Part shown: positions 1-64,000 of the stretch, in pieces
Position numbering within the stretch: the stretch's first letter is position 1
Layout: each line of letters opens with the position of its first letter
DNA from: Sphagnum magellanicum
Lineage: Eukaryota; Streptophyta; Sphagnopsida; Sphagnales; Sphagnaceae
Assembly (NCBI GenBank): GCA_021904315.1
Contig: CM038914.1
Coordinates: 19,641,065 to 19,705,064, forward strand
Length of the DNA: 64,000 bases
Reading direction: 5' to 3'
Made by a program: the position numbers and the translations under genes
The notes under the pieces: generated by a model
The model's database searches: none
The model's input: the letters and a program-made list of their open reading frames with translations, nothing else
Told to the model about the DNA's origin: nothing

Positions 1-1636
1 AGTTCATCCCATTCTAATTCCACTTTCTTCTTCATTCAATCAAGGGCTTTTTTTGCAATTTGTTGTCGTCTTTTACAACCCAAGGAAAAAAAACCACAAG
101 ATGACGATGAGTTGGGTGGCTTGTTGTCATCTTTTTTAACCCTAGAAAAAAACCCATAAGACAACAATGAGTCGAAAGGCTTGTCATCATTTTCTGCAAC
201 CCAAAAAGAAAACCACAAGACGATGATGAGCCTTTTAGATTGTCATTGTCTTCTATAATTGAAAAAAAAAACACAAAAGATGAGCCAGGAGGCTTGTCAT
301 CATCTCTTGTAAATATAAAACACTTGGTTGACTCCGCTTTAATGCCCACACACATACAGATAGGGGGTGTGGTCCTTCCTTTTAGCTCCAATCCAAAAGT
401 AAATAGTAGTGGGGTCCAAGTTGAAGGAACATCACTATAGTAAGCTACCAAACTCTCTTTTCATGGATCACATTTTTAGAGTGTTTCCATTTTAAACCTC
501 CTTACCTGCTTCCCAATTCTTTGATTTCTTGCAAAAGACATTTAGCATTCACAAATTGTTTGTCAACAATACCATTATTATTTGATTTTCTTGTCACTAC
601 GTAATAAAGTCATGCATTAATAGAGGAATGCCTCCTCGGATCAAATGCCTCCATGCAAACTCCAAAATACTATTCCAAATATACTACTATAACACAACAA
701 GGAAAAAAACCAAGGGACGACGACAAGCCATGAGGTTCCTTGTCATCTTTTACAACCCAAAATAAACTAGCAGAAGATGATAACAAACCTTTCGACTCAT
801 CGTCATATTCTGCAATGCAAAAAAAAAAAGTAGAAGATGATGATGAGGTGCATTCGTCTTTATCTTTTGCCTTGATTTCATAAGAATACCAAAAGACGAC
901 AACGGATGTTGCATTTGTCGTTGTCTTCTACCTTGGATTAGTAAGAAGACTAGAATGTGATGTCGAGCGCAACGCTCATAATCATCTTCTCTGCAAAGGG
1001 ACATAGACAAAAAAAGATAAAGAAAAAAAAAAGGTTGATATACATTTACTTGTCACAAATGCACAGGTTGTCTTCTAGGGTAGTGTCTTTTGTAACAACA
1101 CTTTAACAACGTTTTCTGTAGCATTGCTTTAGCACCTTCTTTTGTAGCACCATTTTCGTTGCACTTTGATTTTCTAGTAATGCTTCGTTGCACTCCAATG
1201 TTGCAGCAATACTCAGTTGTTATGTTGTAGCGGCACTTGGTTCCTAATCATTTAACAGCTCATTTGCTCCAAAACCAAATTACACCAATGACCTTTCCTC
1301 TAAATAATGACTATATTTACGCTCAAGTTCTAGCTACAACAATGCTCCTCTCCTCCTACAAACTACAACGGCAAGCAAGGTTTGAGTGATGACAAGGTTT
1401 AGGGTTTTTGGTGGGGTGGAGGTAAGTAGATGCAAAGTCAGGTAAGTAGTCGGGGTTTAAAATGCTTGGGCAGCCAAATAAGTTTTTTTTATGGGTAGCC
1501 TTGAAGTAAGCGAGGGAAAAAAAGAAAAGAAAAAGTGACCCAACCTCAATGCATGCAGGAGATCCAATAATTGGGATGAACTTGAGTTCATCACAAACGG
1601 AACTGGTGCAGTCATGGGGGCTGGGTCACTCCCGCC
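1..1636. mobile_element. Mutator-like element, right end (left end at or beyond window start)
   Basis: The 36 bases at 1601-1636 match the right terminal inverted repeat of the complete element at 4336-9158 and stop in the same place (...GGGTCACTCCCGCC). The next 9 bases, CTGCAGGTT, are the expected target duplication, but its partner is not in the window. At the insertion point the flank resumes the segment also seen at about 36.08 kb and 48.27 kb. Just inside the terminus is the small palindrome GGGATGAAC...GTTCATC. The first bases of the window (AGTTCATCCCA) match that subterminal palindrome, so the window may open inside this element's left end. The interior has no transposase, only degenerate repeats. 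Confidence 0.5.
40..1010. repeat. Degenerate tandem/palindromic repeat block
   Basis: A unit of roughly 60-70 bases recurs at about 50-300 and again at about 730-1000. It reads approximately GTCATCGTCTT, then TACAACCCAA, an A-run, then ACCACAAGACGACGATGAG. The GTCGTCTT and AAGACGAC arms make each unit a loose inverted repeat. The short open frames here are products of the repeat and are not genes. It lies inside the presumed Mutator-like element. Confidence 0.6.
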
Positions 1637-2037
1637 CTGCAGGTTCAGAGCATTTCTGTCAATGAGCTCCATGATGGGCGCACAAGTCAACAAGATGCAG
1701 AGTGTACTATTGCCGAGCAGGGGAGGAATTGTAGACTGTGACAATACAAGGAAAGCAGCAAGGAAGTCTCAGAAACTGTGTATATGTAAGAGCCAGCCTT
1801 TATTTCAGACTTTTATTCGTTTCATCTTACCCCACTCTTGACAGGAGGGAAAACCATAAGGCATGGACAAGATGCCATACCGATGACTCTTGAGTGGAGG
1901 AAAAACCTCACCGTGTGGACTAGATGGCATGGCGACGGAAACAGTAAAAACCAGTCGAAATTTTGACGTAGTATTCGATGGGCAATTATGGGGTGTGATA
2001 TGCCATATTTTAGAGAATTTTCTGTATGGCGTCCTTA

Positions 2038-2852
2038 GAGCATCTCCACCCCACACCTGCAAACAACCCTTTTGATTAAATCTTGCAGTACGATGGTGTA
2101 AATCCTGCTGCGCTCTTGTATTGTTGTCCATTTTGCAGTGGTCATTTTAATCTCTTTAAAATCTTAGCTTCACTATGGATTTGGACAGTGACTATTACTC
2201 CGTCCAGATGTAAAGGTATAAATGATCTTTGACTGTTTAAAGGTACTTTTATGACGTTTGTGGGTGGGGACAGTGATCATTAAACACTACTAGTGGTAAC
2301 CCTGTGCATAATGCACAGGTGTGTTATTTCAAGTTAATTCTCAAAGCGTTCCGGAGAGGGAGGGAAGGTCGGTCAGGCAGCGCTTTTGGCACCTAGATTT
2401 TGGAGTTTGTTGTGTAGTGGTAATCTGTCGATTAAGATGTCAGTCAACGTTTTGAATCTCGACATGTGGTTAGTTAGTCACCCCGGATACTTGTATCTTT
2501 CTCCCTACCTAATAATGACTTTACAGGAAAAATCGCAATTTGAGACCTGAAAATTTACCAAAAGGAAAAAAGGTCGCAATTTTAATTGGGACCTGAAAAT
2601 TTATCAAAAGGTTGAGCCGTAGTCAGTTTTAATTAGGACCTGAGAAACTTACCAAAAGGATAAGCTGCAGTCAGTTTTAATTGGCACTTGGAAATGTACC
2701 AAAAGGAAAAACCACAGTCAGTTTTAATTGACACTTGGAAATTTCACAGCAGTTACTGGAGTCAGATAGACGGACGGACGGACTAAGTGAATTAATATAT
2801 ATGATTCTATTTTAACATAAAGGAGTTGTTTAATTTTTGGGTGGAGATGCTC
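2038..2852. mobile_element. PIF/Harbinger-like MITE with TTA target duplication
   Basis: The 14-base terminal inverted repeats GAGCATCTCCACCC (2038-2051) and GGGTGGAGATGCTC (2839-2852) are perfect. They are flanked by TTA at 2035-2037 and at 2853-2855. The paralogous segment at about 36.42 kb reads ...GTGCTTATTATATATGC with a single TTA and no element, so it is an empty site. Without the Helitron nested inside it, the element is about 310 bases and non-coding, as expected of a non-autonomous element mobilised in trans. The TTA duplication and 14-base ends fit the PIF/Harbinger group. Confidence 0.85.
2290..2796 (-). mobile_element. Helitron-like non-autonomous element, copy 1
   Basis: Read on the minus strand, the element ends with the near-perfect hairpin CCTGTGCAT-T-ATGCACAGG (2319-2301), seven bases, then CTAG (2293-2290), followed by host T. 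A 3' hairpin, then CTRR-3', inserted before T, is the Helitron hallmark. The other end is less certain: similarity to copy 2 stops near 2796, just past a run of GACGGACGGACGG. The interior holds short repeats of the type TTTTAATTGGCACTTGGAAA followed by ACCAAAAGG. It has no helicase or Rep gene. Confidence 0.65.
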
Positions 2853-2914
2853 TTATTACATACACGCCTATAAGGAATATTTGCACGCTTAACAGCCCTC
2901 ATTGGTTATTTTCT

Positions 2915-3600
2915 GTGTTGGCTGGTTCTTAGTTTTGAAGAGAACCTCTGGGCCTGGTTCCCAACTTACAATTTTTCTTTTGTGAAAGAACTCCAGGTTG
3001 TAGTTCAAGGATTTTAAAGAATATATTATAGAACCTATGGTCCAGTTCCAGACCCAGTTCTTCACATTTCAAGACCCCCGATTCCCAGTTCTTTATAAAT
3101 AAATTCTTAAGTGAGTCCGGTTCTAAATCGGATCTAGCACTGTACCACCAATGAAATGTGACCACATATATCACTAAATAAAATAATGATAATAATAATT
3201 TCTAAAAATTGCATACTTGAGACATTTTCCCGAAGTAGGATCTACATGCCTGATGCTACCCCCAGCCCAACCCAAATTATCATTCAAAAATTTGGTGCTG
3301 TTATTATTCCAAACCCCAATTTTTTTCTCAAACTAATAACATATCTAACCTCAGTCAGAAAGGGGGGGAAAAAACAACTTTAAAGCTTGAATTTTTAATT
3401 TGAAAAAGTGAAGAACCAGAAATTGGATGCAATGCGTTTTGGGGTCAGTTCTGGTTCTGGGTCCGGTTCTGACTGAAGGGCGGTTCCCAGTTTTGGTTCT
3501 GGTTGCTGACTGGTTCCCAGTTTTGGTTCCAGTTGTGAATTTTTTTCAAAATTTAAAACCCATGATCCAGGTACCCAGTAAGTAGAACCGGCCAACACTA
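2915..3600. mobile_element. hAT-like non-autonomous element, copy in segment 1
   Basis: The ends are imperfect inverted repeats: GTGTTGGCTGGTTCT at about 2915 and AGAACCGGCCAACAC at 3584-3598. The subterminal sequence is full of GGTTC/GAACC motifs, which is typical of hAT elements. Flanks resemble each other (TTATTTTC on the left, ATTGTTTC on the right; ATTATTTC on the right in the copy at 36.5 kb), suggesting a decayed 8-base target duplication. It is present in both paralogous segments, so it inserted before they duplicated. No coding sequence. Confidence 0.45.
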
Positions 3601-4609
3601 ATTGTTTCTTCATTCATAAAGAGCTGCCTATAATATCCTATCTACAGCAGATGGCATGCACATGTGTATAAGGTTCCACATTTAAATTGTCCTAACAGTT
3701 CATTACCAAACCTCTTCTTATCTCTGATGTTTTTCTGTTTAAGAAATTTAGCTGAGGCTAGCTGGTATTATAACTATTTTTCTACTGCAGACTATTAGGC
3801 TATTCTTTCTAATCGTTTTTGCAACTATTATTCTCAAAGATAACTCTAACCATATTTTGAAAATTGTCAACTCTGGATGGATGGTGCTAAGTTGTTGGCT
3901 GTTAATCCTACATCGACAACAATACTTCAACGAGTCAAAAACATTGCATGTCACAAGTTATTGGATTTCTTTGATTGTTAATTTTCCATTGTTGCTGCAA
4001 CACTAGAAGTTTGTTGTCCATGCATGCTTAAGATATAATCAAATGTCACCTGCAGTAGTGTAATGAAGTAAAGCTATTTCCAGATTCTTTGCATATAAAG
4101 TTACATTTCCTTGATTTTGAATTCCCAGCCCCTATTACTAGGGTAGCTGCTCCTAATTTCTATATGCAAGTGATCCCACCTCCTTAGATGATGTCTCACC
4201 CTCTGGGCAGAGCCAACAAATTCCCAAGAAAAGACAAGTGGGGAATGGTGCTGAATTTAACTTTTGTATTGAACAAAAAGGATGCTCCAAAATTGGAATT
4301 TGGAAGGAAGTACTCCCTCGAAGGTTGCATGAATGGGCCAGAGTGAACCAGCCTCCATGACTGCACCAGTTGGCTGTTCTGTCCACAGGATGGGCTGTGT
4401 TTTCCATCTGCCTCTTCACCCTACATTAACCAACATTCTACCACAGTCAATTTTTTTGCCTGCTGACCTTTGGTCCTTTTTTTTTGGGGCCGATTTTTTT
4501 GCAACCCTGACCCTCTCACCGAGTTACCCTATTAACCTACCTACTCTACTGACCTACCTCTTAGCCTATAACTTGAACCCAACCAACTAACACCCAATCC
4601 CTTATCTAC

Positions 4610-5640
4610 TCTTTTCTATCTTTTCTTGGTAAAACTTATATCTCTTCTTGGCTAAACCTATATCTATTCTTGGTTAGACTTCTATCTCTTTGTTAAACTT
4701 TTTTTTCTTGGCAAAAATTATATTTCTTCTTGGTTAAAATTTTATCTCTTGACAAAACCTATATATTTTCTTGGCTAAAATTTGCTCTATTGGCAGAACT
4801 TAGATATTTTTTTGCACTATTTTTTTTATTGACAAAACATATATCTTTTTTGGCTAATTTTTTTCTTTTGGCAAAACCTATATCTTTTCTTGATTAAACT
4901 TTTCTTTTTTGACAAAACTTATATCTATTCTTGGTTAAATTTCTTTTTTTGGCAAAACCTATATATTTTCTTAACAAAATTTTCCCTTTTGGAAAAATGT
5001 ATATATCTTTTTGGCTAAAATTTTCTCTTTTAGCAAAACCTATATCCCTTCTTGGCTAAATTTTTATCTCTTAGCAAAAATTATGTTTTTTCTCAACTAA
5101 ATTTTTATCTCTTGGCAAAACCTACATATCTTCTTGGCTAAATTGTTTTCTCTTGAAAAAACCTATATCTCTTCTTAGTTAGATCTTTCTTTCTTGGCAA
5201 AACATATATCCCTTCTAAGTTAAATTTTTTTCTTTTGGCAAAATTTATATTTCTTCTTGGCTAAATTTTTTCTCTTTTGGCAAAACCTATATTTATTCTT
5301 GGTTAAACTTCTAACTTTTGACAAAACTTATATCTCTTCTTGGCTAAACTTATATATCTTCTTGGTTAAACTTTTAATTTTTGACAAAACTTTTGTTTTT
5401 TGGCTAAACCTTGACCTTTCAACAAAATAGTTCTATTTGTTAGCTAAAATTTTACCTTCCAATAATTCTTTTATATCTTTTTGGCTAAACACATACCTTT
5501 CAACAAAACCTTTATATCTTTTTGGCTAAACCTTTACCTTTCAACACAATCTTTTTACATATTATGTAAGCCTTTACTTTTCAACAAAACCTTTTTATAT
5601 TTTGGGTAAACCTTTCTATTCCATAATTAAACCTCTACTT
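4610..5640. repeat. Minisatellite, about 40-45-bp unit, roughly 24 copies
   Basis: A diverged unit of the form TTCTTGGCTAAA, T-run with TCTC, TTGGCAAAACC, TATATC repeats head to tail for about 1 kb inside the Mutator-like element. Copies vary in the length of T-runs and by single substitutions. The strand is strongly pyrimidine-biased and no frame stays open through it. Confidence 0.85.
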
Positions 5641-8600
5641 TTCTAAAAGGAAAAAAAAATAATGGAATCCACAAGGTGTAAAATGAACTTCAATATATAT
5701 TTTTACAAAAATCAATCAAGGACATAAGAAATAATGTTGATTTTAATGAGAACAAATAATTAAGGAGGTAAGAAAAAGAAATTCTTGTATTTTCAATGAT
5801 TATCTAATTCAATCACTTAAATCATAAGAAAATTAATGTAAAACATATGGTTTTTAAAAGAAGGTTAAATTTACATATAGAGGTTGAGGGTTTAGGTTCA
5901 AGGCATTACTATACTTCTGGTAACTTTAAGTTTGAATACCATGTTTATAATGGTTTGGAATTCCCAAAACTAACACCTATTGTACAGGTAACATGTAGGT
6001 ATTGCCTATTATGGCAAATAATAATAATAGTTGAAAATTTAATCCCAACATGCAATACCCACATATGAAGACAATGTCATTTTTAATCAAAATGAAACTA
6101 TTTTTTTGAATTTTTTTGTTGCTTCTTTTAGATTATTTTTCTAATTTCTTGTGTTTTTATTTTTCATTTAAAAATTTTATTATTTTTTTCTCTTGTTTTG
6201 AACTATTTTTCTTCTATTTCTTCTTCATAATCAATTTTTTATATTTTTATATTTTTTCTAATTAAAAAAAAACTCAAAACTATCTTCGACAATTTTTATT
6301 TATCATTAAATATGCAGATTTTATGCCAAACATTTGGGTAGTATGTGAAACACGAAAATTTATAGCCAACATTCTATGCCTCAAATGTGAGTATTACATA
6401 GTTTTATTTTTATTTTCTTCTTTTAAATATTTCTCATCACAATATCAAAAACGAAAAAATGAAAATGTTACATACATTGGACCAATCATATTGTGGTGGA
6501 GCTTGAATGAAAATGGACCTTGATTTGCAATACCCTCATGATAAAATTGCGACCCATTGGAATTGAAATGCAAAAAAATCAAGTTCATGCAATTCCCACA
6601 TAATTTTTATTACCAATTATATTCCATTTATGTAAAGGTTTTAATATTTAAGTATTGCAAATACTTGCCCTTCCATCACTTAGGTTAGGGTTACTAGAAA
6701 GTCCAAGAAACTACAATACTTACATTGTCAATATCCAAATACAAATGTCGAAATATGGGTGAATGTAATTCCTACACGCTTAATTGTGATTATTCACTAT
6801 GTACATCAACAAAACAAATACTTTCATCATATTTTTAAACGTGTTGATATTGCATTACCTTCATCCAAAAACACATTTCCTTGTTGTGAAAATGAATTCA
6901 TTAGCAATACCTAAATTTAAAACTTTCATTATAACCCAATATTACATTACCTATATTCACTAGAGAAAGCCTTCACTATGAGAACAACAAAATAGACCAT
7001 ACCTACATCAAAATGGGAAATCCCGCATTAAAAAGGTTATGGGATGGGCAATACCTCCATAGATCATAACATAAAGTCATTGTGTCCCATGTAATATGTG
7101 AAATTGTATGCAATATGAAAATTTTTGCTCACTAACCTTAAACTATTGTACATTAATTATTTCAGAATAATATGATGTTATTAGTACATAAATAGTCCAA
7201 ATTCACTAGGTTTTGTAGTGAATTAGGTGAATTCTTAACAAATTTGTCAATTGCTTAGTGATTGGTAATGAGTTGATATGGAGAAGTAAATTCATTAACA
7301 TATGAACAACTAAGAAAATTTGAATATTTTGATTATTTAATCCAGACTAGTGGTAACCGTGTGCATAATGCACAGGTGTGTTATTTCAAGTTAATTCTCA
7401 AAGTGTTCCGGAGAGGGAGGGAAGGTCGGTCAGGCAGTGCTTTTGGCACCTGGATTTTGGAGTCCGTTGTGTAGTAGTAATCCGTCAATTAAGATGTCAG
7501 TCGACGTTCCGGATCTCGACACATGGTTAGTTAGTCACCCCGGGTACCCATATCTTTCCCTCTAACTAATAATGACTCTACAGGAAAAGCCGCAGTTTGG
7601 GACCTAGAAATTTACCAAAAGGAAAAAAGGTCGCAGTTTTAATTGGGACCTAGAAATTTTACCAAAAGGATAAGCCGCAATCAATTTTAATTGGCACCTG
7701 GAAATGTACCAAAAGGAAAACCGCAATCAGTTTTAATTAGCACCTGGAAATTTCACAGTAGTTACTGGAGTTAGACAGACAGACGGACGGATGGATTAAA
7801 TGAATTAATTAATTTAATCCAAATTATCTAATATTAATTATTTATTCGTTCAATTTTTTTTAAAATTAAAAGTTTCAAGAATATTCAAACCTATCTACCT
7901 AAGTAGGTAGAAAACTAACACCTACTTACTTGTGTAGGTAAGCAAATTGGTAGGAAAGGGAAATTGTAAACGGAATGAATAGCCAAAAAATATTTCATTT
8001 ATATTACAATTTCCATTTAAGGTCAAGCATTTCTTCACTCATCCCAAATTAGTATATGCAATTCTGATTGAAAAAATCAAGGGAAAACATGTTCTTTATA
8101 TAGCTTGTGAGATGAGATTCAAAGACAAAACATATGGGTTAAACCTTCTACTTGCACTTTAGTTTTAAATTGAAATGATTTAAATTGCATTTTGACATTT
8201 TTTCCAAAATCTACACACTAAAATTATAAAAAAATAAAATAAAAATACTTGAATTGAAAAAAATTGCATATAAATCTTGCATTTCAATACATTTCAATAG
8301 GACATTTAAAAAAAATTATCATTATTTTTTTCATACTTTGTCTAAATAAAAGAAAATATTAAAAATATGAATTTATTATATAATTATAAAATATAAATTA
8401 ATTTGAAAATATAAATATTTAAAGAAATGAAATTTTAATTATGAAATATAAATAACTTTTATATTATATGCATTTTATTCAAATTTTTTAATTAATATAT
8501 TATATAATAAATAAATATTGTCATATATTATATATAAGTGATCTTATATGATAAAACTATTGTATCAAAAATAAATAAATTCATGGATGAATATTATGTT

Positions 8601-9000
8601 TTACATTTTTATCAACTGAGGCCCACAATAAAATATTATTTAGTTACAAAAGAATATATAATATGTATACATAATTTTATATGTTATGTATTTTACATTT
8701 ATATACATATGATATATTATAAACTATTTATAATATATTTCTATGTTAAAAAATATTGAATATTGATTTTGTTTTGTTATAAACGTTTTTTAAAATTTTA
8801 TTAAATAAAGGCAGAAAATAAAATCTGACGTACTTTTCAGAATTAAAATAAATTTAAATTTAAATAGTATATTATTTCAAAAGTTTAAGCAAGAAGAGAT
8901 ATAGATTTTCCCAAGAATTAGAAGTTTAGTTAAGAAGAAGTTTAGGTTTTGCCACTGCAAAATGAGCAGGGTAGGTGGGAAATGTGGTAGTTGGGTGAGT
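5641..9000. other. AT-rich transposon interior without genes
   Basis: Apart from the Helitron-like element at 7347-7812, this is very AT-rich DNA in which short motifs such as GTATTGCAAATAC and ACCTTCAT recur. The open frames are short and of low complexity, and I see no gene. The same motifs recur at about 38.6-39.9 kb and 42.3-44.0 kb, which links those regions to the same element family. Confidence 0.6.
7347..7812 (-). mobile_element. Helitron-like non-autonomous element, copy 2
   Basis: It is colinear with the element at 2290-2796. On the minus strand it ends with CTAG (7350-7347) followed by host T, preceded by the same hairpin, here with one mismatched pair (7358-7376). The TTTTAATTGG...ACCAAAAGG internal repeats and the terminal GACGGACGG run are present. 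The distal end is set only by where similarity stops. It is nested inside the Mutator-like element, so this family was active after that insertion. Confidence 0.65.
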
Positions 9001-9360
9001 AGGGGTGGTACAAGGTGAAAAAAAATTGACTGTTGAAGGGTGAGCAAAAAAACTTTTTGACTCAACCTTTCTGACTGTAGGATGTTCAATAACTGGGATG
9101 AACACTAGTTCATCCCAAACGGAACTGGTGCAGTCATGGGGGCTGGGTCACTCCGGCCGCATGAACGTACCTTCTGAGATTCCCACGTAATTCAGGGTAA
9201 GGAAAAACGTACCGACGGGACTGAAACTGTGAGTGGTTGGTATGGTAAGCAACCTGCAGAGGCTGCCTGCTAAGAGTGTGTTTCCCAACCTTAACACTTA
9301 TCTCATTGTCCGTTCCACAACGTTCATCATAACTGCCCACAGAAGGTGCCTGGTAAGCAA

Positions 9361-10276
9361 GCGTTTGCCAAAAAAAGCTTCTGGTGAAATGTTTCGTTCT
9401 ATGAAAACTGGTCAGGAGATATTAAGGTTTTGACTTACGAACTTGAGCCATGGATTGTTGTCCTGTCATTTTTGGCGTCCTGAAATGTCCTTTGTAAAGC
9501 TAGCAGTCATCAGTAAAAGGTCCGGAACAAGGTGGTGTGGCGTTTTTATTAAAGTCACACGAAAATGAAATCTTAATTGCATTGAGTTCCTTCCAGGTAA
9601 TTGTTTCTCGGAATCGGTTCAAGGCCCTGTAAACTCCTTAATAATAGAGTTATCCGTAAAGTCCTTCCCTGTTGGGCCGGAGTTGCACCCCTCATTTGAC
9701 GCTTCATCACCTCCTGGCTGTATCTCTAAAGTTATGAAATTTTATTAAAGAAGGGTATGAAATACTGAGACTCGGGATTTAAATGCACGAGGCACGAGAA
9801 CATTTATAGCTACAGTACACAAAGCAGCAGCAGTGATTGGTTGAAGGCATAAGGACAGGGCAAACTCAGTTTAGCACCAAATTTGCTGCTAAACTTAGTT
9901 TCATGCCCCGTTGACGCCTAATGTACTTTTTTCCCCTGTTTTTTGAAATCTCATCCCCTATGTGACCAAAGAGGGGGTTCCGGTGCCGTCTTTTCCTGAC
10001 TTTACAGATAACTTTAATATTTTGAAAATTTAGAATCTGACGCTTGATTCCTGGGTTGATTGCTAAAGAATTTGAAACCCTGCTGTACCTTAAAGTTGTT
10101 GGCACATGCAATGGCTATCCCTGTTTTGAGAGCAGAGTGCACAGCACCTTGGGCTTCTAAAATTTGGGTCGCACACACGATTGTGCAAACCTTGGCTTCT
10201 GCCTGCCTCCCCCTTGAAATTCGCTGCCATAAAGGCAGGCAGGCAGACAAAATGCGCACATAGTCTACCCACCGTT
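9361..10276. other. Intergenic, no gene seen
   Basis: No open frame here has domain character or a conserved counterpart elsewhere in the window. Its right part is the 3' flank of the broken trihelix gene that begins at 10277. Confidence 0.5.
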
Positions 10277-10964
10277 TTAGCTGCTCCACCTAATTTTCTC
10301 TCCCTGCCCTCTACACAATTTCTTAAGAACAGATTTTTGTGGAGGCTTACCGTCCACCCCTGGCTTCGTGCAAGCTGTTGACCTCGGTGTGGGTGGAGTC
10401 TTATTGACTTCAGAAGAGTTGCTTGCAAATGGAGGAGCCTGTCTATCTGGAGGAGGAGGAGCATCATATTCTTCACTATCCTCCAAGTTGACAGGCTCTT
10501 GCGTAGATCCACCCACCGAATCAATTGGAACACCATTGTCCATACCTCCAGCAGTGCCACAAGCCTCGGCAGTCTTGCCCCAAATCATTAAAAATTGCTC
10601 AAACCATGGCCATTTGCATTGACCTGCGCTGGATTCTCCATGCTCCTGTTTCAACTGATTAATTTTCTTCTGCATTTTGTGTACTTTGGACTGAACTTGA
10701 GCCCAAGTGTGCAGAGGGAAATGCCTCCTCAATCCTCAATAGAATTTCTTGACACTGCTGCTGTGTCAAGCTGTTCATGCTATTGGCAAGAAACTTTTCC
10801 TGAATCAAATCCATCAACAATGCTGTAGAATCATCTTTCCAATCTCTCTTGGATTTGGGTGGAGCTGGAGGTGGTTTGTGAGGCACAATGAACAAGGGAA
10901 GTGAAGAGCTTTAACCCATCATCATCATCTCGGACAGGAAACTTGGCTCTTGAGACGGTTCCAT
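10277..10964 (-). pseudogene. Myb/SANT-like (trihelix) protein, broken
   Basis: A start at 10964 gives MEPSQEPSF..., then an in-frame TAA at 10913-10911. The same frame continues past it (PPAPPKSKRDWKDDSTALL, then LTQQQCQEILLRIEEAFP). It then shifts by one frame near 10705-10725 into HTWAQVQSKVHKMQKKINQL, KWPWFEQFLMIWGKTAEA and GGMDNGVPID, an acidic/proline linker and a basic end at 10277. The spaced tryptophans, the Q-x-SKVHKM-type helix and the KWPWFE motif are those of the Myb/SANT-like DNA-binding domain found in plant proteins, some linked to Harbinger transposons. One nonsense and one frameshift argue for a recent pseudogene. Whether it was a host gene or a transposon accessory gene is not clear. 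Confidence 0.7.
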
Positions 10965-10980
10965 AGTGACAAAGACAGAA

Positions 10981-11112
10981 GAAAATGTGAATCAAAGAAA
11001 AAAATTGAGAAACACCGTGCCTGTATTTGTGTGCAGTGAGAAAGAAGAAAATGTGATTCAAAGAAAAAAATTTGAGAAACACAGTGCCTATATTGTGTGC
11101 AGTGAAAAAATG
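10981..11112. repeat. Two-copy direct repeat, 66-bp unit
   Basis: GAAAATGTGA at 10981 and at 11047 begins two near-identical units that continue with TTCAAAGAAAAAAAT, GAGAAACAC and GTGTGCAGTGA. They lie just upstream of the start of the broken trihelix gene on the minus strand and could be part of its leader or promoter. Confidence 0.8.
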
Positions 11113-11700
11113 GCTATGAAATGGAGGCAGGTGAGCACGAAGGTGAACCGTGAAACTCGTGAGAGACTCGGGCGGAGTGCTAAACGGAGCGCCGCAGTTC
11201 GTGGGCAGGCCGGAAGGGGAGGTACAGTGGCACGCAGACGTCTACCGGGTGCGGCCGAGCAGAACGTCGGACTTTCTGCCTGCCAGGTTTTGTGGCTGAT
11301 CGCGGGGAGATCTGCTTCTCGCACGGCAGTCTGCCGCGCTTCTTCCTTCATGTGCGCGACCCATTTGTCATGCCACATTAGCTTTCTTGAATTTCCCATT
11401 CGTATCTTCCAAGAATCTCACACAACATAAACTGTCTTAGGAGACTTCCAGGCGTTCTTGTAACCTTCATTCTAGACATTCGACTAGCTTTCATTTCAAG
11501 CAGTAGAAGTTAAAACAGAGAATATTTTAACTTGTGATATATATTTCACAGAGTATCAATATCCATGTTCACTACTTGCTCCTCAATACTTATATTTTTA
11601 CCATCATTTAAAATGAATTTTTTTGTTATACTCATTTTGGTATGGAACTTGTCTATACCATTACCATATTAGAGTATGATAAACCATATACCAGGTTTTT
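11113..11700. other. GC-richer, CpG-bearing stretch, possible old promoter
   Basis: 11.13-11.36 kb is clearly richer in G, C and CpG than its surroundings. It lies upstream of the minus-strand trihelix pseudogene and may be its former promoter or first exon. Open frames exist on both strands but have no domain character. From 11.43 kb the sequence returns to AT-rich with no gene. Confidence 0.35.
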
Positions 11701-11965
11701 TTTTTCAATTTTGTGATGAAGCTGAAGTGGGGATCATCCATAGGATGATTTTGCCGGATTTGGCTACAGATTAGATATGAAAGTAGTTCTATATCCTTGA
11801 CTACCTTATGAAACTTATCATAAAAAATTGGCGATCTGGATTTTATTTTATTTCATGAAATCTTGCTAAATTTGGCCATTTTTTCCATGGAAAACCTTTT
11901 GTATAGTTTGAAATCATATTTTTCAGGTCGAAATTTGGCGAAATTTCGCCCAAAAAAAAAAAAAC
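11700..11965. repeat. Dispersed repeat, copy 1 (second at 19.46 kb)
   Basis: Starting at TCAATTTTGTGAT, this about 265-base stretch aligns with 19460-19735. Both copies share AAGTGG-GATCATCCA, AGATATGAAAGT, TGGCGAT and, at the end, TTTTGGCGAAATTT-like sequence. No coding potential. The ends are not sharp enough to assign a transposon class. Confidence 0.65.
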
Positions 11966-13624
11966 TGCCATAAACCTGCCTAACACTGGATTATTCATTA
12001 AAATTAAACAAATCATAGAGCTCAAGGTTCTTGAACACAGGTCCGACCAAGCAAATCTTGAGTCAAAGATGAACATAACTCTTCACATAGGGAATAACGA
12101 ATGTGGTACATGTATTCCAAAGGACATAACTACTGCATACAAAATGGATGAGAATGATCTAAATGTTCACATATGATTGTACCTTGGTTATGGAGTAAAA
12201 AACAAAATGTCCATGAGCTTGGCCATGGGAATTTCTTTAAAACCTTTTTAGGTATCTTTTTACAATCGGCACTAATTCTACCTTAGGGTTTTTGAATTAT
12301 TTCCATCATCAGGAGTCCGCCCTTCTGGTTATTGTACAAATAAATACATGTCATAAATAAGTAGACATTTGTTCAATAGATTCTGAAATTAACACCCATG
12401 ATGTTACCAATTCATTCTCTCTAAGGACAACAATGAAATGAAAGGAAAAGATTATTTATCAAACTCTTTAAAATCTTGAAGCTTTCACAACCTTAAAACT
12501 ATGGGGAGACTCGAAATGACTTATGTCTTGTTTGTTCTTAAGCCACAGATATGTGACATAAAGAGTTGTTCCATGCACCAACAATAATAATTTAAAAAAA
12601 ATGAAAACTCAAACAATGACTGAACACTACTGTAATCTGAACTTTCTTCCCAGTGTTTTGTTTATTTTTCAATTTTGTGATTTTGCCAGTGTGCCGACTT
12701 CTTGTGAAGAAAACACATTTTACACTGAAAATTTCCAGTTTTTCTAAAATTTGTTTTCGCACAATAGTGAGAAGTGAACACAAAAAAATAATCTCTCTTT
12801 CATATAGGTTTCTAGATCAATTTAGTGTTCAATTTGTAATGTAACCAAAGTCATGATCATTGATAAAGAGGTTTAGCCAAATTGGCTATAAAAAAGTTGG
12901 AACAATAAATAACATTTATCTATATTGTTGGCAACATATTGGAATTAATATAATGATCGGGCTATGTCTAGTTCTAGATTTCAAAATCTGGTGATTCAAT
13001 TCCCATATGAGTCACTTATTTTCATATTTTCATAATTCTAAATTTGCCAGGAAAAAAGTTGGAACACGAACTAGGTTCCTCTTATTGTATATAGAATTTA
13101 TATCTTTGATATGTTTGTGCATAAGAGAAAATTTATCAAACTCCAATTCCAAAAGATTTAATCTGCACAGTAAATGAAAATTTAATTACTAACAAAATGA
13201 ACATGAGCCTTGCTAAGTTTTAGTACAAAAAGATCATTGACCACAAGTGGTAACGTATGGGTTTGTAAAAGGAACTGAGCCATTTAGAGACATTGGTCAA
13301 AGTCACTATACAAATAGAAACTAGCAATTTACAAAAATCTTCAATATAAATGGGATTTTATGAAACTTTAAACACTTCAAGGAATGAAGACAAAGGGCAA
13401 ACTTTTCAAAACTAAAATTATGAGCCTTATAAAAAGAATGACAAGGTTTGAGGATCTTTGACTCTGCTAGATTGCAAACCTTGTATCTACTTATTGGAAA
13501 TAAACTCAAATGTAGCACCTTCTAGAGATAATTTTTGATTTATTTAATACACTTATCTAATCCATATACATCATAACAAAAGAACATTTGCAATCTTTAA
13601 ATCTTAAAATATACTCTAAATTCT
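11966..13624. other. Intergenic, no gene seen
   Basis: AT-rich sequence with only short open frames on either strand. A fragment like the start of the 11.7-kb repeat (TCAATTTTGTGAT) appears near 12.67 kb. Nothing else could be supported. Confidence 0.5.
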
Positions 13625-14000
13625 CAGCAGTCAGTGGTGGCACATTATAGATCTTATGAACTTAGGGAGAACAGTGAAACATGGTTTTTCAACTCACCTT
13701 CTCAAGTGTGTGGAAGGGTTGCATGAAGTCCTGTGACACAGTGGTGGGTGGGTAGCATTAAGAGTTATGAATCTAGACAAATTTTCATCTTCATTTGTTT
13801 CTCATCTGTCATCACTTGGCCTGCATACTCTATGCACATCAGCAAGTGCTAATTCTCAGTTCAAACATGTGAACAGGAGCTACAATTTGAAAGATGAACA
13901 AGACATTACGGTTAGTCAATTCTTATGTTCCCAAGCTTTGTATGCCAATTGGTGCCAAAGGTTCCAATGTCCCTTGATCACACATATTCCATAAAGGACA
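13625..14000 (-). pseudogene. Annexin exon-4 fragment
   Basis: The sequence aligns with exon 4 and the start of the next intron of the annexin at 16256-18649. It keeps the donor context CACCTTCTCAAGTG (plus strand), the GTGACACAGT stretch and the AACAGGAGCTAC acceptor region. The reading frame is degraded. The fragment lies downstream (minus sense) of gene C, in the same position that annexin debris has relative to the last exon of locus B (49.84-50.02 kb). Confidence 0.65.
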
Positions 14001-14694
14001 CCTCGGAAAGAACATTTGTATTGTCATAAAAGTTTAGTAAGCTTATATAGGTGTCAAACATTATTAGCTCTGTCGGTTCAAAAGACATGGTATGGGGACA
14101 GAAAGGGAAGAGGGGTTGAAAGTTTCGACTAAGAATTTTTAGTGGCAACATATAAACAACGCGCTGGGAACTGAAATTGGGGAAGGGTCATATAGGAAAG
14201 ATAGTCAAGGAATTGGGGGGTGACAAAAGACAGTTAAAAGGTTGAGGAAGTTGTGACATGAGAGCACACCAAACATGCTTCTGCAGATGATGTAAAACTT
14301 AAGATAAATATCTGCAGATGTTCCAACACATAATGCCCTCCATTATGAACCATGTAACACACCACACAGACAGCATTCCCACAACAGGCTCACCAGCATT
14401 AAAACAAACTTTCCTGAATTTTGACCTCCATAAATTGGAAAGAGTTTGAAGAGAGGATTATCCAGACACAGAAAAAGTTATAGAGCACAACATCAATAAA
14501 GAAACATGATTCTCACCAAGAAATGGAAAACAGGTTGTTGGGTAATGTAATTTGGCATTTGCATTGTGATGGATGATACTTAATAATTGTGAATTGGGTA
14601 ATCCAAGCACAACTGTACACTAATTTAGAAAACAACCCCACAAAACAACATGCAAAATAACAATGTTGTGTTTGGAAATATTATTACATATACA
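14001..14694. other. 3' flank of gene C
   Basis: About 14.56-14.69 kb aligns with the 3' flank of the locus B last exon (50.08-50.19 kb), including AACAACCCCACAA and the spacer before the stop codon. The duplication therefore carried trailing sequence as well as the exon. The rest shows no gene. Confidence 0.5.
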
Positions 14695-16110
14695 TCATGC
14701 AAGCAATGCAAGTTTTGCTCCAATCACATGTTTTAATATATTTACTTTTGGGGCTCGAAGTTCTTTAATCTCATGCCTGTGCAATATGTTTGTCATTGAA
14801 TGATTCACCCACAAAGGTAGCTCATACCGTTGCTTGTTGCATTCAGGTTCTTGTCCACTCCCATGTGATTGCCTTAAACCCTCAATTGAAATAATGTCCC
14901 TTCGTGTTTTGAAAATGTAGTTGCACTTTTTGCTCTGGTCCAGACCATCCCATTCACCAACAATGGTTGGCTCAAATGTTCCACCTATTGCTGATGTTAT
15001 CAGTTCCCTTGGACCTTTCTTATCATCAGCAATGCGGGCCTGAACTTCTTCTGGGTGAAGAAAGTTGTAAACCAAACTACTTCCATGGCATTTTGAAGTA
15101 ATATAAAAACTACTTAATTGGGGGACAGAAATTTCATCAGCAAATGAAGAACACCTCTCAGTAGTTTGACCATCACCTCCTCCAGCTTGAATACCCAAAA
15201 ATGGCACAAGGATTTCACCTTTGCATCCCCACTTGTACGAACTTGAAGCATTGGTTGTAGTTGTCTTTTTCACAATCTCTACATTTTCCACCCTACGAGA
15301 AAAAAGAGTTGCAGCCCTGTCCATTTCACAATGTAAGGATATTGTGATGTTGTCCTGGAAATATCCAAGATTCCCGGGGTTGACAGTTGGTCCACCACCT
15401 TCCCCAAGATCACATGTTAATATTAATGTGGTGGTTATCTTCCTATGGCCTCCATCCACTTCAAACATAAATTTGAGGACAGGCACAATTGTTGCCTTAT
15501 ATAGTTCATGACAATGAATCTCTTGCCCACCTGGTCCATGAGAGAGGTAGCCCCATAGTGGAATAATAGAAACAACAAGAACCTTTTTTTCCTCCACATC
15601 CAATGGCAATGTAGACAAGGGCTCAGAGGAACCTTGTGGTGGACCTTGAAAGCCGTCTTGAGAGCCATCTTCAGGTGGATCTTGGGATGGATCTTGATGC
15701 ACATCTTTTTTTCCTTCGGACTTCTCTGTTGAACATCTAACTTTTGCGGCACCCTTTGAGCTTCCACCTTCACACCCTGAAACTTGTCTACATCTGATGG
15801 AATTTTCTCCTTCAAGTCCCATGTATTCCACTGGATCATATATAAGGGGAGAGAATCCTTCATTCAATTGTTCAAGGTGGTTTTCTGCATACACCCCAAT
15901 TACATCACTTTTTGTCAACCCAATCCCAAATCTTTCAATTTGATCTTCTAGCCTTGTATTTAAGGAACCTCCAACCTTTGTCTCTGGCTCTGGAAGAACG
16001 ATTTCTATCAGTTGAAGTTCTTCACAACCCTGATCTTCCCACAAGCCTTTCCACGCATGCTCTCCAATTTCTCTCACCTCCACATCCAACTCTTTGGTGA
16101 CAATGTTTTT
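14695..16110 (-). CDS. Gene C: detached paralogue of the novel C-terminal domain
   Basis: An uninterrupted frame of 464 codons (first ATG 16089, stop at 14695) matches the last exon of loci A and B. Matching blocks are ELDVEVREIGEHAW, FGIGLTKSDVIGVY, the HQDPSQDPPEDGSQDG linker, LGYFQDNITISL, TIVGEWDGLDQSKKCNY and LPLWVNHSMTNIL. Similarity begins abruptly at about 16105, inside the homologous exon, so the Ser-rich start and both kinase-like modules are missing. It begins about 150 bases after the annexin stop codon. It is closer to B than to A, in the linker and elsewhere. I see no promoter or start context of its own. The frame may be a young truncated duplicate or may be expressed by read-through from the annexin transcript. 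Function is unknown. Confidence 0.6.
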   Translation of the reverse strand, partial: KNIVTKELDVEVREIGEHAWKGLWEDQGCEELQLIEIVLPEPETKVGGSLNTRLEDQIERFGIGLTKSDVIGVYAENHLEQLNEGFSPLIYDPVEYMGLEGENSIRCRQVSGCEGGSSKGAAKVRCSTEKSEGKKDVHQDPSQDPPEDGSQDGFQGPPQGSSEPLSTLPLDVEEKKVLVVSIIPLWGYLSHGPGGQEIHCHELYKATIVPVLKFMFEVDGGHRKITTTLILTCDLGEGGGPTVNPGNLGYFQDNITISLHCEMDRAATLFSRRVENVEIVKKTTTTNASSSYKWGCKGEILVPFLGIQAGGGDGQTTERCSSFADEISVPQLSSFYITSKCHGSSLVYNFLHPEEVQARIADDKKGPRELITSAIGGTFEPTIVGEWDGLDQSKKCNYIFKTRRDIISIEGLRQSHGSGQEPECNKQRYELPLWVNHSMTNILHRHEIKELRAPKVNILKHVIGAKLALLA

Positions 16111-16255
16111 ACTGCCCTGATGAAACTGTGATTCAAACTAAATTATTCAGTCAGACCAGTTGGAAACTGGCCCTGAAGACCTGCTCACCTCTATGGTTGT
16201 TAATTATGAGTATGCATTCTGTGACATAATTACACCAGTGCCCTGGGTCTGTAAA

Positions 16256-18649
16256 CTAAGCACCACCCACAAGGGTAAGAAGGAAATGCTTGTAGTTTCC
16301 AGATGTATCGCCTGCAATCATATGCTCGAGAGTCTTGTTGTACATACTTGAAAATTCTCCCTTGATGTAGTGCATGTCAATTTCTGCTCGAGTAGTAATA
16401 ACCCGGATCAATGAGCTGTCATCTGTCCCTACCCAGATCATTGATTTGTAGAGCTCCTGTACACCCAATGCAAGCTGCTCCAGAAATCGCAGAGAGGAGT
16501 ACATAAGGATTATGAGACTGCAAGTGACAACTTGTCCACTTTCACAGATACTTCCCTTGATTATTGGAAATGGATAAGGCAACTGAGCAGAAGGCATGTT
16601 GATTATGATAGATTTTGTCTCAGCAATTAGACTCATTCACAGTGTGATTTGAATCCAAATCCTGCATGTCTCTTATTCTTTTGGAATGTGTTAGACCCCA
16701 GTGACAATCCAGTACACCTAAATGAGTACAAGGAGTGAATACCTGGGCAAAATATCTTGGAGGGAAGCATGTGGCTTGCAGAACAGCCAGCAATGCCTTC
16801 TCAAAATGTCCTGATGTTTCCTTCTGAATTGCCTGCACACATGCCAAACATAATCCTCTCCTTAGCTCTGGACTGGCTGGAGTACTCATGGTGTGGTGTT
16901 TAATACAACACCCTTAGAAATGCCAAATTAATTTGGAAATGCATCTCATGGAACTGACATCAGGTCAAATTCTGTGGAAATACCCAGCATCCAGTGGTGG
17001 CATGTTGAACATGCTTGTGAACTAATCAGATGAGAACGGCAAACAGAGCTTGTGGAATTCACCTTCTCAAGTGAACACCCAAAAGCTTGCAGGTAGTATT
17101 GTGACACAGTTGTCAGGTAGGCAGCACTATGAGTTGCGAATATATGAATGAAAGTGTCTTCATTCGTGCCCAATCAGCCCTCACCTGCCTTGTATAATGC
17201 ATGTGCATCTGCCGTTGCTAATTGCCGGTCTACCCCCAAGATTTCTGACCGATTTCCTTTCAGAAGTGCCAACAGGAGCTGTAGGACATAATTTCCAATA
17301 GTGAGAGATACAATTGCAACTCTTATTCTCTCTCAGATAAGACTTATTGGCATTTGATCAAATAAATAGTGCCACAAATGTTATGTAAAAATCAGAAACA
17401 ACCCTCCCAATACAACCAGAAGTTTAAGTTCAACATTTCTACCTACATTCAAGCACTAAAGAAGTTGCAAAGTACACAACTAAAAAAAAAATTGACATTG
17501 ATAAGTCTCAGTAATAAGACTTCACCTTTTGATAGTTGCCACTAGTCTCCCCATCAACGGCATGCTCAAGTGTCGTATGGTAAAGGTTATAGTAAGCTTG
17601 TTTGATAATGTATAACTGTGAGGGAGTACCTGTGCACACAATTCCAATCAAGGCCGTGTCTTTTGTGCCAAGCCCTGAAATTGATTCATGTAAAAGCACT
17701 GCATCTCTCTCGGCTGCATCCATCATCCACAACAGCATTGCTCTCTGCATAATCCCCATGTCCCAGAATTAACTCATCAATGCATGCATGGTAAATGAAC
17801 CATTATCCATCTTGAACATCTTTGACTTCCTTGCAAATATCAATCAACTTAAACAATTGAGGGACAGAACAGAAGGTGAAACTTTCTGATCACCATTTCA
17901 CTAGTTTTCAGTTTTATGGTGGCTGAAAAGCAACCTTTACTCTGACCACTAAAGGTCCAAGGAAACTAGTAATTGCTTACATCTCTTTCCTTGGATGACC
18001 AATACAAACTTCTCTAATTCGGTCTAAAACTGTCCCAAGAGTCATCAAAGGAACATATCCACATTCCCTGAAATTGATGCTATCAGCTCACTCAACCTGT
18101 GGCAAAGAAACACACCTCAAGGTTGTTATGGAGTTCGGACTTGAGACGATGAGATAGGATCTCTCCAAACTGTCTGTGGTAAGCATCAGCGACCGCTAAG
18201 CCCTGAGCTTGTGTGCTGTGACCCAATATTGAAATCACTCTTTTCTCGTCACATCCAATCCCTGCCATCATCCATCAGAACAAGGGTACAAGGTTAGCAT
18301 GCTTGAACCCTGTAAGCATCTGTTACTGTTCTCTGCTTCCATTACGAATGAGAAGTCCAACATTCACATACCCATGTATGCAAAAATCATGATTCTGACA
18401 CCTGCACCACCAGTAATGGAAGCCTCTAGACTGTTAAACTCTGAGCAGTAGCTTAATATTCCACCAGGAAGACCTGAAGCATTTCATCTCAAAGTCCCTA
18501 CTTATAGGTATTGTATCAGAGGAAGGAGGATTAAGTACTAAAATTAGACAATAAAAATCTGCAATGGTCAGCATACCTTTGAATGCTTGATGCAGCGCAT
18601 AACAACCTTCTTGTAAATTGAGATACTGAGGGACAGTTATTGTGGACAT
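16256..18649 (-). pseudogene. Annexin, six exons, one in-frame stop
   Basis: Annexins are cytosolic calcium-dependent phospholipid-binding proteins of four repeats. Exons (minus): 18649-18577, 18261-18116, 17744-17526, 17278-17063, 16832-16743 and 16456-16256. All have GT/AG borders and add up to 945 bases, 315 codons with the stop, which is the usual plant length. Repeat 1 has FKGIGCDEKRVISILG. Repeat 2 has LLWMMDAAERDA. Repeat 3 has LGTNEDTFIHIFATHS. Repeat 4 has WVGTDDSSLIRVITTRAEID and ends in LLTLVGGA. Repeats 1 and 4 keep the GxGT-type calcium loop best (GIGCDE, WVGTDD). At codon 181 (17176-17174) the frame has TGA where relatives have Arg or Lys; CGA to TGA at a CpG would explain it. 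With every other codon and splice site intact, it is either a very young pseudogene, a truncated half-annexin allele, or a base error. Confidence 0.85.
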
Positions 18650-19459
18650 CTCGCTCACTCTATTTTTCTCTTCAGACCACCCTGTTACACAATTTGGAGC
18701 AACACAAGGCAAAATCAGCTTAGGAGCTCCAGCACGAAATAAAAATCATTCAGGAATAATACGCATTTAAACAAGGTCCACTCTTAAATAAGAAGAAACA
18801 TATCAGACGGACTCCAGATGTTAACAACAGAACACCAGCATAGTGCGAACTTTTCTTGTTTTCTTAAAAATCACGGCCAAAAAAGAGTTGTTACAAGATT
18901 TGACAAGAGAAATTGAAAGAAGCTGAAAAAGATGAAGCGATTCTTACGTTTCGACGCTATGTTATCCGCTTGGTGTCCAAGGTTTCAAGCTCCGTCAATT
19001 CGCAAAGAAAGTGACCGAAAAAATAATCAGGAGAAAGAGAAGGAAAGATAGCTTTAAAAGCTTTGAAGAAAGAGTTACAAAAATCACACCGGAGGAAAGC
19101 CGTGAGAACTGAAGAAGCAAGAGCAAGAAGACGGAGAAGTCGGAAATGTGAAACGCATTTGTTCAGAAGAACTTGTCAAAGAATTGAGGTTACGATCAAG
19201 AAAATTTCAAAAGCAAACGGAATTTTAGCGATCAGCTCAACAACAACAACAACAACAAAAATATTCTTATCCAGCGAGGGACACCAACAATTTCGTTGAA
19301 GAGGAACAGGCGCGGATGCACCGACGGAGCAACAAAGGAAAACTCTCTGAACACAAGACAACGCAACACGCACCGGAGAGAGCGTACACGCACACGTAAA
19401 CAGAGGGACAAGATGAATGAACTTTCCTGGAAACAGAGAGCCAGGATCAGAATCTCAGT
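18650..19459 (-). promoter_or_regulatory. Presumed annexin 5' leader and promoter region
   Basis: This interval lies directly upstream of the annexin start and is purine-rich on the plus strand, with raised CpG at 19.3-19.4 kb and a short AAC microsatellite near 19.24 kb. An Arg-rich open frame on the plus strand comes from the AGA/CGG composition and is not called a gene. No TATA box or transcription start could be fixed. Confidence 0.35.
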
Positions 19460-19735
19460 GTTTTCTTTAATCAATTTTGTGATATAGCCAAAGTGGCGAT
19501 CATCCACATGAAGATTTCATCAAATTCGGCAAAAACCAAGATATGAAAGTGAAAATAATTTCAACATCCTTCGATATTTTTGGCTACCTACTTGAACCAT
19601 GCACAGAAGAAATATGGCGATTTTTCTTTATTTATTTTAAAATAAATAATTCTGACGATTGGAATATCCCAAAAATCACTTCATCTTTGCATGTTTCATT
19701 TTGAATTTCGTTTTTTGGCGAAATTTTGGAGCAGA
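19460..19735. repeat. Dispersed repeat, copy 2 (first at 11.70 kb)
   Basis: Aligns with 11700-11965 in the same orientation over about 270 bases, with TCAATTTTGTGATATAGCC at the start and GGCGAAATTTTGG at the end. The two copies lie about 7.8 kb apart and flank the annexin/gene C region, but too much divergence separates them to call them terminal repeats of one element. Confidence 0.65.
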
Positions 19736-21449
19736 TGTAATGGGAATTTCTCTATCTATTGGTCTTGGGTTCAAAATCCTCTTACTATGGCTTCATTTCA
19801 CCTATCTAAGAGGGTCTTAAACAGTGTAAAAAGCCTTAGGTACCTTAAGAACCACAAGGCCCTGCCCCCCCCCATTGTGGAACTTTGAGTGTATGGTCCT
19901 ATCATACTTGGAACTTCAGCCCTATTCCACTGAATGTAAGGCACCATCTTCTGTAAATTGTAGTAATTTCAGCCACATTTTTAAGCACATAGATTTGCTT
20001 TGCAGCACTTGATGATGTCTGTGTTTTCAACAAGGTTTCAATTCCGTTTTTTACTATCTCTATTCATTTGTATTGCTCATTTCATTCACAATTGAATTCA
20101 CTTGCTTTGCTTTGTGCCTTGTGCAATCCCATGCTTTTTCTATATTTTTTCCCCAAATGAGTTTTTTTATAATGTTTTGATTTTTTTAATATCATCAATT
20201 GGGTTTTTAGATGATCCATGTTATTTGTTGACTAATACAAAATTCGTTTTGTAGAAAATAATAAGAAATTTATACAAAATAATCCATTAAACAAGAAAAG
20301 AAGGCCACAATTTTCAGTTTTCTTAGTCAAAAAATCCAACATATTGTCCTTAACCCCAACTTATACTGGTGCTGTTCAATTTGTTTTAAAAGGTTGATTT
20401 TACTTAATTCAGTTAGTTTTTTGGCTGCACAACAACTCACTCCACACAACCACAACCTTGCACAATATAAGCAGCAAAAACCAAGACTACATCTATGAAA
20501 AGCACTCTCATAGCAACAGACAAGGTTTCCCTTTGCCAAGGCCGATTTGCTGCTTGAGATGTTTGATAAAGAGTGAGGAGTACATAGTAAACTTGGATTT
20601 TGCAGGAGGAGCTTCCTCTTACATGCTGCTATCATTTTCGTCGTCATGGCATTGTTAATTGCTAAGGTTTTGTCCCTGGTTGACTGGTGATGTTGGGTGG
20701 CCTCTCTGACAGCGGGTTGTTTTCTGTCTTCTGTTTTGTAATGCAATCTTTTTCTCCCTTTAGTGCCAAGAAAAACAAGAAAAATAAAAAGGAGAAACTC
20801 AACACCATATCTCCATAATCTAGCTACTATAATGCTGTCAACTTCCAACTGCATTCCCTAACAGAGGCACCAGGACACACAAGTTTCACTGCTTTGTCCA
20901 AGATGGACAAAAACAAAATTAGTACCATATTCATTCCACAATTACAACTATTGAAATCAGTTGAAAGCTTGAAAAGATGGTCACATTCCACACCATATAG
21001 AAGCTGCAAGAAGCTGGAAAATGGGTGATCTAGAAGAAAACAGTATATGAATCCAGTGGTGACAAAACAGTTAACAAAACAGTTCAAAGTTGAGGCAAAA
21101 CAAATATGCTTCGGAAGGCAGTGCACAACTTCAGTAAAGCATAGAAAAAGAGAACAGACATGGATTGAAAGCCTTGAAGAAATAGTTGGACAAGCATGCA
21201 GTTGAGAAAGAAACTTCCAAAGCATGCGCAGAACAGAATATTGTTGGAACTGGAAAATGAGCTGTTGCGCAAAGGAGTTGAGAATTTGGGTGCCTTTATC
21301 CGGGGGGATAATGAATAGTAAAAGCAACATCTACAAACAGGATAGTGACAGAATTCAATGAAGAAAATACACACAAATATGCACCGACTTAGCAGCAGAA
21401 ACCAAAAACCAAAACACACAAATCTACAATGCTGTGTTGGGAAATATTG
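19736..21449. other. 3' flank of locus A, no gene supported
   Basis: Minus-strand open frames of 175 and 167 codons occur at 20327-20854 and 20827-21330, but they overlap in different frames, are Cys/Leu/Phe-rich without domain character, and have no conserved frame elsewhere in the window. The stretch at about 20.84-20.92 kb resembles 49.27-49.34 kb (TCAACTTCCAACTGCATTCC type). The part next to 21450 is presumably the 3' untranslated region of locus A. Confidence 0.45.
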
Positions 21450-23166
21450 CTATGTACGAGGACCATGCAATGCAGTCTCTGCTCCAATCACCTCCCTTAC
21501 TGTACCAGTTTCTTTGATTGTGTCATCACGATGCAATATATGAGTCATTGCATGATTCACCCACAAAGGTACTACATACTGTTGCCGGATGTATTGGAGT
21601 TCTTCGCCATTCTGATGTGACTGCCTTAAATCCTGGATGGAAGTAATGTCCCGTCTGGTCTTGAAATTGTATCTGCACTTTCTACTCTTATCAAGAGCAT
21701 CCCATTCACCGATGATGGTTGGGCAGACTGTGTCACCTATGTCGAAGTCTAACAATTCTGTTCGACCGTGATGATGATCAGCAATGATGTCCTTGATTTT
21801 TTTTGGGTAAGAAAAGTTGTAAGCCAAACTTCTTGGACGTTGTCTCAGATGCACATGAAATCCACCACCCAAACACTCATTTTCCATCTCTTGAGCAGTT
21901 GAATAACCTGTCTCTGTAGTTCCACCATGACTTCCTCGAAATTGAAGCCCAAATAAATCAACTTGACCTGAGCCTTCCCTTGCAAGTGATGTTGAATTAT
22001 AGTTTGTGATAGTTCTCTTGACAACTTTTTCATGTTCAACTTTTGAAGAGGAAAGAGTTGCAGCCCTTTCCTGTTCACAAGTTAAGGAAATTGTGATGTT
22101 GTCCTGGAAATATCCCAGGTTTGAGGGGTAACCATCGAGTCCACCATCTTCCCCAAGATCGCATTGTGCTTTCAGTGTGGTTGTAATCTTCTTGTGATTT
22201 CCCCTCAATTCAAACTCAAAACGAAGGATAGGTGCAATACATGCCTTATTTATTGGGTTGTCCTGTTGAAGAACCTGGGATCCTTGATGGACACACCCAT
22301 GTTCTGGATAAATAGTCACAACATGAACCTTCTTATTCTCCAAGCGCTCCGGTGGATCTTCAGCAGGATCATCAGAAGGATCATCAGGTGGATCTTCAGC
22401 AGGATCATTGGGTGGATCTTGATTGTGATCATCTGGAGGATTCCAAGCAGGATCCTGAGCGGGGTCTTCAGGAGGATCTTGCGGGGGATCTTTAGTTCCT
22501 GTTGAGGCCTCCTTTGAACTTCCCCCTCCTGCAGCTCCCTTTGAGCTTTCACCTTCACCCCCTGAAACTGGCCTGTGTTTGGTCACATTTGCTTCCTCAA
22601 CTCCCATGCATTCAGCTAGATTCAATACAAGGGGAGCAAATCCTTCATCATTTGATTGTCCAACTTGGTCTTCCATATACACACTAATTACATCACTGCT
22701 TGTCAACCCAACACCAAATCTTTCTGTTAGATCTTCCAACAGTATATTTGAGGGCCTCTCGTCTTGTGTTTGCAATTCTGGAAGACTGATATTCATCCGC
22801 TCAAAATCTCCATGCACCTGGCCTGCCATTTTCAAATTTGCCCGCAAGTCTTTCCATGCATGTTCACCAATGTGCCTCACCTCCACATCCAGCTTTTTGG
22901 TGATCACCACCTTGGCCCACTCAAGCCCGACACCAACAACTTGAGACATGATTTCCGCATTTTCAAAAAATAACTCCACATTGCCTTCATTATTTTTTCT
23001 GCGAGCAACCATAGTTGAACTGCTACTCGTGGTTGGCAGGTTTGGAACACCTTCAATGCTTGTAATGGTGGGACGCAATTCCAATTGTGGAGATAAACTT
23101 TCATTCTTGCTTGTTGAAGGCATTTCATCATCACTACTTGAACACATTGAGTCACCTTCGGAACTT
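21450..23166 (-). CDS. Locus A last exon: novel C-terminal domain
   Basis: A single exon of 1717 bases opens at an AG border (23167) in the phase left by the k2 exon ending at 24260 and runs 572 codons to TAG at 21450. In order it encodes a Ser/acidic start (SSEGDSMCSSSDDEMPSTS), a helical region (VGVGLEWAKVV, RHIGEHAWKDL), a stretch with FGVGLTSSDVISVY, a Gly/Ser hinge, an Asp-Pro-rich linker made of DPP[E/D/N]DP units, and a predicted beta-rich region (KKITTTLKAQCDLGE, LGYFQDNITISLTC, PTIIGEWDALDKSRKCRYNF, PLWVNHAMTHIL). I do not recognise the family. Three paralogues in this window (A, B, C) conserve the two end blocks and vary the linker. No signal peptide or membrane segment is visible. 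Confidence 0.8.
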
Positions 23167-24259
23167 CTGCAACCAATTACAAAAGAAAAATTCTTGTGTT
23201 ATTAGGCCACATTTACAAATCCAAGTGTGGCTTTTGTTCATTCTAATGATGCACATCATCCTTGAACATGCAAATGTGGTTACCACACCTTCACCATTTG
23301 AACCCTGTTGTTCATGTCCCAAATACAATCATTCCAGCTTGCTACATTATGAATACAAAACAATAGGGGGTGTGGGCTGATTGGCCAAAACAAAAAAATT
23401 CTCTAAGTGCTCCATAGGAATTGGAGCCCCAACTGAAGTAATATGTTAAACACATTCATAGTAACTTGAAGTGTTCGTAAATGAACTTTTGGACATTATT
23501 TTTCTATCATATGCTTTTTCATTGTTAATGATATATAAAAGAATTCTTCTCAGAATAACTTCATTCATTTCATTGAAGTAGGGTTTCACAAAACCCAACC
23601 TACAAACATGCACTTCAATATGCACCGGGGTAAAATAAAACTCTATGACACTGGTGTTTGTCTGTGAAAATAAATTGAAATTTTTGTGGAGGGGAAAGGT
23701 CAAGGGTTGGGGACCATTCCCAAAATAAGGGGCCTAGGACAAGGCAGTAGTCGAGTTTGGCCTCACATTCAAGGAATGTCTGCCACTTGTGGACTTTGCC
23801 AATTGTAAAGCATGAGGTGAATGTTATCATGAACCTAGACAAATGTAGATCATGAGGTTTAAGAAAGGGAGGGTTCTTATGCTTACTCCCTAAGAGCGGG
23901 AAGGACATTATGCCTATAAGTAGGATCCTCTGACTGGTGGGGAATAAGAATATATCCCTCCTCTTTTCTAAGAGGGACATTGAAGGATATAATGTGCCCT
24001 CCAAGTACACTAAGAAATTCCTTTGAATGTTTTACACATGAAGGGTTGTTTGTCTTATAAGGTCCATATTGGGGACCTTTCAACAAAACTTAATCTCCAA
24101 CCATCAGTCAATACTCTATCATCACATCCATCTTTACAATGGAAAGGTCCCAAGTGAACAAAAAACCATTACACAGTCCCACAACACAGATTATTGACAA
24201 TCAAACCTCTAGTCATTTCTTGCATTAAATGATATATGGGAACAATTTGGAACACTGAC

Positions 24260-27200
24260 CTGGAACCATGACTTTGTGTAGAGCTTGTTTCTTGTGGTTG
24301 TTGTTTTTTCCCTTTAGGATGACAATCAGAGGTAGACTTTTCATCAAATGTTGTCTGCCACTTGATCTCTTCCAAAGTAGTTTCAAGTGAGGCACATGTT
24401 TTTGATTGTGAAACATACTGAGGAATTTCAATGTTCATAGCACCTTCTTCAGCATTCGGACCTTCTTCCAATTGCAATGCACCATTCATTTCATTGATTA
24501 GATCACTCATTCTTGGTTGAGTCCACTTTCCTTGTATACAAAAATCTGCTATCCTTATAGTTTTCATGATGCTTTCTGCTTGGAAATTGGAACCAAGGGT
24601 GGGGTCAATGAGCCCCTTGTTGAGAAAATCCTCCACCTATCCATGAGTCCACACAAGTCATTTTATTCTTTGTAACAATGAAGGAGAAAGGTTTGCATAC
24701 CCATTTTTAGTTTGGGAACAAGTCATCAAATTTTTACTTTGATGTAATCAGACATTTCACATTGTATGTTCACTTCTTGGATGACATACATGAACAACAT
24801 ATGGGTTTTGTACTGACCTTCTTCTGTTCAGCTAAATTTTCCTCTTATTTTTCCTTCTTGTTATTACAAGTTTGTACATTAGTTTGTGTATGAAAGATGG
24901 TCTCCTCCATAACTTGACTTTCATTGGCATCGGGGGAGGAAGTTTCTATCTTGATGAATTGATCTAAATTATTTGCAAATGAGGCATACTAGTAAAAATT
25001 TTAAATTTTTTGATTTAATAATTATTGTTGTCAATGTTCATTATTCAATCTTTTTTCTTATTATAGATGCCTGAAATGGATCTAGTGGAACTATAATTCT
25101 TCAATGCATTAGATGGCTAACAGTTGGACAATTATTTGTGCCACAAAAAAAATGCATTGTAGATTCAAGGAATAATACCAAACTCAATCCTTTTCTAGGT
25201 TTGCGGTGTTGTCTTCTAGAAATTAGCTCCCATAAAAGACGTCCAAATTCGTAAACAAGAGAGTTTTCCCTGAGAACCATAATCAAATGGTTAGAAGCTT
25301 TATCATGGAATCAATGTAGTGCGTAAAATTATGACCATGGCTTTAGATTCCATATTGTTTCACCAAATGTGGCCATTGAAATCAACAATTTAAGGCTTCA
25401 ATTTGAATACACCTAATGAATGAAAGTAGATTTTGCAAGGAGGATATTATGTAGACATGACCTAAATTAGTACCTATATTTTTAGTTTGCACTGATTTTG
25501 ACCCCCCACGTGCTATATCTTTAAGAACTTTGACTTATATGGCAAAAAATCCATGTTTTTCTTGTAATAATAATGGTGAAATAAGGGCCATCCAGGTCCA
25601 TGGATGACTTTTATGGCATTTCAGCCCAATATTTATGTTGGTTTATACCAACCCAAACATTGAAGGATAAAATCTTGTGATATCCATGCATATACTTAAT
25701 GTCATGTTTACAAAATTTCAGACTACTAAAAATAATAGATGACTCATTAACAAACGTCAAATAGACTAATTCACACAAAAATTGAATCCATGTAAATTTT
25801 GTGTTGGACATTCCTTCTAAGTGAGGGAAAGTCCAACAATTGATTTGGAAATGCACTTTAAGCACTAGTTGGGATTGCAATGTGACAATGACATCTACCA
25901 AAAACATTAAAGATGTGGGCTTCACAAGAAACTACTTTATACATGAGGTTTTATAAATTGAGGTCATCGGCTTAATGAAGAAAATATGGACATTCCTTTA
26001 TGTTTTTTAAAAATCAAACAAAAATAATAATGTAGCCTAAAAATGCATGGAGAACTCAACACAAAATACATACCGGTTTAATGACCATGGCTGAAAAGTG
26101 ACCTTTGGTACCCCATTTTTGGTAAGAAAAATATTCTTGCTTTCTAGTTTGAAATATTGTTCAAGAAAATATGGTAGCCCTGTTCAGCCAATGTTGATTG
26201 AATCTTCAGATTTCAGATGGAACCGTTAAACAATACAATGATGAACACACCATTATCTTCCTCACAAGACCAATTATGGAAATAACCATTACTTGAAATT
26301 TTGAGCCCCTAACAATTGTTGTGACATTCCATTTGGAATACTGAACCTTAGAGGATATAGGCCCCTTCATTTATATATATGTTAACATTATGTGTGATAG
26401 ATAAATAAGCCCCCAAATTTGATAGTTCCACCACCATGGATCTACCATAGTTTTTTGAAATGGCATTAGTTTAATAACCTTGTAAGGGGACGCCCTATCA
26501 ATTAGGGGACATGTATCTAAAGGCCTTGAACACATTGTTAAAATGTTGTAAAAACATAGATACAAGGAGGGGGCAAGTTTGTGATGTTTAATTCATCAAA
26601 GTGCTCCTAAAGCTTCAATATGTAGAAAATACAAAGGGTTTTGCCCTTATAGACCTTTCTATACAAAAATACTTGTAGACATTAACTATGGATGAGGTGT
26701 TCAATGCAATAAAGATATGAAAAATTATATTCATAAATGATATTTTTCTACAACCCTTGGATTGGCATATGCATGTGGCAATCATCCAAAATGGCACCCT
26801 TACTTTCAAAGTTAAACTTGGAGAAAACAATTAAATGGAATGAATCCTAAGTCGGTTCCAAGAATAATTTCATGTATATTACTTTGAAAAGAATAATCAT
26901 TGCACTCTTTTTCAAATTATTGATCAATAAAGACAACATCCATATAGATTAGAAGATAGGGTTTTAAAAAGTTTAACATTTACCTTGTGCAATGTGTAGG
27001 GCAATTTTGAGTCGTGTTTTCCAATCCAATGGAGGAATATCTGAGTCCAACAAACCTTCATCTATAAAAATCATAGACTTGATAAACTATGAAGTGAATC
27101 AAATAAATTACAAATGATCAATGAACATATGCACAAACTAATAAGTAACATTGGCTTCAAAATATATTGCTATAGTGGGGATAAATAACCAAAAAATTAA

Positions 27201-28550
27201 GTCAGGAATTAAGAGCCTTTACCATACACATTTAAACTAAAGTAATGGTTGAAAAGCTCACACAAGTCTAGATATGTGTGAAACAAGTGAGTTAAATCAC
27301 CCAATGCTAGTTGACAAACAATTAGAACAACAATTGTTAACTATTTACCACAGAAAATAACCAGTCTTAGCAAAGTGACGAGGTCCAGCATGCAAGACAT
27401 TCACACTTGAGTTGCAACCCTTATCAAAATTTGGAGCTCATTCAAGAATGGCATGAAAATCATGTTTGGACCTAGACAATAGGGCTCTTTAAAACCAACA
27501 TTGTAAAGGAAATTGACTACAAACATTAATTAATTTTGCAAATTTAATACATAGTTCAATTTGATAGACTCAATTTGAGCATACCATACTTTTTAAAATG
27601 CAATTGTAGCAAGCTTTGCATTAAAAAATTACAAATAAGATGATGATTTCCTAGTTGTGTGCAAGGACTTCATTAGTGACATATCCTAGAGCATATAGGA
27701 AATGAAGCATTCCTTGGTAGAAAGTCAAATGTAATTGGAACATTTGTTCATTAGGAAACCAACATGTTTAGTTACTTTTGCAATGCACACTGTGAAGGAA
27801 CAACTCACCAAAAAGACGGTTTTGCAAAGTTCCACCAGGCATGTATTCATAGATTGAGATTTGACGAGTTTCTGATTCGTAATAACCAATCATTTGGACA
27901 ATGCGTTCACACAATTTCTCAGAGTTGCAACATATCTGAAACCACATTTTACACCCACTTCACAACCCTTATGATCTCAAACAGACATTTAGGTCATGAA
28001 TTTTGGCAAAAAAAAAAGAAGAACAACTAGGGTATAAGTTTGTTGCAATATTACCCATTTCATAACCTAAATTTTTTTTATAATATAGTTTGGTAGGGGT
28101 GTTGAATTGTTCTTTGAATGCAATGCTTAAATTCACTCCTTTCAATGTGTGGTCCCTTAAATGTGTCTTACCATTTTTAAGTACTTAGATCATGTAAAGA
28201 GATGTTTGAAGTTGAGTTACAACACAATGTAATGTTCAAATAAAATTCCATTTTGATGAAAAGTGGATTTAGTGAATTATAAGCCTTCAAAGTTGTTCAT
28301 AAAACTTTAGACTACATGGAAAGACCAAACATGGCTAGTTGATCAGGCATTTAGATTCCGCACCAATCCAAACTGGTGAAATTCTTTTGCAGCTGAATGT
28401 GATTTTAGTTCCCAAACCTTCACTGCCACGTCTTGTCCGGTTTGCAACTTTCCATGGTACATTTCCTCCATAAAGCCATATTCTTGAATTCTCTTCCGAA
28501 AATTATCAGTCATCATCATCACCTCCATCAATGTGTAAAGACCTGGCTTA
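24260..28550 (-). CDS. Locus A second kinase-like module (k2), pseudokinase
   Basis: Six exons: 28550-28364, 27935-27809, 27061-26984, 26179-26074, 25269-25179 and 24636-24260. Phases agree throughout and lead into the last exon at 23166. The N-lobe follows plant receptor-like kinases: LYTLMEVMMMTDNFRKRI, a degraded Gly loop (QEYGFMEEMYHGKL) and a retained VAVKV lysine; then IVQMIGYYES, ISIYEYMPGGTL, LDWKTRLKIALHIAQ. At the catalytic loop the HRD position reads YFK before LESKNIFL, and the DFG position reads FQP. The next exon gives LVYEFGRLLWELIS, the helix-F block, so the activation segment and APE motif are absent. The end (IDPTLGSNFQAESI, QPRMSDLINEMNGALQLE) is the normal kinase C-lobe tail. 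It is most likely a pseudokinase. Its first in-frame ATG (28621) lies upstream in what would be intron if exon 1 is used. Confidence 0.85.
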
Positions 28551-29989
28551 CTGTATAATTCAAACATGAAATCACAAGAACCATATGAGAAACAAGACAA
28601 AAAAATTCTTGGTTGACTCAAATTTTAGTTTGCATTTTTAGTGTGCATTTCTAGGTTTGGAACACACTACTAGTCAAATACCATACATGAAATGAACATG
28701 TGGCATAAAAAGCTTCTAAGGTGCAATAGAATGGTAGGTCTTAGGTTCATGAGTGCAAGGGGGTTTTCTATAACTCTAAAGGACTAATGATAACAATTAG
28801 TTGCGTGAAATCTAACCTTACCATCACATAAAAGAAAAATTGAAAAACTTGCTCAAAATACAATCATTATACATCATTGTTCAAGTTCAAAATAATTATT
28901 CTAACTCACTACATTATGAATACAAAACAATAGGGCAAGTTTGGGTGGATTAGCCAAACAAAATCTTTTCCAAGTCTTCCATAGGAATTCAAGGCCAAAA
29001 TTGAAGGAATATGTTAAATACATTCATATCAAGTTGAAGTGTTCATAAATGAACTTTGTGACAAACTAGACATGATTCTTCTATCATATGATTATTCCTT
29101 GTCAATGATATCTGAAAGAATTCTTTCATAGTAACTTCATCCATTTCATTGGAGTAAGGTTTCACAAAACCCAACTTGTAAACATGTATTTTAATATCCA
29201 AGATAAATTATTATCCTATGACAATGGCATTTGTTTGTGAAAATAAGTCAAAGTTTTTGTGGAGAGGAAAGGTCAAAGGTGAAGAACATTCCCAAAATAA
29301 GGGGCCTAGGACAAGGAAATAGTCGAATTTGGCCTCACATTCAAGGAATGTCCCCCACTTCTAGGCTTCGCCCATCATAAAACATGAGGTGAAGGTTATC
29401 ATGAATCGAAACAGATGTAAATCATGAGGTTTAGGAAGGGAGGGTTCTTTTGCTTACTCCCTAAAAGTGGGAAAGACATTATGCCTATGAGTAGGATCCT
29501 CTGACTGATGGTGAATAAGCATATATCCTTCCTCTTGTCTAAGGGGGACATTGATGGATATAAGGTGCCCTCCAAATACACTAGGAAATTCCTTTGAATG
29601 TTTTACACATGAAGGTATGTTTGTTTTACAAGGTCCATATTGGTGACCTTGCAACAAAACTTAATTTCCAATCATTAGTTAGTACCCTATGACCACATCC
29701 ATCTCTATAATGGAAAGGTCCTAGGTGAACAAAAAGTCACTACACAATCCCACAACATAGATTATTGATTAATCAAATCTGTAGTCATTTCCTGCACTGA
29801 ATGATAGATGAATGTAATTTGGAACACTAACCTGGAACCATGACTTTGCACGTTGCTTGTTTCAGGTTGTTGCTGTTTTTTCCCTTCAAGATTCATAAAC
29901 ACATGTTCACAATTAGAGGTAGACTTCTCAATGAATTTCATTTGCCACTTGATATTTTTGGAAGGAATTTCAAATGATGCACACATTTT

Positions 29990-32900
29990 TTATTGTGAAG
30001 CATATTGAGGAATTTCAATCTTAATAACACCTTCTTCAACCTTCTGACCTTCTTCCAATTGCAATGCACCATTAATTTCATCGATCACATCACTCATTGT
30101 TAATTGAGGAACCCCCCACAGTGGATGTAGTAGACAGACATGTGTTAACTGCACAATTTTCATGATGGTTTTTATTCGGAAGTTGGAGCCAAGGGTAGGG
30201 TTGGTGATCCCCATGTTGCCAGAATCTTCCAAAACGATTTTCACCTATCCATGAGTCCAAGTGTGCAAGTCATTTTATTGTTTGTAACAATGAAGAAGGG
30301 TTTGCATATCTGGTTTAGTTTTTGAATATGTCATTTAATCTCAACTTTGATGTATTTGAACATTTCACATTATACATTCACAACTTGGTTTAACATGTGC
30401 ATGAACAACATATGGGTTTTGCACTAACCTTTTTTTGCTCAGTTAAGTTCTTCTCTTATTCTTCTTTGTTGTTATTACAAGTTTGTACATTATTCCTTGT
30501 TTGAATAATGGTCTCTTCTATACCTTGACTTTCATTAACATGTGGAGAGTAAGTTGCTATCTTGATGAATTCATGGAAATTATTTGCAAATGTGGCATAT
30601 TTGTAACAATTATAAACTTATTAATTAAATAAGTTTCATCTTCAATGCTCATTGGTCAATCTTTTTTCTTTTTAATATAAATGTCTAGTATGGATTTCTT
30701 GGAACTATAATTCTTTCATGGATCAAATGGCCAACAATTGAACAATTTATCGTGTAAACAAAAAATGCACTATAGATTCAAGGAATAATACCAAATCAGA
30801 AAATCCTTCTCCATGTTTGGGTTCTGGTTGCCCAGAAATTAGCTCCCATAAAAAAACTCCAAATTTGTAAATAGGAAACTGTTGCCTGACAACCATATGC
30901 AAATGGTTAGAAGCTTTGTCACAAAGTCAACATAATGTTTAATCGCAGTGACCTCCATTTTCTTTCACCAAATCTTGAGTTTGAAATTAGCAATTAAAAA
31001 TTTAAAGTTAAATACACCTAATAATTGAAGCTAAATTTAACAAGGAAAATATTTTGCAAACATTTCGTAAATTAGTAAATTAAGAATCCTGGAATTTACT
31101 TTGAAATGATTTAGACCCCCAAATGCCATGTCTTTGAGAAATTTGACCTATATCAAAGAAAATGAATGTTCGTCTATGAATAGGAATGGTGAAACAAGGG
31201 CCATCCAAGTCCATGTATGACTTTTATGGAATTTGATCTCAATATCTCTGTTCGTCTATATGAACGCTAACATTGGACGATACATTCCTGCAATATCCCT
31301 ATGTCTAGCTATCCTATGTTGACAAAGGTTTAAACTATTAAGAGCAAGAACTGACTCATTAGCAAACATCGAATAGACCCACAAATTGGGTCCATCCAAA
31401 TTTGCATTGAACATTCCTTTTGAGTGATAAAGAAAGTCCAACAATTGATTTTTGGAACTGAACTTGAAACACTAATTGGACTGCAATTTGATAATGACAT
31501 CCAACAAAAACAACAGAAATGTGGGCTTCATAGAAAATTATTATGTTTATATATATGAGGTTTTATAAATTGAGGCCATAGGTTTAACGAAGAAAATATG
31601 GACATTTTTTAAAATTTGGTTTTTGAATCAATCAACAATAATAACATGTAGGCAGGAAAAACATGGAGAGTTTAACACAAATTACATACCCTATTGAAAA
31701 CGACGATGGCAAAGCATCAAGTACATCAAAGTAAATCTTAGGTACCCAATTCTCTGTAAGAAAAATAGCATGGCTCCCCAAATGCGAACATAGTTCAGGA
31801 AAACGTCGTAGACCTGTTCAACCAATATCAAACAAATGTCTTCATAGTTGGGGTATAACCATCAAACAATTCATTCACAAATACACCATTTTCTTCCTCA
31901 TGAGACTAATTCTGGAAATAACCATTACTTGAACTTGTGAACCCCCAACAATTGGTGTGAAATTCCATTTGGAATACTAAACCTGATATGACATAGGCCA
32001 CATTCACTTCTATATCTGTCAGCATTATGTAACAAATAAATAGCCCCCCAAATTTTGAAGGGTGCACCACCTTTGATTTGCAATATTTTCGTGGAGTGGC
32101 TATAGCTTAACAACCTTGTAAGACCCGCCTCATTAATTATGTGTCAGGTTCCTAAAAGGCTTTATTAGTTTGGCTGCATTCTAAAGAATGCAATGCCATT
32201 TTCCACCTAAATCATGTACATAAGTAATAATTTGAAAATTCAAGTGTTCAACAACTAAGCATAGGGTTTCAACTCATCAAAGCAGAACTAAAACTTCAAA
32301 TGTAGAAAATACAAGGGGTTCTACCCTTATAGACCTTTCTTTCAAAAAAAAAGCAAACATCACATGTGGATGGGGTGTTCAATGCAATGAAGATATTGAT
32401 AATTATACTCATACATGATAGTTTTCTACAGTTCTTGGATTTGGCATATGCTTGTGGAACTCATCCAAAATGACACCTTTACTTTCAAAGACCAACTTGA
32501 CAAAAACAATTAGATGTAATGAATCCTAAGTTGGTTCGAAATATAGGTTCATGCATATTACTTTCAGAAATTAATCACCCCAATCTAGTTGAAATTGTCA
32601 ATCAATAAAGAAAATATAAGACACATTATTTTAAAATTTAATAGTTACCTTGAGCCATGTGTAGGGCAATTTGGAGTCGTGTTTTTCCGTCCAATGCATG
32701 AGTTTCCAAGTCCAAAACACCTTTGTCTGTAAAAGTCATGGAGTGAAATTATGAAGTCATTTAAATAAGTTACAAATGAATGATGAACATATGCATAAAC
32801 TAACAAGGAACACCAACCCCCAAAAATTTACTGCTACAATGGGGAAAAATAACCAATATTTTAGTTTAGGAATTAAGAAGGCTTATCATACACATCTAGG

Positions 32901-34196
32901 TGGGTGTGAAACAAGGGAGTTAAATCACCTAATGTCAGTTGACAAACAGCTAAAACAACAATTGTTAACCATTGACCATGAAGAATAATCAATCTCAACA
33001 AAGAGACTAAGTTGCATGCATTACATTCACATTTGAGTTGCACCCACTGTGAAAATCTAGAGGCCTTTTAAGAATGACATGGATATCATGTATAGACCTA
33101 GACAATAAGGCTCTTTAAAACCAAAATTATAAAACAGATCAAGTACTAATTCATTTTGTAAGCTTATTACAGGGTCCAACTTGACATACTCTATTTCAAT
33201 CAAACATACTCTTTGAAATGCAACTGTAGCAAACTCTGCATAAAGAACCTACAAATAAAATGATGATTTCCTGATTGTATGCAAGGACCTCATTAGTGAC
33301 ATATCCTCGAACACACAAAAGGAAGCATTCCCTAGTAGACATTGAAATTTAATTGTAGCATATGCTCACTAGGAAAACAACAACAGATTCATTTACTCTT
33401 GGATTGCACAATATGAAACAACAACTCACCATGAAGACGTTGCTGCAAAGTTCCACCAGGCATGTATTCATAGATTGAAATTTCCTCATGTCCCAGCTCA
33501 TATGGCACTGGGCTGTCGCAATAACCAATCATTTGGACAACGTATTCACCAAATTTTTCATACTCGAGATAATTCTGAAACCACATTTTACACCCACATC
33601 ACAACCCTAGTAATTTCAAACACACATTTAGGCTATGAATTTCGGCCAAATAGCTAAACAGCCACCATGGTCTCAGTTTGCTGCAGTATTAGCAATTTTG
33701 TAGGCTAAAAAACATTTTGTAAATTTATACTTGGGTAGGGGTGTTGAATGGTTCCTTGAATGCAGCGCTTAAATGCACTCCATTCAATTCTTGGTCCCTT
33801 TAACGTGTTCTGCCATTTTAAGGTACTTAGATCATGCGAGGGGATGCTTGAGGCTTAGTTGTTTTAGAAGGCAATTTAGCTATCAATTAAAATTCCATTC
33901 TGATGAGACATATCCTAGGGAGTTATAAGCGTTCAAAGTTTTTCATGATACGCCAGACTACATGAAAAGACCAGACATGGCTGGCTGATCAGGCATTAGG
34001 GCTGCTCACTCTTTCAAACTCTGCAAACTCATTTGCTACGGAATGATATGCCTCAAGCTTCCAAACTTTCACTGCCACTTCTCGTCCAGTTAGCAGTTTT
34101 CCATGGTACACCGTTGCACGGCGACCTTCTCCAATTTTCTTCGCATAATTATCAGTCATCTCCTTTACCTCCAGCAATGTGTAACGACGTGACTCA
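29990..34196 (-). CDS. Locus A first kinase-like module (k1), pseudokinase
   Basis: Exons: 34196-34010, 33574-33430, 32726-32649, 31813-31690, 30885-30792 and 30244-29990 (TAA at 29992-29990). With exon 1 (35156-34666) they give 458 codons including the stop. Visible blocks are RRYTLLEVKEMTDNYAKKIG, GEGRRATVYHGKL, VAVKVWKLE, VVQMIGYCDS, ISIYEYMPGGTLQQRL, KTRLQIALHMAQ, AIFLTENWVPKI, YKFGVFLWELISG and NPTLGSNFRI. The HRD and DFG motifs are lost and the activation segment is missing, as in k2; the Asn that binds metal is Ala here (HAIFL). The Gly loop is closer to normal than in k2. Beyond the stop, sequence like the k2 tail continues to a conserved donor at 29832. It is an in-locus duplicate of k2, with the same exon number and phases. 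Confidence 0.85.
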
Positions 34197-34665
34197 CTGT
34201 ATAATTCCACCATGAAATCACAAGAGCCATGAGAGAGACAAGACAAACATAAAATTTCTTGGTTTACTCAAATTCCGGTCTCCAGTTCTGGTGTGCATCT
34301 CCATGTTTGGAACATTCTACTAGTGAAATAACATAAATGAAGCAGGCATGTGGCATGAAATTTTTTTCAGGTGCAGCAGAATGATAGGTCTTAGGGTCAT
34401 GAGAGCGAGGGGGTTTTACGTAGCTCTGAAGAACTGATGATCAAGGTTAGCTGGGTGAAACCTAACCTCACCACCGCAAAACAGAAATTTTGAAGAACTT
34501 GAAAATAAGCACACAAGGATATGAATATTTAGAGAACTCATAGCTATTGCAGGTATCCAGTTCTGACTTCGACAAGACGATGCGGAAGCGCTCTATGCTT
34601 CAATAGATTCAACAGAGTAGGACGGGCATTAAGTACGACACTAGGTAGGATACATATGTTCAGAC

Positions 34666-35156
34666 CTGTTCTTCCGTCTCTTACTAGCAGAAGCCACGGG
34701 GAACGAGGTCTCTCGCAATCCAGAGGGGTTTACAAGGTTTGACTCCCAATAAAAAACCGCGGGAATATTCACCGGTGGGGGGATTCCAGCTCCCTTGTGG
34801 AAGAGTACTTCGGATTCAAGACTAGCATCATTTGATTTGTCGCGGAATATTATCGAACCGTGCAACACTCTCTTGTTAGTTCCTGTCGCCTGCGGTTGCA
34901 CGGATTTCGCACCGCTTTCATTCTGTTCGTCGGTCATTACAGGGCGGCCCGATGACCCCTCTGTCTCTGTGTTTCTTGGCTCCATTTGCACTAGAATGAG
35001 GCTGACCTCATTTTGTTCGTTGTTGATCACTGGAAGCACGGCAAGAAACTTGGGAAAATCGCAAGGTATGTGGACTTTTCCGCAGTAGAAGACGGCAGCG
35101 TGATAGGCGCGAACACTTCCGTTGGATTTACGTGAGTGCTCAGCCTCACTCTGCAA
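34666..35156 (-). CDS. Locus A first exon: N-terminal region with single repeat unit
   Basis: ATG at 35156, 163 codons plus two bases to a GT donor at 34665. Its phase matches the first exon of both k1 and k2. The protein start (MQSEAEHSRKSNGSVRAYHA) has no signal peptide, so a cytoplasmic product is likely. Residues around 68-125 form one copy of the unit that is tandemly repeated in locus B (GSSGRPVMTDEQNESGAKS through SNDASLESEV). The exon ends in a basic stretch, ASASKRRKN. No known domain is recognised. Codons here are more GC-rich than in the kinase-like exons. Confidence 0.75.
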
Positions 35157-35309
35157 GTTGCCTTTGAACAGGGTTTGATTGCAAAGCTACACTTGTTAAG
35201 TTTCCTGGTTCCTTTGAACCGGCGGCTAGTTGAGTGATCTCTGGCCTCCCGCTATTCCTTCATTCGAGACTGGCAACCGTTGATGAATCTCCGGCCAGCG
35301 ACAGCAACG

Positions 35310-38140
35310 TGAGTGAAAGACAGCAAGCAGACACAGAGGATTGAGGGTGCGCACTCGCTGGTGATCGTGGTAATCCCCTTCACGCTAGAGGAGAAGTGGT
35401 TGTTTGCTCGCGTCTGTCAGGAATGCATGAGATGGACAAGTGCGAAGCTGTATGCTTTAGAGCACGCCAGAACCCCTGTGCAGTGCGTTCAAAAGATTTC
35501 TTGAACTCAGCAGGAAAACTGAAAGGAGGACCATGAGGAGGAAGGGTTTGAAGAAACTCAGGTTGCGTATCGAGCAGTAATGGGTGTTCAGATCTGAATA
35601 GAACGGGTCGGTAATCTCATCTCAGGTTCACGAAACTAGTCCGTGGAGGATGTGAGGGATTCCTCAACCCACGAGTAGGCTCTTACATCTAAACCCCAAC
35701 ATGTACACAGACAGTTTGCACAAAGGAAAGTTTTGACCCTAGAACACTTCATTGCACAAAAAAGGCTGAAATTTTGAATGAAAGTTGATCATCTGACAAG
35801 GTCCATTATGAGGACCTTGCAACAAAACTCGCAATCAGCAGACAATATGCTATCGCTCTCTCTAAAAAAAACAAGAAACTGAAAATGAAAATGGAAAGAC
35901 AGGAGAAAAAATCATGTAGATTAGATTCTATACCGGACACAAATCGACTGTGACAATAAGCAAACAATGATCCATTCTGCGGAAAGTTGATTTGCAAACA
36001 AGCTTCAGACCCAAGAGATGGAGCAGCCGGGTGTGAGTATGAGCCGGTAAGAGACGGAGTGTTTTGGAGGTATAAGCTACTGCAAGTAGGGAGCAGTTTT
36101 GTGAAAGAGCTTGATTACGCGCCTACGAGTGCAACAGGTTGCAGACTGCACTGTCGTCGAAGAAGGGAAGACACGGTACAAGGAAAGCAGCAAGGAAGGT
36201 TCGGAAACTTTGCATTTGTAAAAGCCGGCCTTTACATGAGGATTTCTTATTTACTCATTAAATCCTAGTACGTACGTACCCGACTCTTGAGCGGAGGAAA
36301 ACCACAGCGTTTGAATAGGATGCCACGGAGCCTGAAAAAGTAAAAACCGGTCGAAATTTCTAGATGATTTTGGATGGGCAATTATGGGTGTTAATTTCCA
36401 CAATTTTATGAACTTTCTGTAAAGTGTGCTTATTATATATGCATCCCTACAAGGATTATTTGCAGACGTAACATCCCTGATTGGTTATTTTGTGTTTTGG
36501 CTGCTTCTTAGTTTTCAAGAGAACCTCTGGTCGTGGTTCCAACTTAAATGTTTTTTTTTTGAAAGAACCCCGGTTTCTCGTTCAACGATTTTAAAGAACA
36601 TATTACAGAACGTCTGGTCCAGTTCCAGACCCGGTTCTTCTTCACATTTCAAGACCCCAATTCTTTATAAATAAATTTTTAAGTGAGTCCGGTTCTAAAT
36701 TGGATCTAGTTTTACACAGCTGGATAGAGTTCGAAACTGAATTTTGTCCGGGCACTAGCACTTTTCACCAATGAAATGTGACCACTTATATCAACTACAT
36801 GCCTAGACACCAAAAAAAAAATTTAAATTAAAATTTAAAAATTTCTCAAATTTGCATATTTGAGACATTTTGTCAAAAAAAAAATCTACATGCCTAAGGC
36901 CACTCCCACCCCAACCCAAATTGTTATTCAAAAAATTGGTGCTGTTATTATTCCAAAGCCCAATTTTTTTCTGAAACTAGTGACATGTCTAACCCAAGTC
37001 AGAAATGGGAAAAAAACAACTTTGAAACTTGAATTTCTAATTTTTAATTTTAAAAAATGAAGTACCAAAAATTGCAGGCAATGAGTTTTGGGGTCAGTTC
37101 TGGTTCTGAGTCCGGTTCTAATTGAAGGCCAGTTCCCAGTTTTGGTTCTGGTTGCTGACTGGTTCCCATTTCTAATTTCCAGTTCCGAATTTGTTTTTTC
37201 AAAATTTAAAACCCATGATCCAGGTACCCAGTTACTAGAACCGGCCAACAGTAATTATTTCTTCATTCATAAAGAGCACCCTATAACATGTGTAATGTTC
37301 CACATTTCAATTGTCCTAACAGTTTATTAGCACACCTCATCTTATCTCTGAGGTTTTTCTGTTTAAGAAATTTAACCAAGGCTTGCTCGTATTATAACTA
37401 TTTTTCTACTGCAGACTATTAGGCTGTTCTTTCTAATAGTTTTCACCACAACTATTATTCTCAAAGATAATTCGAACCATATTTTGAAAATTGTCAACTC
37501 TGGACTGATGTTGCTAAGTTGTTGGCTGTTAATCCTACATCAACAAATATACTTCAAGCAGTCAAAAACATTGCATGTCACAAGTTATTGGTTTTTTTTT
37601 TATTGTTAATTCTTCATGGTTGCAGCAACACTAGAAGTTTGTGTCCCATGCATGCTTAAGATATAATCAAATATCACCTACAGTAGTGTAATGAAGTAAA
37701 GCTATTTCCGCATTCTTTGAATCTAAAGTTACATTTCCTTGATTTTGAATTTGCAGCCCCTGTTACTAGGGTAGCTACTCCAAGTTTCTATATGCAAGTG
37801 ATCCCACCTCCTCAGACGATGTCTCACCCCTGGGCAGAGCCAACAAATTCCCAAGAAAAGACAAGTTGGGAGTGGTACTGAATTTAACTTTTGTATTGGG
37901 GAAAAAGGATGCTCCAAAATTGGAATTTGGAAGGAAGTACTGCCTCAAAGTTTGCATTGACTTACGTCCTAAGATTCCCACCTATTTCATACTAAGGAAA
38001 AACATACCGATGGGGCTGGAATTGTGGGAGGTGGGTAGGGTAAGCAACCTTGCAGAAACTGCCTGGTAAGAGCGTGTTTCCCAACCTTTACCTTACACTT
38101 ATCTCATTGACGGTTCGAAGCTGCCTGGTAAGTTTTTGCC
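35310..38140. repeat. Triplicated segment, copy 2
   Basis: Its left part (35.31-36.40 kb) aligns with copy 3 at 47.65-48.60 kb. Shared sequences include GAGCACGCCAGAA, GTGCGTTCAAAAGATTTC, TTCACGAAACTAGTCCGTGG and GCAGCCGGGTGTGAGTATGA. Its right part (36.08-38.14 kb) aligns with copy 1. Relative to copy 3 it carries about 200 extra bases at about 35.65-35.85 kb. It starts about 150 bases upstream of the locus A first exon, so it probably holds the promoter of locus A. It lacks the MITE and the Mutator-like element present in copy 1. Confidence 0.7.
36491..37252. mobile_element. hAT-like non-autonomous element, copy in segment 2
   Basis: Colinear with 2915-3600. The ends are TGTTTTGGCTGCTTCT on the left and AGAACCGGCCAACAGT on the right, with GGTTC-rich interior sequence at 37.09-37.17 kb. 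The right flank ATTATTTC resembles the left flank TTATTTTG. No coding sequence. Confidence 0.4.
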
Positions 38141-38149
38141 AAATTGTGG

Positions 38150-38760
38150 TGTGCCATCTCAGGTTGACTTTTTTTTCTTTGCCCTTTCTCAGCCCTAATC
38201 AGCCCTGATTTCAGTTTTTTTTTGCAACTTTATTTTCTCCCCGCCCCTTTCCCAGTTTTTTTTTCCCTGGATCTTTGGTTTTTTTTTTTTTGGGAACTTT
38301 ATTTTCTCCCCACCCCTTACCCGGTTTTTTTTTTTTTTTTTTTTCGGCTTTTGAAACTTTTCCCACCCACCCACCTACTACCGCCACTGACCTACTTACC
38401 TATACATTTAGATTAAAAGTAGATTCTTCCTCATCTACCTACTCACCTATAACTTTAAAATGTGCTACTCTAATTCCCACTCACCTATTTGCTCTACCAC
38501 CAACCGACCTACCTATCAACATTTTAAATAGGTACCTACCAAACCTCACTTACATGGTTACACCTACCTACATGGTTCCCACTGCAATAGACCCCCAACA
38601 ATCAACAACGATTAGGAAAGAATAAAATGAAGGTATTGCATGGACTTTAGTCTTATTCATTTAAACGAAATAAAGAAGGGGATGATTAAAATATTTAACA
38701 ACCCCTATATAAAGGTATTGCAAGTTCTGTTCAAAAAGTGTTTTCCAGACTGGTATTACA
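38150..38760. repeat. C-rich dispersed repeat, copy 1, with poly-T tracts
   Basis: A run of 20 T at 38325-38344 precedes TTTTGAAACTTTTCCCACCC, a series of CCTACC/ACCTA motifs, ACCTACCAAACC and TAAAATGAAGGTATTGCATGG. From about 38350 to 38755 this aligns with 43595-44085 in the same orientation. Similar C-rich sequence lies just inside the left end of the Mutator-like element (about 4.47-4.6 kb), so this may be the subterminal zone of another family member whose terminus is degraded. Confidence 0.6.
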
Positions 38761-40500
38761 AACCAAGTGGATAATCAAAGTGATACGGAGCTCCAATTCA
38801 ATTTAAACACATGTATTAGTTCATGAAACAAAATATTCAATGAACCCCATTCTACATATCCCTAAAATAGTTTGGGTTAATGGTCTCTCCCATATATTAA
38901 TCTTATGTGTGATTGAAAATTTCTAGCCTAAAAGAATTATATAGTAAGTCAATAATATTTTAAATTTTATAAAAGTATAATAGAAGTCCTTATGTAAAAT
39001 TTATTTTTTATGTTGTATAATATTGGCTTAAATATTGGCCTAAATATATTGTTATTTATAACATATTGAATAATACATTATATACAATTAATGATATTAT
39101 GGAATTATATTGTTGACTCATTTAATATATATAAACGTCTTCATATTTATTTAAAATAAGATGAAAATTGATTAGAAAAGATATATTAAATTTAATTTAT
39201 ATATATTAACCCATGGTCATGTATAATGCAATTGTTTTGTAAAATTTATTTTTAATGCGAATTAAAAATTCCAAAAGATAAGTTATTAACATTGTATATT
39301 TTATTAATGCATGTAATTGAATATTATTTCTATGTAAATTGAAATATTTTAATTGAAGTTTGAAATATAAGTTACTAATATTATGTAAGTTTAATCGTTG
39401 TAAATTAATTATCTGTAATTTTGGTTTACAAGGTATTCAATGATTATATACTTAGTTTAATAATGTGTGAAATTATATATTTTTTCATTTCTAGAGATAT
39501 AATGTTTGCATAATTATTTCAACTTAGTGGGATTTTTTAACTAAACATTTGATGGAGGAGGAATGTGGGGCAAAGGTGGGGTTTTTTTTCAAAGGTGCAT
39601 TTTTCAAATGAAACTTCTTGAACCTTGAAATTTCTTCCAATTGTGGTTGTTTAGAATTTGTGTTCCAAACACTTTGAAAGTAACAACTAAGCTCATTAGT
39701 TGGGCTATGGTATGTAATCATCTTGTAATGGATGTAGCATGATCCACTATTTAAATCCTTACATTTATGATGATTATAAACTAAAATATTATCAACTTAC
39801 AGAAAGTTTAACTCAAAATAATTTCCTAGTCATAGTTTTGTCTTCATTTTCATGCATCCCCTACATCAAAGGTGGTTGTTACATTACATGAGTTTCATTA
39901 GGAATCATCAACCCATTAAAGGTATTGGTAATGCCATGGTTAGTGTGTGTAATATTGAATATATGCAATACCAATTTGGAAAGTTTTTAAGAACCCAAAT
40001 TTGGGTCAAATTTTGTAATTTTCTTTGACTCTTTTTGTTGTGGTTTTCCTTGAATACCTATTTATATGTAATGGCCTCATGAAAACTAAAAATTTAAACA
40101 TGTAGAGTAAAATGATAAGCAAGTTTCAAACCTTTCAAAATCATTTGCCTAATCAACTAACTCAAAATTAAGATAATATCACATCGCGGGAATCAAAAGG
40201 GTTTCAAGAATGGGGTGAGAATTTGTGCAGGAGATGAAAGGTCTTGAAAGTGCAGATGGGAGTCCAGATGAGAGTTCAAGGTGTTGGGAGTGGGGGTGAA
40301 AGTCCGTGTGAAGGTCGAGAGTGCGGGGGCGAGAGTTGAAAGGTTTCACAAGTGTAGGCATGAGTTTACACAAACTCTGGAAAGTTCAAGAGGTAGCGCT
40401 CCAAAGTTATGAGTATTTTTCTCTCTCAAAGTTGTTATACATTACTTTCCTACAAATCTTGAGCATTCAATCTTGTCCCTTGGGTTAGTGTTCAAATGAA
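38761..40500. other. AT-rich, no gene seen
   Basis: Very AT-rich sequence with motifs such as GGTATTGGTAATGCC shared with the Mutator-like interior. Short open frames only. At 40.19-40.37 kb there is a G-rich stretch of AGAGTTNAAGGT-like words without a frame. Confidence 0.5.
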
Positions 40501-40687
40501 TCATCCACCATGAAGATGGAAGATGGAGGATATTGTTAAAAAGATGCAAGAAATCCCCTGTTTCCAATCACTCCACCATGAGGAAGAGGTTGTTGTTCGA
40601 TCCCTACAAGAGATCCTTGTAATCATTTTACAAGAATATAAACATAGGTTTGGAGAAAACATTCACTGCAAGCTATTAAGTGTTTGA

Positions 40688-41795
40688 TTGTTGCTGGTTC
40701 ATCTAAAGGTTATAGAAAGAGCAACCTGTTCCAAAGTTTTTTTTGAACAAGGTTGGCAAAATGTCGTTCATGTTGTTGGATTGGAGAAAGGTGACCATAT
40801 CATCATTTCCCTCAAGGCACATTCAAAATTTCACATGTATGTCTTTGATGGAACTAGAGGAGTCAAAAAGGAAAACAAGGTTTGGGGCCAAAAACACAAA
40901 CAATTAGATGCAACTCCAAAAAAGAAAACAATACAATCTTTGGCCTTTAATCAACCTCATGTTCAACAAGTACGAACACAAAGTTGCAATGTTGATGAGG
41001 TTAATAGTAGGACCTATGGGTCCAAAAAGATGAGGAGAAATTGTTTCAGTTCATGTTCCATGTTTCCAACTTTCGTCAAATATTTGGCTTTTTACAATAT
41101 ATATTCTTTTGCAAGGAACTTGTCATATCCAATGAGCAATCTTTGGACATGTTGATGGTGAGAAACCAAAACCATGAATGAAATAATATATTAGACAATT
41201 GGGTTTACAAATTTCAAACATGTTTGAATTTACATGAAGAGTTTCAAAACAATTAAGAAGATGATTGTTACTTACCTTAATGTTGACAAGCATATTGCCT
41301 AATTTGCAAGAGATTCCATGTTGCTTCATGTAGCAACATCGAAATTTTCTTTAGAAAGGTGTAAGTATGACAAGTCCAAGTGGCAAAGAATGATCAGTAA
41401 AATATCGGTGGCATGCCCATTTTCAAGATTCTAATGGTTACTCTACAAGTGGATGGATTGCATTTGTAGTTGATAATGAGCTCAAGGTTAACAATAAGCT
41501 CCTCTTCATAATCACTTCACTATCTATTATCATTGTGAAAGTTCTTGGGACAATTGAAGTAATGTTGAATGTTGATGACAAGGTTGATGAAGATAATTCC
41601 GATAATGACATTGAGGAGGAAGACATTATAAATGATGAAGACTACTAGGAGAAGGATGAGGAGGACAAGTATGAGTATGAGGAGGATGAGGAGGATGATG
41701 TTGATGACAAGGTGGTTAGGTTAATAAGTATGAATGAAGAACATTCTTATCAAAATGATGATTCCATGGTGTTGATTAGTTTTGAAGAAGACTAA
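40688..41795 (+). pseudogene. Decayed B3-domain (REM-like) gene, two domain remnants and acidic tail
   Basis: B3 domains are plant DNA-binding folds. Remnant 1 (about 40700-40860) reads KVFFEQGWQNVVHVVGLEKG, then DHIIISL and FHMYVFD, matching the second half of a B3 domain. It is followed by a basic linker to a stop at 41155. Remnant 2 (about 41408-41520) reads SNGYSTSGWIAFVVDNELKV, then NNKLLFII, again the second half of a B3 domain. An acidic run (DEDNSDNDIEEED) then ends at TAG 41646-41648. More acidic codons follow to about 41795. The first halves of both domains are not in an open frame. It lies in element-like AT-rich DNA and may be a captured host fragment. No intact product is expected. 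Confidence 0.55.
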
Positions 41796-43594
41796 GATGA
41801 TGAAAAATTACCCAAGAACTAAACCCCATGGTTGCATCAACACATGAATTGAAAAAGTATTTCAAAACTCGATGGTTGCAACCAAATCTGTGAATTACAA
41901 TACAAAAGCCATTCAAACCTAGTGTGACAAGTTATGGAGTTAAATTGAAATTTTTTATGCCAATGTCATCAATGTTTTCCTATAGATGCAATAAGAATTA
42001 CATCATTAAAATGTCTGTTAGAAGAGGTGGTACTAATGAACAAGGTTTTTTTTTCACCGAATAATGGGTGTCACATGGATCTAGTAGCTATTTCTTAACT
42101 TTAAAAAAATGTATAAAGCCAGTGAATCCTTGTCTACATTTTCCCACCTACAACAAATTGGTGGTAAACTGATATCAATCTTGAATAACAATTCTTGTTG
42201 TGGTTCCCTTCATGAGAAAAAGTGAAGTTAGATTACACCTTCTTAATTACGTCTTTAAATGTGTTGCCATGAGTATTAAGGATTGATTATCAGCATTGGA
42301 ACACATAGAAAAGTCTTGCTTGAGACTCTAGGTTTTGTTATGGCTATGCAATATCCCTCTAAGTTTCAAGTTAAATGCAAATATCCCAAAATGATGTAAG
42401 TATTGCATATAAACTTCATACCTTCATTCATATGGATCTTCTAACATCAACGTGAAAAACTTTGCAATACTCTCATTTACTTGAATCAATATGTATGACA
42501 TGATATAATGAGCGTGGAATGAATATTTTTTTAAAATCTTTTCCTTCATGGTTTACAATATTATTGCAAAATGATGTGAGTAATGCTTGCCTTCTAGGTT
42601 TTGCTAAGGTTATGTTGACGCACTCCCAAGCTCCTTGATAGATTCAAATGTGATTCTAAGTGAAAACAACATAAAAATAAGGAGTTGGGGCATGTTCCTT
42701 GGTTCGCAACACTCTGGGGGTAGAGGGGCATGTTGGAGCTTCGAGATGAGGATTAAGATGAATGACAAGTGGGTCAATTATTCACACGAATATGCACAAA
42801 CCCAATGATAAGTTGGTTAATGCATAGTTGGAACACTTTCGGTGCATGGATGAACCACGAATAAACATAGACTCAAAAAATTCACCACGATTCGGACTTG
42901 GGGGAAGCCACCACCTTCCCCTTTATAATATTCTTTATGTCTAGTCATGGGGCCATCAGCCAAATGTCATTTTGTCCCAGGACTCCTAAGTTGGAGTCCC
43001 GCAATTCTCGAAATTGGGCCTCCCACAACTTTGGAGGCCCATAACTTTGTGTGCAGACCTCTGATTAAGGTGAGGTCTAAAGCAATGTTGTAGCCCTTGT
43101 CGAAAAATTTCTAATGATATATGGCAAGTCATTTTAACACAAGGAAATTAGGGCAATTCCTAACTTTTAGTGGTTTGGAATCAAATTGGTAATTTGATTC
43201 CTGGCCCTTCTTTTGGCCATAACTTGTGTCTTAAATATTCAAATGCATCATATGAGTCCATTTTAGACATCTATGTTTCAAGACTCTCCAATGGTTTAAG
43301 AAACTTTTCAATCCAATGAATTTTGACCCCTGAAATTGCTTTCTAAAAATTTGGGAATCCATCGAAACTCCAACTCCCAAAATGAGAGTTCACTTAGGAG
43401 TGTGAGGGTTCATTACACTCCCAAAAATATGAAATGTGACTCCCAGGCTTCACTCTTGGCCCACACCTTCACATGCCCTTGCCTTGATCGCAAGCCTAAA
43501 ACTAAAGTTATGACATATGTAATACCCTTTTAAATTCCAAAATATATGTTATGGACCCCACCCCCATCCCCCACCTTTTTTTATTCTTTTATTT
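41796..43594. other. No intact gene; possible third B3 remnant
   Basis: Around 41.90-42.05 kb a plus-strand stretch (IQKPFKPSVTSYGVKLKFFM) could be the opening strand of a further B3 domain, but stops follow quickly. The rest, including 42.60-43.50 kb, shows no supported coding sequence or clear element ends. Confidence 0.35.
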
Positions 43595-44085
43595 TTTGAA
43601 ACTTTTCCCACCCACCCACCTATTACGCCCCGTAGTCCCCCACTAACCTACTCACCTATAAATTTAAAATGTATTACTTTCATCCCCACCCACCTACCCA
43701 CTTTACCACTAACTTACCTACCAACATTTTAAGTTGGTACCTACCAAACCCCACCTACATGGCTACACCTACCTACCTATTTGGCAATCCAATAAACCTC
43801 CCAATGGTTGAAAATGATCAGGAAAAAATAAAATGAAAGTATGCATGGAATTTAGTTTTGTTCATTGAGAAAAATTAATAAGGGCAATATTAAAGTAATT
43901 GTCATCCCCTTATGTAAGGGTATTACAAATAGGCATTGGTTGTAAACATGAATTTTTTATGTGTTTTGAGGGTATCGCAAAATCTTTTGAAAATCTAAAA
44001 TATGTTAAACCCCTTAATTAAGGTATTGCAAGTTTTGCATCGGGAATGTTTTTCACAATGGGAAGGGGGGTATTGTAAAACCAAC
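43595..44085. repeat. C-rich dispersed repeat, copy 2
   Basis: Aligns with 38350-38755 over the TTGAAACTTTTCCCACCC start, the ACCTACC series, CCAACATTTTAAGTTGGTACC and AAGGTATTGCAAGTTTTG. It has the same orientation as copy 1 and lies about 5.2 kb away. The sequence between them has no reverse transcriptase or integrase, so this is not a recognisable LTR pair. Confidence 0.6.
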
Positions 44086-47000
44086 ACATTTAATGCATGT
44101 TGTACACATGGGGGGCCTAAATAAAACAATTTGATTTGCTTGTTTCAATGATGTACTTAAGTAATGTGGATTAAATTTAATAATTATTTATGTTAGCACT
44201 AGGGTTTTAGAATTTTGGGTTATGGATATAACAAATATTTATGACTTTTTCCACCTTTTAAGCCTAATTAAAATTAGACCTAATATGGATTTTGGGGGCG
44301 ATTTGACATTTGCACATATATGCCACAATATTTATTTATTTTTCTTTTTCTCTCAAAGAAATTGGAAAAAACCTCATAAGTAAATACCAAAATAAATGGT
44401 AAGAAATACACCATGGCTTTTTTTTTTTCATTTTTTTTTCAAATTAAGGTTTAATTAGTGATCTTTTTGTTTTTGATTTTACTCAGGGTGTTTTGTTCCC
44501 CCTTGCATATGGATGGTAATGGAAGTATTAATTGCATGTGGATATTACACATTTGAATTGAAAGCTTTACACATATATTATTGATTGTCTCCAAAGATAA
44601 TAATGATTTGTTTTTTTTGTGTAAGTCTAGATAACCATAAGATATTTGCGTGATTTTCTTTTCCATTTGTAAACTATTGCTTGTTGATGGGTTGTGGTAA
44701 GGTTCACTTGTAAAGTTTATGGGTTTTGTTAGTTAAGGTTTAATGGCTTTGTTAACTAGGGTTATTATGATTTGTAAACTTGTGAGGGTATTCCATGGGT
44801 TTTCACAAGTCGGGGACTCCTATTACAGGGTTATTCTTTTAGCAATTCAAAGCATGGGCCAAACTCAATTGTCCCAATCCATTAAAATCCAAAATTCAAC
44901 AAAATCACCCTTTTTTCGAATGTGGATTTGGTGTGGAAAAATGGGCATGGAAGCCAAAACAAGGTGGCAATTGAAACCACATACATCCCCCATGATTATC
45001 TTTCTGAGTTTTTATAGGGTGCACAAGGGGATATGCAAACTACAATTGAGTGGACCATCTCTAAGAATTTGTCCCCTCAACAAGATGTAAAAAAATCAAC
45101 GATACAAAATCACCACGGACATATTTGGTATCGTTTCAAAATTTATAAACCCTTTCCACTGGTCATTTTTTAGGGTTATTCAAAACAAAAATTCAAGAAA
45201 AAAATTATGGCCTAAGTTTAAATTAATGTCAACTTTCGAATTATTATTATTTATTAAATAAATTTACTAGTTTAGAAAAATTAATCTATCAATGAATAAT
45301 ATGTTGATATGGACAATGTGAAGACAAAGATCTAAGATAACTTGTGGTTATTAAGGGAAATTTTATGGTCCATGTGTAGAGTGTATTAATGTTGAAAGCT
45401 TGTTTGAAGGTTTTCTTTTTGTTGAATCATTCAACACAAGGTTCACCAAAGCTTAGACTAACAAGGTTCCCCATATGTATAATTTCCAACTTTAAGTTTT
45501 TTTTTTTTCCACATTAATATAGTTGTGTGGTTGTCCTTTTAATAGTTATAATTCTTTCATTGAAAAAAACACATCGTCTTTTGAAAATAATATATGAATA
45601 TTATGAATTTAAATGGTTTTGATTTATGAATTCCCCAATAATATTATGATGAAGAAAGGGATACTATGAATAATTTTTTATAATTTGAACATAAATTATT
45701 CTCATTAATATTAATCAATAATGGCATCCTAGTAACAATGTATCATTTATTGATTTCCAAAAGTTCCACATTTGAAATGTGTTTCCAACTTTTCCTTTTT
45801 TTTTCACAATAACAATTTTTATCATTATTTTGATATTAACACATTGACAGTTAATATCCAAAATTTTGTAAACTTAATGATGTCAATTGATACTAAAACA
45901 TTAAACAAAAAAGAAGCTAGCTTCTAAGGCTACAAATTAATTCATTGTCCAAGGATGCAAATCCATACAACCATGACATGGATTGCATCTTAAACAATGT
46001 CGTATGTGAACAACATGATTAGTTCCAATATTTAGGTCTAATAAAACTTTTAACGTGTATCGGTCAATATAGTCATATCAACATATTAAGCTTTCAAATT
46101 TAGATTATTAGATTGTTTGTTATCACAACTTTCCCAACTACCAATTAATATCCATAAAGTTTGATTACTAAATTTTGATACTTGTGATTACAAATTAGCA
46201 ACAATTATGAAAAATAAAGCATTTTCATAATTTGATCCATTTTTAGTTCAACAATGCAATTCAATCTATAATTTATTTTTAGTCATCATTATAACACATG
46301 CATTAGGTTGTTAAGTTGTTATTTTTAGGAAAGATTTGCAACGTTAAACTCAAAACCCTGAACCATAACCTCAAACCCCTTAAACCCTAAAAAGTATAAA
46401 TATGTTGAATGGTACACCAAATCCAAACCAAAATATGATTCACCTACAACACAAACAATTATGACATGGTGACCATTAAAAGGTTAACTTTAAAAAAAGA
46501 CAAAGTTTTGAAAATTTTAGTAAAAAATGCAAGTTATAACATAGTAATTTGATTTTTGGGGGGTAAAATACCTTCAAGACAAAAAAAATGAAATGTAATG
46601 ATATACGCATAAAAATTATTATAATTTTACATTTCGTTTTTCTATGTTGAAAATAAACATATATATAGACATATAAAAACTAATTAAATTATGACTATAT
46701 ATTTTAGTTTGATATTCATATTTGAACTATATTGAAATTTTGCTAAAAAAATACAAACATAATATCCACATGAAACACAAATATGAAACATCAACACGAA
46801 GTAACATAAACACTTACACTCACACTCAAATACAAAAAAACACACTAAATCCTCCACAAAAAAATAAATAAATATTGAAACAAATATCCAAAAGAAACCC
46901 ATATCCAAACGATTTTAATCTTGAAAATTGTCATATGTAGCACACACCAAAATATCTATGACCTACATGTGATGACCTACAATTTTATGTATTCTCTTCA

Positions 47001-47640
47001 ACACAATTTCTTTTTATACATATAAACAACAAAAAACACAAACAAATGCACACACTTCCACATACATATACAACCATACACAACCGCATATCCATACATC
47101 TCCTTTTTCCACCATCTCATTCCCTTCTTCAAATCCCTCTTTCCAAACCCAAAAACTCATTTATCTTTAAATTTGATTACAAAATTTGATAACTTAGTCA
47201 TTTAAAATATTCACGTCTCAATGTTTTGGTGACAAGTTTTTTTGGATATTTAATTTTATATAAATGATATTACAAAATTATAACATATTATAATTAATTA
47301 CATGTAATTTCAATCAATGTCAATACAAATTCAATCATTAGAGCACATGTTATATAATGTTAAACATCAAATCACCTAAAATTAAGTTAATGTTGACTAC
47401 ATGTACAATTGAAATGCTACATTGGACTATGGACCATCAACCTCTAAAGTTTCCCTACTGCCAAAATAACATTATAGACCATTATTGTACATTCAAAACC
47501 TTTTATATTTGAATGTAAAATCTTATGTTATATTAACATATATCGCACACAATCAACCCTAAACAAGAGCGATTCACCTCGACGTTCGCACAATGACATA
47601 CCTTACAATAATTAACGTACAATTGTAAGGTAAGAATTGG
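44086..47640. other. AT-rich intergenic DNA, no gene seen
   Basis: Long AT-rich stretch with many poly-T/poly-A tracts. A 115-codon plus-strand frame at 44743-45090 has no domain character. At about 47.60-47.63 kb CCTTACAAT and ATTGTAAGG form a short inverted repeat just before the repeated segment begins at 47.65 kb. That could mark the edge of an inserted block, but this is unproven. Confidence 0.45.
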
Positions 47641-47649
47641 CAAAATTGT

Positions 47650-48600
47650 AATGTACGTTTAGAGAGGATCCAGGGTGTGCAGTCGGTGATGATCGCACCC
47701 TCGAGCGACGGCTTGGCAGTCTGGGGTATCGCAGATGTAATCCCCTTCACGCGACAGGAGAAGTGGATGTTTCCCCGTGTCAGTAACGGGATGCATGAGA
47801 TGGAGAAGTGGGAAACTCTATTCTTTAGAGCACGCCAGAATCCCTATGCAGTGCGTTCAAAAGATTTCCTGAATTGACAGAAAAGCTGAACGTCTATGCT
47901 GGATTGCAAAAGGAGGACCATCAGGAGAAAGGGTGTGAGACAACTTAGCTTGTACATCCAGCAATGATGGTTGTGATCTGAACAGAACGGGTTGCTAGTC
48001 GAACATCTCACGTTCACGAAACTAGTCCGTGGAGGATGTCATCACTCACTCTAAAAAGCAAGACACAAATAGGGTAAATGGAAAGAAAAGAGAAAAAATC
48101 CTGTCGACGAGATTCTATTCCGGGCGCAATTCGACTGTGACAGCAAGCAAACAAAGACCCATTCTGGCCAAACCTGATTTGCAAACACTCTTCCGACCCA
48201 AGAGAGCAGCAGCCGGGTGTGAGTATGAGCCGGGCCACAAAAAGTTTTGGAGGTGTAAGGTACTGTAGCTTGAGAGCATTTCTGTCAAAAGCTTGTTTAA
48301 ACGACCACAAGCTCAACAAGATGCATAGTGCACTGTTCCCAAAGAAGCAGAGAATTTGAGACTGTGACGGTACAAGGAAAGCAGCAAGGAAGGTTCGGAA
48401 ACTTTGTATATGTAAAAGCCGGCCTTTACTTCAGGCTTTTTCTCATGAGACCCTACCCCAATCTTGAGAGGAGGAAAAACCACACGGTATGGACAAGCTG
48501 CCATGGAGAGGTGAAAACTAAAAACCAGTCCTAATCTTGACTAGATCTTTGCTATGGGCAATTATGGGGTGAAATCTGCCACTTCGTTCAGACTTCGAAC
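47650..48600. repeat. Triplicated segment, copy 3
   Basis: Aligns with 35.31-36.40 kb, and from 48.26 kb also with 1.64-2.0 kb. On the right it runs directly into annexin debris at 48.63 kb. A 66-codon plus-strand frame (47677-47877) shares its end (CAGTGCGTTCAAAAGATTTC region) with copy 2, but the frames differ, so I do not call a gene. Confidence 0.7.
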
Positions 48601-48629
48601 AATTTTAGATCCTGTCCAAAACTTTCTTG

Positions 48630-49120
48630 GTAAGCATCAGTGAATGCTCCCTGTGGAGGTTTTGTGCAGTGGCCTAATGTTGACATCACTCATTTCTCGT
48701 CAGGAGCTATACCTGCCATCCATCAAAACAGGGTACAAGGTTAGAATGCTTGAAAGATGTTGAAAGTGTAAACAATCTGTCACTGTTCTTCAATTCCCTT
48801 ACAAGTGAGAAGGATAACATACATCCTCATACCAACGCATGCATAGGTTATTATTTTGATGCTCGCACTACCAATAAGGAAAGCCTCTAGACTATTTAGC
48901 TCTTCAGCCACTCATCTCAGGAGGAAGACCTGAAGCTTTTAGGTCTCTTCTTAGGTCTTAAATCAAAGGGAGGAGGAATAAGTACTAAAGACAACAAAAT
49001 TGTGGTTGCAATAGTAAGCATTGCTTTGAGTGCTTGATGGAGTTCATAACATATTGACACCATCAAAAGCATTTTGACAAGCTTGCAAACTTTTCTCTGG
49101 ACTGGTGGAATGTCCATTCC
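48630..49120 (-). pseudogene. Annexin 5' fragment (exon 1- and exon 2-like)
   Basis: About 49.02-49.06 kb encodes YELHQALKAMLTIA in the frame matching exon 1 and the start of intron 1 of the annexin at 18.6 kb. About 48.63-48.72 kb matches exon 2 (DEK, then a stop, then a GHCT-like stretch). Both are degraded. The order on the minus strand is correct for a 5' fragment. Confidence 0.65.
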
Positions 49121-49539
49121 ACAAACTTAAGCAACACTTATCAGGTAATATATCCCATACTTTCAAATCCTCTCCCAAAGTTCATCTTTCCATTTTTTCT
49201 TCTTTTGCCCAAAAATACAAACCAGGTTGCACAATAAAAGCATGAAGACCATATTTGCAGTCTTGCACCTAAGGCCATCAACTTTCAACCACATTCCAAA
49301 ACCTCAAATACTGTAGCTTTGGCCAAGATGGACCAGGCAATTCTAGTAGTGCTCCACTCTAAAATTGTAAGACCTTGTTAATACAGACCTAGAAACTTTC
49401 ACTAGCAAAAAGTTTATCTACACCATTGTAAACATCTGAGAGTTAATCTTGCTAAAGTGTATCTTCAGTCCTGAAACTATCACTAGAAGGTTTCTGGAAT
49501 GTATTGAGCCTTACTCATTGTTAACTCACTCTCCCACAT

Positions 49540-50030
49540 TCATTGCATGAGCTGCGAGTAAGCAGGCAAAATCTCTTGCAGGCTAGCTTGTGGATTGTGC
49601 AATGCCTAGTACTGCCCTCAAAGTGTCCAAATTTTACCTTTGTGATTGATCACTTGCATATATTTTGGACATAAGGTAACTAGTAACAATTTCTACACTC
49701 AGGTGTTTGTGAACGATAACAAATGTCAGAAGGCATTTACTGCAATTGGAATGTGCTTAAGATTCTTGGGCTTCAATGGTGGCATGTCAAAGATATTGTG
49801 AACTTACCTAGGGGAACTGTGAAGCAAGGTTTGTGCAACCCACCTTCTCAAGGGTGCCCCAGTATTTTGCAGGTAGTCTTGTGACACAATTGTCATATAG
49901 GCAGCTTTGTGAATCTACGCATAGTACTAATCTGTGCCCCATCAGGCCTCACTTGCCCTCTGTGTTCTGTGCACACCTCAGCCTGTGCTAGTTGTCAGTT
50001 CAAAAGTCCCAACAGGAGCTACAATTTAGA
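49540..50030 (-). pseudogene. Annexin 3' fragment (exon 4- and exon 5-like)
   Basis: 49841-50022 aligns with annexin exon 4, from the AACAGGAGCTAC acceptor region to the CACCTTCTCAAGGG donor region. About 49.56-49.64 kb aligns with exon 5 (plus strand GGCTAGCTTGTGGATTGTGC against GGGAAGCATGTGGCTTGCAG). Frames are broken. It lies upstream, in minus sense, of the exon 1-2 fragment at 49.1-48.6 kb, so the two pieces are out of order and come from different annexin copies or from a rearrangement. Confidence 0.65.
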
Positions 50031-50187
50031 ATTTTCAAAGATGAAGATGTAATTGAAACATTTGTCCTATGGGCACAGCAATGTTGAATCAACCCTGCAA
50101 TTAGGTGATCCAAGCATACCTGTAGACTGACTTAGAAACAACCCCACAACACAGCACATTCTGCGTTAGGACATTTTACCATGTACA

Positions 50188-51850
50188 TCACACTTGCACT
50201 GCAGGCTTTGCTCCAATCACATGCTTTAAACTATTTACATCAGGGGCTCGAAGGACTTTTATCTCATGCTTGCATAGTACGTGAGTCATTGCATGATTCA
50301 CCCACAAAGGCACCTTATACCGCTGCTGGATGCATTCGGGGTCTCGTCCACGTGACTGCCTTAAACTCTCAATGGAAGAAATGTCCCTTTGTGTCTTGAA
50401 CCTATACTTGCACCTTCTGCTCTCATCAAGGGCATCCCATTCACCGATGATGGTTGGTGCAAATGTGCCACCTATTCCTAAGGCTATCAGTTGCCTTGGA
50501 CCCTGCTGTGCATCAGCAATGCAGGCCTCAACTTCTTCCGGGTAAAGAAAGTTGTAAACCAAACTTCCTCCACGGTTTCTGGGATTCACATGAAAACTAC
50601 TTAACTGGGTGGTTGAAATTTCAAGAGCAGATGAAGAACCCCTCTCAGTAGTTCCATCTTGACTTCCTCCAGCTTGAGCACTAACCAACCATTGCACACC
50701 TATTTCAGCTTTATATTCCCTTCTAGACAAACTTGAAATATTGCTAGTTATTGTCTTTTTCACATTTTCTACATCCGCTACTCTTGGAGATGAAAGAGTT
50801 GCAGCCCTGTCCTTTTTGCAGTTTAAAGATATTGTGATGTTGTCCTGCAAATATCCAAGATTCCGGGGATTGACATTCGATCCACCACCTTTCCCAAGAT
50901 TGCATTGTGAATTCAATGTGGTAGTTATCTTCTTCTGGTCTCCCATCACTTCAAACAGAAAGTTGAGGACAGGTACAATGGCTGCCTCAAATAGTTGGTG
51001 GCCCTCATGAATCTCTTGCCCACCATATCCTTCACGGACATAACCCCATAGTGGGAAAACAGACACAGCAAGAACTTTCTTTTCTTCTGAATTTGATGGC
51101 AATATCGATGAGGGCTCAGGCGGACGTTGAGAACCATCTTGAGAGCCATCTTGAGGCGGATCTTGTGATGGATCTTGATGCACATCTTTTTTGGACCCTC
51201 CAGACTGCTGTGTTGAACTTCCAGCTTTTGCAGCTCCCTTCGAGCTTCCACCTTCACCACCTGAAACTTGTCTACTTTTTATGGTACTATCTCCTTTGAG
51301 TCCCATGTATTCAGCTAGATCATGTATAAAGGGGGAGAATCGTTCCTCATTCCATTGTTCAAGGTGATCTTCTACATACACCCCAATTACATCATTTTTT
51401 GTCAACCCAACACCAAATCTTTCAGTTTGATTTTCCAGTACTGAAATTGTGGAACCTTGGTCTCCTGTTTGTGGCTCTGGGAGAATGATATTCATCAGCT
51501 GAAATTCTCCACAACCCTGCCTGGCCCACAAGTCTCTCCATGCATGTTCACCAATTTGTCTCACCTCCACATCCAGCTCTTTGGTGACCACTACTTTGGC
51601 CCACTCAAGCCCCACACCTACAGCCTCCGCCATGTTCTCTGCGTCTCTGAACAGTAACTCCATGATGCCCCCTTCATTAATTTTTCTACAAGCAACCATA
51701 ATTGGAAATCTACTGGTTGGGAGATTCTGAACACCTTCAATGCTTGTAATGGCGGCACACAATTCCAGTTGTGGAGATAAACTTTCATTCTTGCTTGTTG
51801 AAGGCATTTCATCATCACTACTTGAACACATTGAATCGCCTTTGGAACTT
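50188..51850 (-). CDS. Locus B last exon: novel C-terminal domain
   Basis: Opens at an AG border (51851) in the phase left at 52991 and runs 554 codons to a stop at 50188. It has the same order as locus A: Ser/acidic start, VGVGLEWAKVV, RQIGEHAWRDL, FGVGLTKNDVIGVY, a Gly/Ser hinge, an Asp-Pro/Gln linker (HQDPSQDPPQDGSQDGSQ), then KKITTTLNSQCNLGK, LGYLQDNITISLNC, PTIIGEWDALDESRRCKYRF and PLWVNHAMTHVL. The first 27 residues after the internal Met are identical to A, and then identity falls sharply; the body resembles gene C more than A. The family is not recognised. The linker is shorter and has fewer Asp-Pro-Pro units than in A. Confidence 0.8.
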
Positions 51851-52990
51851 CTGCAACCAATTACAAAAGAAAAATTCTTGTGTTATTAGGCCACATTTAC
51901 AAATCCAAGTGTGGCCTTTGTTCATTCTAATGATGCACATCATCCTTGAACATGCAAATGTGGTTACCACACCTTCACCATTTGAACCCTGTTGTTCATG
52001 TCCCAAATACAATCATTCCAGCTTGCTACATTATAAATACAAAACAATAGGGTGTGTGGGCTGATTGGCCAAAACAAAAAAATTCTCTAAGTGCTCCATA
52101 GGAATTGGAGCCCCAACTGAAGTAGTATGTTAAACACATTCATATTAACTTGAAGTGTTTGTAAATGAACTTTTTGACAAATTGGACATTATTTTTCTAT
52201 CATATTTTTTTCATTGTTAATGATATATAAAAGAATTCTTCTCAGAATAACTTCATCCATTTCATTGGAGTAGGATTTCACCAAGCCCAACCTATAAACA
52301 TGCACTTCAATATGCATGGGGGTAAATTATGACCCTATGATAGTGGTGTTTATTTGTGAAAATAAGTTGAAATTTTTGTGGAGGGGAAAGCTCAGTGGTG
52401 GGGGCCATTCCCAAAATAAGAGGCCTAGGACAAGGCAATAATCGAGTTTGGCCTCACATTCAAGGAATGTCCCCCACTTGTGAACTCTGCCCTCACATTC
52501 GAGGAATGTCCCCCCACTTGTGGACTTTGCCAATTGTAAAGCATGAGGTGAATGTTATCATGAACCTAGACAAATGTAAATCATGAGGTTTAATAAAGGG
52601 AGGGTTCTTATGCTTACTCCCTAAGAGTGGGAGGGACATTATGCCTATAAGTAGGATCCTCTGACTGGTGGGGAATAAGAATATATCCCTCTTCTTTTCT
52701 AAGAAGGACATTGATGGATATAAGGTGCCTTCCAAGTACACTAAGAAATTCCTTTGAATGCTTTACACATGAAGGGTTGTTTGTTTTATAAGGTCCATAT
52801 TGGGGACCTTGCAACAAAACTTAATCTCCAACCATCAGTCAATACTCTATCATCACATCCATCTTTACAATGGAAAGGTTCCAAGTGAACAAAAAGCCAT
52901 TACACAGTCCCACAACACAGATTATTGACAATCAAACCTCTAGTCATTTCTTGCATTAAATGATATATGGGAACAATTTGGAACACTGAC

Positions 52991-55900
52991 CTGGAACCAT
53001 GACTTTGTGTAGTGCTTGTTTGATCTTGTTGTGGTCTTTTCCCTTTAGGATCACAATCAGAGGTAGACTTTTCAGCAAATATTGTCTGCGACTTGATCTT
53101 TTCCAAAGTAGTTTCAAGTGAGGCACATGTTTTTGATTGTGAAGCATACTGAGGAATTTGAATGTTCATAGCACCTTCTTCAGCATTTCGACCTTCTTCC
53201 AATTGCAATGCACCATTCATTTCATTGATTAGATCACTGATTCTTCGTTGAGTCCACTTTCTTCGTAGACAAAAATCTGCTATCCTTATAGTTGTCATGA
53301 TGCTTTCTACTTGGAAATTGGAACCAAGGGTGGAGTCAATGAACCCCTTATTGAAAAAATCCTCCACCTATCCATGAGTCCACACAAGTCATTTTATTCT
53401 TTGTAACAATGAAGGAGAAAGGTTTGCATATCGATTTTAGTTTGGGAACATGTCATCAAATTTTTACTTTGATGTAATCAGACATTTCACATTGTATGTT
53501 CACTTCTTGGATGACATACATGAACAACATATGGGTTTTGTACTGACCTTCTTTTGTTCAACTAAATTTTTCTCTTATTTTTCCTTGTTGTTATTACAAA
53601 GTTTGTACATTAGTTTGTGTATGAAAGATGGTCTCCTCCATAACTTGACTTTCATTGGCATCTGGGGAGGAAGTTTCTATCTTGATGAATTGATCTAAAT
53701 TATTTGCAAATGAGGCATACTAGTAAAAATTTTAAACTTTTTGATTTAATAATTATTGTTGTCAATGTTCATTAGTCAAATTTTTTTTCTTATAATATAG
53801 ATGCCCGAAATGGATCTAGTGGAACTATAATTCCTCAATGCATTAGATGGCTAACAGTTGGACAATTATTTGTGCCAAAAAAAAGATGCATTGTAGATTC
53901 AAGGAGTAATACCAAACTCAATCCTTCTCTAGGTTGGAATTGTTTCCATCCAGAAATTAGCTCCCATAAAAGACATCCAAATTCGTAAATAAGAGAGTTT
54001 TCCCTGAGAACCATAATCAAATGGTTAGAAGCTTTATCATGGAATCAATGTAGTGCATAAAATTATGACCATGGCTTTAAATTCCATATTGTTTCACCAA
54101 ATGTGGCCATTCAAATCAACAATTTAGGGCTTCAATTTGAATACACCTAATGAATGAAAGTAGATTTTGCAAGGAGGATATTATGCAAACATGACCTAAA
54201 TTAATAGTTTAGTAATGCCTATATTTTTACTTTGCAATGATTTTGACCCCCAAGTGCTATATCTTTAAGAATTTTGACCTATATGGAAAAAAGTCCATGT
54301 TTTTCTTGTAACTAATAATGGTGAAATAAGGGCCATCCAGGTTCATGGATGACTTTTATAGCATTCCATCTCAATATTTATGTTGATCTATACCAACCCA
54401 AACATTGAAGGATAAAATCTTGTAATGTTATGCATATGCTTAATTTTATGTTTACAAAATTTTAGACTTACAATAATAGATGACTCATTAACAAAATTGA
54501 CACACAAATTGAGTCCCTGTAATTTTTTTGTTGGACATTCCTTCTAAGTGAGAGAAAGTGCAACAATTGATTATGAAATGCACTTTAAGCACTAGTTGGG
54601 ATTGCAATGTGACAATGACATCTACCAAAAACAGTAAAAATGTTGGCTTCACAAGAAACTACTTTGTATATATGAAGTTTTATAAATTGAGGTCATTGGC
54701 TTAATGAAGAAAATATGGACATTCCTTTACGTTTTTTAAAAATCAAACAACAATAATAATGTAGCCTAAAAATGCATGGAGAACTCAACACAAAATACAT
54801 ACCGGTGAAATGAGCATGGCTGAAAAGTAACCTTGGGTACCTCATTCTCTGTAAGAAAAATATTCTTGCTCTCTAGTTTGAAATATTGTTCAAGAAAATA
54901 TGGTAGCCCTGTTCAGCCAACGTTGATTGAATCTTCATATTTCAGATGGAACCGTTAAACAATACAATGATGAATACATCATTATCTTCCTCACAAGACC
55001 AATTATGGAAATAACCATTACTTGAAATTTTGAGCCCCCAACAATTGCTGTGAAATTCCATTTGGAATACTAAACCATAAAGGATACAGGCCCTTTCATT
55101 TATATATATGTTAACATTATGTGTAAGAGATAAATAAGCTTCCAAATTTGATAGTTCCACCACCATGGATCTACCATAGTTTTTTGAAATGGCACTATTT
55201 GAATAACCTTGTAAGGGAACGTCGTATCAATTAAGGGACATGTATCTAAAGGCCTTGAACACATTGTTAAAACGTTGTAAAAACATAGATACAAAGGGCA
55301 AGTTTGTGATGTTTAACTCATCAAAGTGCTACTAAAGCTTCAATATGTAGAAAATACAAAGGGTTCTACCCTTATAGACCTTTTTATACAAAAATACTTC
55401 TAGACATTAATTGTGGATGAGGTGTTCAATGCAATAAAGATATGGAAAATCATATTCAGAAATGATATTTTTCTACAGCTCTTGGATTGGCATATGCATG
55501 TGGCAATCATCCAAAATGACACCCTTACTTTCAAAGTTAAACTTGGAGAAAACAATTAGATGGAATGAATCCTAAGTTGGTTCCAAGAATAATTTCATGT
55601 ATATTACTTTGAAAAGAATAATCATTGCACTCTTATTCAAATTGTTGATCAATAAAGACAACATCCATATAGATTAGAAGATAGGGTTTTAAAAAGTTTA
55701 ACATTTACCTTGTGCAATGTGTAGGGCAATTTTGAGTCGTGTTTTCCAATCCAATGGAGGAATATCTGAGTCCAACAAGCTTTCATCTATAAAAATCATA
55801 GACTTGATAAACTATGAATTGAATCAGATAAATTACAAATGATCAATGAACATATGCACAAACTAATAAGTAACATTGGCTTCAAAATAATATTGCCACA

Positions 55901-57273
55901 CTGGCGATAAATAACCAAAAATTTAAGTTAGGAATCAAGAGCCTTTATCATACACATCTAAACTAAAGCAATGGTTGAAAAGCTCATACAAGTCTAGATA
56001 TGTGTGAAACAAGTGAGTTAAATCACCCAATGTTAGTTGATAAACAATCAAAACAATAATTGTTAACAATTGACCACAAAAAATAACTAATCTTAGCAAA
56101 GTGATGAGGTCAAACATGCAATACATTTACATTTTAGTTGCAACCCGTATCAAAATTTAGAGCTCGTTCAAGAATGGTGTGGAAATCATGTTTGGACCTA
56201 GATAGTAGGGCTCTTTAAAACCAACATTGTAAAGGAAATTGACTACAAACATTAATTCATTTTGCAAACTTAATACATAGTTCAATTTGATAGACTTAAT
56301 TTGAGCATACCATACTTTTTAAAATGCAATTGTAGCAAGCTTTGCATAAAGAAATTACAAATAAGATGATGATTTCCTAGTTGTGTGCAAGGACTTCATT
56401 AGTGACATATCCTAGAACATATAGGAAATGAAGCATTCCTTGGTAGAAAGTCAAATGTAATTGGAACATTTGTTCATTAGGAAAACAACATGTTTAGTTA
56501 CTTTTGCAATGCACAATGTGAAGGAACAACTCACCAAAAAGACGGTTTTGCAAAGTTCCACCAGGCATGTATTCATAGATTGAGATTTGACGAGTTTCTG
56601 ATTCGTAATAACCAATCATTTGGACAACGTGTTCACACAATTTTTCAGAGTTGCAACATATCTGAAACCACATTTTACACCCACCTCACAACCCTTATGA
56701 TTTCAAACACACATTTAGGTCATGAATTTTGGCAAAAAAAAAACAAAACAACTAGGGTATAAGTTTGTTGCAATATTACCCATTTCATAACCTAAAAAAT
56801 ATTTTATAATATAGTTTGGTAGGGGTGTTGAATTTTTCTTTGAATGCAGTGCTTAAATTCATTCTTTTCAATGTTTGGTCCTTTAGACGTGTCTTACCAT
56901 TTTTAAGTACTTAGATCATGTAAAGAGATGTTTGAAGTTGAGTTACAACACAATGTAATGTTTAAATAAAATTCCATTTTGATGAAAAGTGGATTTAGTG
57001 AACTATAAGCCTTCAAAGTTGTTCATAAAACTTTAGACTACATGGAAAGACCAAACATGACTAGTTGATCAGGCATTTAGATTCCGCACCAATCCAAACT
57101 GGTGAAACTCTTTTGCAGCTGAATGTGATCTTAGTTCCCAAACCTTCACTGCCACTTCTTGTCCGTTTTGCAACTTTCCATGGTACATTGTCTCAAAGCC
57201 ATATTTTTCAATTCTCTTCCGAAAATTATTAGTCATCACGATCACCTCCATCGATGTGTAGAGACCTGGCTTA
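52991..57273 (-). CDS. Locus B second kinase-like module (k2), pseudokinase
   Basis: Exons: 57273-57090, 56661-56535, 55786-55709, 54908-54803, 54003-53913 and 53367-52991. They keep the same phases as locus A k2, and the first exon is one codon shorter. Visible blocks are LYTSMEVIVMTNNFRKRI, YGFETMYHGKL, VAVKVWELRS, ISIYEYMPGGTL, LDWKTRLKIALHIAQ, YFKLESKNIFLTENEVPKV, LIYEFGCLLWELISG and IDSTLGSNFQVESI. The beta-3 lysine is kept, HRD and DFG are absent (YFK, FQP), and no exon encodes the activation segment. Introns are nearly identical to those of A k2, so the A/B duplication or a later gene conversion is recent. Confidence 0.85.
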
Positions 57274-58718
57274 CTGTATAATTCAAACATGAAATCACAA
57301 GAACCATATGAGAGACAAAATAAAAAAATTCTTGGTTGACTCAAATTCTAGTTTGCATTTTTAGTGTGCATTTCTAGGTTTGGAACACACTACTAGTGAA
57401 ATACCATACATGAAATGAACATGTGGCGTAAAAAGCTTCTAAGGTGCAATAGAATGGTAGGTCTTAGGTTCATGAGTGCAAGGGGATTTTCTATAGCTCT
57501 AAAGGACTAATGATAACAATTAGTTGCATGAAACCTAACCTTACCATCACATAAAAGAAAAATTGAAGAACTTGCTCAAAATACAATCATTATACATCAT
57601 TGTTCAAGTTCAAAATATAATTATTCTAACTCACTACATTATGAATACAAAACAATAGGGCAAGTTTGGGTCGATTAGCCAAAACAAAATCTCTTCCAAG
57701 TTTTCCATAGGAATTCAAGACCAAAATTGAAGGAATATGTTAAATACATTCATATCAAGTTGAAGTGTTCATAAATGAACTTTGTGACAACTAGACATGA
57801 TTCTTCTATCATATGATTATTCCTTGTCAATGATATCTGAAAGAATTCTTTCATAATAACTTCATCCATTTCATTGGAGTAAGGTTTCACAAAACCCAAC
57901 TTGTAAACATGTATTTTAATATGCACCAAAATAAATTATTACCCTAAGACAATGGCATTTGTTTGTGAAAATAAGTCAAAGTTTTTGTGGAGAGGAAAGG
58001 TCAAAGGTGGAGAACATTCCCAAAATAAGGGGCCTAGGACAAGGAAATAGTCAAATTTGGCCTCACATTCAAGGAATGTCCCCCACTTCTAGGCTTCACC
58101 CATCATAAAACATGAGGTGAAGGTTATCATGAATTGAAATAGATGTAAATCATGAGGTTTAGGAAGGAAGGGTTCTTTTGCTTACTCCCTAAAAGTGGGA
58201 AAGACATTATGCCTATGAGTAGGATCCTTTGACTGATGGTGAATAAGAATATATCCTTCCTTTTATCTAAGGGGGACATTGATGGATATAAGGTGCCCTC
58301 CAAATACACTAGGAAATTCCTTTGAATGTTTTACACATGAAGGTATGTTTGTTTTACAAGGTCCATATTGGTGACATTACAACAAAACTTAATTTCCAAT
58401 CATTAGTTAGTACCCTATGACCACATCCATCTCTATAATGGAAAGGTCCTAGCTGAAGAAAAAGTCAATACACATTCCCACAACATAGATTGTTGATTAA
58501 TCAAATTTCTAGTCATTTCTTGCATTAAATGATAGATAAATGTAATTTGAAACACTAACCTGGAACCGTGACTTTGCACATTGCTTGTTTCAGGTTGTTG
58601 TTGTTTTTTCCCTTTAAGATTCATAAACACATGTTCACAATTAGAGGTAGACTTTTCAATGAATTTCATTTGCCACTTGATATCTTTGGATGGAAGTTTA
58701 AAAGAGGGACACAATTTT

Positions 58719-61700
58719 CTATTGTGAAGCATATTGATAAATTTCAATCTTAATAACACCTTCTTCAACCTTCTGACCTTCTTCCAATTGCAATGCACCA
58801 TTAATTTCATCGATCACATCACTCATTGTTAATGGAAGAACCCGCAGTTGGTTTTGATTTAGACACATATTTATTAACTTCACAATTTTCATGATGGCTT
58901 CTGTTGGGAAGTTGGAGCCAAGGATAGCTTTGGTGATCCCCATGTCGCCAGAATCTTGCAAAACGATTTTCACCTATCCATGAGTCCAAGTGTGCAAGTC
59001 ATTTTATTATTTGTAACAATGAAAAAGGGGTTGCATATCCAATTTAGTTTTTGAATATGTCATCTAATCTCAACTTTGATGTATTTAGACATTTCACATT
59101 AAACATTCACAACTTGGTTTAACATGTGCATGAACAACATATGGGTTTTGCACTAACCTTTTTTTGCTCAATTAAGTTCTTTTCTTATTCTTCTTTGTTG
59201 TTATTACAAGTTTGTACATTATTCCTTGTTTGAATAATGGTCTTTTCCATACCTTGACCTTCATTGACATGTGGAGAGTAAGTTGCTATCTTGATGTATT
59301 CATGGAAATTATTTGCAATTGTGGCATATTAGTAATAATTATAAACTTATTAATTAAATAAGTTTCATCTTCAATGTTCATTGGTCAATCTTTTTTCTTT
59401 TTAATATAAATGCCTAGTATGGATTTCTTGGAACTATAATTCTTTCATGGATCAAATGGCCAACAATTGAACAATTTATTGTGTAAACAAAAAATGGAAT
59501 ATAGATTGAAGGAATAATACCAAATCATTTATTCCATGTATGGTTTGTCGTTGCCCAGAAATTAGCTCCCATAAAAAACCTCCAAAGTTGTAAATACCAA
59601 ACTGTTGCCTGACAACCATATGCAAATGGTTAGAAGCTTTGTCACAAAGTGAACATAATGTTTAATGGCAGTAGCCTCCATTTTCTTTCACCAAATCTTG
59701 AGTTTGAAACTAACAATTTAAAATTTAAAGTTAAATACACCTAATGATTGAAGCTAAATTTAACAAGGAAAATATTTTGCAAACATTACGTAGATTAGTA
59801 GTTTAAGAATCCCGGAATTTACTTTGAAACGATTTACACCCCCAAATGCCATGTCTTAAAAAAAATTTGACCTATATCAAAGAAAATGAATGTTTATCTG
59901 TGAAAAAGAATGGTGAAACAAGGGCCATCCAGCTCCATGTATGACTTTTATGGAATTTGATCTCAATATCTCTGTTAGTTTATACGAACGTTAACATTGG
60001 ACAATACATTCCTGCAATATCCCTATGTCCACCTATCGTATGTTGACAAAGGTTTAAACTATTAAAAGGAATATTAAATGACTCATTAGCAAACACATCA
60101 AGTAGACCCACAAATTGGGTCCATGCAAATTTGCATTGGACATTCTTGTTGGGTGATAAAGAAAGTCCAACAATTGATTTTTGGAAATGAATTTGAAACA
60201 TTAATTGGAGTATAATCTGATAGTGACATCCAACAAAAAAATTTAAAATGTGGGCTTCACAGAAAATTACTAAGTATATATATGAGGTTTTATAAATTGA
60301 AGCCATAGGTTTAAGGAAGAAAATATGGACATTCCTTTATTTGGTTTTTCAATCAATAAACAATAAAAATATAGGCCAGAAAAACATGGAGAGTTCAACA
60401 CAAATTACGTACCGTTCCAGGGATGGAAACTGAGACAATGGAAGTTGAGATGTTCCCCCAAACTGAAGGACATTATGAAATCGAAGAATACTTTTAGGTA
60501 CCGAATTCTCTGTAAGAAAAATATTGATATTATGCCATGGGAGATAGTTTTCACCAAAATATTGCATGCCTATTCAACCAATATCAAGCAAATGTCTTCA
60601 TATTTGAGGTATAGAACACTTTAAACACTTCATTCATGAATACACCATTTTCTTCCTAATGAGACTAATTATGGAAATAACCATTACTTGAACTTGTGAA
60701 CCTTCAACAATTGGTGTCAAATTCCATTTGGAATACTAAACCTGATATGACATAGGCTGCTTTCACTTTTATATATGTTAGCATTATGTGACAAATAAAT
60801 AGCCCCCCAAATTTGAAAGGTGCACCACCATTGATTCACAATATTTTTGTGGAGTGGCTATAGCTAAGCAACCTTGTAAGGGCTACCTCATTAAGTATTT
60901 GTGAAGTTCCTAAAGGCCTTTACTAGTTTGGCTGCATTCAAAAAAATGCAATGCCATTTTCCAACTAAATCATGTATATAAGTAATAATTTGAAAATTCA
61001 AATATTCAACAACCAAGCATAGGGCTTCAACTCATCAAAGCACAACTAAAACTTCAATATGTAGAAAATACAACGGGTTCTATCCTTATAAACCTTTTTA
61101 TACAAAAATAAGCAAACATTACATGTGGATGAGGTGTTCAATGCAATGAAGATATTGATAATTATACTCGTACAAGATAGTTTTGTACAGTTCTTGGCTT
61201 TGACATATGTTTGTGGAACTCATCCAAAACAACACCTTTACTTTCAAAGACCAACTTGAAGAAAACAATTAGATGGAATGAATCCTAAGTTGGTTAGAGG
61301 AATAGGTTCATGCATATTAATTTCAAAAAAAATCATGCCACTCTAGTTGAAATTGTCAATCAATAAAGAAAATATAAGACATGTTATTTTTAAAATATAA
61401 TAGTTACCTTTTGCTATGTGTAGGGCAATTTGGAGTCGTGTTTTCCAGTCCAATGCTTGAGTTCTCGAGTGGAAAACACCTTTATCTATAAAAGTCATGG
61501 AGTCAAATTATGAAGTCATTTAAATAAGTTACAAATGAATGATGAACATATGCATAAACTAACAACGAACACTGGCCACAAAAATTTATTGCTGCAATGG
61601 GGAGAAGTAACCAATATTTTTAATTTAGGATTCAAGAAGGTTTATCATACACATCTAGGCGGGTGTGAAACAAGGGAATTAAATCACCCAATGTTAGTTG

Positions 61701-62889
61701 ACAAATAGCTAAAACAACAATTGTTAACCATTGACCACAAAAAATAATCAATCTCAGCAAAGAGACTAGGTTGCATGCATTACATTGACATTTGAGTTGC
61801 ACCCACTATCAAAATCCAGAGGCCTTTCAGGAATGACATGGATATCATGTATAGACCTAGACGATAGGGCTCTCTAAAACCAGAACCGTAAAGCAAATCA
61901 AGTACAAAAATTAATTCATTTTGTAAGCCATGGTCCAACTTGATGTACTCTATTTCAATCTAACATACTCTTTGAAATGCAACTGCAGCAAACTCTGCAT
62001 AAAGAACCTACAAATAATATGATGATTTCCTAATTGTATGCAAGGACTTCATTAGTGACATATCCTCCAACACACATAGGAAGCATTCCCTAGTAGACAA
62101 TGAAATTTAATTGGAGCATCTACTCACTAAAAGAACAACAATAGATTCATTTACTCTTGGATTGCACAATAGGAAGCAACAACTCACCAAAAAAATCTTT
62201 GAAACGTCCACCAGGCATGTACTCATAAATTGAAATTTGTTGATCTCCTTCGCAATAACCAATCACTTTGACTATGTGTTCACAACACTTTTCATACCGT
62301 CCACAAAACTAAAACCACATGTTACACCCAGATCACAACCCTTGTGATTTCAAACACACATTTGTCTATGAATTTTTGCAAAAGAGCCAAAAAAAAACTA
62401 GGGTATGAGTTTGCTGTAGTATTAGCAATTTTCATAGCTTGCAAAATATTTTGTAATATACTTCAGTAGGGGTGTTGAATGGCTCCTTGAATGCAGTGCT
62501 TAATGCATTCAATGCTGGTGTTAAACATGTCCTACCATTTTTAAGTACTTAAATCATTTAAGGGCATGGTTGAGGCTCAATTGTTTTACAAGGCAATTTA
62601 ATGATCAAATAAAATTCCATTCTAATGAGAAGTGGATCTATCAAGTTATCAGACACTGTTGGTTGATCAAGAAATAGGGCTCCTCACCGTTTCAAACTGG
62701 TGAAACTCTTCTGCAACTGAAAGAGTTTGAGGTGCAGCTAGTAAACCTAGTTTCCAAACCTGCACTGCCACTTCTTGTCCAGTTTGCAACTTTCCATGGT
62801 ACATTGTCCCAAAGCCATTTTCTTCAATTATCTTCCCAAAATTATCAGTCATCACCTTCACCTCCATCATTGTGTAACAACCTGGCTCA
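58719..62889 (-). CDS. Locus B first kinase-like module (k1), pseudokinase
   Basis: Exons: 62889-62688, 62308-62188, 61485-61408, 60569-60413, 59608-59521 and 58973-58719 (TAG at 58721-58719). All phases agree. The first exon has five extra codons (LGLLAAPQTLSVAEEF) relative to locus A. Blocks: CYTMMEVKVMTDNFGKIIEE, NGFGTMYHGKL, VAVQVWKLG, HIVKVIGYCEGDQQISIYEY, LDWKTRLQIALHIAK, WHNINIFLTENSVPKS, YNFGGFLWELISG and KAILGSNFPTEAI. Here even the beta-3 lysine is replaced (VAVQV), besides HRD and DFG loss. The stop sits at the same codon as in A k1 but is TAG rather than TAA; beyond it the frame is shifted, so the tail is not maintained. Confidence 0.85.
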
Positions 62890-63349
62890 CTGTATAACTC
62901 CACCATGAAACCACGAGAGGCATATGAGAGACATGACACACATAACTGCTGGTTTACTCAAATTCCAGTTTGCATTTCTGGTGTGCATCTCCATGTTTGG
63001 AACACGCCACTAGTGAAATTATATACATGAAACAGATATGTGGCATGAAAAACTCCTCAGGTGGAGCAGAATGATGGGTCCTAGGTTCATGAGTGCAAGG
63101 GGTTCTTCTTTAACTCTGAAGAACTGACGATCAAGGTTAGCTGGGTGAAACTTAACCTCACCACCGCAAAAAAGAAAGTTTGAATTTTTTTAAGCACATA
63201 AGGATATGTATGTTTAGAGAAGTCATAGCCATTGTCGGGCTGCAGTAGACTTCGACAAGACGATGCGGAAGCGGTCTATGCTTGAATAGATTCAACAGAG
63301 TAGGACGGGGACTGCTTAGAACACTAGGGTAGGATACAGGTACACGGAC

Positions 63350-64000
63350 CTGTTCTTCCATTTCTTGCTAGCAGAAGGCACGGGGAACGAGGTCTCACGC
63401 AATCCAGACGGGTTTCCATCTGTCGTGTTAAAGAATACTTCAGATTTGAGAGCAGCATCATTCTCTTCGTCGCGGATTATAGATCCACGCAACACTCTTT
63501 TGTTACTTCTCGTCACCTTCGTCAGCAGAGATTTTGCACTGCTTTCATTCCGTTCGTTGCTCATTACAGGACGCCCCGATGAGCCATCTGTCGTGTTGAA
63601 AAATACTTCAGATTTGAGAGTAGCATCATTCTCTTCGTCGCGGATTATAGATCCACGCAACACTCTTTTGTTACTTCTCGTCACCTCCGTCGGCAGAGAT
63701 TTTGCACTGCTTTCATTCCGTTCGTTGCTCATTACAGGACGCCCCGATGAGCCATCTGTCGTGTTGAAAAATACTTCAGATTTGAGAGTAGCATCATTCT
63801 CTTCGTCGCGGATTATAGATCCACGCAACACTCTTTTGTTACTTCTCGTCACCTCCGTCGGCAGAGATTTTGCACTGCTTTCATTCCGTTCGTTGCCCAT
63901 TACAGGACGCCCCGATGAGCCATCTGTCGTGTTGAAAAATACTTCAGATTTGAGAGTAGCATCATTCTCTTCGTCGCGGATTATAGATCCACGCAACACT
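63350..64000 (-). CDS. Locus B first exon (partial, 5' end beyond window)
   Basis: The open frame runs from the window edge to a GT donor at 63349, in the same phase as locus A exon 1, and ends in the matching basic stretch (NPSGLRETSFPVPSASKKWK). Most of it is a tandem array of a 56-residue unit. The start codon and any sequence matching the locus A N-terminus lie outside the window. Product unknown; hydrophilic and probably unstructured. Confidence 0.75.
63417..64000 (-). repeat. In-frame 168-bp coding minisatellite, at least 3.5 units
   Basis: The word CAGATTTGAG starts at 63441, 63609, 63777 and 63945, exactly 168 bases apart, which is 56 codons. Each unit encodes TTDGSSGRPVMSNERNESSA, KSLPTEVTRSNKRVLRGSII and RDEENDATLKSEVFFN. 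Units are almost identical; the 3'-most differs at a few sites (LLTKVT/AALKSEV). The array continues past the window. Locus A has one diverged unit. Confidence 0.95.

Follow-up and report, generated by a model that had tools for sequence, protein, structure and literature searches.

A putative family of immune fusion proteins in Sphagnum magellanicum that joins variable N-terminal parts, among them dead kinases, to one C-terminal domain

Two loci, A and B, in a 64,000-nucleotide stretch of Sphagnum magellanicum DNA (the window) appear to belong to a gene family for bait-plus-tail immune proteins, in which the N-terminal bait varies while the C-terminal domain, here termed Dom, stays constant; we rate this reading at about an even chance. 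The bait at A and B would be a kinase without catalytic activity, derived from a SymRK-like receptor kinase and encoded by a six-exon cassette with phase-2 introns on both sides that would have been tandemly duplicated, the first copy being now terminated by a stop. The N-terminal part would mimic or monitor host proteins attacked by pathogen effectors, Dom would be the shared part coupling baits to NLR signalling, and the proteins would act in immunity. Elsewhere in the genome Dom also follows resistance receptors, transcription factors and kinases, which points to a module that can be swapped in plant immunity.

Gene structure of loci A and B

Both loci lie on the minus strand with the same layout, namely an exon E0, two six-exon kinase-like modules (A1 and A2, B1 and B2) and a long last exon encoding Dom, with 28.7 kb between the copies. 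Identity between A and B is 89% across a 12.4 kb alignment, and between modules 1 and 2 it is about 75%. Splice dinucleotides and phases are consistent across all four modules (E1 2>0, E2 0>1, E3 1>1, E4 1>2, E5 2>0, E6 0>2), with phase 2 at the end of E0 and at the start of the last exon. The exons, matching splice phases and spacing of about 28.7 kb described in the initial annotation are borne out by this agreement.

At locus A, E0 (34666..34985) runs from the first plausible ATG to the donor AACAG/GTCTGA and ends in phase 2. Module 1 begins with E1 (34010..34196), which holds the glycine-loop position and the beta3 lysine, and continues with E2 (33430..33574), E3 (32649..32726), the hypervariable E4 (31690..31813) that replaces the catalytic and activation loop, E5 (30792..30885) and E6 (29832..30244), the last with an in-frame TAA at 29990-29992. 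Module 2 comprises E1 (28364..28550), E2 (27809..27935), E3 (26984..27061), E4 (26074..26179), E5 (25179..25269) and E6 (24260..24636), which is open up to the phase-2 donor CAG/GTCAGT. The last exon (21450..23166) starts in phase 2 behind the acceptor TTGGTTGCAG/A.

At locus B, E0 carries 168-bp tandem repeats (56 amino acids) and extends over 63350..64000 and past the window end, its start lying just beyond the edge. Module 1 consists of E1 (62688..62889), E2 (62188..62308), E3 (61408..61485), E4 (60413..60569; 45% different from E4 of locus A), E5 (59521..59608) and E6 (58560..58973), in which a TAG at 58719-58721 is followed by a frameshift. Module 2 consists of E1 (57090..57273), E2 (56535..56661), E3 (55709..55786), E4 (54803..54908), E5 (53913..54003) and E6 (52991..53367), and the last exon occupies 50188..51850. 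Pfam gave no match to E0 of locus A, and all its matches to E0 of locus B were below curated cut-offs.

A VVH-containing stretch (alignment columns 2640-2755) was rejected as E4, as it has frame-breaking indels, stops in A2 and B1 and, in A2, no acceptor AG; the true E4 occupies columns 2927-3084. A third Dom copy, C (14695..16110, minus strand, the 5' limit approximate and set by eye), adds to the two loci noted initially. It is 5'-truncated, has no kinase exons and lies just behind an annexin gene; an annexin-Dom fusion there would need a donor that is weak by eye and is not claimed. At gathering scores, Rfam gave no matches in the window.

Origin and evolution of the kinase-like modules

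All four modules matched PF07714 above the cut-off (E values of 2e-12, 1.2e-11, 4.3e-12 and 3.4e-13). The best match to A2 was SymRK (E=1e-22), followed by At5g41260 (8e-15) and by 3hgk and 2qkw (about 9e-15), both of which we take to be Pto. Opposite HRDVKSIN of 3hgk, A2 reads YFKLESKN; the column of the HRD aspartate holds lysine in A2 and B2, histidine in A1 and proline in B1, and by alignment column the DFG aspartate is gone from all four. The beta3 lysine is retained in A1, A2 and B2 and is glutamine in B1, and none of the four window modules has intact catalytic motifs. As judged from these alignments, all four are pseudokinases whose relatives are receptor kinases of the SymRK type; the earlier proposal that both modules are pseudokinases agrees with the PF07714 homology and with the loss of the HRD and DFG aspartates at both loci.

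Rapid exon change in module 1 is centred on the lost catalytic and activation segment, the 45% difference in E4 between A and B comparing with 11% in the flanking introns. Exons change faster than flanking introns over A1-B1 as a whole (odds ratio 2.44, p=1e-17), when E4 is left out (odds ratio 1.86, p=4e-7) and in A2-B2 (odds ratio 1.76, p=0.002), the exceptions being E2 and E3 in A2-B2, less different than their flanks (not significant), and E1 in B1-B2, likewise less different (p=0.013). In A1-B1 the exons have a dS of 0.27, higher than the divergence of the introns (0.094), so the copies may have exchanged sequence long ago, which could account for some of the exon excess. Dom is under purifying selection, with dN/dS of 0.51-0.60 versus 0.85-1.04 in the kinase exons, where all six intervals span 1; a value near 1 is also what decay gives.

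Such values, the loss of the catalytic residues, the module 1 stop at both loci and the in-frame junction from E0 to Dom would all fit a decay of the kinase modules into pseudogene exons, with function confined to E0-Dom or Dom and the phase-2 introns allowing the cassette to be skipped. We consider this unlikely, as frame conservation exceeds chance. The 294 codons before the stop in A1 and the 300 in B1 are all free of stops despite 188 substitutions among 855 sites, and when that number of substitutions was placed at random, the A1-B1 frame stayed open in 2 simulations out of 2000. Between A1 and A2, all 8 exon indels ahead of the E6 stop have lengths divisible by three, whereas 13 of 53 intron indels do (p=7e-5), and over the six module pairs compared every exon indel before that stop is a multiple of three. 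Paralogs, moreover, keep the splice sites, and B1 decays at once, by a frameshift, behind its stop, unlike the sequence before it.

Distribution and partners of Dom

Dom is, as far as profile comparison reaches, a new domain without credible Pfam or PDB match, and the initial annotation, which could not place it, holds after profile searches of the family libraries and the PDB. Profiles of 3 and of 21 Dom members retrieved nothing from the PDB up to E=10, and no relative was found in viral and prokaryote collections. A Levivirus coat match (E 0.003-0.016), below cut-off and confined to the locus B copy, and a match in the PDB to a phage coat (E 0.009) were judged to be chance. Dom contains a Ser/Thr-rich stretch; an aerolysin-like fold is a by-eye idea only.

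The S. magellanicum genome holds at least 76 Dom matches at about 62 loci on 14 contigs. A single open reading frame joins Dom to LRRs at three loci (L018, L025 and, by eye, L029) and to WRKY at one (L027). Elsewhere the frames preceding Dom encode NB-ARC (some with TIR and LRR), ankyrin, WRKY-AP2, bHLH, SBP or kinase domains, the link beyond shared frames and the pseudokinase splice being same-strand adjacency. NB-ARC lies upstream of Dom at 5 of 22 loci (L018, L022, L023, L028 and L034), or 4 of 21 without L034, which was chosen knowing that NB-ARC was there, while about 0.1 would be expected by simple arithmetic; among the frames scanned, none was recognised at the other 17. In the window, NB-ARC was found neither in the scanned frames and spliced models nor in the genome search, in which 125 of 380 candidates were scored. 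Among the 67 genome WRKY matches listed, only that of L014 is at a Dom locus examined (the WRKY of L027 is unlisted), so WRKY-Dom fusions appear rare. An alpha/beta-hydrolase label given by eye to frames in L018, L026 and L034 was left out of the partner count, as Pfam matched none of the scanned frames and one L018 frame searched against the PDB had no match there.

The cassette of A and B recurs with the same splice sites in L009, L010 and L012 and partly in L011, once in each of these paralogs, and the Dom acceptor that joins it is kept in five of the six loci searched (in L011 it was not found). L010 joins a RIPK1/MLKL-like kinase, a pseudokinase and Dom, the only addition of an intact-looking kinase among the sequences examined. 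Stops occur in the kinase exons of L009 and L012 and once each in Dom of L009 and L022; together with those in module 1 they suggest that part of the family is dying.

A coupling of Dom to NLR signalling is suggested because Dom is in frame with the LRRs of the NB-ARC gene L018 and lies behind the TIR-NLR exons of L022 and L028. The analogy with disease resistance drawn at the outset is the best lead, and an immune role is argued for more strongly by the place of Dom behind both NLR and transcription-factor exons elsewhere in the same genome, which the window alone did not reveal. More tentatively, Dom may be a hitherto undescribed module for docking in the immunity of mosses, common to NLRs and to free-standing baits (the pseudokinases and the WRKY, SBP, bHLH and ankyrin proteins), so that one NLR could couple via Dom-Dom contact to many detached decoys, the repertoire being reassembled by recombination inside the Dom exon or immediately ahead of it.

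The roles might also be reversed, Dom being a sensor that binds effectors and the N-terminal TIR-NB-ARC, other NB-ARC, RIPK1/MLKL-like kinase or transcription-factor parts being outputs. In TIR-NLRs and kinase fusions the output usually lies at the N-terminal end, and with TIR as the output of TIR-NLRs Dom may be sensor and not coupler; its position after the LRRs and the WRKY-AP2, SBP and bHLH frames upstream of it would fit as well. However, the N-terminal part at A and B is a dead kinase whose first module, in the manner of a bait, varies most rapidly where the active site used to be, and the purifying selection on Dom also speaks against a sensor, which leaves this a doubtful reading.

Exchange of the tail

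Within the Dom exon, identity between A and B drops from 97-99% to 52-86% per 100 bases. L022 and L028 are 92% identical over 7 kb of TIR-NLR, yet Dom gives no blastn match; L022 and L016 are 89.5% identical over 3.05 kb around Dom, and L023 (NB-ARC) and L024 (ankyrin) 95.3% identical around Dom. Like Doms behind unlike partners, and like TIR-NLR bodies before unlike Doms, show an exchange of the tail between different putative upstream partners.

Near-identical Dom copies in unlike surroundings, and their spread over so many loci and contigs, could also arise if Dom were the cargo of a mobile element landing behind many genes, with its neighbours incidental. This is improbable: four Dom copies share a reading frame with LRRs or WRKY, the kinase-cassette acceptor is kept at most loci searched, NB-ARC lies upstream far more often than the arithmetic would give, and no transposase family was among the matches of 21 Dom members at E up to 0.1.

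Possible products of A and B

At both loci the stop in E6 of module 1 lies upstream of the sole good phase-2 donor, and the two earlier phase-2 GT sites of this exon are poor by eye at each locus. One protein with both modules and Dom, a tandem-kinase-like product as first supposed, thus appears highly improbable, even though the splice phases match. The four open-frame modules reported initially stand for module 2 and, up to the stop in E6, for module 1, whose frame is then closed at both loci. E0, module 2 and the last exon form an open frame at A and B (for E0 of locus B, in its in-window part), in which a kinase-like domain and another domain are joined with matching phases; a module 2-Dom type of splice is also predicted in L010. 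By their predicted frames, A and B therefore resemble fusions with a single pseudokinase in which the cassette has been duplicated. Their probable products are a short protein of E0 and pseudokinase 1 and, besides it, E0-pseudokinase 2-Dom, or pseudokinase 2-Dom from its own start.

Comparison with known systems

In TIR-NLRs (TNLs), the C-JID or post-LRR domain follows the LRRs, and the position of Dom after TIR-NLR LRRs resembles it. However, no Pfam model, presumably including that of C-JID, gave a credible match to Dom, and Dom is also present without LRRs.

Tandem duplication is described as a frequent origin of tandem kinase-pseudokinase proteins in a study whose 92 proteins are reported to have no further conserved domain (PMC6170490). 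As described for WTK1/Yr15 and RPG1, an RLK-derived pseudokinase and tandem duplication are found at A and B; the modules here, in contrast, are separated by stops and none is an intact kinase. Because the two modules are not shown in one protein, neither A nor B counts as a tandem kinase protein, which weakens the analogy first drawn with that class; L010, with kinase, pseudokinase and Dom, comes nearer to it.

A kinase part with a non-kinase C-terminal domain is shared with the Triticeae kinase fusion proteins Sr43 (kinase-DUF3475-DUF668) and Lr9 (WTK6-vWA), for the latter of which the authors proposed integrated decoys (PMC10260397, PMC10260399). The kinase of Sr43 and Lr9 is apparently active, whereas the window loci carry dead modules only, and Dom has no credible match to a Pfam family.

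An expansion of NLRs with integrated domains has been reported in Ceratodon and Sphagnum, in a paper whose main text contains neither 'post-LRR' nor 'WRKY' (PMC11218826). As in such NLRs, immune receptors appear here in fusions with kinase, transcription-factor and other target-like domains, but the constant part is Dom and not NB-ARC. Were the bait-plus-tail reading true, Dom would offer a handle on the coupling of sensing to NLRs in non-flowering plants, its N-terminal partners a ready list of likely effector targets, and the family a natural experiment in domain swapping. NLRs are already known to carry integrated decoys, and wheat and barley to have kinase fusions; new here would be a constant element that is a domain common to NLRs and non-NLR fusions.

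Organisation of the duplicated loci

Locus A (21450-35186, minus strand) and locus B (50188 to beyond 64000, minus strand) are 89% identical across a 12.4 kb blastn alignment, and within each locus the two kinase-like modules (A1 and A2, B1 and B2) are about 75% alike when introns are counted. Exons were sought by aligning the four modules and keeping acceptor/donor pairs common to all four that left an open frame and gave lengths equal modulo 3; six phase-compatible exons (E1-E6) were found in each module, bearing out the duplicated locus with matching phases proposed in the initial annotation. Scored with a weight matrix drawn from general knowledge, splice sites were low at the E1 donor of A1, A2 and B2 and at the E6 acceptor of all four modules. 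The end of the first exon (E0), the start of E1, the end of E6 and the start of the last exon all fall in phase 2, which allows the six-exon cassette to be duplicated or skipped with the frame kept.

Coding E0 of locus B contains 168-bp tandem repeats (63416-64000; 98% matches), of which the window includes 3.5 copies, and E0 of locus A aligns to little more than one such unit. Elsewhere in the window there are a segmental repeat upstream of locus A (2852-4330 and 36429-37957, 82% identity), a long array of AT-rich tandem repeats whose periods are about 40 bases (4622-5615) and a plus-strand fragment resembling a B3 DNA-binding domain (40688-41152; E 2e-4, under the curated cut-off).

Identity and coding status of the kinase modules

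All four modules pass the Pfam cut-off for PF07714. SymRK was the best solved-kinase match in a search covering spliced A2 (E 1e-22), B2 (1.4e-19) and A1 (6e-15), in two stretches that omit the catalytic and activation loops. YFKLESKN of A2 aligns opposite HRDVKSIN of 3hgk, presumably Pto; the HRD Asp column holds K in A2 and B2, H in A1 and P in B1, and by column the DFG Asp is gone from all four. Judged by these residues the four modules are pseudokinases, as had been suggested for both modules, and loci A and B thus carry dead kinases.

The frames of these modules are kept. With exons taken up to the module-1 stop, indels in multiples of three made up 8 of 8 in exons against 13 of 53 in introns for A1-A2 (p=7e-5) and 6 of 6 against 10 of 26 for A1-B1 (p=0.018); A2-B2 has one exon indel only and is not significant (p=0.15). 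When the 188 observed substitutions were simulated at random, A1 remained stop-free in 2 of 2000 trials; the corresponding figure was 0 of 2000 for A1-A2 and 137 of 2000 for A2-B2, so that the last pair is by itself weakly informative.

Over six pairs the kinase exons gave dN/dS of 0.85-1.04, every interval spanning 1. Between A1 and B1 divergence is higher in the exons than in the sequence that flanks them (Mantel-Haenszel odds ratio 2.44, p=1e-17; 1.86 without E4), and E4 of module 1 changes fast (56/124 differences against 52/487 in flanks, p=1.6e-16), with the caveat that E4 is difficult to align. The odds ratio was 1.76 for A2-B2 (p=0.002; E4 alone not significant, E2 and E3 less divergent than flanks), 1.37 for A1-A2 (p=0.001) and 1.36 for B1-B2 (p=0.002; E1 in the opposite direction). 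Since dS is also raised (0.27 in A1-B1 against 0.094 in introns), old exchange between copies may partly explain the excess, beside diversifying selection.

Possible products

In E6 of module 1, loci A and B both carry a stop, TAA and TAG respectively, at one shared codon position, where module 2 has TCA. This stop precedes a good donor, CAG/GTTAGT; two further phase-2 GT sites before it in each locus look poor by eye. Upstream of the stop A1 and B1 are both open; past it A1 is open too, and B1 has a frameshift and many stops. E0-module 1-stop and E0-module 2-Dom (the last-exon domain) read open, and E0-module 1-module 2-Dom does not. The single product with both modules and the last domain envisaged initially is therefore not supported in A and B; its module 2-Dom part reads open. 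An in-frame ATG lies shortly before E1 in all four modules, so module 2 might also begin a separate protein. Candidate products could be E0-module 1, E0-module 2-Dom, or module 2-Dom from its own start.

A conserved and exchanged terminal domain

Dom occurs three times in the window, with dN/dS of 0.54 (A-B), 0.60 (A-C) and 0.51 (B-C), upper bounds below 0.8; copy C is solo and 5'-truncated (14695 to about 16110). Pfam, NCBIfam and PDB held no credible family match, in agreement with its first description as unrecognised, and no such tail is described in the available parts of the literature searched, bioRxiv preprints and most subscription papers being outside it (PMC10260397, PMC10260399, PMC6170490, PMC11218826, PMC13120521, and listings). 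The genome itself (438,994,042 bases, 31 contigs) gave at least 76 Dom matches, with 77 of 104 candidates scored, merging into 62 loci on 14 contigs, window copies counted. Forty-five of the 62 span at least 400 of 564 residues, and 38 of these are stop-free in the matched stretches.

Dom is conserved and has been exchanged between partners. Identity between loci A and B is 97-99% as far as the early Dom exon, beyond which it falls to 52-86% per 100 bases, and this points to Dom bodies with separate histories. The TIR-NB-ARC-LRR bodies of L022 and L028 are 92% identical for about 7 kb, but blastn finds no match between the two across Dom; L022 Dom, which has a stop, groups in the tree with that of L016 (89.5% over 3.05 kb around Dom, upstream ORFs differing), L028 being a long, unsure branch. 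L023 (NB-ARC) and L024 (ankyrin) are 95.3% alike over 2.4 kb around Dom, and L013, with no partner recognised, and L014 are 96.4% alike from a point within the Dom ORF on. Pseudokinase-linked Doms and copy C form one clade (100/100) in a tree without L012 and L009.

Annexin exons (16256-18274, minus strand; four ORFs matching PF00191, best 3.7e-18) lie directly upstream of copy C, with a gap of about 150 bases. A 71% repeat (48619-49051 and 18167-18604) places annexin 5'-side sequence downstream of locus B Dom, which points to unequal exchange within the array.

Partners of Dom and comparison with tandem kinases

Sequence upstream of Dom was collected at 22 loci outside the window: L009-L028, chosen by Dom-score rank, and L034 and L035, added later, L034 in the knowledge of a nearby NB-ARC (L029-L032 and L036 were taken mainly for the Dom ORF). 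A partner was recognised at 16 of the 22: the pseudokinase cassette (L009, L010, L011, L012), NB-ARC, in some cases together with TIR and LRR (L018, L022, L023, L028, L034), ankyrin (L024), WRKY-AP2 (L014), WRKY (L027), bHLH (L015), SBP (L019), LRR (L025) and kinase (L035). None was recognised among the part of the ORFs scanned at L013, L016, L020, L021 and L026, and the upstream sequence of L017 fell outside the survey. LRRs share a single open frame with Dom in L018, L025 and, by eye, L029, as does WRKY in L027; pseudokinase splicing excepted, the remaining links are same-strand adjacency. In L014 a single ORF (2124-2990) with WRKY (4.6e-9) and AP2 (1.1e-9) ends about 40 bases before the Dom ORF, and in L035 a 581-residue kinase ORF (4419-6161; PF07714 1.4e-42) lies about 200 bases before it.

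Dom is associated with NLR genes: NB-ARC lies upstream at 5 of 22 loci (4 of 21 without L034; L022 and L028 are mutual copies), where chance would give about 0.1 of 22 with a same-strand NB-ARC no more than 10 kb upstream, even taking all 380 NB-ARC candidates as real. A genome-wide list of 67 WRKY matches has one entry at a surveyed Dom locus (L014); that of L027 is missing from it. Dom-fusion proteins may have an immune function, in which the N-terminal part would serve as bait and Dom as the coupling part.

At L010 an open frame (794-3013; 740 residues) contains, between acidic repeats, a RIPK1/MLKL-like kinase with VVVK, HKDIKASN and APE motifs and GDYES where DFG is expected. It matches PF00069 in two stretches (E=4e-30); the best-scoring PDB entries were 6lba (E 1e-16; presumably a plant MLKL), RIPK1 and proteins called mixed lineage kinase domain-like. 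Neither the window nor the 4.5 kb past locus B yielded a kinase of this type. Pseudokinase E1 continues the L010 kinase frame, followed by E2-E6 and Dom with intact splice sites, and among the loci studied L010 is the nearest approach to a tandem kinase fusion.
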